Of a DNA stretch of 39,715 nt, positions 1 through 39,715 are shown piece after piece. Origin of the DNA: an uncultured Paraprevotella sp. (GTDB lineage: Bacteria; Bacteroidota; Bacteroidia; Bacteroidales; Bacteroidaceae); the NCBI GenBank assembly GCA_944320775.1, contig CALUIV010000028.1:1-39715 (forward strand), read 5' to 3'. The translations under genes and the position numbers were made by a program. Each line of letters begins with the position of its first letter. The stretch's first letter is position 1. The notes below the pieces were generated by a model, which searched no databases, was not told the origin of the DNA, and saw only the letters and a list, made by a program, of their open reading frames with translations.

Positions 1-72
1 GCGTTGACGGATTCGAACCGCCGACCCTCTGCTTGTAAGGCAGATGCTCTGAACCAGCTGAGCTAAACGCCC
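1..72 (-). tRNA. tRNA-Val(UAC), 3' end cut by window edge
   Basis: The reverse complement folds as a tRNA: acceptor 5' strand GGGCGTT, D-arm AGCTCAGCTGG, anticodon loop CTTACAA with anticodon TAC (valine), and T-arm GGTTCGAATCC. It is identical to the complete copy at 104-178 but lacks the last three bases at the window start. It is the downstream member of a tandem pair and probably shares one transcript from the promoter at 202-233. Confidence 0.95.
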
Positions 73-103
73 TTTTGTGACGAAAGAGAAATTTGTTGAT
101 GAG

Positions 104-178
104 TGGGCGTTGACGGATTCGAACCGCCGACCCTCTGCTTGTAAGGCAGATGCTCTGAACCAGCTGAGCTAAACGCCC
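104..178 (-). tRNA. tRNA-Val(UAC)
   Basis: This is a complete 75-nt tRNA on the minus strand. The GGGCGTT/AACGCCC acceptor stem, D-arm, anticodon stem TCTGC/GCAGA around loop CTTACAA (anticodon UAC) and T-loop TTCGAAT are all present. The discriminator base is A and no CCA is encoded, so CCA must be added after transcription. A 31-nt spacer separates it from the second copy, giving a 106-bp period. Confidence 0.97.
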
Positions 179-201
179 TCTCTTTCGTTTCAAAAGCGAT
201 G

Positions 202-233
202 CAAAGGTATGCTTTTTTTTTGAAACAACCAAA
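202..233 (-). promoter_or_regulatory. Promoter of the tandem tRNA-Val genes
   Basis: On the minus strand the sequence reads TTTG (233-230), 20 nt, then TACCTTTG (209-202). This is an exact match to the Bacteroidetes primary sigma consensus TTTG/TAnnTTTG. It lies about 24 bp upstream of the first tRNA-Val, as expected for a stable-RNA promoter. Confidence 0.85.
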
Positions 234-308
234 TGATTCTTTTGTTTTTTGAAAGAAAATATGTGTTTTTGTTCCTTCTTGGATAAATTTTCTAGTCTTA
301 TATTTCTA

Positions 309-350
309 AAAAGCCATATCCAATCTTGATAGAATGTGGATATGGCTTTT
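309..350 (-). terminator. Rho-independent terminator after trpS
   Basis: A 13-bp perfect inverted repeat (AAAAGCCATATCC at 309-321 with its complement at 338-350) encloses a 16-nt loop about 40 bp past the trpS stop. The A/T flanks could let it act in both directions. Confidence 0.75.
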
Positions 351-387
351 GCGTTTTATCAAATGTGATGTAAAATAGGCTTGATTT

Positions 388-1488
388 TTAGACCTCTTTG
401 TTTTGGAAACGTTTTACTTGTTCATCAACAAAGCTACTGTCGGCAAAATAGTCGATTTTCATGGCTTTGCGAACCTCACTCAGTGTTTGTGCAGCAGTTT
501 CGCGTGCAACTTCACAGCCCTTACGGAGGATTTCGCAAACGGAAGCAATGTCTTTTTCAAACTCTTTGCGACGTTCACGAATCGGAGTCAATTCTTCTTG
601 CATGATAGCTGCCAGGAATTTTTTAACCTTCATATCGCCCAAACCTCCCCGTTGATAATGAGCTTTCAATTCGTCAAGGTTGGCATATTCCGGCCAGTAA
701 CGTTCAAAATGTTCCTGACGGGAGAAGGCATCCAAATAGGTAAATACCGTATTTCCTTCGATGCAGCCCGGATCGCTGACTTTTATGTGGTTCGGGTCGG
801 TGTACATACTCTTGACTTTCTTTTCCACCTCATCGGCAGAGTCTGACAAGTAGATGCAATTACCCAGTGACTTACTCATTTTGGCTTTTCCATCGGTTCC
901 CGGCAGACGCAGGCAGGCAGCATTTTCCGGAAGCAGGATATTGGGTTCTACCAATGTCTCTCCATAGATGTAGTTGAAACGGCGTACGATTTCGCGGGCT
1001 TGTTCGAGCATCGGTTCCTGATCTTCGCCAACAGGTACGGTTGTAGCTTTGAAAGCAGTAATATCAGCAGCCTGACTGATAGGGTAGGTGAAGAAGCCTA
1101 CGGGGATACTGGTTTCGAAATTACGCATTTGGATTTCCGTCTTGACCGTCGGATTGCGTTGCAGACGGGATACTGTGACCAGATCCATGAAATAGAATGT
1201 CAGTTCGCAAAGTTCCGGAATCTGTGATTGGATAAAAATCGTTGATTTTGTCGGGTCTATACCGCAGGCTAAATAGTCGAGGGCAACTTCAATGACATTC
1301 TGACGAACTTTTTCAGGATTTTCGATATTGTCCGTAAGCGCTTGCCCGTCGGCTTCAAAGATGAATATTTTGTCGAATAAACCGGAGTTTTGCAGTTCTA
1401 CGCGTCGGCGTAAAGAACCGACGTAGTGTCCGATATGAAGGCGTCCGGTCGGACGGTCGCCTGTTAAGATAATCTTGTCCTGTTTCAT
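388..1488 (-). CDS. trpS: Tryptophanyl-tRNA synthetase (TrpRS-II-like)
   Basis: Class I aminoacyl-tRNA synthetase that charges tRNA-Trp with tryptophan. The N-terminus has a [12 protein letters not shown] signature (HIGH motif) and the second half has AKMSKS (KMSKS loop). About 366 residues is slightly long for bacterial TrpRS (about 330). The GDRPTG form, together with the NPTVKTEI and QAADI segments, resembles from memory the TrpRS II lineage of Deinococcus/Streptomyces rather than the usual GxxPTGxxHLGNY form. The start at 1488 ([10 protein letters not shown]) is chosen over an in-frame ATG at 1542 because a perfect promoter (1512-1543) lies between the two. Transcribed alone; a terminator follows at 309-350. 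Confidence 0.95.
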
Positions 1489-1511
1489 ATTTCTTTGATT
1501 TAATGCTGATA

Positions 1512-1543
1512 CAAAGATAATGAGAATGCCTGTAAGTAGCAAA
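1512..1543 (-). promoter_or_regulatory. trpS promoter
   Basis: The minus strand reads TTTG (1543-1540), exactly 20 nt, then TATCTTTG (1519-1512), a full consensus match. Transcription would start near 1505, leaving a leader under 20 nt before the ATG at 1488. This rules out the longer in-frame start at 1542. Confidence 0.85.
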
Positions 1544-1576
1544 TATAATGAATTACTACTTTTGTCTGCTAAACAA

Positions 1577-1610
1577 AAACGGGACGTATCCGTATGGATG
1601 CGTCCCGTTT
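1577..1610 (-). terminator. Terminator of the FAS1/SusCD operon
   Basis: The arms AAACGGGACG (1577-1586) and CGTCCCGTTT (1601-1610) are extended by ATCC/GGAT around a 4-nt loop with one mismatch. On the minus strand a T-rich tract follows immediately. It lies about 30 bp beyond the stop of the last SusD gene and closes the seven-gene operon. Confidence 0.9.
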
Positions 1611-1640
1611 ATATTATGAAATGATTTACTTTTCAAATGC

Positions 1641-3632
1641 TTATTTATAAGCAGGGAGTTCAAAATACCAGTTCTTGGTGTCGAGCAGTTTGTTGTACAA
1701 AGTCTGGTATTCCGGAGTTTGTGTATAATCAACATTGACGTCACCGGTGTCACCTCTGCGGGCAATCTTGTCGGCTAACCATTCTGCACCGTTTGCTCTA
1801 CGGTTGGCTACGCGCAACAAGTCTGTGAAGCGGTTACCTTCAAAGGCTGTTTCCAATGCCAATTCGTCTACGATCAACTCTTCAACAGCTGTGATGGTGT
1901 CTTCCTGAACGTAACTGTCTTTCTTTGGCAATTTAGCATTGACCATACGCTTGTAAGTATAAATCGTATCCTTCAGACCATCAATCGCACCACAACCTTT
2001 TGCATGCACACCGACAACATTGATGTCTTCGCCGCTACCGTTTGTGAATTCCGTAGTGAATTCTAGGTATGGAGTATTTTGAGCCAATTTGAATTCACTT
2101 TCGTTGATGTAATAACAGTTTTTATTCTGAGTGTCATAATAAGTACTGTCTTTCATCGGATATTCGATTTCGCCTGTTTCTTCATTTTCCGTACCAGGTT
2201 GTGATTTGTCTGGAACCTGTACCGTTGTGTAAACCGGAAGATATTCACGACACAAACCGTCTTTCAGGATGGCAAATGCATAAGATGGGAAACCTGCACG
2301 GTTAATCGCTTCAGCAAAGCGCAACCATACCAATGATTTACGGTAAATGACAGGATAGGTGTAGCTAAAACTATAGTTAGGGCACTGTTTGATAACGAAG
2401 TATCCGTAGTCTCCTATTTCATCCAATGCTCCCTGACGGGCATCTCCTGCTCCTTCGTAGTATTCGGCTTCGTTCAGCTGTTCATCGAAAACAACATAGC
2501 TTTGTGCCTTACATAAAGTCCAGAACTGGTTTGAACCGGTTACTTCTTTCATCTCTGGATTCAAGGATACAGATACGGAAGCTGATGTACTGGTTTCTGT
2601 ATCTTCCGTAGAATTTTCATCACCACCGGTTGTGCTGATTCTGGATGAAGTGCTCCAACCAAATACGTTGCAAACGCCAGTCAGGATATTTCCATACAAC
2701 TTATTTCCCGCACTTGGAATAACAGTAATAACTTCGTTAGTTGTACTAGGTTTGTCTGTTTGGACAAACTGACTTGAATTCAAGTTATAAATATACCGTT
2801 CAGAAGAATTTCCGTCTATAACCGTTGTTGCTTTTACTATGCCCGCAAAAAACGGAGGCAAGAAGCCCTTCGTTGCTTTCAAGTAGTCATAATAACATTG
2901 AGCTGCTTTTGCATAATCTTCCTGAGTCTTGGCACTGGTCAGATAAATATCACCCATGACAAGGCGTACCGGCATCATGGTCAGTTCAGAATGAATGTCA
3001 ACTGCACCGTTGTTATAAGAACCGTAAGAAGGATAAGGTGTGTCTACGAACTTTTCCAATGTCGGAATCAGCTTTTCTGCAATATTATCCTTGTTGATCT
3101 TGTTTTTCTCTTTGCTGAAATCGAAATTATTCACGAATTCCAGTGAGGTGAGGGGTTCCGTGTAATACGGAACCTCCTTGTAATTGTTGACGAGCTGCAG
3201 ATAGGTCCATGCGCGGATGGCAGAAACCTGAGCATACTCCTTAATCATGATCTTTTGGCCTGTACTGGTTGCCATGGTATCGGCATTTGCCAGATAGTTG
3301 TTACAGTTGTTGATTACGGCATAGTAATCTTTTACTTTCAAATAGCGGCAGTCACCATCCTGAGGATTCTCGAAATTGGCGATGGCATAAATTGAATCGG
3401 TAACTTTTGAAGTTGTGGCAACCAGATCACCACGTACTTCTCCAAGGATAACCTGTCTTTCTGCTATGTTCTGAAGGCATTTCTGGATACCCCAGTAGGT
3501 ATAAAGCGTATCCTGTGCCGGAATATATACTTTACGGTCTGAATTTGTGGTCAGCATGTCTTCACAAGATGAAAAACCGCATCCCAAACCCATTCCAAGC
3601 AATAGTATGCTGATAATTGATTTATTTTTCAT
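1641..3632 (-). CDS. SusD/RagB-family surface lipoprotein (SusD-B)
   Basis: Substrate-capturing lipoprotein that forms the lid of a SusC TonB-dependent channel at the outer membrane. It has a lipoprotein signal with Cys23 in FSSC followed by ED, consistent with surface export. Typical SusD features are an N-terminal helical segment with YWGIQKCLQNIAERQ, a TPR-like region with IRAWTYLQLVNNYKEVPYYTEP-like sequence near 140-160, and a C-terminal LALETAFEGNRFTDLLRVANRR block equivalent to the family's ALELAFEG-R--DL-R motif. At 663 residues it is longer than the usual 500-600, with a Ser/Thr/Glu-rich insert in the middle. It starts 12 nt after SusC-B and is the last gene of the operon. The ligand cannot be told from sequence. 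Confidence 0.9.
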   Translation of the reverse strand: MKNKSIISILLLGMGLGCGFSSCEDMLTTNSDRKVYIPAQDTLYTYWGIQKCLQNIAERQVILGEVRGDLVATTSKVTDSIYAIANFENPQDGDCRYLKVKDYYAVINNCNNYLANADTMATSTGQKIMIKEYAQVSAIRAWTYLQLVNNYKEVPYYTEPLTSLEFVNNFDFSKEKNKINKDNIAEKLIPTLEKFVDTPYPSYGSYNNGAVDIHSELTMMPVRLVMGDIYLTSAKTQEDYAKAAQCYYDYLKATKGFLPPFFAGIVKATTVIDGNSSERYIYNLNSSQFVQTDKPSTTNEVITVIPSAGNKLYGNILTGVCNVFGWSTSSRISTTGGDENSTEDTETSTSASVSVSLNPEMKEVTGSNQFWTLCKAQSYVVFDEQLNEAEYYEGAGDARQGALDEIGDYGYFVIKQCPNYSFSYTYPVIYRKSLVWLRFAEAINRAGFPSYAFAILKDGLCREYLPVYTTVQVPDKSQPGTENEETGEIEYPMKDSTYYDTQNKNCYYINESEFKLAQNTPYLEFTTEFTNGSGEDINVVGVHAKGCGAIDGLKDTIYTYKRMVNAKLPKKDSYVQEDTITAVEELIVDELALETAFEGNRFTDLLRVANRRANGAEWLADKIARRGDTGDVNVDYTQTPEYQTLYNKLLDTKNWYFELPAYK

Positions 3633-3644
3633 TTTTGTATGTTT

Positions 3645-6600
3645 TTACAAGTTAATAGAAACACCGATGTTGAAACTACGTGTCAAAGGCAACATGCCGT
3701 TGTCAATACCTTGGTATAGGATATTGTTGGCTGCTGAGATTTCAGGATCTGTACCTAAGTATTTAGTCAAAGTAAATACATCGTTGGCCTCACCCCAAAT
3801 CTTGATGCCCTGCAACCAGGTAGCAGAAACCGGGATATCGTAAGTAAGACGGATGTTTTTCAGTTTCAGATAAGAACCGTCCTCAATCCAACGGTCAGAG
3901 AAGCGTTCGTTGTTTCTCCAGTCTTCGCTCAGTGTGCTGCATGCTTTCGGCATATCTGTCTGCTGACCTTCGTAAGTCCAACGGTTTACAACAGCTGTTG
4001 TCTGATTGTAGAAGTTGTTACCACTTTCAAGTTTAGAACGTTGATAGTTGTAAACGTCATTACCCAAAGAATATTTGAAGTTTACATCCAAAGTCAGTCT
4101 CTTATAAGAAAGAGAAGTGTGGATGTTACCATATATACTTGGGTTCGGGTCACCGATAACAACCTTATCAGCTTCGTTGATGACACCGTCACCATTCTGG
4201 TCTACAAAATGAACATCACCAGCCTGGAAGTTCTTGTAGGCTTCGTCTGCATTTGTCAATCCGGTCGGATATTTTAAGTATTCTTTTTCCTGAGTAGTCG
4301 GATTGGTGTAGCATTTTGCTTCTTCATCGCTAGCAAATACACCCTTGGTTTCATAACCATAGAATACACCGGCTGCATGACCTACTGCCGTCAGGATGTT
4401 GTCTTCGCCATATACCGAAGTGGTGTAACCATTGATTCGTTCCGTTACATTTCCGTTAACGTCTTTCAGGATGATTTCGTCACTTGATGGCAATGCTGTG
4501 ATTTCGTTCTTGTAGCTACCTACAGAAGCACCCAATTGCCATTTCCAGTTCGGACGGTTTATCAAAATTGCATTCGCGTTGATTTCAAAACCTTTGTTTT
4601 CCATGGCACCATTGTTGGTCCAATATTCATCCAAACCAGTCATGTAGCTTACTTTTTCTTTAACCAGCAAGTTGTCTGTTTTGCTCATAAACAAATTGAT
4701 GCCAGCCTGTAAGCGGTTGTTCAGGAAGCTTCCGTCAAGTCCGATGTTGTACTGAGTAGTTGTTTCCCACTGGATCTGTGGGTTCTCCACATTTTCCATT
4801 ACCAGACCGATTGCTTCTTTCAGATATTTCTGAGAGCCCCAGTAGGTACGTGCCGCATAATAATCAATGTTGTCGTTTCCAGTCTGATCAACACCAGCCG
4901 TGAGTTTCAGGTAGTTTACACCCTTGCCACCTTTGAACCAAGATTCAGATGAAATCAACCAACCTAATTGCAATGACGGGAAAACACCCCAGCTTACACC
5001 GCACATCTGGAATCCGTCGCGTGTGTTGTTTCCAAAACGTGAAGAAGCTTGCATGGCTACAGATGCCTGAGCAAAGTAGCGGTTCATGAAACTATAATCG
5101 GCATTAGCATAGTAAGCCATATCAATCCAGTTGTCATTGGTTCCGTTATACTGAACGAACTGTCTGCTGTAATTCAGAATCGGCATCTTGTCGTTTGTAT
5201 TGTTGTAACCTTTCTGGAAACTGTAAGAATATGAGTAGTTATTGTATCGCCAACCTCCAAAGACGTTGATGTCATGGGCACCGTAGTTGTTTCCCCACTC
5301 AATACGCAAATCGTTATTGATCGTAGTCTGTTTGGTGAACTGTGATTTCAAAACACTCGTCACACTACCTAAATTTTCCAATGCGTATGGTGATGTACCG
5401 TTCAGTGGCAAATAGTACTTCTCGTTGTTTCGGCTCAATGCATAATTAAACCGATCTGAAATGGAGAGTTGTTTGGTGATTTGCCATTTTGGCATTACAT
5501 TCAAGTTGAACTGGGTTAATTCCGCATAGTTCTTCTCTACACCTTTTCCATTCTCAAGAATCCAATACGGGTTACTCAATACGGTATTTTCACCAAATCC
5601 AGAAGCATAGTTGAATGGATTATTGATGTTTGGAGATGAATACAAACTTTCATCAGCTGCATATTTACCGGCATAAATCTTATTCTGATGCAATTTTCCG
5701 TCTTCACCGATATAGTATCCGTATTTGCTCAGGAATGGAGTCTGTACCAATCCCAATACATTAGGAGCTGCGATGTTCTGATCGCTATAGCTTTCAGCCC
5801 AACCGTTGTCCAATACATTGTAAGCCATACGGGTATAAGCGATATCCAAAGCCGTACTTAAATTTTTAGCGATATTGATATCAGTATTAAAACGTAAGTT
5901 CAGACGGTTGAAGTCGTTATTCTTGGCTGCTGAATTTGCCTGTGAATATCCAAGTGACAGGTTATACATAGCAACCTCATCACCACCTTCAACGCTTACC
6001 TTATAGTTTTGGGTCATGGTTGTGCGGTACATTTCCTCCGACCAGTCCGTGTTGTTGTGGAACATCGGATACCAGAAATAGTTCGGATCTTCGTTCAGGA
6101 ATGGAATCTGGCTTAAAGACGAAACGGTAGAGCCTGTTGAACCCAAGAGGTCACCCAGATAAGAACGGAACTGATCACCATCCATCATATTAATGGTTTC
6201 CGGTTTCAGTACGACGCCACCATAGATGTTGACATTGATCTTGGTAGCCATACTCTTACCGCGTTTGGTATTGATGATGATAACACCATTTGCACCTTTG
6301 GCACCATAAATAGCTGTTCCATTCTTCAAGATTTGGATACTTTCAATATCTTCAGGGTCGATACCGGCAAGAACAGGATTCAGATAACCAACATGTAAGC
6401 TGGTACGTCCTTCCTGAGCATCAATCATGTTACCATCCAAAATAATCAATGGTTGGGCGTTTGAATTGATTGTATGGATACCACGGATTGTCATATAGGC
6501 ACCCTGAGCTGGAGTTCCAGTACGGTTAATGCTGTGAACGTCACCGGCCAGTTTATTCTGGATTTCAGTTTCCAGACTAAGGGCACTTGATACATTCGGA

Positions 6601-7049
6601 CGTGTTTCTGCTTTAGCCGTAATCGTTGTTCCATCTTCATAGAAGCCTTTGAATTTATTGGAATAAAGCATACCATCCATGCTTCCAGACTTCTTAATAG
6701 GGATTTGAATCGGATTATAATCCGGGGCGTCAACAAATAAGGCGTGTACAAATACCGGGACTTCTACTTTGTAGCTTCCGTCTTCTTCTGTCAAAGTTGA
6801 ATAGGCCGGATTGTTCAGTGCCTGAATACGTACACCGCTCATCGGCTGTTTTGTGGCTGCATCATAAATTTTGCCACTTACTGATTTCATTTTGTATTTC
6901 GGAGCGGCCTTTTCTGCTGTTTGAGTTGCGGCAACTTTACTTTCACCTTCTTCCTGCGCCATCAGGTTATTTGTTCCCGATAACACGAAGAGACAAACGC
7001 TGGCTCTCAGCACCGATTGTATAAAATTGTTGCTTAAATTCTTTTTCAT
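3645..7049 (-). CDS. SusC/RagA-family TonB-dependent outer-membrane transporter (SusC-B)
   Basis: TonB-linked 22-strand barrel importer working with the SusD-B lipoprotein. A signal peptide (about 1-31, cut after LMA) is followed by a carboxypeptidase-regulatory-like domain (about 55-120) and a plug domain (about 150-265) with MTIRGIHTINSNAQPLIILDG and ILKNGTAIYGAKGANGVI. The rest is barrel, with a Ca-site-like DQNGDGVINEAD loop and a C-terminal strand ending in aromatic/hydrophobic residues. At 1134 residues it is normal for SusC. It lacks a clear DEVVV-type TonB box between the first two domains, unlike SusC-A, and has a 20-residue Gln/Glu/Ala-rich stretch after the signal peptide. It lies 28 nt downstream of a FAS1 gene. 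Confidence 0.93.
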   Translation of the reverse strand: MKKNLSNNFIQSVLRASVCLFVLSGTNNLMAQEEGESKVAATQTAEKAAPKYKMKSVSGKIYDAATKQPMSGVRIQALNNPAYSTLTEEDGSYKVEVPVFVHALFVDAPDYNPIQIPIKKSGSMDGMLYSNKFKGFYEDGTTITAKAETRPNVSSALSLETEIQNKLAGDVHSINRTGTPAQGAYMTIRGIHTINSNAQPLIILDGNMIDAQEGRTSLHVGYLNPVLAGIDPEDIESIQILKNGTAIYGAKGANGVIIINTKRGKSMATKINVNIYGGVVLKPETINMMDGDQFRSYLGDLLGSTGSTVSSLSQIPFLNEDPNYFWYPMFHNNTDWSEEMYRTTMTQNYKVSVEGGDEVAMYNLSLGYSQANSAAKNNDFNRLNLRFNTDINIAKNLSTALDIAYTRMAYNVLDNGWAESYSDQNIAAPNVLGLVQTPFLSKYGYYIGEDGKLHQNKIYAGKYAADESLYSSPNINNPFNYASGFGENTVLSNPYWILENGKGVEKNYAELTQFNLNVMPKWQITKQLSISDRFNYALSRNNEKYYLPLNGTSPYALENLGSVTSVLKSQFTKQTTINNDLRIEWGNNYGAHDINVFGGWRYNNYSYSYSFQKGYNNTNDKMPILNYSRQFVQYNGTNDNWIDMAYYANADYSFMNRYFAQASVAMQASSRFGNNTRDGFQMCGVSWGVFPSLQLGWLISSESWFKGGKGVNYLKLTAGVDQTGNDNIDYYAARTYWGSQKYLKEAIGLVMENVENPQIQWETTTQYNIGLDGSFLNNRLQAGINLFMSKTDNLLVKEKVSYMTGLDEYWTNNGAMENKGFEINANAILINRPNWKWQLGASVGSYKNEITALPSSDEIILKDVNGNVTERINGYTTSVYGEDNILTAVGHAAGVFYGYETKGVFASDEEAKCYTNPTTQEKEYLKYPTGLTNADEAYKNFQAGDVHFVDQNGDGVINEADKVVIGDPNPSIYGNIHTSLSYKRLTLDVNFKYSLGNDVYNYQRSKLESGNNFYNQTTAVVNRWTYEGQQTDMPKACSTLSEDWRNNERFSDRWIEDGSYLKLKNIRLTYDIPVSATWLQGIKIWGEANDVFTLTKYLGTDPEISAANNILYQGIDNGMLPLTRSFNIGVSINL

Positions 7050-7077
7050 CGTCTTCTTATTTTAGTTAGCAAGAACA

Positions 7078-8808
7078 TTATTTTTCTTTTGTTTTCAAGA
7101 TAATCTTATCCAAATACATTACGTTGGAGAATTTTCCGTTCAAGATTTCCGGACGGCTTGCAGCTGTAGTCAGTGTAATCGTCGGATAAGCATTCTTCAC
7201 GCCTTTATAAGCGATTGGGAATTCGAAATCTTCATAGAGTAGAATCGTATCAACGCGATTGATATCGTTTTGCAATGTTCCTGTATTGGCTTTCTTTTCA
7301 GTTGTAGCTGTTTCTTTGTCGTAGTAGCTCAATGTAGCTTTGAATTTAGTCGGAACAGCCGTTTCTGTGATGTTTGCCGTATCGGCAACAATGATATTTG
7401 TTGGCAGCATGACAGCATAAATATCATATTTGCCAGACAGTACATCCGGAATACGGTAGGCCAGTGTTGTATTGTCACTGATCGCTTTCGGACGTGCATA
7501 CATAAACATATCTTCGCTTACAGTTCCGGCAATATTTGGATTACGACGGTTTTTGACAATTACAGTTGAACCATGATTGGTTGTTTTTGAGTTTAGTCCA
7601 TCTTCGTAAAGATCAAAATAACTTTCACCTTCAATTTCGATGTCCGGCATATAGCTTTCTGATGGTGTGTAGTTGAAGTTGTCTACGATATAAGCGTAAC
7701 CATTACTCAAAGTAACATAGCTCTTTCCATCGAAAATATCGTTGCAGACCGGTGCGTAGATGTATCTGTTGGTTGTGGTGCGCAATGAATCTGTTCTACC
7801 AAAGTCATTAATGGTATAATGTCCTTGCATATTGGTGCTGAATACCAAATTATTCACAATAGCCATTTGTGTCTGGATATTTTGCATGGAGTCGATGTTA
7901 ACCTGAGTTCCTGCCTCTTCCTTCTTTACTTTGTTGCTGTAGGTGGTAGACATGTATTTGAACAAAGGTTTGATACGCTCATAAGCTTTATCCCAAGCGG
8001 CATCGGTCGGAATAACCATGGCAAACGAACTATCCTCGTTTTTCAAATTGGCATTAATTCCGTACCAAGTATTACCGTTCTTGTCGAACGAGTAATAGAA
8101 TAATTGGCTTTCGGTTGTCCATACAGTATCTACAATCAGAATACTTCCATCTACAACCGGACCAGTAGTACTGAGGTCTTCGTTGATGTAGGTCGTATCT
8201 CCTAAGGCCAAGTACTCTCTGATTTTTTTTGCATTATCTAATGTTTTCAGATATTCATAGATATTATCCAAGAATGGAACTGGGGTAGCGATGGTGTGTA
8301 GAATACCATTGCTAGCACCAATATTACTTTCGATCAGTTTTATACCTTTTAAGGTTGCATTACCGTTGTCGAAAAGATTCATTTTCGTATTCAACATGGT
8401 CAGTGAGTCGATACTGGTTCCTGTCAGGTTTTGGCTGAAGGTACAGATATGATTCTTAACGAAACGTTGTTGTACATCGTATTCATTTTCTGCCAACTCT
8501 GCCAAAATAGAATCTTTATTAAATGATTTTGGTGCCCATACGGTAAATTTACTGTTCGTAGACAGTAAATCTTTGAACGTCATATCTGACTTTTTAGTTT
8601 CAGAAGTATAGTAATGTGTTTTTTCCAATACTTCTGCAAAGTCAGCTAAATCTTTGTTTGCTTTGATGATTTCCCAAAGCGTTTCCTTAGCGACATTACT
8701 GTTTTCGTTATAATGATCTGCTATGGTGTCGGTACAGGCGGAGCAGCCTGCAATAATTACTGCTCCGATGATACCGTTGTTCATCCATTTTTTATTTTTC
8801 ATGTTCAT
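7078..8808 (-). CDS. FAS1 (fasciclin)-domain lipoprotein, two FAS1 plus C-terminal beta domain
   Basis: Predicted surface lipoprotein with lipobox IAGC near the N-terminus. Two FAS1-like modules are visible. The first has an FTVWAPKSF block (the family's TVFAPtd-aF motif) and ends at NGILHTIATPVPF. The second has AMVIPTDAAW and ends at NGYAYIVDNFNY. The last ~190 residues look like a beta-sandwich (YRIPDVLSGKYDIYAVMLP through VMYLDKIILK), as in ligand-binding jelly-roll modules; this is inference. FAS1 domains mediate adhesion to protein or glycan in other systems. Start: ATG at 8808 or 8802 gives a basic signal peptide; an in-frame ATG at 8832 overlaps the preceding stop and is less likely. 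Located 17 nt after the other two-FAS1 gene. Confidence 0.82.
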   Translation of the reverse strand: MNMKNKKWMNNGIIGAVIIAGCSACTDTIADHYNENSNVAKETLWEIIKANKDLADFAEVLEKTHYYTSETKKSDMTFKDLLSTNSKFTVWAPKSFNKDSILAELAENEYDVQQRFVKNHICTFSQNLTGTSIDSLTMLNTKMNLFDNGNATLKGIKLIESNIGASNGILHTIATPVPFLDNIYEYLKTLDNAKKIREYLALGDTTYINEDLSTTGPVVDGSILIVDTVWTTESQLFYYSFDKNGNTWYGINANLKNEDSSFAMVIPTDAAWDKAYERIKPLFKYMSTTYSNKVKKEEAGTQVNIDSMQNIQTQMAIVNNLVFSTNMQGHYTINDFGRTDSLRTTTNRYIYAPVCNDIFDGKSYVTLSNGYAYIVDNFNYTPSESYMPDIEIEGESYFDLYEDGLNSKTTNHGSTVIVKNRRNPNIAGTVSEDMFMYARPKAISDNTTLAYRIPDVLSGKYDIYAVMLPTNIIVADTANITETAVPTKFKATLSYYDKETATTEKKANTGTLQNDINRVDTILLYEDFEFPIAYKGVKNAYPTITLTTAASRPEILNGKFSNVMYLDKIILKTKEK

Positions 8809-8825
8809 AATTGTTGTTTTAATAT

Positions 8826-10982
8826 TTACCATTCGTCTTCAGACTCTGTCGGATTGTTGTAAACAAAACTTGGACACAATTCCAAATAATCGAAGTAGAA
8901 CTCTGTCTTATCATTGTCCAATACGGATTTGAACCGTAAATAATAGGTCTTGTTTGCCTGCATATGACGGCGAACGATGATTCGGCGTCCGTCATATTGG
9001 GTTTCATAGGCTGTACAACCGCGAACACCGTCATAGAAGCAACGCGGTCCTTTCATGTGATCCTGATTTCTCAGCTTCTTATTGACTTCCTGATTGTAAT
9101 CTGGATCTTCACTATCCGCTTCCCAACCATAGGAACTCAAATTCTTTCTCAAATCCAATGGGATACCCTCTGGCTGAGGTACTTTGTTACCTTCTTTTTC
9201 ACCAAAATATATCTGGGCCATACCACGAGCCGATGTTGCCTGTAATCCATATCGGATTTCGTATGTACCGTCTTTGGGAACTGGAGGTAATTTAACCGTC
9301 ACATCGTAATTTCCGGAAATATTGAACTCGTCACCCTGGTAGTTACCCCAGCCTTGTTTGAATCCTGCGAAATAGAAGACATTGGATCCTTCCTGGACTT
9401 CCAGATTTTGCAATTTGAATTCTTTTGGGAAATAAATGTTCTTCTTTCCGCCGGAATAGTTACCCATCGGTCTGCGATAACCTAAATTAATCAGCTCGGG
9501 CATAATGGATGCTGCATCAAAACGAATGCGTTCGTTTAGTACTTTTTCAGTCACATCGTCGCTGTAAACCAACAATTCGTGCAATGGATAGATGTATCCG
9601 TTCAGAGCAACTGTTTCGTTGTTGGCTTCTGTTCCTTCTGCCGTATTGATAAGTATACCTTCGATGACTCCGTCTGTAGTCAACGCAGCGCTTTCTTCAT
9701 AGGTTTTCGGATCACATTTCATATATCTGTTGATACGAACGCCACCGCTCTGCTTGCTTTCCGTCATTTTCATCAATCTGCGTGTAGCGCCTTTACCTGT
9801 CATGGTCTCATAGTATTCAAATACAGGAATTGTAATTTGGACTTGTCCGTTCAATGCGCTTTCCAAATCGAAATCCTTCTCATTGTAGTGGATCACAATC
9901 TGGTTGGAAGGCAGACTGATCGGTAACAAGTGATAGGATACAAACTGATTGATTGCATTCATCGGGTCTTTCAAATCTGCAGAAGTCGTTCCCCAAGTCA
10001 GATTCTTGAATGTTTCATGGTTCTGGTATTTTTTCTGCAAATAAGCTTTCAGGTTTTCAATGTTATTACTTCCTGTAATACCCTCGCTTGCAAATGCGCT
10101 TTGGAACGTTTCGTCTGTTTCTGCAAATACAGTGAAACCGTATTTACGGTGTTCCGGTATAAATTGATCTGCAACTTCTTGTGTTGGCGGTTTAGGCATG
10201 TTTGTGGTGCTAATACTTGGATAGATTTCTTCGTATTCTTCGTCCACATATTTGGTTAATGAATCGCCCCAACCGGTTTCACGAAGTAGGGCACTGAAAA
10301 TTTGCATATTTTCATGTCCTTGTAGCAAATCAAATACACTGGCATCTGTCGGTGCGATGACGCCGTCTACCTGATGTACATATCCGTTTTCAACTTTTTT
10401 GTCACGTTGGGTAATTTTGACTTTTCCATTAATGACATAAGTCATTTTTTCACCGCTTTCTCCGGTTGTTGATGCAGTCAGATACCGGTCATTCATGTTT
10501 GGAAGATTGAAGGTTCCGGTCGGGAATACCGCTGTTTCGTAGGCTTCATCGCTTCCGTTATCGACGATACTGTTGTATACGATTACCTTAGCAATAGAGT
10601 CATAAACAAATACTTCTTTCTTAACTGAGTCCATGAACTGCTGGAAGTCAGTCGTTTCAATATTCACCGCTGTATCCAAATAGGCTGTAATCGCATCATT
10701 GGTCGGAGCAAAGCAAGTATAGTTCCCTCGTGCGGACAATAAATTGGCCACTGAAGATTGCGTGTGGGTACTTTGCCGTACGTTTTGTAACAGCTCATAA
10801 TAGTAGCTGTAGGTATCTTTGTTTGTTTCAGATGACAGGAAACTGCTGACAGTCTCTCCTGTAAATGTATACAAGTCAGAGGTGTCTATTTCTTCCCGGC
10901 AACTAGATACGGACAAAGCGCCCATGCACATGAGGAAAAATCCCCATGTGCCTGTTTGCTTTATCTTATTGTATATTCTCAT
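8826..10982 (-). CDS. FAS1 (fasciclin)-domain lipoprotein, two FAS1 plus C-terminal beta domain
   Basis: Lipoprotein of 718 residues with Cys28 (SVSSC) followed by REE, suiting an outer-membrane surface lipoprotein. FAS1 module 1 (about 42-212) has YTCFAPTNDAI and NGYVHQVDGVIAP. Module 2 (about 214-475) has FTVFAETDETF, a VSYHLLP block and NGYIYPLHELLVY. A C-terminal domain (about 480-718) contains YEIRYGLQA, GMAQIYFGE and FYFDYLELCP, a pattern like galactose-binding or CBM6-like jelly rolls, here only inferred. Its architecture matches the next gene, suggesting an old duplication, but the sequences are well diverged. It sits between SusD-A (19 nt upstream) and the second FAS1 lipoprotein. 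The ligand is unknown. Confidence 0.83.
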   Translation of the reverse strand: MRIYNKIKQTGTWGFFLMCMGALSVSSCREEIDTSDLYTFTGETVSSFLSSETNKDTYSYYYELLQNVRQSTHTQSSVANLLSARGNYTCFAPTNDAITAYLDTAVNIETTDFQQFMDSVKKEVFVYDSIAKVIVYNSIVDNGSDEAYETAVFPTGTFNLPNMNDRYLTASTTGESGEKMTYVINGKVKITQRDKKVENGYVHQVDGVIAPTDASVFDLLQGHENMQIFSALLRETGWGDSLTKYVDEEYEEIYPSISTTNMPKPPTQEVADQFIPEHRKYGFTVFAETDETFQSAFASEGITGSNNIENLKAYLQKKYQNHETFKNLTWGTTSADLKDPMNAINQFVSYHLLPISLPSNQIVIHYNEKDFDLESALNGQVQITIPVFEYYETMTGKGATRRLMKMTESKQSGGVRINRYMKCDPKTYEESAALTTDGVIEGILINTAEGTEANNETVALNGYIYPLHELLVYSDDVTEKVLNERIRFDAASIMPELINLGYRRPMGNYSGGKKNIYFPKEFKLQNLEVQEGSNVFYFAGFKQGWGNYQGDEFNISGNYDVTVKLPPVPKDGTYEIRYGLQATSARGMAQIYFGEKEGNKVPQPEGIPLDLRKNLSSYGWEADSEDPDYNQEVNKKLRNQDHMKGPRCFYDGVRGCTAYETQYDGRRIIVRRHMQANKTYYLRFKSVLDNDKTEFYFDYLELCPSFVYNNPTESEDEW

Positions 10983-11001
10983 ATTTTGTCAGTTAATTTT
11001 G

Positions 11002-12762
11002 TTATTGTTTTGCTATGCTGCTTTCTTCGTCCCAAATTGGGTTTTGATTCAGGTTCGGATTTGCCTTAATTTCAGTTTCGTAAATTGGTGCGTAAAGCAC
11101 TTTGATGCCTTGTTTATATTTGTTTCGGGCTACATTTTGAGCAGAACCTGTATATTTGTTTTGTATCAATTCGAATGCTGCTTCTGAGTTATTTTCTTTA
11201 CGTAATGCATAGCGTACAACATCAAACCAACGCTTTCCTTCACCATAGAACTCACGGCGGCGTTCTCTCAAAATCAGACCCTCAACGGCATCTTGATTGG
11301 TGTAATTGTTTGCGTTTAACTTGTCTGCATTGTTCGTTGCTAATGGATTTGAACGGTAGTATACCTCTTCAACCAAGGCAAAAGCTTCGTTCAGTTGTTC
11401 TTGACTACCCAAACGGCAAAGCGCTTCTGCTTTCATTAACAGTACATCTGTAATTCTGTAGAAAATCCAATTGGCATTGGCTGATGTACGCCAACTGATT
11501 ACCGGTTTATTATTGTCGGTAGCCTGAGTATTATCTGCCAGTTTGTTCTGCTGTACACTTTGTGCCGCATATTTAACTACACTGTATTTTCCTTCTTCAT
11601 ACTGGTAGAATGTTTCCCAACGGCGAATGTCCGTCTTGTAGAATAATCCTCCGGATGTACCATCAACCTGAGATGCTGCGTTACCGATCAAATCAGAAGC
11701 AATGATGTTTCCTACCGTACCACTTTCACCTGTGGTTCTGTAGTAAGTAGTAACAGCTCCATTGTTGTTCTTTGTTCCGTCGAACTGCAATTCGAAAATG
11801 CTTTCTCTAGAATTCTTGCTACCAAAAATGTATCTGTATGCACCGTCTGTTAATGTAGAACCATCACGACCTTCATTGAGGTAAAGATGATAAGGATTAT
11901 TCTCATCCGTTCCAGAACCTGCTCCCGGACGGAATGAACCAGAGTTGTCTTCTCTGTATTCCTTGTCCATCTGTTGGATGACATAATCGCAATGCTCTAT
12001 ACATTTGCTATAGTCTGCATCTGCAGTAGCTTTGTCGGTAAGTTCCTGCATGGAAGCGCGCCACAAATAGATATCAGCCAAAATAGTATGTATGGCTTTG
12101 TCCGTAATCAAACCTTTGTTATCTGATGAATTTCCATAATCTTGGACCATATTCGTGGTACAAATGTACTCTAATTGGTTTACCAAAGTATCCAATACGG
12201 CCTTTTGTGAACTAGCTTTCGGGCGTGTTACTTCTGAATCGTCATTGATGGCATTCATTACTAAAGGAATACTGTCGAATGTACGTGTCAGATAGAAATA
12301 ATTCAATGCACGTAAACCATACATTTCGGCACGAATGGCTTCCCAGTCTCCTTGAGAGAAACTTAAGTCTTTCTTCAAAATTTCCGGTCCGTGTTGAATG
12401 ACTTTATTACAGTAGTTGATGGTGGCATAGAAACCTGACCAATCATAAAATGAATTTGTCGGTTTCAGATTGACATTCATCAAGTCCATCAAATTTTCGT
12501 CGGTTACATTAGTCTTCCGATCAAAGTTATCTGAACGGAATTCTCCCCAAATCATGTATTTCTTGATATTTCCATCAGAAATCATGTTCTTGTATGCCTC
12601 GTTACGGACGCTTTCCAAATCTTTTTTATCTTCCCAAAAGCTCTCTTCCACGATCTTATCTTTTGGATATAGCGTCAGCCAGTCGTTGCAAGAGGTTAGT
12701 GTAGCACCCATAGCTACGCAACCCAGCAGGGCAATATGCTTTATATTATATGTTTTTTTCAT
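11002..12762 (-). CDS. SusD/RagB-family surface lipoprotein (SusD-A)
   Basis: Partner lipoprotein of SusC-A, predicted to cap the transporter and bind substrate at the cell surface. Lipobox LTSC (Cys25) is followed by NDWLTLYPKD, the classic SusD start (C-x-D-L---P-D). Family signatures follow: FWEDKKDLESVRNEAY near 43-58, LRALNYFYLTRTFDSIPL near 147-165, a TPR-like LADIYLWRA, and a C-terminal LILRERRREFYGEGKRWFDVVRY block. The length of 586 residues is typical. It begins 12 nt after SusC-A. It is only distantly similar to SusD-B, so the two pairs probably recognise different ligands (inference). Confidence 0.94.
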   Translation of the reverse strand: MKKTYNIKHIALLGCVAMGATLTSCNDWLTLYPKDKIVEESFWEDKKDLESVRNEAYKNMISDGNIKKYMIWGEFRSDNFDRKTNVTDENLMDLMNVNLKPTNSFYDWSGFYATINYCNKVIQHGPEILKKDLSFSQGDWEAIRAEMYGLRALNYFYLTRTFDSIPLVMNAINDDSEVTRPKASSQKAVLDTLVNQLEYICTTNMVQDYGNSSDNKGLITDKAIHTILADIYLWRASMQELTDKATADADYSKCIEHCDYVIQQMDKEYREDNSGSFRPGAGSGTDENNPYHLYLNEGRDGSTLTDGAYRYIFGSKNSRESIFELQFDGTKNNNGAVTTYYRTTGESGTVGNIIASDLIGNAASQVDGTSGGLFYKTDIRRWETFYQYEEGKYSVVKYAAQSVQQNKLADNTQATDNNKPVISWRTSANANWIFYRITDVLLMKAEALCRLGSQEQLNEAFALVEEVYYRSNPLATNNADKLNANNYTNQDAVEGLILRERRREFYGEGKRWFDVVRYALRKENNSEAAFELIQNKYTGSAQNVARNKYKQGIKVLYAPIYETEIKANPNLNQNPIWDEESSIAKQ

Positions 12763-12774
12763 TGTCAGTTGATA

Positions 12775-15700
12775 TTAGAATCCTACATTTAAGCTTAAAG
12801 TAAATGATTTAGAACGTGGGGTTTTGTTTTCATCTTTAGCTTGTCCCCAACCGGATACTGGTATATCAGGATCTACACCTGTATATTTGCTCCATACCCA
12901 CAAGTTGTTGGCGGATGCAGACAAACGCAGACTCTTCAAACCGAATTTCTTCAAATTCTTCGTATCGAAGTTGTAGCCCAAACGCAAGTATTGGAAACGG
13001 AGGTAATCACCATCTTCAACGTAGCGGTCACTTGCCAAAGCATTATATGTTCTACCGCCAGCTGCACCTGAGTTCATAGCACGTGGAACTTGGGTGTCAT
13101 CACCGTTCTTACGCCATCTCCATTTCGTAGCCTGGCTTTGGTTGTTGTTTGTAAGCATGTCTTCTGCATACATACGGGCAAGATTAATAATCTGGTTACC
13201 CATACGGAAGTTGAATGAGGCGCTCAGGCTCCAGTTTCCATAGTAGAAGTCTACACCGAAACCTCCATTACAACTCGGGTTAGAGTTACCCAAATAAACA
13301 ATATCCAAAGCGTTGATCTGACCATCGTGATTAATATCTTCATAAATAGCATCACCACCCTGGAACTGATAGTTGGTTCCACCATAGTTGAAATACATCG
13401 GCAGAGGATTACCTTTGGAATCTGTAATGACATTACCGTTTGCATCATATGCAATCGGGCAGGTTCCGTTATCGCCACGTTGTAATGCTGCTGCTGCTGT
13501 GTTGATCTTCTCACCATTTGCAAAATATCCGGGTCTGTTTGGATCCAACTCACCATTAGCATAAGCGTTCTTAGATTCCTCAGTCAAGCCGTTGTGGTCG
13601 TAATCATATGCATAAACACCTTTGTAACGGAAACCATAGATAGAACCAAGAGCATTGCCAATCTGGATACGTCCTAAGTAGTTCTCATTAGCATAGTTAA
13701 ATTCGCTATTCAAACTTTCCAATACAGAAGCGTCCATTGCTTCAATTGTATTGAAGTTCTGAGAGATATTGGCACTCAGTTTCATGGCGAATTTTCCGAC
13801 TTTCGCGAACCGGGCGGTATTTGCATAAAGCTCCCAACCTTTGTTACGCATTGTACCTACGTTTTGGCTAGCCAATGTGCTATAACCGTTTGAAGAAGGA
13901 ATTGATACGTTGTTTACAACCAAGTCGGTTGTTTTCTTGTCGTAGATTTCCAATGCGAAGGTCAATAAATCATTCCATAAACCAAGGTTGAAACCTAAGT
14001 TCCACTGAGCATTCTTTTCCCAACGTAATGTAGCCAGACGCAAGTTTTCCGGTTTAATGGCTCCATGGTTGTTTCCATAGTAACCATCGTCGGCATAACG
14101 GTTGTACTGATCGTATCCACCGCCGACAACATTACCAACGATACCCCATCCTGGACGAACAGCCAACATAGACAACCAGCTGCGTGTCGGTTTCATGAAG
14201 TCTTCGTCACTGATATTCCAACGACCGGAAATACCCGGGAAGGTTCCGAATTTGTTACCTGCACCGAATGCTGTTCTACCATCGGTACGAACCGTTCCTG
14301 TAATGCTATATTTAGATTTATAAGAGTAGTGTACGGAGCCTACGTATGAAAGGCTTCTCCATTCTCCTGGATTAGAACTGATGTTCGTCAAATAAGCATC
14401 TACAGTTGGGTCTGTAAGACCTGAAGGAATACCGCGAGTTGCGATAGTCTGATCATTACTTGTTCCTGTAGTCATTTCGAAACGAGCCAATACGCTTACC
14501 GCATGATCTTCATTATTGAATTTAGGATAGAATGCCAAATCGTGACGAGTTGTCATTTGTAAGCTCTTGTATTCGTAGTTTGATGCACTATTGATACCAT
14601 CATACCATTCGTTACGTGTCAACGTAGCAGGGTAGTAGTCATTTCTACTGGTATTATATACCTGCAACTGTACGTCACCAGTATAGTTTAACTGAGTTTC
14701 ATCGCTTTCTTTACCTAAGAATTTGTACTCTACTGAGAACTGTGGAGTAATATTGAAGGTTTGTTCCCGTTTCCAGGCAAGGTTTGCAATTGCTACAGGG
14801 TTACCATTGGTGTACATATCGCTTAAGCTCTGTGAAGTACGGCCTTCTACACGTCCGGATACATCTGCAAGTGGAAGCATGTTGAAATACTGTCCGGTCA
14901 GTTGTGGATTATCACGGTCGTCATTGTATTCATAGATACTCATGTTTGGCATAGCTTTGTATGCACGTGCCAAGATATCATCATAGTTCTTCATGTTGTC
15001 TGTAAATGACAATGAGAAGTTAGATGAGAATTTGATACGGTCTGATACATAGTAGTCCAACGCCATACGGGTTGTGAAACGATCCAACTGCTGCTTGATG
15101 ATTGTTCCGGTTTCTTTATCATATCCGGCTGAAATACGGAATGTCGCTTTCTCACCACCACCGGTTAAAGTCAGGTAGTAGTTATGTGCCTGTCCAAACT
15201 GTTTGACCGCATCAACCCAATCTGTATTTTGGCTGTAGTTATTGTAAATATATGGGATTTCACGGTTATAATCCAACTCCAGCATGTTTGATGCGTTCGG
15301 ATTCTGTTGTGGGTTGAAGTAAGCTTCTTTCAACATCATGGTATAACCGTCACCGTCAAGCATTTTCATACCATCCGGTTGCCAGTTTCCTGTAAAACGG
15401 TATGAGAAATCTATACGGGTTTTACCGCGAGCACCACGACGCGTCTTGATATCAATCACACCGTTTGCACCTTTAGAACCCCAAATTGCTGTTGCAGAAG
15501 CATCTTTCAATACTTTAATTTCTGCAATATCTTCAGGGTTAATAGAAAGCAATGTAGAGAACTGTTCCTCATTGTCAAGGTCTTCGAAGTTGATTTCCTG
15601 TGCATTGTCCGGTAATTCAAAGATGTGACCGTCGAGTACGATCAATGGTTCGGCATTACCGTTGATGGTTGAAGTACCACGGATACGCATGGTTGTACCA

Positions 15701-16209
15701 GATCCCAAGTTACCAGAGTTGGCCACGATATCCAAACCGGCAATCTTACCCTGAAGGGCTTCATCGACAGACTCGAAAGAAAGTCCTTGCATTTCATCCA
15801 TGCTGAATGTCTGGGCTGCAACAGAAACTTCTCGTTCGGGGATAGCCAAACCATTGCTTATTACTTTTTTGTTTTCAGTGATAACTACTTCATCCAATGT
15901 CTTGGCATCGTCTTTCATTTTTACTTTGAAGACACTTTTGTTGCCAATTGCTTCAATATGTTCTTTAAAACCTACATAAGTTATTTTCAACTTATTTTTC
16001 GGATTCTTTATGGTCATGGTAAAATTACCATTCATATCCGTAACCGTAGCTGATACGATACGATTGTTGGCGTCAACTTCAACAACGTTCGCCATCATAA
16101 TTCCGCCGAAGTCATCCTCAACGGTACCTGAGATACGTCTTTGCTGCGCCATAGCCGTGCTTGTGATGAAGCAGACGGCGAATAGCAATAGATACTTTAT
16201 CTTATTCAT
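12775..16209 (-). CDS. SusC/RagA-family TonB-dependent outer-membrane transporter (SusC-A)
   Basis: Outer-membrane importer energised by TonB/ExbBD. A signal peptide (1-21, TAMA cut site) is followed by a carboxypeptidase-regulatory-like beta domain (about 24-100), a clear TonB box region KTLDEVVITENKK (104-115), and a plug with MRIRGTSTINGNAEPLIVLDG and VLKDASATAIWGSKGANGVIDI (about 175-260). The long barrel carries an INHDGQINALD calcium-like loop and ends in LSLNVGF. At 1144 residues it is full length. It follows the four-FAS1 gene by 8 nt and precedes its SusD by 12 nt, the usual SusC-SusD order. Substrate class is not deducible: SusCD-type systems import glycans, and the related RagAB imports oligopeptides. 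Confidence 0.95.
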   Translation of the reverse strand: MNKIKYLLLFAVCFITSTAMAQQRRISGTVEDDFGGIMMANVVEVDANNRIVSATVTDMNGNFTMTIKNPKNKLKITYVGFKEHIEAIGNKSVFKVKMKDDAKTLDEVVITENKKVISNGLAIPEREVSVAAQTFSMDEMQGLSFESVDEALQGKIAGLDIVANSGNLGSGTTMRIRGTSTINGNAEPLIVLDGHIFELPDNAQEINFEDLDNEEQFSTLLSINPEDIAEIKVLKDASATAIWGSKGANGVIDIKTRRGARGKTRIDFSYRFTGNWQPDGMKMLDGDGYTMMLKEAYFNPQQNPNASNMLELDYNREIPYIYNNYSQNTDWVDAVKQFGQAHNYYLTLTGGGEKATFRISAGYDKETGTIIKQQLDRFTTRMALDYYVSDRIKFSSNFSLSFTDNMKNYDDILARAYKAMPNMSIYEYNDDRDNPQLTGQYFNMLPLADVSGRVEGRTSQSLSDMYTNGNPVAIANLAWKREQTFNITPQFSVEYKFLGKESDETQLNYTGDVQLQVYNTSRNDYYPATLTRNEWYDGINSASNYEYKSLQMTTRHDLAFYPKFNNEDHAVSVLARFEMTTGTSNDQTIATRGIPSGLTDPTVDAYLTNISSNPGEWRSLSYVGSVHYSYKSKYSITGTVRTDGRTAFGAGNKFGTFPGISGRWNISDEDFMKPTRSWLSMLAVRPGWGIVGNVVGGGYDQYNRYADDGYYGNNHGAIKPENLRLATLRWEKNAQWNLGFNLGLWNDLLTFALEIYDKKTTDLVVNNVSIPSSNGYSTLASQNVGTMRNKGWELYANTARFAKVGKFAMKLSANISQNFNTIEAMDASVLESLNSEFNYANENYLGRIQIGNALGSIYGFRYKGVYAYDYDHNGLTEESKNAYANGELDPNRPGYFANGEKINTAAAALQRGDNGTCPIAYDANGNVITDSKGNPLPMYFNYGGTNYQFQGGDAIYEDINHDGQINALDIVYLGNSNPSCNGGFGVDFYYGNWSLSASFNFRMGNQIINLARMYAEDMLTNNNQSQATKWRWRKNGDDTQVPRAMNSGAAGGRTYNALASDRYVEDGDYLRFQYLRLGYNFDTKNLKKFGLKSLRLSASANNLWVWSKYTGVDPDIPVSGWGQAKDENKTPRSKSFTLSLNVGF

Positions 16210-16217
16210 GGTATTTT

Positions 16218-19196
16218 TTATTTGTTTTTAATTCTGAATTTAGCAGCTGTTTGTTTGGCAGTTTCCAAATTCCGCCAATATTTTTCAGCATATGAATTTT
16301 TGTAATCTTTTAAATCAGTATAGTGGAGTACACCGTTTACCTGATGAATTACAGCATAAGAAGAAGATTCAATCCTGCTTTCGGTCAGAGAAACATTGTT
16401 AGTTTGGTAATCTTTATTCGTGATATAGTCACGAGTCATTTTGTTTTTGATGCCAGTGACTTCACAATCATAAATCATACTTCCGTCTTCTCTTTCTTTG
16501 AATACTCTCAATTGACCGTTACCAGCAGTTGATTCAACACTTACGCTAACGAATTTTTTACCGTCGTCATCCAAAGTTGCTGTTTCGTATGAAGTAGCTT
16601 CAAAAGGAAGTTTGTCTGCGAATACAGAATTATCCTGGAAGTGTCCACGAACAAAGTTCAACAAACAACTAGCCATAGCTTTGGCAATTGGTTGGTACTT
16701 TTCGATATAATTTGGATCTTCGATATGTTCCTGTACGTAAGTTTCAATAGTTTCCCATGTTGGCAGATCGTTTTCGTCAATTGCTTTCTGAATAGCTTCA
16801 TTGGTTGGAGCATAAATCGTATAACGGTAGTTATTGAAGAAAGAAACATTATAATCCAAACCATTATTATTGATAAATACGTTGTATTTCTGGGCTTGTT
16901 TATCTTGTTCTTCATCTTCCAATTCAGAATCAATAATACCACAGTTTACCAACAGATCTGTATTCATACCAGAACATAAACTGTAGAACATGCTGTATGG
17001 ATTATTTTCCTGCTCGTTGTTATTTGACAGTACGTTTGAAACAGAGCGAACAGCTGCTGCAAGCGGAGCATCCAAGCAATAAGTCCATCCATTTACTTTA
17101 TTATATGGGATGGTTACACTTGAGTAAAGAACACCCGGGTTAGATGGTTGCGCTGTGTAGCCATTTAGTTCTTGTTCTACCTGCATAGCTCCCTGGAATT
17201 TCATGTTCATATCATCGCCACTTGCGTTTTTAACATGAATTGGGGCACCACTCTTACTGATGTAATATTCGTTACCTGATTTTACACCCTGAGTTTCTGT
17301 TTCACTATGTACAATGGTGTGGGTTTCCAGGATATCTTTCAAACGGTTAATCTTTTCTGTCTGGCTAACTGTTGTTGTACCTACAACAGGACCACCGATC
17401 AAACCGGTTGAGGCATCATAGATATACGGCTTACAATCTACAGGCATGTTACCTGCACCTTCTTTTTCTTTATATTCGAAAGCAAGAACACGGGGAGAGG
17501 TCTTTCCTGATAAGGACAACGGATCTACATAGTACTTCAGTGCATTGTCACTCGGTAATAATAAAGTAAACTTAGATCCCATAGCACGCAGATATGCATA
17601 ATAGTGGATATCCATTAAGTTGTTTTTACCATCCATACCGGAACCGTTGTAAATGGCAAATTTCATAATCAAGTTGTTCTTGCTGATAAATGCCGGTGAA
17701 GCAACGGATGCATAGTCTACAGGAGGATAAACCTTATTCATTAAGTAAAGAACACCATTATTGGCAATCTTAACTTCATTGATATTATCAATAGCTTCTT
17801 GCGGATTTTGGAACAAGTTATCGTTGGCCTGATCCAAAATCTGACCGAACTTACTTGGTACGCTATTGGTAAATGAACGTTGCATCAGGTTATTGATGAA
17901 AGAGTTGATTGTGTTCAACGGAATCATATCAATGTTGTGGAATAGATTTTCTTCCGTGTTGTCACGATCTCCATAAGTGTCAATCAAATCGCTACCTTCA
18001 CCACCCGGTAAGAAGTAGGCTTTCAAAACCTCGTCGGTCGGAACAAACATGGCAGCCATATCACCAGTTGCCGTAGCACCAGTAGAGTTGCTCTTGTACA
18101 TATTCCATCCCGGATCGAATTTTAAAACACCCATTAATGAAGAAGGAGTTAAATTATCCGGACCAACAGCTAATCTGTTATCTGTTGCAAATGTTCCTAT
18201 AGGATTTGTCCATTCAGAATAGTATTTCTTGACAAAAATGGAGTCTACAGGATTGTCTTTATGTAAAGTATTATAGTTATCCGTTACCGCTTTGTTGTAG
18301 AATGGGGCACTGAAACGATCCAAAATATGGCTGAAAATATCGGTCTTACCATTGGTACGGATAACTTCTGCCATATTTCCAGGTGGAATCAATACGCTGT
18401 CCAATACGTTAATATAACCGTTTTGGCAAGTAATGTCTTGCTTGATTACTTTATTAAAGTAGATGTGAGCATCGTTTGATGTTCTTTCTTTACCAGTCAG
18501 GATCTTGAAATCTTCATTGGTAACACCTGCCTTACTCATTTGCTCGCTAATGAAATAAACAAGCATAGGATTCGTGTTATCTGTTACCATGTAGATACCG
18601 CGTTTTTGAGTACCGTTAACATCGTAAGCTTTTTCTTCACGATAATACTTCCAATAATCTGTAGAAGTTGTGTCGTCAGATTGTGGAAGATTTTCCGGAG
18701 TAAAAAAAGTGATACTATCCGTCAGCTCGATAGAAGTCTCCTTACGCATGCTGGCGCCTTTTACAGGTGGATTTCCTTGTTCGCGAGGAAGCATTTCCAA
18801 AAGATAAGCGTTGTTGAGCATTGCTGCATGAACCAGAATCTTTTTCTGGGCCAAAGTCAACTTGTCGTAACTTGTTGCATTATGCCAGGCATAATCTTCG
18901 TCAGTGTTCACATTGCTTTTGTAGAATTTCTCAAAAGCTGCGTCGTCTGCAACGAATAAAGTCTTACTACCAGTGGTAGACAGAACCTCTTCAAGGCCTA
19001 ACTCATCAATCATTTTAACGAAATTGGTGTAGTTTCCTTTTTCCTTCAAGTAACCATAAATACTCGAACCGAGATAAGTCGGGGCTTCGTCGTCCAACTT
19101 ATATTCATCGGCGCAAGAGTAATTCAGGCCACAAGCTGCAAGCAGGCAAAATGCGAATGTTGCCTTTTTGCTGATTTTACTTAAACGGTCTTTCAT
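16218..19196 (-). CDS. Large lipoprotein with four FAS1 (fasciclin) domains
   Basis: First gene of the operon, 992 residues. The N-terminus is a lipoprotein signal with Cys28 (NYSC) followed by ADEYKLDDE, an acidic stretch like Bacteroidetes surface-export signals. Four FAS1-like repeats can be read: about 44-270 (TLFVADDAAF; NGYINVLDSVLIP), 282-492 (AAMFVPTDEVL; NGVLYLMNKVYPP), 500-720 (FTLLLPSDNAL) and 735-962 (YTIYAPTNEAI; VNGVLHYTDL). FAS1 folds bind proteins or sugars in adhesion proteins of many organisms. No enzymatic motif was seen. Its place at the head of a SusCD operon suggests a surface-exposed ligand-binding or adhesion role, possibly as an accessory subunit of the transporter (inference). 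Confidence 0.85.
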   Translation of the reverse strand: MKDRLSKISKKATFAFCLLAACGLNYSCADEYKLDDEAPTYLGSSIYGYLKEKGNYTNFVKMIDELGLEEVLSTTGSKTLFVADDAAFEKFYKSNVNTDEDYAWHNATSYDKLTLAQKKILVHAAMLNNAYLLEMLPREQGNPPVKGASMRKETSIELTDSITFFTPENLPQSDDTTSTDYWKYYREEKAYDVNGTQKRGIYMVTDNTNPMLVYFISEQMSKAGVTNEDFKILTGKERTSNDAHIYFNKVIKQDITCQNGYINVLDSVLIPPGNMAEVIRTNGKTDIFSHILDRFSAPFYNKAVTDNYNTLHKDNPVDSIFVKKYYSEWTNPIGTFATDNRLAVGPDNLTPSSLMGVLKFDPGWNMYKSNSTGATATGDMAAMFVPTDEVLKAYFLPGGEGSDLIDTYGDRDNTEENLFHNIDMIPLNTINSFINNLMQRSFTNSVPSKFGQILDQANDNLFQNPQEAIDNINEVKIANNGVLYLMNKVYPPVDYASVASPAFISKNNLIMKFAIYNGSGMDGKNNLMDIHYYAYLRAMGSKFTLLLPSDNALKYYVDPLSLSGKTSPRVLAFEYKEKEGAGNMPVDCKPYIYDASTGLIGGPVVGTTTVSQTEKINRLKDILETHTIVHSETETQGVKSGNEYYISKSGAPIHVKNASGDDMNMKFQGAMQVEQELNGYTAQPSNPGVLYSSVTIPYNKVNGWTYCLDAPLAAAVRSVSNVLSNNNEQENNPYSMFYSLCSGMNTDLLVNCGIIDSELEDEEQDKQAQKYNVFINNNGLDYNVSFFNNYRYTIYAPTNEAIQKAIDENDLPTWETIETYVQEHIEDPNYIEKYQPIAKAMASCLLNFVRGHFQDNSVFADKLPFEATSYETATLDDDGKKFVSVSVESTAGNGQLRVFKEREDGSMIYDCEVTGIKNKMTRDYITNKDYQTNNVSLTESRIESSSYAVIHQVNGVLHYTDLKDYKNSYAEKYWRNLETAKQTAAKFRIKNK

Positions 19197-19266
19197 ACAC
19201 TTTTAAATTGAAAATTTATTAATTATTTTGTTGTATCTTCTAATACGGTTTCTACATTCTCATCCA

Positions 19267-19274
19267 CAAATTTA
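19267..19274 (-). promoter_or_regulatory. Possible -7 box of the FAS1/SusCD operon
   Basis: TAAATTTG on the minus strand fits TAnnTTTG and would give a leader of about 65 nt. No TTTG -33 element is found at the expected spacing, so the promoter may be activator-dependent or read by another sigma factor. Confidence 0.35.
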
Positions 19275-19390
19275 ATAGTTTATATTGTTTAGCCCTTTTT
19301 TTACCTATTAATATATTCTCTTAATAGCATTATTTAACATTATACTTCTTTTAAGTGTTAAATTGGAATTGATTATTGGAGGGTAAAAGT

Positions 19391-19404
19391 ACACTTATAA
19401 GTGT
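19391..19404. promoter_or_regulatory. Perfect 14-bp palindrome, candidate operator
   Basis: ACACTTATAAGTGT equals its own reverse complement. It lies about 190 bp upstream of the first FAS1 gene and about 120 bp upstream of the candidate -7 box. A further AAGTGT half-site lies at 19353-19358, with an imperfect partner ATACTT at 19342-19347. This is consistent with a dimeric regulator site, but no regulator is encoded nearby. Confidence 0.4.
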
Positions 19405-19617
19405 TCCTATCGTTTAAATTATCGCTGTTTCTTATACTTCTTCAGTTGAGATATATTATTGTTTTATCTTCAAATACTTTTGTTGACATGAAAAATTTTG
19501 TCTTTTTGACGGGCTCACATTTTAGTGTAATCTATTTCCGATTAAGTTGTCAGATTTGTTGCAACCCAATATCTGGGATAGAATAGTTTCGTATTCTTTT
19601 TGCGGAAATAATTTAAA

Positions 19618-19659
19618 AAGCCTTTATATTTCTTGTTTGTTTCAAGAATATAAAGGCTT
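19618..19659 (-). terminator. Terminator after mrcA
   Basis: Long hairpin: left arm 19618-19635 and right arm 19643-19659 pair over 17 bp with one bulged base and a 7-nt loop. On the minus strand it is followed by a T-rich run. It lies about 25 bp past the mrcA stop and insulates the FAS1/SusCD operon from the envelope cluster. Confidence 0.88.
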
Positions 19660-19682
19660 AATATGATATGTGTCATTTGTTT

Positions 19683-22127
19683 TTAGAAAACAACGGTATT
19701 ATTGCCGTTTTCAGTTGTTATGCTGCCTTCTGAAGAGGGGAACTGATTAATTGTAATAGAGTCTGTTGCTTCCATAAGGGAGTCTTCTTCTTCTTTGTGG
19801 CGGTAATAGCTTGGACAATCAAAACAATCTGAGTCAATATGTTCTTTGGCTTCAGGAAATTTTGTTCGATATTTTTGGAATTCGCTATCTTTTAATACAC
19901 TTTGCAAGAAGTTTCCACAAATGGGAAGAGCTGTACGACTTCCCTGCCCGAGGAGACCGGTTCTGAAATGTATGCTTCGATATTCACCACCTACCCATGC
20001 TCCAACCACTAAATTAGGTGTTACCCCTACAAACCATGCGTCTGAATGGTTGTTTGAAGTTCCTGTTTTTCCACCAAACTCTGTTAAATTCGCAACAGGG
20101 GAGATGTAGCTCCAAAGTGCTGCAGTTGTAGCTCCTCTTTCTGTCATGCCGGCTCTTAGCATGCGTTGCATTAAATAGGCAGAACGGTAGGGTATTGCCT
20201 GCGTATCATTCGTTTCTGCTTGGTAGATTACAGTTCCATTTTTATCTTTAATAGATGTAATGAGTAGTGGCATATGTGTTTTACCGTCATTGATGACCGT
20301 ACAATAACTGTTTGTTAATTCCAGTAGATTGACATCTGATGCGCCTAAACTTAATGCAGGAGTTTCGTGTAATGGAGATTTGATACCCATAGCATGTGCT
20401 GTGCGGGCTACGTTATGTATTCCCATTTCATAGCCAAGTTTAACAGCGATACTATTAATACTTTGTGCAAATGCAGATTTTAGAGGTATGTTTTCTCCAG
20501 AGAAAGTACCGTCGGCATTGTACGGAGTCCAGTGAGTCGGTTTGCCGTCAATAGTATCCGGATATTGTTTCCATTCATCTAGTCTTTCATCGCAAGGAGT
20601 AAGTCCTTGGTTCATGGCTTCTGTGTAGACAAATAGTTTAAATGTTGAACCGGGTTGACGCATGGCAGTCACTTTGTCATATTGCCACGATTCAAAATCA
20701 ATGTCACCGACCCAAGCTTTAACAGCGCCAGATTGTGGTTCTATGGCTACAAATCCACAATGCATAAAACGGGTCATATAACGAATGGAATCCATAGTGC
20801 TTAGTTCAAGTTCTTTAGATCCGTCGTAACTGAACACTTTGACCTTGTGGGGCTGATTCAAATAATAGAATATTGAATCCGGTTGATTCGGATATTTATT
20901 TTCGTAATATTTATAGGCGCTTGTTCGTTTAGCCAAATTTTCAATAAAATTTGGTATTTCCTGGTGGTGTTCGTCCTGCCACGGTGGTGTGTTGCCCCAA
21001 TGATTGTCGAAATTCTTTTGGACTTTCTGCATTTGTGTCCGAACGGCTTCTTCTGCATAGGCTTGCATACGTGTATCTAATGTTGTATAGATCTTTAAGC
21101 CGTCAGCATAGAGGTCAAGGCGATTGTTTGAATCGCATCCTTCAATCAGGCCCTCTTCACATAACATATCAATGTAATCAGATAAATTTTCTGTGAAATA
21201 GGGGGCTGGACCATATTTGTTGTTGCTTGAAATCCGGGAATAGGTTTTCATGGGAATACGCTTGATTGAATCCAGTTGGTGCACTGTAGCCTTTTTCCCA
21301 TTGATAATTAAATGTCCGTGTTCGTATAAATTAGTTAAGACTATATTACGTCTGTTTGTACTGTTTTTGGGATTTCTTTTGGGATTATATGTTGAAGTCG
21401 CTTTAAGTAATCCGACTAATGTTGCCGCTTCTTCATATGTAAGTTCCTTGGGCTCTTTTCCAAAGAATGTATTACTGGCTGTTTTGATTCCATATGAATT
21501 GTTGCCGAAATCAACCGTATTGAAGTACATGGTGAGGATTTCTTCTTTGCTGAAAACATATTCCAGTTTAAGGGCTACAATCCATTCTTTCACTTTCATG
21601 ATCAACAATTTTACGCCAGGAACTTTACCCAGTATGCCTGTCGAATATTGCGTACGTACACGAAATAGGTTTTTGGCTAATTGCTGGGTGATTGTACTGG
21701 CTCCTCGGGCATGACCACCTGCCATGTCTTTAACGGCTGCAAAAAGAGCTTGTATGTCAATTCCATGATGTTCGTAATAGCGTTCGTCTTCGGTGTCAAT
21801 AAGGGTATGTATCAGATGTTGTGGTAGGTCTTCGTATTTTACAGGAGTCCGATTTTCATTGTAAAATCGACCTATAAGTACGCTGTCAGCACTATAGATT
21901 TCCGATGCTTCATTAGTAGACGGATTTCTTATGTCGGCAAAACCGGGGGATTTGCCGAACAGATTGAGAAAGTTGATGTCAACTGCTCCTAGAAATAATA
22001 GAAAACATAAGATGACGGTTGCCATCCAAACAAATATACGTCGGTACCATGGACCTCCGTAACATTTTTTAATCCCCTTACAACATGATGTAATGGTTGA
22101 TTTTAAAGGACTTTGCTTATCTTTCAT
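19683..22127 (-). CDS. mrcA: Class A penicillin-binding protein 1A (transglycosylase/transpeptidase)
   Basis: Bifunctional peptidoglycan synthase: polymerises lipid II and cross-links stem peptides on the periplasmic side of the inner membrane. One transmembrane segment (about 31-49) follows a basic cytoplasmic tail. The GT51 domain shows EDERYYEHHG (113-122, catalytic Glu) and GASTITQQLAKN (142-153). The transpeptidase domain shows STFK (Ser494 nucleophile), SIN (556-558) and KTGT (687-690). At 814 residues it is complete for the family. It starts 48 nt after miaA, so it may be the last gene of the lpxD operon or have its own promoter (-7 like box at 22159-22166). A terminator follows at 19618-19659. 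The exact PBP1 subtype name is by analogy. Confidence 0.94.
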   Translation of the reverse strand: MKDKQSPLKSTITSCCKGIKKCYGGPWYRRIFVWMATVILCFLLFLGAVDINFLNLFGKSPGFADIRNPSTNEASEIYSADSVLIGRFYNENRTPVKYEDLPQHLIHTLIDTEDERYYEHHGIDIQALFAAVKDMAGGHARGASTITQQLAKNLFRVRTQYSTGILGKVPGVKLLIMKVKEWIVALKLEYVFSKEEILTMYFNTVDFGNNSYGIKTASNTFFGKEPKELTYEEAATLVGLLKATSTYNPKRNPKNSTNRRNIVLTNLYEHGHLIINGKKATVHQLDSIKRIPMKTYSRISSNNKYGPAPYFTENLSDYIDMLCEEGLIEGCDSNNRLDLYADGLKIYTTLDTRMQAYAEEAVRTQMQKVQKNFDNHWGNTPPWQDEHHQEIPNFIENLAKRTSAYKYYENKYPNQPDSIFYYLNQPHKVKVFSYDGSKELELSTMDSIRYMTRFMHCGFVAIEPQSGAVKAWVGDIDFESWQYDKVTAMRQPGSTFKLFVYTEAMNQGLTPCDERLDEWKQYPDTIDGKPTHWTPYNADGTFSGENIPLKSAFAQSINSIAVKLGYEMGIHNVARTAHAMGIKSPLHETPALSLGASDVNLLELTNSYCTVINDGKTHMPLLITSIKDKNGTVIYQAETNDTQAIPYRSAYLMQRMLRAGMTERGATTAALWSYISPVANLTEFGGKTGTSNNHSDAWFVGVTPNLVVGAWVGGEYRSIHFRTGLLGQGSRTALPICGNFLQSVLKDSEFQKYRTKFPEAKEHIDSDCFDCPSYYRHKEEEDSLMEATDSITINQFPSSEGSITTENGNNTVVF

Positions 22128-22158
22128 TATGATAAAAAGATATTTTGTCTTTGTTGAC

Positions 22159-22166
22159 CAAATATA
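22159..22166 (-). promoter_or_regulatory. Possible -7 box for mrcA
   Basis: TATATTTG on the minus strand, 31 bp upstream of the mrcA start and in the gap after miaA, fits TAnnTTTG. No TTTG is found at -33, so support is weak. Confidence 0.3.
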
Positions 22167-22175
22167 CGGAAAAAA

Positions 22176-23087
22176 TTATGGGATTATCTTTTTTGAGATA
22201 AATTTTATGATTTCTTTATCTTGTTCCGGATGAAACCAGGTTATTTCAGGATCCCGTTTGAACCAGGTAATTTGTTTTCTGGCATAGTTTCTGCTGTTCT
22301 GTTTTATTTTTTCGATTGCTTGTTCCCAACTGCATAAGCCATCAATATATTGAAAAAGTTCTTTATAGCCTACTGTGTTCAATGCATTACAGTTTCTTAA
22401 TTCCTTAAAGGACAAGACTTCTTCATATAATCCTTCTTCTATCATAATATCGACTCTTTTGTTGATCCTTTCATACAGTTCCTCTCTAGGTCGTGTTAGC
22501 CCTATCTTTATGATATTAAAAGGTCTTTCTTTAATGGAATTAGTACGGAAAGAAGTATATGTCTTTCCTGTAAGATAGCAAATTTCGAGTGCATGCATTA
22601 CCCTTTTGGGATTCTTAAGATCTACGATTTTATAGTATTCAGGATCAAGGATTTTTAGCTCTTGAACTAACTGGTCCAGTCCTGCAGTTTCATAGCGTCT
22701 CATGACCATTTGGCGGGTTTCTTGATCGACGGTTGGAATGTCATCAATCCCTTTGCATATTGCATCAATATACATCATGCTTCCCCCTGTCAATAAAACG
22801 TTGTTTTGTTGTTTAAATAAATCATTAAGCAGCGCAAGGACATCGGATTCGTATTGTGCGGCACTATAATATGCATCTGGTGGAAGCGTTGCTACGAAAT
22901 AATGTGAAACACGTTTTCTTTGTTCAGGTGTTGGTGCTGCTGTTCCTATTGTGAGACCAGAATAGATTTGTCGCGAGTCAGCGTTAATTATAGGAGAATG
23001 TAAAAACTCAGCCAATGAAAGGCTGAGTTCTGTCTTACCAACTCCTGTTGGTCCTAAAAGGACAACAAGATTATTTTTTTTCTGCAT
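22176..23087 (-). CDS. miaA: tRNA dimethylallyltransferase
   Basis: Transfers a dimethylallyl group to N6 of A37 in tRNAs reading UNN codons. It has the MiaA P-loop GPTGVGKT (12-19), the conserved [11 protein letters not shown] segment (35-45), and the C-terminal [12 protein letters not shown] block that contacts tRNA. At 303 residues it is of normal length. It starts 3 nt after the pRiA4b-ORF3-like gene, so the two are almost certainly cotranscribed in the lpxD-lpxC/fabZ-lpxA series. Confidence 0.96.
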
Positions 23088-23090
23088 AGA

Positions 23091-23639
23091 TTAATAAGGT
23101 TTGCCTTCGCTTATTTCCATTCCTTCCGGATCAAATTCTTCGTCGGAAAAACCATCGCTTCCATAAAAATCTTCGTCAATTTCCAAGTTCTTTTTTTGAG
23201 CTTCTGGTGTATTGATTTCTTCTGTGAGATCCAGATATTGTTCCGGAGGATTTCCATGTCCTCTAGTACAAATTGCTTTAGACAGACTTTCTCCGAAAGT
23301 GATTTCTGTCAATTCCATAAAAAACAAACGTTCAGCAAGCGGATCAAAAACATACATCATACGTTGTTTTTCATCTTCCAGCAGATCGCCTAAGCGTGTC
23401 TCCTTCATTAAATAGATATCCTCATCAACTCCGGATGTACCCATATCCTCCAATACGATTTCTTGCTCTTTTTCCCAATCTTCATTGCAGACAAAGAAAC
23501 TCGTTATTTCACGATCCTGATATTGGCAGGATTCTAGAATGACTTTGTGCAGATCAAAGAAGGTTGCATCTGCATCAATTTTATATTCACGTACAAAATC
23601 TTCTATTTCGTCAGAGATAAGTGTTATGCGGAATATCAT
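23091..23639 (-). CDS. pRiA4b ORF-3-like (IS1096 TnpR-like) conserved protein
   Basis: Cytoplasmic protein of 182 residues without signal or membrane segment. The layout (MIFRITLISD..., ATFFDLHKVILESCQY, FFVCNEDWEKEQEI, LGDLLEDEKQRMMYVFDPL) resembles the plasmid pRiA4b ORF-3-like family, whose members contain a beta/alpha domain of unknown function. The C-terminal ~50 residues are strongly acidic. It lies between lpxA (15 nt) and miaA (3 nt), with no other sign of a mobile element, so the name reflects homology rather than mobility. The family call is from memory and the function is unknown. Confidence 0.75.
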   Translation of the reverse strand: MIFRITLISDEIEDFVREYKIDADATFFDLHKVILESCQYQDREITSFFVCNEDWEKEQEIVLEDMGTSGVDEDIYLMKETRLGDLLEDEKQRMMYVFDPLAERLFFMELTEITFGESLSKAICTRGHGNPPEQYLDLTEEINTPEAQKKNLEIDEDFYGSDGFSDEEFDPEGMEISEGKPY

Positions 23640-23654
23640 ATGGGTAAATTTTTA

Positions 23655-24428
23655 TTAATGTACAAATCCTTTTTTAGAGGATTCTATGAAGTCAATGATA
23701 TAAGCTATTTCTTCGCTCATGGGAACCTCTTCGCGAATTCGTTGTAAGGCATCAGCCAATTTAAGTTTACTTTGATAAATAAGTCGATAGGCGTTGTGAA
23801 TGTTTTCTATCATTTCATTGCTGAATCCTCTACGGCGAAGTCCGATTAAATTTAATCCGCAATAGGCAGCCGGATCGCGTGCACAAGTTGTAAATGGAGG
23901 TACATCCTGACTGAATCTGGTTCCACCGCCGACAATGGCGTGGCTGCCGACACGGCAAAACTGATGCATGAGCACACCGGCACTTAATATGGCATTGTCG
24001 TCAACAATCGTTTCTCCTGCCAGCTTGGTACTATTGCCAATAATACATCCATTACCTACAAGTGCATCGTGGGCTACGTGCATTCCTTCCATGAGCAGAT
24101 TGTTGTTTCCTACAATGGTCTTTCCTTTGGCTGCTGTTCCGCGATTGATGGTTACATTTTCGCGAATAGTATTATTGTTCCCGATCTCAGCAGTCGTTTC
24201 TTCTCCTTTGAATTTCAAATCCTGGGGAATGGCACTAATAACAGCACCAGGGAAGATCCGGTTGTTATCACCGATTCTGGCACCATAAAGTACCGTAACA
24301 CTATTCATCAGGATATTATTATTGCCGATAATGACATTTTTGTCGATATAACAAAATGGTCCTATTTCGCAATTTTCACCTATTTTTGCTTCAGGATCAA
24401 TATAGGCTAATGGACTTATCTTACTCAT
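23655..24428 (-). CDS. lpxA: UDP-N-acetylglucosamine acyltransferase
   Basis: First step of lipid A synthesis: moves a 3-hydroxyacyl chain from ACP to the 3-OH of UDP-GlcNAc. The N-terminal two thirds is a left-handed beta helix of hexapeptide repeats (IGENCEIGPFCYI, IGNNNILMNSVTV). The catalytic His is His120 in GMHVAHDALVGNG, equivalent to His125 in E. coli. The C-terminal helical region contains GLNLIGLRRRGFS, typical of LpxA. At 257 residues it is the usual size. It follows lpxC-fabZ by 3 nt. Confidence 0.96.
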   Translation of the reverse strand: MSKISPLAYIDPEAKIGENCEIGPFCYIDKNVIIGNNNILMNSVTVLYGARIGDNNRIFPGAVISAIPQDLKFKGEETTAEIGNNNTIRENVTINRGTAAKGKTIVGNNNLLMEGMHVAHDALVGNGCIIGNSTKLAGETIVDDNAILSAGVLMHQFCRVGSHAIVGGGTRFSQDVPPFTTCARDPAAYCGLNLIGLRRRGFSNEMIENIHNAYRLIYQSKLKLADALQRIREEVPMSEEIAYIIDFIESSKKGFVH

Positions 24429-24431
24429 ATA

Positions 24432-25817
24432 CTATTTGTTTTTAATGATCTGAGCTGTAAACGTCGCCTCCGTCACTACTTTTTCACCGACAAAGGCGTA
24501 ACCATGCATGGTTGCAATTCCGTGTCGTACGGGTGTAATGAGTTCTACTTTGAATACAAGCGTATCTCCTGGAACAACCTTTTGTCTGAACTTGACTTGA
24601 TCAATTCTCAGGAAATAAGTGCTCCAACGTTCTGGTTCATCTAACGAGTTCAGAACCAATAAGCCACCGGATTGTGCCATTGCTTCAATTTGCAGAACAC
24701 CGGGCATGACAGGTTCATCCGGGAAATGTCCAATAAAAAACGGTTCATTTCCTGTAATGTTCTTTATAGCAACGATACTTGTAGGGCCAAGTTCAATGAC
24801 TTTGTCGACCAGTTGCATGGGATAACGATGTGGCAGTAACTGGCGAATTCGGTTTATATCCATTAAAGGTTCCCGATTACAGTCATAGGCTGGAGCTTGT
24901 ATTTCATGTGCCCGGATTTCTTTGCGCATCAGGCGGGCAAATTTATTATTGATGGTATGTCCAGGACGTGTGGCGATGATTCTTCCTTTTATTGGTTTTC
25001 CAATTAAGGCCATATCGCCAATAATATCTAGCAATTTATGACGGGCAGGTTCGTTTTCCCATACGAGTGGCTTGTGGTTGAGATATCCCCGTTTTGTTGC
25101 ATCGTGATGTGGTACGCCTATTTCATCTGCCAGCTTGTCAAGTTTTTCCTGTGTTGTTTCATTTTCATATATGACAATGGCGTTATCCAAATCTCCTCCT
25201 TTGATTAAGCCTGCCTGCAGGAGCTGTTCTATTTCGCGTACAAATACAAATGTACGGCTAGGAGCAATTTCTTTTTCAAAATCCATCATGTTGTCTAACG
25301 TCGCAAATTGACTGTTCAACACTTTGGATTTAAATGATATCATGGTTGTAATGCTGAATTCATCATCGGGAAGAATGGTAATACACGATCCAGTAGTTTC
25401 GTCTTTTACTTCGATTTTTTTACGGATCACATAAAAATCCTTAGGTGCATTTTGTTCAGCGATGCCTATTCGTTTGATGTTTTCCACATATATTTCAGAA
25501 CTTCCGTCAAGAATTGGAAATTCCGGTCCGTTAACTTGAATCAGGCAGTTGTCAACACCAAGCGCATAAAGTGCGGCTAAAGCATGTTCTACCGTGCTAC
25601 ATTTGGCATTGTTTTTTACAAGCACAGTACCGCGTGTGGTTTCCTGTACATTTTCAGCTATGGCATCAATGATAGGCATACCCTCTAAATCTATGCGCTG
25701 TATTTTATAACCGTAATTTTCTTGGGCTGGATTAAAGGTTACAGTAAGGTGGAGTCCTGTGTGCAAGCCTTTACCACAAAGAGAAAAACTTCCCTTTAAT
25801 GTATTTTGCTTCAACAT
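24432..25817 (-). CDS. lpxC-fabZ: Fused UDP-3-O-acyl-GlcNAc deacetylase / 3-hydroxyacyl-ACP dehydratase
   Basis: Bifunctional protein of 461 residues. Residues 1 to about 310 are LpxC, the zinc deacetylase committing step of lipid A: CGKGLHTG (14-21), zinc ligands His78 (STVEHALAAL), His260 and Asp264 (HKLLD), and His287 in RPGHTINN. Residues about 318-461 are FabZ, which dehydrates 3-hydroxyacyl-ACP in fatty acid synthesis: LLPHRYPMQLVDKV, with catalytic His364 (GHFPDEPVMPG) and Glu378 (QIEAMAQ). Both catalytic sets look intact. The fusion is common in Bacteroidetes and places two enzymes that compete for the 3-hydroxyacyl-ACP pool on one chain. It starts 5 nt after lpxD and ends 3 nt before lpxA. 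Confidence 0.96.
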   Translation of the reverse strand: MLKQNTLKGSFSLCGKGLHTGLHLTVTFNPAQENYGYKIQRIDLEGMPIIDAIAENVQETTRGTVLVKNNAKCSTVEHALAALYALGVDNCLIQVNGPEFPILDGSSEIYVENIKRIGIAEQNAPKDFYVIRKKIEVKDETTGSCITILPDDEFSITTMISFKSKVLNSQFATLDNMMDFEKEIAPSRTFVFVREIEQLLQAGLIKGGDLDNAIVIYENETTQEKLDKLADEIGVPHHDATKRGYLNHKPLVWENEPARHKLLDIIGDMALIGKPIKGRIIATRPGHTINNKFARLMRKEIRAHEIQAPAYDCNREPLMDINRIRQLLPHRYPMQLVDKVIELGPTSIVAIKNITGNEPFFIGHFPDEPVMPGVLQIEAMAQSGGLLVLNSLDEPERWSTYFLRIDQVKFRQKVVPGDTLVFKVELITPVRHGIATMHGYAFVGEKVVTEATFTAQIIKNK

Positions 25818-25822
25818 AGATT

Positions 25823-26872
25823 TTATTCGTTCTGTTTAATTTGTTTCTTCAATTCTTCTATATCTTTCTGCATTTGGTTAAATGCATTGTAAATCTCAGG
25901 TAATTTTTTGTAGACGACACTTGATCTTGCAAAGTTCTTCGATTCTATTGCCGGGCTACCTTGTACGGTAATATGGCCTTTTTTCAAACTTCCGGCAATA
26001 CCAGCCTGAGCACCAGAGTATACTTTGTCGCCGATTGTTGCATGTCCGGCAATACCTACCTGTCCACCAAACATACACCATTTTCCGATTTTTGTCGAAC
26101 CGGCAACACCAACTTGGGCTGACATTACAGTATTTTCACCAACTTCTACATTGTGGGCGATTTGGACGAGATTATCTAATTTAACTCCTTTACGAACATA
26201 GGTTGATCCCATTGTAGAACGGTCGATACATGTATTGGCACCGACTTCCACATGATCTTCTATTGTTACGATACCGATTTGTGGTATTTTCTCGTAACCG
26301 TCTGTTGATGGCGCAAATCCAAAACCGTCAGCACCGATAACACTTCCTGCATGTAGGATAACTTCGTTGCCAATGATGCAATCATGGTATATGGTTACGT
26401 TTGGATAGATGGTACAGCTTTCACCGATTTTACTTCCGTCGCCAATTGTTGCGTGCGCATGAATCTGGCAATGGGCACCTATTTTGACGTGTTCGCCAAT
26501 ATAGGCAAATGGAGCAATATAGCAGTCTTCACCAATTTCTGCAGTAGGTGCGATAAATGCCAAAGGATCAACACCCGTTTTTTTCGGTTTAGACATTTCA
26601 TATAATGAAAGAAGTTTGGCTACAGCTTCATAGGCGTTGTTTACCCGAATTAATGTCGGTTCAACTTCTTTTTCCAATTTCAAATCATTATTTACCAAAA
26701 CAATGCTGGATTTGGTATTATATATATAATGTGTGTATTGAGGATTGGACAAAAATGAAATAGCTCCGGTTACTCCTTCTTCGATTTTGGCAAATGTATG
26801 TACAGATGTATTGGGATCACCTTCTATTTTTCCCTGAATAAATTCTGCGATTTGTTTTGCTGTAAACTCCAT
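25823..26872 (-). CDS. lpxD: UDP-3-O-(3-hydroxyacyl)glucosamine N-acyltransferase
   Basis: Third step of lipid A synthesis: N-acylates UDP-3-O-acyl-glucosamine. The N-terminal uridine-binding domain (about 1-100) contains [21 protein letters not shown] left-handed beta helix of hexapeptide repeats (about 105-315) carries the catalytic His240 in [17 protein letters not shown]-terminal helix, Lys/Glu/Gln-rich, ends the protein. At 349 residues it is normal. It is the first gene of the cluster lpxD, lpxC-fabZ, lpxA, pRiA4b-like, miaA. A near-match to a -7 box (GATATTTG at 26909-26902) lies upstream, with no clear -33. Confidence 0.96.
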
Positions 26873-26985
26873 GTTCTTACGTTTGTTCTATACTAATTGT
26901 GCAAATATCGTAAAAAAAACAATATTAACCATGAAATTATGCTATAAATTCATGTCAATTGAATAACAATGGCGAAGAACATAAA

Positions 26986-27019
26986 AAAAATATCTGCAAA
27001 ATGACTTGCAGATATTTTT
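26986..27019 (-). terminator. Terminator after pyrF
   Basis: Perfect 14-bp inverted repeat (26986-26999 with 27006-27019) around a 6-nt loop, with a run of eight Ts on the minus strand. It lies 24 bp past the pyrF stop, ending the purM-prfA-pyrF operon before the lpxD promoter region. Confidence 0.92.
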
Positions 27020-27043
27020 GGAATTTCTAATCAAGATTTGATT

Positions 27044-27868
27044 TTAGAGGATCGGTTCTAATAACTTTTCCATTTCAACTTGTACCTCTTTTGCTTTTTC
27101 GCCTGCAACAGTGGCAAAATTCTCACTATGATCTGCATAAATAATGGCTCGGCTACTGTTGACGATCAAACCGCAGGTTGAAGTCATACCATATTTGCAT
27201 ACTTCTTCGAGTGAACCTCCCTGTGCACCGACACCGGGGACAAGCAGAAAATGTTCTGGAACAATTTTACGGATATCTTCAAACATGCGGCCTTGAGTGG
27301 CTCCTACGACATACATCATATTGTCTGCATTTCCCCATTCCTGGCTCTTTTTCAATACTTTTTCAAAAAGACGTTCTCCTTGGGCGTCTTCTGTCATCTG
27401 AAAATCTTGTGAGCCCTTATTACTTGTTAATGCCAACAGGATGACCCATTTGTTTGCATAAGTCAGAAATGGAGTTACACTGTCTTCTCCCATGTATGGC
27501 GCAACAGTTACTGAATCGATTTGCATTTCTTCGAAGAAGGTGCGGGCATACATAGCCGAGGTGTTCCCGATATCTCCACGTTTTGCATCAGCAATAATGA
27601 ATTGTTCCGGATAATTTTCGTTTAGGTATTTGATTGTCTTTTCAAATGAAATCCAACCCTTTACTCCCATGCTTTCATAAAAAGCCAGATTGGGTTTATA
27701 AGCAATACAATATGGTGCTGTTGCATCAATGATTGCTTTGTTGAATGCGAAAATCGGATCCTCTTCTTTCAAAAGATGTTCGGGTATTTTTTTTATATCT
27801 GTATCCAACCCGACGCAAAGGAATGATTTCTTTTTCTTGATGTTCTCAAATAATTCTTGTCTGTTCAT
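27044..27868 (-). CDS. pyrF: Orotidine 5'-phosphate decarboxylase (type 2)
   Basis: Last step of UMP synthesis: decarboxylates OMP in the cytoplasm. It shows the OMP decarboxylase active-site motif [11 protein letters not shown] (94-104; Asp94, Lys96, Asp99), the substrate-binding FLCVGLDTD near 16-24, [10 protein letters not shown], and a phosphate-binding [11 protein letters not shown] loop late in the protein. At 274 residues it fits the longer type 2 form. It follows prfA by 12 nt and is followed by a strong terminator. Confidence 0.96.
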
Positions 27869-27880
27869 ACACGTTCTGGT

Positions 27881-28990
27881 TTATAGTTCACTTTCTTTCA
27901 TTCGTTCTGCGTTTTCAGCAACAATCAGTTGATCAATACATTCTTGAATGTTGCCTTCCATGAATGATGGTAGGTTCTGCATGTTATAGCCTATGCGATG
28001 ATCGGTAATCCGGCTTTGGGGATAGTTATAAGTTCTGATTTTGGCAGAACGGTCTCCGGTTGAAACCATCGTTTTACGTTTGCTGGCGATATCATCAATA
28101 TATTTTTGGTGTTCTTTATCATAGATAAATGTACGTAGTCGTGCCAGAGCCCGCTCTTTGTTTTTAGGCTGGTCGCGTGTTTCGGTACATTCGATAAGAA
28201 TTTCCTCTACTTCGCCCGTATTAGGGTTTTTCCACATGTATCGGGCACGTACTCCAGATTCTACTTTGTTGACATTTTGTCCACCAGCTCCACTGGAACG
28301 GAAGGTATCCCATTTGATTTCTCCTTCATTGATTTCTACATCAAATTCTTGCGCTTCAGGCAAGACAGCCACGGTGGCTGCTGAGGTATGTACGCGACCT
28401 TGAGTTTCTGTTGCCGGAACACGCTGCACCCGGTGTACACCGGATTCGTATTTCAGTGTACCATATACTTTTTCACCTGTTACACTGAAAATAATTTCCT
28501 TGAATCCACCGGCAGCACCTTCACTGAAACTGGATATCGCTATTTTCCAGCCTTTCATTTCGCAATATTTAGAATACATCTTAAACAGATCTCCGGCAAA
28601 AAGTGCTGCTTCGTCTCCACCTGTTCCTCCTCTGATTTCCATGATGACATTCTTGTCGTCTTCTGGATCAGCCGGAACAAGCAGCAGCTTGATTTCTTCT
28701 TCGAGTTGCGGAATCCTTTTTTCTGCAGCTGAAAGTTCTTCACGTGCCATATCTTTCAGTTCCTGATCCTCTTCGGTTGCGAGAATTTCTTTGGCGTCCG
28801 TTATGCTTTTCATGCAGTCCAGATATTCTTTCCGGGCATTCATGATATTATTCAGATCTTTATATTCTTTCGTCAGTTTGACATAACGTTTCTGGTCACT
28901 GATGACATTGGGATCTGTTATTAATGTGGCTACTTCTTCGAATCGGCTGACCAGTCCTTCCAGTTTATCTAATAATGTATTTTCTGCCAT
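27881..28990 (-). CDS. prfA: Peptide chain release factor 1
   Basis: Recognises UAA/UAG stop codons on the ribosome and triggers peptide release. The GGQ motif is at 236-238 (SSGAGGQNVNKVESGVR), and the stop-codon tripeptide PAT at 192-194 identifies RF1 rather than RF2 (SPF). The N-terminal helical domain (about 1-100) is followed by MEIRGGTGGDEAALFAGDLF. At 369 residues it is slightly longer than E. coli RF1. Its ATG follows directly on the stop of the 66-residue gene, indicating translational coupling. Confidence 0.97.
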   Translation of the reverse strand: MAENTLLDKLEGLVSRFEEVATLITDPNVISDQKRYVKLTKEYKDLNNIMNARKEYLDCMKSITDAKEILATEEDQELKDMAREELSAAEKRIPQLEEEIKLLLVPADPEDDKNVIMEIRGGTGGDEAALFAGDLFKMYSKYCEMKGWKIAISSFSEGAAGGFKEIIFSVTGEKVYGTLKYESGVHRVQRVPATETQGRVHTSAATVAVLPEAQEFDVEINEGEIKWDTFRSSGAGGQNVNKVESGVRARYMWKNPNTGEVEEILIECTETRDQPKNKERALARLRTFIYDKEHQKYIDDIASKRKTMVSTGDRSAKIRTYNYPQSRITDHRIGYNMQNLPSFMEGNIQECIDQLIVAENAERMKESEL

Positions 28991-29191
28991 TTATTTAAAA
29001 AACTTCTGAATCCATTTATATTTTTTGTTGATCATCTTCTCCGTGATACTACACCATCCGAAAATAGCTACGATATAAATTAAGTTCTCATACCACGCAC
29101 GTTCCTGAAAGTTTACCCAAGTCTTGTAAGTCAGGAATACTGTGAGCGCAAGTGAAATGATGCAACAAAGGATAAAAAGGAATCTTTTCAT
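28991..29191 (-). CDS. Small two-helix membrane protein, hypothetical
   Basis: Not recognised. It has 66 residues with two hydrophobic segments (about 4-22 and 35-50) and basic ends (MKRF and a KKYKWIQKFFK tail), suggesting both termini lie in the cytoplasm. It is likely real: it sits 21 nt after purM and its stop codon abuts the prfA start with no gap, so translation is probably coupled. No known small-protein family is evident. Confidence 0.65.
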   Translation of the reverse strand: MKRFLFILCCIISLALTVFLTYKTWVNFQERAWYENLIYIVAIFGWCSITEKMINKKYKWIQKFFK

Positions 29192-29212
29192 TTTCCTTTC
29201 TTGTTTTGCTGA

Positions 29213-30379
29213 TTAGTAATTGAATTCACCAAATTCGCTCTTGATGGTCAGTGAGCGATTTCCTTCTTCTACGCGTCCGATAATTTGTGCGTCAATGTTG
29301 AAGCTGTTGCTGATTTCAATGATGCGTTCTGCTTGTTCCGGTGCGACATAGATTTCCATACGATGTCCCATGTTGAACACTTTATACATTTCAGCCCAAT
29401 CTGTACCGCTTTCTTTGGCAATAGCTTTAAATAGAGGAGGTACTGGGAACATGTTGTCTTTGATGACATGACAGTTCTCACCGACGAAGTGCAACACTTT
29501 GGTCTGTGCACCTCCCGTACAATGTACCATACCGTGAATTTCGCTTCGCAGTTCATCCAGGATTTTCTTGATTACCGGAGCGTAGGTTCGGGTTGGGGAG
29601 AGCACCAGTTTACCGGCATTTATTGGAGCACCTTCGACCGGATCTGTCAGTTTATAGCTACCGCTATATACGAGTTCTTCTGGTACTGCCTTGTCATAGC
29701 TTTCCGGATATTTTTCTGCCAGATATTTTGCGAAAACATCATGACGGGCACTGGTCAGTCCATTGCTTCCCATACCACCATTGTATTCTTTTTCGTAGGT
29801 AGCCTGTCCGCAGCTGCTAAGACCGACAATAACATCACCGGGACGAATGTTGGCATTGTCGATGACATCACTTCTTTTCATACGGCAGGTCACAGTGGAA
29901 TCTACAATTATGGTTCGTACCAAGTCGCCGACATCAGCAGTTTCACCTCCGGTTGCATAAATGCCAATACCCATTTTTCGCATTTCAGACAATAATTCAT
30001 CTGTTCCGTTGATAATGGCACTGATGACTTCACCAGGGATTAACATTTTGTTTCTTCCAATAGTCGAAGAAACTAATATATTGTCTACAGCTCCAACGCA
30101 CAATAAATCGTCGGTATTCATAATTAAGGCATCTTGCGCGATTCCTTTCCATACAGACAAGTCTCCGGTTTCTTTCCAGTACATGTAGGCTAGAGACGAT
30201 TTTGTTCCGGCACCGTCTGCATGCATGATGTTGCAATAATCCGGATCACCTCCGAGAATATCCGGAATAATCTTGCAGAATGCTTGAGGATAGATTCCTT
30301 TGTCGATGTTCTTGATAGCGTTGTGTACATCTTCCTTGGCAGCTGATACACCGCGCATCATGTAACGTTGGTTGCTCAT
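29213..30379 (-). CDS. purM: Phosphoribosylformylglycinamidine cyclo-ligase (AIR synthetase)
   Basis: Fifth step of purine synthesis: ATP-dependent closure of FGAM to AIR. PurM-family signatures are HADGAGTKSS (53-62), IAQDALIMNTDDLLCVGA (80-97), GGETADVGD, and VHCTGGAQTKVLHF late in the chain. At 388 residues it is longer than E. coli PurM (about 345), with the usual family order. First gene of the operon purM, small membrane protein, prfA, pyrF. A consensus promoter lies upstream at 30420-30451. Confidence 0.93.
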   Translation of the reverse strand: MSNQRYMMRGVSAAKEDVHNAIKNIDKGIYPQAFCKIIPDILGGDPDYCNIMHADGAGTKSSLAYMYWKETGDLSVWKGIAQDALIMNTDDLLCVGAVDNILVSSTIGRNKMLIPGEVISAIINGTDELLSEMRKMGIGIYATGGETADVGDLVRTIIVDSTVTCRMKRSDVIDNANIRPGDVIVGLSSCGQATYEKEYNGGMGSNGLTSARHDVFAKYLAEKYPESYDKAVPEELVYSGSYKLTDPVEGAPINAGKLVLSPTRTYAPVIKKILDELRSEIHGMVHCTGGAQTKVLHFVGENCHVIKDNMFPVPPLFKAIAKESGTDWAEMYKVFNMGHRMEIYVAPEQAERIIEISNSFNIDAQIIGRVEEGNRSLTIKSEFGEFNY

Positions 30380-30419
30380 ATGTTTTTGATATTTTAAATT
30401 TATATATTGAATAGTTGTG

Positions 30420-30451
30420 CAAAATTACGGTTTTCTTGTGAATTGCCCAAA
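30420..30451 (-). promoter_or_regulatory. purM operon promoter
   Basis: The minus strand reads TTTG (30451-30448), 20 nt, then TAATTTTG (30427-30420), an exact TTTG/TAnnTTTG match. It gives a leader of about 33 nt before the purM ATG at 30379, and sits in the gap just past the lemA stop. Confidence 0.82.
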
Positions 30452-30464
30452 ACAAGGCTTTATT

Positions 30465-31055
30465 CTAGAAGTTGACGCTTGGAGCTTGAGAACTTCCGGC
30501 ATCGGCTTCGAATTTGTTTTTTCTTTCAAATCCGAACATTCCTGCGAAAATATTGTTGGGAAAAGAACGTACCAGAATGTTATATTCTTCTACAGCTGCG
30601 TTATAACGCTTTCTGGCCTCGGTAATACGATTTTCTGTTCCTTCTAATTGTGCTTGCAATTCAGAAAAACTTTGATTGGCTTTTAATTCAGGGTAATTCT
30701 CTGTAATTGCCAGCAGTTTCCCCAAGGCATTACTGATTTCGCCTTGTGCCTGTTGATATTCTTTCATCTTTTCGGGAGTCAGATTTGCCGGATCAACAGT
30801 AATTTGTGTAGCTTTGCTGCGTGCACTCATAACAGCTTCCAATGTTGTTTTTTCATGTTGAGCATATCCCTTGACCGTATTGACCAGATTCGGGATCAGG
30901 TCTGCACGTCTTTGATATTGGGCTTCTACATTACTCCATGCTGTAGATACGGCCTCGTCTTTTTCTACCATTTTATTATAGGAACAACTGTTTAATGCAA
31001 ATAAACCGATAAGCGCTATTAAGCAAATACTAAGTCTTTTGAATCTGATCATCAT
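30465..31055 (-). CDS. lemA: LemA family lipoprotein
   Basis: Small envelope protein of unknown biochemical role. The N-terminus has a lipobox LNSC (Cys24). The LemA core follows: KDEAVSTAWSNVEAQYQRRADLIPNLVNTVK (about 32-63), LTPEKMKEYQQAQGEISNALGKLLAITENYPELKAN, and a C-terminal RYNAAVEEYNILVRSFPNNIFAGMFGF block. At 196 residues it matches the family. It begins 33 nt after the TPM-domain gene; LemA and TPM (YgcG-type) proteins are often neighbours. It is the last gene of the phoH-to-lemA series, and no hairpin terminator was seen after it. Confidence 0.93.
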   Translation of the reverse strand: MMIRFKRLSICLIALIGLFALNSCSYNKMVEKDEAVSTAWSNVEAQYQRRADLIPNLVNTVKGYAQHEKTTLEAVMSARSKATQITVDPANLTPEKMKEYQQAQGEISNALGKLLAITENYPELKANQSFSELQAQLEGTENRITEARKRYNAAVEEYNILVRSFPNNIFAGMFGFERKNKFEADAGSSQAPSVNF

Positions 31056-31088
31056 TGTTTTTGGTTTTTATTAGTTTAAATATAAAAA

Positions 31089-32003
31089 TTAAAATTTTCC
31101 GCCGGATCCACCTCCACCGAAGCTTCCGCCTCCGAAACTTCCACCTCCGAATCCTCCAGAACCTCCGTAGTTTCCAAATCCTCCGCCAAAAATACCTCCA
31201 CTAAAGCTTCTACCTCCAAATCCAGTTCCCGGATCATACGGTTCATCGTGTTCTTTTTCTATGGTGTGTCCACATTTCGGGCAACAGTAAATCTGATGGT
31301 AATGTATATATCCGTTCCTTTGGTATTTATTACTTCTGACCAGTTTTAATGGCTGCTTGCATTTAGGGCATACGTGATTATGCTGATTTTTGTAGTTCAG
31401 GTAAATGGCTAAAAAAACGACAAAAGCAAATACCAACATGAAAAGCTTGTTGTCTGATGTTTGCTTTTTAGTAGGAGACTGACGTAGTTCGTTGATCAAT
31501 GTTTCATCACCCGATATGACTTTGTATAAAGCGTCCACCGTAGCTAACATGGCGTTGTCCCAGTCTCCATTTTCAAGAAATGGAACCATTTTTTGGTTTT
31601 CGATTCTTCTACAGAGCGCATCGGGTAGTGTTCCTTCCAAACCCTCTCCCGTCAGAATATAATAGCAACGGTCTTTTGTTGCCAGGACAATAACCAGTCC
31701 GGTGTTTGCCTTGCTGCCTATACCATAATGGTTCCCGAGTGAGATGCCGAATTCATAGCAGTCACCGTTTTCTACTGACTCAATGACTGCCAATAGAGAT
31801 TGTACTCCCTTTTCTTTTTCCATTTTGTATAATATGGAGTCTAAGGCAGAAACGGTTTCCTGGCTAAGTATCAGGTCTGGATTGCTGACATGCTTGCTTT
31901 CATCCTGTAAATAAGGGATAGGGAGATTTTGAACGTTGTATACTCCCGGATAGGCAGTAGAGCAGAGGGAAAAAAAGAGAAGTAAATATAGAATACGTTT
32001 CAT
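31089..32003 (-). CDS. TPM-domain (YgcG-like) membrane protein with zinc ribbon and Gly-rich tail
   Basis: Envelope protein of 304 residues. Signal peptide 1 to about 19, then a TPM domain (about 35-175) with LLAVIESVENGDCYEFG, GIGSKANTGLVIVLATKDR and a GEGLEGTLPD segment. One transmembrane helix (about 186-202) follows. The next segment has paired Cys motifs CPKC (212-215) and CPKCG (241-245), which look like a zinc ribbon. The last ~45 residues are Gly/Ser/Phe repeats. Because the TPM domain follows a signal peptide, it should be outside the cytoplasm and the ribbon inside. Adjacent to lemA, a common pairing. Function unknown. Confidence 0.88.
   Translation of the reverse strand: MKRILYLLLFFSLCSTAYPGVYNVQNLPIPYLQDESKHVSNPDLILSQETVSALDSILYKMEKEKGVQSLLAVIESVENGDCYEFGISLGNHYGIGSKANTGLVIVLATKDRCYYILTGEGLEGTLPDALCRRIENQKMVPFLENGDWDNAMLATVDALYKVISGDETLINELRQSPTKKQTSDNKLFMLVFAFVVFLAIYLNYKNQHNHVCPKCKQPLKLVRSNKYQRNGYIHYHQIYCCPKCGHTIEKEHDEPYDPGTGFGGRSFSGGIFGGGFGNYGGSGGFGGGSFGGGSFGGGGSGGKF
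31092..31229 (-). repeat. Gly-rich coding repeat
   Basis: Imperfect tandem codon repeat encoding GGSFGGG/GGFGG units at the C-terminus of the TPM-domain protein, in frame to the stop. Length variation between strains is likely. Confidence 0.8.
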
Positions 32004-32058
32004 GAAAATTATTTTGAGCGTCGTAATCGGATTTCAGTCGCAAGATAATGTTTTTATT

Positions 32059-33033
32059 TTAGTTCAGGAATTTTTCTGTGAAATTTTTAACTCGCTGAGT
32101 ATATTCCTGAGGGTAATTGCGATAGGACGCCGCATGTTCTGTATTCGGTGTTTTCCAGTATTCTTTAATACCGGGTTTGGCTTGATAAAGTGAGTCTCCC
32201 ATCCATGTCGGAACAAATGTGTCGTTAGCTCCGTGAATAATCAGCATAGGGTATTTGCACTTCCTTATTTGTTTTAGGGGTGCAGCTTCTTTGAAATTCC
32301 AACCATATCGGAGATCTGTCAGCCAGCTGGCTACATGTAAAATAGGGAAGGCAGGTATGTTGAATTGGTTTTTCAGTTCTCCTTTAAATTCGTCCCAGAC
32401 ACTGGTGAACCCGCAATCGTTAATGAAACATTTTACAAAAGGTTGTTGAGGCTCGCCGCTTACATTAACTGTTGTTGCCCCGCCCATGGAAATGCCATGA
32501 ACTACCATTTTTGTTTGGTCTATATGGTTATATCGGGCGAATAATTCGTTGGCAATATTCATCCAGCGGAGTACGTCTTTCCGATCGTTCCATCCCATTT
32601 GTAAATGTGAACCTTCACTTTTACCTGAAAATCTGAGGTCAGGAAGAAGTATATTATATTTTAGATCATGATGGTATAAATAACCGATATGAAGCATGCG
32701 TATGGCATTGTCTGTATATCCATGGACGATTACAGCAGTTTTGGGTGTTAAGCTGTCGGCATAAGCATATAATGCATGCAAAAGCATACCGTCCTCTGTT
32801 TGGATACACGTATCTTTAAATAGCTGGTGCTGGAACATGCTGTCAGCCCATGATTTTATTTGAGGATAAGTGCTTGTCATGTAGGCATAAGATTCTTCCA
32901 GATTTTTGCCGCGTGGATTTCCTTGTGCCTCCAATGAATACCATTGCAGATAAAAACTGATGCTGCATAATATCAGAATTAATCCGACAAGGATAATGCT
33001 GATGATTTTTATGTTTTTTCTTTTTTTTGACAT
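32059..33033 (-). CDS. Membrane-anchored alpha/beta hydrolase
   Basis: Serine hydrolase of the alpha/beta fold, about 324 residues. A basic N-terminus and one transmembrane helix (about 10-28) suggest anchoring with the catalytic domain in the periplasm. Nucleophile elbow GISMGG (Ser182), HGANDTF with probable Asp271, and TEHAAS with probable His300 form a triad. AVIVHGYTDN carries the oxyanion region. The fold resembles the BEM46/YfhR-like group; substrate unknown. An ATG at 33066 would overlap aroE by 22 nt, so the ATG at 33033, 11 nt after the aroE stop, is preferred. Confidence 0.88.
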   Translation of the reverse strand: MSKKRKNIKIISIILVGLILILCSISFYLQWYSLEAQGNPRGKNLEESYAYMTSTYPQIKSWADSMFQHQLFKDTCIQTEDGMLLHALYAYADSLTPKTAVIVHGYTDNAIRMLHIGYLYHHDLKYNILLPDLRFSGKSEGSHLQMGWNDRKDVLRWMNIANELFARYNHIDQTKMVVHGISMGGATTVNVSGEPQQPFVKCFINDCGFTSVWDEFKGELKNQFNIPAFPILHVASWLTDLRYGWNFKEAAPLKQIRKCKYPMLIIHGANDTFVPTWMGDSLYQAKPGIKEYWKTPNTEHAASYRNYPQEYTQRVKNFTEKFLN

Positions 33034-33044
33034 ATGCCGATTCT

Positions 33045-33785
33045 TTATGAATTCCAGAATTCCCAACTTGCCAATGCCTGGAGATGGAGCATTTCAAGTC
33101 CGTTTTTAATTACTGCCCCTTGTTCTCTTCCTTTTTTCAGAAACAATGTTTCCTCCGGGTTATAAATAAGATCGTAAAGTAAATGCTCGGATGTGAGGAC
33201 ATCGTAGGGTAGTGAGGGGCATTCTTCTGTATGAGGAAACATGCCACAAGGAGTACAATTGACAATAATCTGGTATTGGCTGATTATTTCCGGAGTAAGT
33301 TCTTCGTAAGTTAGCATGTTGTCTTTCTTTTTACGTGAAACGAATTTTGTTTTTATTCCGAGTTGTTTCAGACCTACTACTACAGCTTTGGATGCTCCTC
33401 CGGTTCCTAAAATCAATGCATTTTGATGCTTGGAAAGCAGAAGTGGGGCGATCGATTTCTTAAAACCGATGATGTCAGAATTAAAACCTTTCAAATGAAT
33501 ACCGTTTTCTGTCCTTTTTATTTGTATTACATTGACAGCCCCTATTGCTTCGGCTTCCGGACTCAGATTGTCTAGCAAGGGTATTACTTGTTCCTTATAC
33601 GGAATGGTTACATTCAATCCCTTCAGATTAGGATGTGTATCGATGATATTTTTTAACTCAGCAATATCACTAATTTCAAAATTAATATATGTAGCATCTC
33701 GGTTTTCGTTCAGAAATTTATCCGTAAAAAACTTTTTGGAGAAAGAGTGTTTCAATGGAAAACCTAATAAACCATATTGTTCCAT
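33045..33785 (-). CDS. aroE: Shikimate dehydrogenase
   Basis: NADPH-dependent reduction of 3-dehydroshikimate to shikimate in aromatic amino acid and menaquinone-precursor synthesis. The N-terminal substrate domain shows GFPLKHSFSKKFF (8-20), GLNVTIPYKE with catalytic Lys64, and FNSDIIGF with Asp104. The NADP-binding loop GTGGASKA is at 127-134, followed by SRKK. At 246 residues it is somewhat short (E. coli 272) but has all key motifs. It lies 12 nt after menG. Confidence 0.95.
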   Translation of the reverse strand: MEQYGLLGFPLKHSFSKKFFTDKFLNENRDATYINFEISDIAELKNIIDTHPNLKGLNVTIPYKEQVIPLLDNLSPEAEAIGAVNVIQIKRTENGIHLKGFNSDIIGFKKSIAPLLLSKHQNALILGTGGASKAVVVGLKQLGIKTKFVSRKKKDNMLTYEELTPEIISQYQIIVNCTPCGMFPHTEECPSLPYDVLTSEHLLYDLIYNPEETLFLKKGREQGAVIKNGLEMLHLQALASWEFWNS

Positions 33786-33797
33786 ATTCTATATAGA

Positions 33798-34532
33798 TTA
33801 TTTGGTCGCTAAATACATCGTACAGATTCCAAATGTGAATCTCTTGAAACTTACAGCCTGGAATCCGGCTTTTTTTAGAATATTCTGCATGACCTCACCT
33901 TGTGGAAACGCAGCCATTGTAGCCGGAAGATAAGAGTAAGCATTTTGGTCTTTGGATATTAGTCTGCCGATAGTCGGCATAATGATGTGGGAATATATCT
34001 TAAATAACTGTTTCATCGGAAATCGGTTTGGAGAACACAATTCAACAATCAACAGGTGACCTTCAGGCTTTAATACGCGATGAAGTTCCTGAAGTCCTTG
34101 ATCCAGGTCTTCAAAATTGCGTACGCCATAAGCAACGGTTACAGCATCAAATGTATTATCTTGAAACGAAAGTTTTCCGCAGTCTTCTTTTTGAAAATGT
34201 ATGGTACTTTCTAAACCTAATGAGCTGACTTTTTGGCGGGCTATTTTCATCATTCCTTCTGAGATGTCTGCCCCGATCAGTTCCGTCGGTTGTAGTCTTT
34301 GGGCTGCCAGAATGGCGAAGTCTCCCGTACCTGTTGCGATGTCAAGTATTTTTTTAGGCTGGTATGGACGTAAGGAATCTATAGATTTTCTACGCCATCC
34401 TTTGTCTATTCCCCAAGACAAAGAATGGTTCAGGAGGTCATAAGTAGAAGATATGTTGTCGAACATTTTTTCGACTTGCTCCCGCTTATGACCTTCTGTT
34501 CCATAAGGTTTTATTTTTTCCTGTTCGTACAC
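33798..34532 (-). CDS. menG: Demethylmenaquinone methyltransferase (UbiE/MenG)
   Basis: SAM-dependent C-methylation, the last step of menaquinone synthesis. The AdoMet motif [13 protein letters not shown] is at 62-74, [13 protein letters not shown] follows, and the UbiE signatures [18 protein letters not shown] (near 31-48) and [15 protein letters not shown] are present. At 244 residues it is standard. It starts 7 nt after purC. Bacteroidales use menaquinone, so MenG rather than ubiquinone UbiE is the expected role. Confidence 0.95.
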
Positions 34533-34539
34533 GGACGGA

Positions 34540-35487
34540 TTATTTGTTGTTCAGATAATCGGTTACGTTCTTTTCGATTCGGGCAGCCAGGTCGTCATGT
34601 TCGTCTGCTTTCTGGAACTTTTCTCCTGTAATACCTTCATACAATTCCATATAACGTTCAGAAACGCTATTTACGTATTCATCTGTCATTTCAGGTACCT
34701 GTTGACCTTCTTTTCCCATGAAATTGTGGTCGATAAGCCATTGACGTACAAATTCTTTAGAAAGTTGTTTTTGTGGCTCTCCTTTTTCAAACTTTTCCTG
34801 ATATCCTTCTGCATAGAAGTAACGGCTGGAATCCGGAGTATGGATTTCATCAATCAAATACACTTTACCGTCCTTTTTGCCAAATTCGTATTTGGTGTCA
34901 ACCAGGATTAATCCTTTGCTGGCTGCCATTTCACTTCCGCGTTCAAACAAGGCATAAGTATATTTTTCCAGTAATTCATAATCTTCCTTGCTGACAAGAC
35001 CTTGGGCAATGATTTCTTCTTTTGAGATATTTTCATCGTGTCCGGCGTCAGCTTTTGTTGTCGGTGTAATAATCGGAGTCGGGAATTTTTGGTTTTCTTT
35101 CATGCCATCCGGAAGTTTCACACCGCACAGTTCACGACAACCGTTTTTATATTCACGCCATGCAGATCCTGTAAGATAACCACGGATAATCATTTCTACA
35201 CGAAAGCCTTCACATTTCAGGCCGACAGTGACCATTGGATCGGGAGTGGCCAATTTCCAGTTCGGAACGATGTCGCTGGTTGCATCCAAAAATTTTGCAG
35301 CAATTTGATTCAGCATTTGTCCTTTGAATGGAATACCTTTTGGAAGGATTACGTCAAAAGCGGAAATGCGGTCAGTTGCCACCATTACCAACAGGTCATC
35401 GTTGATGTTATAAACGTCGCGTACTTTACCATGATAAACGCTTTTCTGACCAGGAAAATTGAAATCAGTTCTTGTTAATGCTTTCAT
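34540..35487 (-). CDS. purC: SAICAR synthetase
   Basis: Joins aspartate to CAIR in purine synthesis, using ATP. Family motifs: [20 protein letters not shown] (21-40), [16 protein letters not shown] (41-56), and [15 protein letters not shown] late [13 protein letters not shown] segment binds the substrate. At 315 residues it is the longer form found in Bacteroidetes and eukaryote-like PurC, not the ~237-residue E. coli form. It follows phoH by 22 nt. Confidence 0.95.
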
Positions 35488-35509
35488 AATGTTTGTAATA
35501 ATAAAATGA

Positions 35510-36538
35510 TTAATTATCGCCTAATCCCATAATGTCGGCAAAGACTGGAGTAGTTTCGTCTTGCGAACCAGAATCTTGCCGGCATTTTCTTTTTTCTTCT
35601 TTCTTTTTTTCATCCTTGTCATACGCTTCAACAATGCGTGTAACAAGTTTGTGACGCACAATATCTTTTTTATTTAATTCAACAAAAGCAATACCTTCTA
35701 TTCCTTTGAGAATGCGTAGAGCTTCTATTAAACCGGATTTTTGTGAAGCAGGCAAGTCTATTTGTGAACAATCACCAGTTATGATCATTTTTGTGTTGGT
35801 ACCCATACGGGTCAAAAACATTTTTATTTGAGCTTGAGTGGTATTTTGGGCTTCATCCAAAATGACCACAGCATCATTTAAGGTTCGTCCGCGCATAAAT
35901 GCCAAAGGGGCTATTTGGATGATATTCTGCTCGAGCATCTCCTGTAGCTTTGCAGAAGGAATCATGTCTTGCAGAGCATCATATAGCGGCTGGAGATATG
36001 GATCAATTTTTTCTTTCATGTCACCGGGTAGAAATCCAAGTTTTTCTCCGGCTTCTACTGCAGGCCTGCTTAAAATGATTTTTCTTATTTCTTTGTTTTT
36101 CAGTGCACGGACGGCTAATGCAATGCTGGTATAGGTTTTTCCTGTTCCGGCAGGGCCAATAGCAAAGATCATGTCGTTTTTTTCATATGCAGACACCAAT
36201 TTCTGCTGGTTTTCGCTTCTAGCAGTGATTGGTTTTCCGGTTACACTGTAAACCAAGGCTTTGTCGGCTTCTTCTCGTTGTGGCTTTCCCCCTTTTATAA
36301 TTTGTAGAATGTCTTCTTCTTTTAGGCTATTGTAGACGGAACAATGCTTTTCCATAGCCAGAATATGTTCTTCAAAAGCACACATTTCTTCTTCGTCGCC
36401 CATTACTTTGATGATATTACCACGGGCTACGATACGTAATTTAGGATATAGTGCTTTTATAATTTGCATGTTCACATTGTTCACACCATAAAAGATTACG
36501 GGGTCAATGTCTTCCAAAACAATATGCTTTTCTATCAT
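35510..36538 (-). CDS. phoH: PhoH-family ATPase (YbeZ type)
   Basis: Cytoplasmic P-loop ATPase linked to RNA metabolism and stress in other bacteria. Walker A GPAGTGKT (128-135), Walker B VVILDEAQ (224-231) and [10 protein letters not shown] are in the family order. The N-terminal ~100 residues form the KH-like part of the YbeZ type. The C-terminus is a highly charged Lys/Glu tail. At 342 residues it is standard. First gene of the phoH, purC, menG, aroE, hydrolase series; divergent from the plus-strand gene at 36625 with an 86-bp gap. Confidence 0.94.
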
Positions 36539-36554
36539 TTATTGAATTTTGGTG

Positions 36555-36562
36555 CAAATTTA
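36555..36562 (-). promoter_or_regulatory. Possible -7 box for phoH
   Basis: TAAATTTG on the minus strand, 17 bp before the phoH ATG, fits TAnnTTTG. The -33 element is not clear. It shares the 86-bp divergent gap with the plus-strand promoter at 36572-36602. Confidence 0.45.
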
Positions 36563-36571
36563 ATCATTCTG

Positions 36572-36602
36572 TTTCTATTTCACGACCTTTTTTGTATCTT
36601 TG
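36572..36602 (+). promoter_or_regulatory. Promoter of the anchored M15-like gene and patatin gene
   Basis: TATCTTTG (36595-36602) is an exact -7 box. TTTC at 36572-36575, 19 nt upstream, matches the -33 consensus at three of four bases. It leaves only a ~16-nt leader before the TTG start at 36625. Confidence 0.65.
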
Positions 36603-36624
36603 TGCCTGTTAAAAGTGAAAAGAT

Positions 36625-37479
36625 TTGAAACGGTTAAAGAAAAATATTTTTATAGGTTTAGTCCTTTTTATTGTTGTGGTGTTGGCCATTGTCAGATGTG
36701 CCAGTCCTTCTGTTGTTGATCACCGTCGAAGTGTTTCTAGTTGTGACAGTCTGGTAGTCGATGAATTGGGGGATTCGCTTGGTTATAGCGAGGCAATTGA
36801 AGAATCTGAGTTGGTTCGAGGTAAGAAATGGCGGCGGGGTACCGATGGGTTATTGCCGGTAAGTTCCAGACAGATCGCTTTTTACGATTCATCGGGTAAT
36901 GCCATCAAGAACCGTATTTACAGTGTATATAGTTTCCGAAGAACATTCCCTGATTTACAGAATGTTCAGGTAGTTTCAGCCCGGAAGTGGGGCGTTTCCC
37001 CCGTTCGTGATCGTAAAGAAGCAGAACATAGAAAAGACGAACTAGTGTATATTGGCAGCAACCCTTATTACGTCATCGATGAAAGAATGAACCGGTCTAT
37101 ACCTTATTTGGTTCCCAGAGCCAGTGAGCTATTGCAAAGAATTAGCCGGAATTTTTTAGATTCTTTGGCAATTAAAGATGTCCCTTTGCATTTATTGATT
37201 GTAACATCGGTTTTACGTACGGACGAGGACGTGCAAAAGTTGCGAAGATATAATTCAAATGCTTCTGCGGAAAGTTGTCATCGGTATGGGACTACTTTTG
37301 ATATAGCTTATAATCGATATGTTACGGTACAACATCCCGACAGTGCTCTTCGTCGTTCTGTGCGCAGTGATTCTTTGAAGTGGGTTTTGTCGGAAGTATT
37401 ACGTGACATACGCGAAGAAAAACTTTGTTTTGTGAAGTATGAAGTTCGCCAAGGTTGTTTCCATATTACTGTAAGGTAG
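36625..37479 (+). CDS. Membrane-anchored DUF5715/M15-peptidase-like protein, TTG start
   Basis: 284 residues. A basic N-terminus and one hydrophobic helix (about 8-24) place the rest in the periplasm. The C-terminal half resembles a D,D-peptidase (M15) fold: TSVLRT (194-199), SCHRYGTTFDIAY with His219 and Asp226, and a final CFHITV with His280, matching the H-x6-D...H zinc ligands. A peptidoglycan hydrolase role is inference; from memory the family is DUF5715. The only possible start is TTG at 36625: an in-frame TGA lies at 36616 and the next ATG is about 155 codons in. The patatin gene follows after 23 nt. Confidence 0.85.
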   Translation: MKRLKKNIFIGLVLFIVVVLAIVRCASPSVVDHRRSVSSCDSLVVDELGDSLGYSEAIEESELVRGKKWRRGTDGLLPVSSRQIAFYDSSGNAIKNRIYSVYSFRRTFPDLQNVQVVSARKWGVSPVRDRKEAEHRKDELVYIGSNPYYVIDERMNRSIPYLVPRASELLQRISRNFLDSLAIKDVPLHLLIVTSVLRTDEDVQKLRRYNSNASAESCHRYGTTFDIAYNRYVTVQHPDSALRRSVRSDSLKWVLSEVLRDIREEKLCFVKYEVRQGCFHITVR

Positions 37480-37502
37480 GTTTTATCGCTTTTTCACCTG
37501 AA

Positions 37503-38486
37503 ATGAACGACAAAAAGGTTTCTTTAGTATTGTCTGGCGGCGGGGCTAGGGGGATGGCTCATTTAGGGGTCATTCGTGAATTGTGGCGACGTGGTTATTC
37601 GATCCATGCCGTTGCCGGTTGTTCAATTGGGGCCATTGTTGGGGCCATGCTGGCCATGGGAAAATTGGAGGAGTTTATTGCCTTTATGGAAACAGATGAT
37701 GGGGATGCCATTTTTAAACAGTTGGATTTTACGTTTTCTACTAATGGGTTTATCAAGGGACAGAAATTAATAGAACGATTTCAATGTTTTGCTCCAGACT
37801 GTAATATGGAAGACCTTTCTGTAAAACTGGTAATAGTTGCATCCGATTTGCGTACTGGAGAACAAGTCGTTTTTCGTAGTGGTAGTGTTTATCGTGCTAT
37901 GCGGGCTTCTGTTGCTATTCCAGCTGTAATTACTGCGGTAGAAGATTCCGGTCACTGGTTGGTCGATGGGGGAATTATAAATCCTTTGCCGTTGGATTGT
38001 GTTGCCCGTATTGCCGGAGACTTGTTGATTGCGGTTAATTTGTATGCAGCGCCGTTAATTCCGGAGGCGGGAAAATCCATCTCGATAGTTTCAGGGGGTG
38101 TTCATGATGATCCTACGTTTTGGGAGCAGATAAAAGAAGGTTGGCAAAACATGACCGGATGGAAGGAAAACCTTATGGAAAGTTTGTTTGAATCAAACAA
38201 CGGAAAATATGATTTCTTTTCAACTTTGCGGATTATGTCTGAGATTTCATCAAAACGGTTAGCAGAGCAGAGTCTTTTATTATATCCGGTTGATATATTA
38301 GTTGAAATCCCAATTGCGTCATGTGGTATTTTTAGTTTTGGGAAAATTAAAGAGTTGATTCGTCTTGGCGAGCAAAAGGCAGAATCGGCTTTAGTGAGAT
38401 GGCAGCTAAATAAGCAGAAGGATAAACAAAGAAGTCTGTTGTTGAATCAAATTGCTAAATTTTGGCCTTTCTTTAAGAAAAAATAG
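37503..38486 (+). CDS. Patatin-like phospholipase
   Basis: Ser/Asp dyad lipid acyl hydrolase of the RssA/YchK type. Oxyanion loop SGGGARG (11-17), nucleophile elbow GCSIG (Ser41), and DGG (Asp155 in LVDGGIINPLP). No signal peptide or membrane helix, so it appears cytoplasmic or peripheral. About 327 residues is typical. The ATG at 37503 (MNDKKVSLVL) is chosen because an in-frame ATG at 37455 lies inside the preceding gene and adds a non-family N-terminus. The C-terminus is Lys-rich. Substrate unknown. Confidence 0.9.
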   Translation: MNDKKVSLVLSGGGARGMAHLGVIRELWRRGYSIHAVAGCSIGAIVGAMLAMGKLEEFIAFMETDDGDAIFKQLDFTFSTNGFIKGQKLIERFQCFAPDCNMEDLSVKLVIVASDLRTGEQVVFRSGSVYRAMRASVAIPAVITAVEDSGHWLVDGGIINPLPLDCVARIAGDLLIAVNLYAAPLIPEAGKSISIVSGGVHDDPTFWEQIKEGWQNMTGWKENLMESLFESNNGKYDFFSTLRIMSEISSKRLAEQSLLLYPVDILVEIPIASCGIFSFGKIKELIRLGEQKAESALVRWQLNKQKDKQRSLLLNQIAKFWPFFKKK

Positions 38487-38534
38487 ACGTTTTTATAGCA
38501 AAAATGACTTCTTTCTGTATTTTTTATAAAGCTT

Positions 38535-38567
38535 TTTCTTGTTTTATAAAACAAAATATTATCTTTG
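38535..38567 (+). promoter_or_regulatory. Promoter of the secreted repeat protein, with internal palindrome
   Basis: TATCTTTG (38560-38567) is an exact -7 box; TTTC at 38535-38538 is a 3/4 match to -33 with 21-nt spacing. A perfect palindrome GTTTTATAAAAC (38541-38552) lies between the two boxes, where a repressor could block polymerase. Confidence 0.55.
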
Positions 38568-38597
38568 TTCCTTGTAACGTTTAAAAATTTAATGATT

Positions 38598-39449
38598 ATG
38601 AAACATTTTACACAAATTAAAAATTTATTAGTTTTAGCTGTGGCATGTTTTTGTGGTCAAATGACAGTAAATGCCCAGGAAGTGGACGAAGAGCCTGAAG
38701 TTCTTGCTACATTTAATATGGTAGATCATATAACAAGTGGAAAATCATATGTTATTGGTATACAGACTGACAAGAATTGGTTGGCTGCAGAGCCACCTGC
38801 AATGTGGGGATTCTATCCAGCCATAGGACGAGCTTTTTGTTCACAGAGCTTTGCACCTAATGACGATATGCAGTTTGTAGTAGGGTCTAATCAGTTTATA
38901 CCTACTTTTGTATTGACGGAAGATGAAAACGGAACGTTGATACAATGTGGAGGCAATGCTTATCTTTCCATAAATATTCCTGAAGATGATGGTAAGGGTG
39001 ATGGAAAAGATAATGGAAAAGATGATGGAAAAGATCCATCAATGGAATATACATTTTTGCTCGATACGATCATGAATTCCAATAATTATTGGGATATTAC
39101 TTATAATGCAGAGTCTGCCGGCTTTGTTTTCAAGCATAAGGCTGCAAATACTACATTAGGAGTTTATTGCGAGGAGTTAGCTAGCGAAATTGATGGAGAA
39201 GTTATAGTTAGTTATCAATGGCGTTTGGCTCCCTATGTTACTGTACCTGAAGATATGGTTTTGCCTATTTATCTTTTTGAATTGCAGGAAACACAAAGCG
39301 GTGTATCTTCAGTTGATATAGATGAAAATGTTCCTATGGTAGTTTATAATATGAACGGTGTACAAGTTGGTAGTTCTTTGAAAAATCTGCCTTCCGGTGT
39401 TTATATTGTGAAACAAGCAAAGTCTGTTAAGAAGGTTTTGATTAAATAA
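38598..39449 (+). CDS. Secreted protein with Asp/Gly/Lys repeat linker and T9SS-like C-terminal tail, hypothetical
   Basis: Not recognised as a named protein. The 283 residues begin with a Sec signal peptide (about 1-26, cut at VNA). An N-terminal domain with a GKSYVIGIQTDKNWLAA segment is followed by a repeat linker of D-G-K/D-N-G-K units (about 130-146). A second domain ends near 235. The last ~45 residues (VVYNMNGVQV, LPSGVYIVKQ, KKVLIK) fit the pattern of Bacteroidetes type A C-terminal sorting domains. In-frame ATGs at 38565 and 38592 are less likely: the -7 promoter box overlaps 38565. It is monocistronic with a strong terminator. Confidence 0.8.
   Translation: MKHFTQIKNLLVLAVACFCGQMTVNAQEVDEEPEVLATFNMVDHITSGKSYVIGIQTDKNWLAAEPPAMWGFYPAIGRAFCSQSFAPNDDMQFVVGSNQFIPTFVLTEDENGTLIQCGGNAYLSINIPEDDGKGDGKDNGKDDGKDPSMEYTFLLDTIMNSNNYWDITYNAESAGFVFKHKAANTTLGVYCEELASEIDGEVIVSYQWRLAPYVTVPEDMVLPIYLFELQETQSGVSSVDIDENVPMVVYNMNGVQVGSSLKNLPSGVYIVKQAKSVKKVLIK
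38985..39035 (+). repeat. 12-bp coding repeat (Asp/Asn-Gly-Lys linker)
   Basis: Near-perfect tandem repeats of GATGATGGAAAA-type units encode alternating Asp/Asn, Gly and Lys residues in the secreted protein. The composition suggests a flexible hydrophilic linker. Such repeats can change copy number by slippage. Confidence 0.85.
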
Positions 39450-39530
39450 AAACAATAAATATATAAACTTAAGGTAGTTTTTACTATTATTCAACTTCAA
39501 AAGTTCGAAAGTTAATAGAAACAGAATTTT

Positions 39531-39576
39531 AAAATCTCCCTTGAAAGTTTAATTGCAAACTTTCAAGGGAGATTTT
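39531..39576 (+). terminator. Terminator of the secreted repeat protein gene
   Basis: A perfect 20-bp inverted repeat (39531-39550 with 39557-39576), 6-nt loop AATTGC, ending in a six-T run. It lies about 80 bp after the stop. The remaining bases to 39715 are AT-rich with no gene visible. Confidence 0.92.
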
Positions 39577-39715
39577 TTATTTATAACAATGTCTGTTATT
39601 ATACTTAGAACTCAAAAAGCAGATGTGGTTCTGAATGAAAAAAACGGGTAAAAACGGCTATTTCTGCAAACGTATGTTCATAAGCGCTAATTTTTTTTGA
39701 AAATTTTTATAAGTA

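Follow-up and report, generated by a model that had tools for sequence, protein, structure and literature searches.

Two SusCD importers and a constant set of three FAS1 lipoproteins are encoded by a single, enzyme-free row of seven genes, which is a real and conserved cassette, undescribed in the literature searched, that is likely to import oligosaccharides. The row lies in a stretch of 39,715 nucleotides from an uncultured Paraprevotella sp. (the window), in which it occupies positions 1641-19196 of the minus strand in the order FAS_A-SusC1-SusD1-FAS_B-FAS_C-SusC2-SusD2 (Table 1). An earlier note on this DNA had described seven same-strand genes encoding two SusC, two SusD and three FAS1 lipoproteins, and this content is confirmed by the open reading frames and by Pfam and NCBIfam. 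Pfam finds the TonB plug in two of the products, SusD families in two and Fasciclin above its cut-off in three; no enzyme family exceeds its cut-off in any of the seven. The intergenic spacings are, in transcription order, 8, 12, 19, -7, 28 and 12 nt. Five of them fall within the range of 8-28 nt previously given for all gaps, the exception being the junction of FAS_B and FAS_C, which overlap by 7 nt when the first ATG of FAS_C is used and are separated by a gap when a later ATG is used. The spacing suggests that the seven genes are read as a single transcript. The terminator proposed at the end of the row is borne out by a stable hairpin followed by a U-rich tail (-23.4 kcal/mol, z -6.4, none of 200 shuffles equally stable), which was not among the output of a simple terminator scan of the window. 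No promoter of the row could be fixed by the promoter scan or by a search for the -7 pattern. The motif TANNTTTG, which we take to be the -7 consensus of Bacteroides promoters, has 54 matches in the window with 45 expected and, since this frequency is close to chance, the element upstream of FAS_A is a weak candidate.

Table 1. Features of the seven-gene row in the window.
Feature	Position	Strand	Description
FAS_A	16218..19196	-	992-aa lipoprotein of FAS1 repeats; motif spacing gives four, Pfam two stretches
SusC1	12775..16209	-	1144-aa TonB-linked outer membrane transporter
SusD1	11002..12762	-	586-aa SusD/RagB-family lipoprotein
FAS_B	8826..10982	-	718-aa lipoprotein, two FAS1 domains and a CBM-like C-terminal beta domain
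FAS_C	7078..8832	-	584-aa lipoprotein, FAS1 domains (the second putative) and a CBM-like C-terminal beta domain
SusC2	3645..7049	-	1134-aa TonB-linked outer membrane transporter
SusD2	1641..3632	-	663-aa divergent SusD-like lipoprotein, orthologous to SusD2 of other cassettes
Intrinsic terminator 3' of SusD2	1570..1612	-	Hairpin and U-rich tail
Possible -7 element TAAATTTG	19267..19274	-	70 nt before FAS_A; weak

The same order recurs in distant genomes, which makes the row more than a chance association; a chance neighbourhood and an oddity of a single genome are both ruled out by this conservation. Relatives were collected by scanning genome contigs with an alignment of FAS_B, which gave at least 92 relatives, 80 loci being kept, and further stretches were fetched separately. 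The matches listed and the fetched stretches contain 47 cassette loci besides the window, 38 of which have all seven genes in the same order (28 of the complete loci come from the FAS_B scan, among the matches listed). The earlier note had made its proposal depend on the conservation of the FAS1 genes beside the SusCD pairs, and this is what the neighbourhood survey found. Seven of the nine incomplete loci are cut by contig ends and the other two have apparent frame or ORF-calling breaks: in L038, SusC2 is split over two frames, and in L085 an antisense ORF is called at the expected position of SusD2, which was probably masked because the caller keeps the longest ORF. Neither the locus count nor the distance analysis includes L118, which shares its contig with L085, or L120-L128, which repeat later stretches in shorter form. 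In 40 loci among the matches listed, the gaps between adjacent cassette genes are at most 177 nt with one exception of 414 nt, and therefore the cassette contains no inserted gene.

In a sample of the phylum, the FAS_A profile matches at least 8 of 395 genomes, the window's genome included, a lower bound given that two candidates per genome were scored. All eight stretches from the other seven genomes carry the seven genes in order, so that one gene order is kept between genomes whose SusC1 share only 36-38% identity with that of the window (18-24% for the FAS proteins). The complete row occurs in the Bacteroidaceae and beyond that family; it is found in MAGs of Paraprevotella, Prevotella, Paludibacter and Muribaculaceae and in Leeuwenhoekiella nanhaiensis, which belongs to another family, and the nearest to the window among the matches listed is a Paraprevotella MAG (L068; SusC1 81%, FAS_A 51%). 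Within the Bacteroidaceae, 59 of 101 genomes have a FAS_A match, some by fragments, with up to seven hits in a genome. The pairwise distances of the seven proteins correlate with r of 0.77-0.96 over 40 cassettes. Vertical descent alone could produce such correlations. Together with the fixed order, they indicate that the row is inherited as one unit: the cassette has the same genes, the same order and a shared history in distant genomes and is a single inherited genetic unit.

Both SusC proteins are members of the NCBIfam family OMP_RagA_SusC (TIGR04056; SusC1 686 bits, SusC2 578 bits, cut-off 368). SusD1 scores 96 bits against SusD_RagB (PF07980), and SusD2, with 22 bits, just misses the cut-off of 23.1. 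SusD2 stands directly after a SusC and is a lipoprotein. When compared with solved chains, SusC1 and SusC2 score 310 and 279 bits against 8aa4, 217 and 177 bits against the levan SusC, and 130 and 162 bits against RagA. According to the available part of PMC7618045, 8AA4 is the dextran utilisome. Both SusCs are thus best matched by the dextran SusC, with RagA below the levan SusC too, and neither is closest to RagA as a RagAB-type protein would be; beyond 8aa4, the margin of SusC2 over RagA is small (162 against 177 bits). In a tree of the cassettes compared, SusC2 forms one clade with a support of 1.0, separate from SusC1; the tree is rooted inside the SusC1 group, and the SusC2 clade by itself already splits the two groups.

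The Fasciclin family (PF02469, cut-off 22 bits) scores 46, 45 and 27 bits in the three FAS1 proteins of the window. A lipobox was found over 40 cassettes in 39 FAS_A, 40 SusD1, 40 FAS_B, 37 FAS_C and 40 SusD2 proteins, and is soon followed by two or more acidic residues in 36, 21, 34, 32 and 32 of them, respectively. Such residues are described as a sign of surface lipoproteins in the accessible sections of PMC12578637. By profile comparison the first FAS1 domain is confirmed in FAS_A and in FAS_B, but the later repeats appear only as fragments, and the count of four repeats in FAS_A therefore rests on motif spacing. The AlphaFold2 model of FAS_B (32 sequences, mean pLDDT 84.8) has fasciclin I, TGFBIp and periostin as its top structural matches, followed by CBM4, CBM6 and CBM11 modules and CBM-bearing enzymes. 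The model of FAS_C (17 sequences, mean pLDDT 80.4) matches the same three proteins and also CBM22, CBM16 and CBM35 modules. Normalised by CBM length, the TM-scores of the two models to the CBMs lie at only 0.35-0.56, and neither protein matches a CBM family in Pfam up to E 0.1, which makes the likeness a resemblance of fold and not family membership. Residue ranges are absent from the match lists; that the CBM-like part corresponds to the all-beta domain at the C-terminus is suggested by secondary structure and by alignments of close to 200 columns. Jelly-roll folds have protein ligands too, and Cry toxins and gingipain adhesin domains (FAS_B) and Eph receptors (FAS_C) are among the matches as well, which counts against a glycan reading.

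The window cassette is flanked by trpS downstream and by PBP1a upstream, followed by miaA, a 182-aa gene, lpxA, lpxC/fabZ and lpxD. No HTCS, sigma/anti-sigma or similar regulator was found among the flanks scanned (trpS, PBP1a, miaA, lpxA, lpxC and lpxD). A polysaccharide utilization locus (PUL) combines SusCD with carbohydrate-active enzymes; there is no enzyme in or next to the window cassette, and some cassettes elsewhere do have such enzymes in their locus. The earlier description of a unit without any degradative enzyme therefore applies to every observed copy of the row itself, though not always to its surroundings. Parts of the same housekeeping block lie upstream of other cassettes (PBP1a in L057, miaA in L051, prfA-lpxD-lpxC-miaA in L157) or, as lpxD-lpxC-lpxA-182-miaA-PBP1a, downstream of them (L156, L160, L162 and L164). 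Further cassettes are found beside panB (L092, L149, L174), beside ileS (L065, L150, L152) and between a PD40 gene and an amidase-mlaD pair (L089, L153/L154, L165/L166). These recurring housekeeping neighbours indicate that many cassettes occupy stable chromosomal places outside enzyme loci.

Other cassettes have a different neighbourhood. In genus g9 the row is divergent (L137-L140, complete or cut by the fetched stretch); one of these cassettes (L137) is flanked by a PL11 rhamnogalacturonan lyase, GH28, GH2 and GDSL esterases, and an HTCS regulator adjoins another (L138). RGI_lyase matches were found on both sides of a cassette in genome G033 and upstream of one in G072 and G053. Thirty neighbours were scanned in three sets of ten, chosen by eye, mostly from 104 flanking ORFs, and they give no rate. 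The first set, all downstream, contained GH43-CBM6, GH2, GH8, GH28, FG-GAP, three CBM_4_9 (one above the cut-off) and two matchless genes; the second, KduI, a short-chain dehydrogenase, DUF4861, GH2, an FGGY kinase, GH115_C, LutB, a LUD protein, a GDSL-SASA esterase and one matchless gene; and the third, GDSL, GH95, GH43, an alpha-L-fucosidase, an oligogalacturonate-lyase match, an esterase, PATR, PD40, a cupin and one matchless gene. Where they are enzymes, the scanned neighbours are mostly carbohydrate-active. FAS_B-like genes also occur outside cassettes, at 39 loci among the matches listed. Many of these (L096 onward except L115) share little beyond a FAS1 domain. Eight of their neighbours were scanned, giving one each of Golvesin_C/amidase, S37 peptidase, GH2, alpha-2-macroglobulin, GH43, CotH/LTD, Dockerin and a matchless gene, and pointed to no clear substrate.

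The association with particular enzymes was examined statistically in the family. RGI_lyase lies within 5 kb of 6 cassettes with 2.7 expected (P 0.056), three of the six being in genus g9, GH28 of 1 (1.3 expected) and GH10 of 3 (1.7 expected); within 10 kb the numbers are 6 against 3.7, 4 against 1.8 and 3 against 2.3, respectively. For this position test a cassette was taken to extend 17.5 kb from the start of FAS_A; the 115 FAS_A hits used include partial ones, and the kinship of the genomes is ignored. The RGI_lyase list of the test omits the majority of the rows below the family cut-off and everything from genome G043. Co-occurrence with FAS_A, for which kinship was likewise ignored, is 41/59 against 12/42 genomes for RGI_lyase (P 5.6e-5, all 53 matching genomes; the narrower list of the position test gives 41/59 against 7/42, an undercount), 39/59 against 13/42 for GH10 (P 6e-4) and 31/59 against 17/42 for GH28 (P 0.31). 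The co-occurrence is not specific to pectin, and the linkage of the cassette to pectin genes is weak.

No RGI_lyase, GH10 or GH28 match (the last at E 1e-20) was found in the window's own genome, which is 91% complete. Pectin was considered as a firm substrate; this absence, the position test and the co-occurrence do not carry it. Of the five SusD_RagB matches of the genome, two fall in the window, one of them below the cut-off, and the three other SusD loci have one pair each. Since two of the five are found there, the cassette may be central to the feeding of the organism. There are four GH43 matches; the cassette profiles detected no SusC or SusD in the stretches fetched for the GH43 genes of contigs C8 and C1. 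Seven genes scanned on C8 gave GH3, GH43-CBM6, GH120 and GH31 and three matchless genes, the remaining genes of that stretch being judged by eye. This pattern fits a feeder on pre-cut oligosaccharides with its enzymes in trans; it names no sugar.

From the gene content, the gene order, the conservation and the domain models we infer a complex, its ligand, the direction of transport and the presence of enzymes in trans. The cassette is more probably than any other device a cell-surface machine for the capture and import of oligosaccharides, in which the FAS1 lipoproteins serve as glycan binders, a reading that we hold with some confidence. Two TonB-driven SusCD importers would be co-produced with three surface lipoproteins. 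FAS1 domains would form the body of these lipoproteins and the CBM-like C-terminal domain of FAS_B and FAS_C the likely ligand-binding head. In this role the lipoproteins would bind glycan for the complex and might, as in utilisomes, be docked on the rims of the SusCs. With no surface enzyme in the unit, pieces already cut would be imported and finished by enzymes encoded elsewhere; in the window's genome, the glycosidase clusters on C8 and C1 are candidates. A glycan cargo is favoured by the CBM-like domains, by the SusC scores against the dextran and levan SusCs and by the carbohydrate-enzyme neighbours, and plant cell-wall oligosaccharides are the likely cargo. For the wider group rhamnogalacturonan is the best single guess, the window's genome being without an RGI_lyase or GH28 match. 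It is also conceivable, as a tentative proposal that we think will rather not hold, that all seven products form one supercomplex, a double utilisome in which two different SusCD importers are joined by FAS1 lipoproteins that act as a shared scaffold and as the surface presenting the ligand. It would be an ancient means by which Bacteroidota take up oligosaccharides that others have cut. If so, FAS1, a known adhesion fold, would have become a constant transporter subunit.

The cargo could instead be peptides or a host or microbial protein, taken up in the manner of RagAB with the FAS1 lipoproteins as protein-binding adhesins. The protein-binding nature of fasciclin I, TGFBIp and periostin, the top structural matches, speaks for this, as do the score of SusC2 against RagA, near that against the levan SusC, and a FAS_B paralogue on contig C3 that adjoins the S37 peptidase gene. 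Such a cargo is nevertheless improbable in view of the CBM-like matches of both models and the best score of both SusCs with the dextran SusC; moreover, no chosen cassette neighbour matched a peptidase family alone, one multi-match esterase/hydrolase including Peptidase_S9. The earlier idea of a surface unit for binding and uptake, with FAS1 lipoproteins in the usual place of glycan-binding lipoproteins, thus survives, and its protein, peptide or host-protein cargo is disfavoured by the models, the SusC scores and the mostly carbohydrate-active flanking enzymes. We give an equally small chance to a chiefly attachment apparatus, in which the FAS1 lipoproteins would hold the cell on plant fibre, on mucus or on other cells, with uptake in second place. 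In animals and plants FAS1 serves as an adhesion fold, according to the part of PMC6032426 at hand, and many cassettes lack adjacent enzymes; against this, two complete SusCD importers are constant in the unit and attachment alone requires none.

Slightly less plausible still is that the row merely joins two independent SusCD systems under a common promoter, and that each of them has a ligand of its own and one or more FAS1 lipoproteins to itself. SusC1 and SusC2 do form separate groups, and FAS_A precedes the first pair while FAS_B and FAS_C precede the second. Set against this, the pairs are never apart in the 38 complete loci, a count to be read with the fact that the searches began from FAS_A and FAS_B, so that SusCD pairs without FAS genes would escape. 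Finally, the cassette keeps a stable position in several genera, next to lpxDCA-miaA-PBP1a and further housekeeping genes, which could suggest a housekeeping machine of the outer membrane for export or assembly, like the enlarged Bacteroidota BAM complex, and not for nutrient uptake. This is very improbable: the cassette is missing from 42 of the 101 family genomes and from most of the phylum sample, FAS_A reaches seven hits per genome, and the cassette of genus g9 lies in an enzyme locus. A BAM component was rejected, the term FAS1 being absent from the main text of two BAM papers.

Several known systems are close to the cassette. The levan and dextran utilisomes of Bacteroides thetaiotaomicron combine SusCD with extra surface lipoproteins and include the nearest solved SusCs to SusC1 and SusC2; they have, as described in the available part of PMC7618045, one SusCD pair and a surface endo-glycanase, whereas the cassette encodes two pairs, three FAS1 lipoproteins and no enzyme. 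By Pfam, the endo-enzyme of utilisomes is absent from the window operon. The RagAB peptide importer of Porphyromonas gingivalis resembles the cassette as a SusCD-type importer without a glycanase (PMC12578637, in the sections available). It differs in that SusC1 and SusC2 score lower against RagA than against glycan SusCs. RagAB is also a single pair that is not known to include FAS1 proteins. The SusCDE complex Fjoh_0403-0405 of Flavobacterium johnsoniae, set beside the cassette by its description, is an abundant SusCD with a further surface lipoprotein; the accessible text of PMC12611786 gives it one pair and one extra lipoprotein and names no FAS1, in contrast to the two pairs and three FAS1 lipoproteins here. 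In the same species SusC/D clusters are induced by pectin, as stated in the excerpt of PMC8056085. The divergent cassette of genus g9, beside PL11, GH28, GH2, esterases and an HTCS, resembles PULs of the rhamnogalacturonan type; the window locus, in contrast, has neither enzyme nor regulator.

SusCD systems are usually typed by their adjacent enzymes. Such typing would miss the cassette, in which two importers and an unvarying set of FAS1 lipoproteins come without an enzyme. In the open-access literature, with subscription papers and PUL databases outside the scope, no paper was found that links FAS1 lipoproteins with SusCD or that contains both 'fasciclin domain' and 'SusD', and no characterised locus of this kind with a known substrate, the outcome against which the earlier note had cautioned. 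The available text of PMC10199937 has fasciclin solely in its reference list. The fixed pairing prompts the question whether a single complex can contain two working SusCD importers, and for FAS1 domains of bacteria the cassette offers a definite role that can be tested, that of components of a nutrient importer. Tandem FAS1 domains are shared by FAS_A, FAS_B and FAS_C with fasciclin I, TGFBIp and periostin; those of the cassette differ in being parts of bacterial surface lipoproteins in a transporter operon, two of which, FAS_B and FAS_C, have a CBM-like C-terminus.

In genus g9, whose divergent cassettes lie beside rhamnogalacturonan-type enzyme genes, a protein of 530-564 aa is encoded before the fasciclin lipoprotein gene FAS_A in three of the loci, L138, L139 and L140. 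It is possibly an eighth part of the cassette in this genus. The copy from L138 was scanned and had no Pfam match. In L137 the same position is occupied by a 188-aa ORF.

FAS_B-like genes also occur outside cassettes. SusCD is absent beside those of L037, L040, L045, L049, L056, L064, L084 and others, and several such genes are adjoined by very large secreted proteins, which are alpha-2-macroglobulin-like, CotH/LTD or Dockerin-bearing. Some genomes contain more than 10 FAS_B matches. The window's own genome carries a solitary paralogue without SusCD, 57% identical to FAS_B, and a Pfam scan of its neighbours found an adjoining S37 peptidase gene and GH2. The FAS1/SusC genes of L099 and L111 stand, as judged by eye, after putative sigma and anti-sigma factor genes.

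Positions of the features, local to each stretch
Feature	Stretch	Position	Remark
tRNA-Val pair	window	1-178	tandem, near-identical copies (by eye)
tRNA-Val, anticodon tac	window	103-178	sole ARAGORN call of the pair
prfA, 274-aa gene, lpxD, lpxC/fabZ, lpxA, 182-aa gene, miaA, PBP1a	window	19683-28990	block, then cassette
530-564-aa protein (example)	L138	12259-13851
FAS_B paralogue	L115 (own genome, contig C3)	13162-15315
Glycosidase cluster	L181 (own genome, contig C8)	4256-19297	GH3, GH43-CBM6, GH120, GH31
FAS1-bearing proteins adjoining a SusC	L099 (Pedobacter nutrimenti)	3271-13242	other gene arrangement
FAS1-bearing proteins adjoining a SusC	L111 (Prolixibacteraceae)	4172-11140	other gene arrangement

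The glycosidase cluster includes three further proteins without Pfam match, and the cassette profiles detected no SusC or SusD around it in the C8 stretches fetched. The first tRNA-Val copy, which has no ARAGORN call, abuts the window's end. Parts of the prfA-to-PBP1a block adjoin cassettes in other genera too, on either side.
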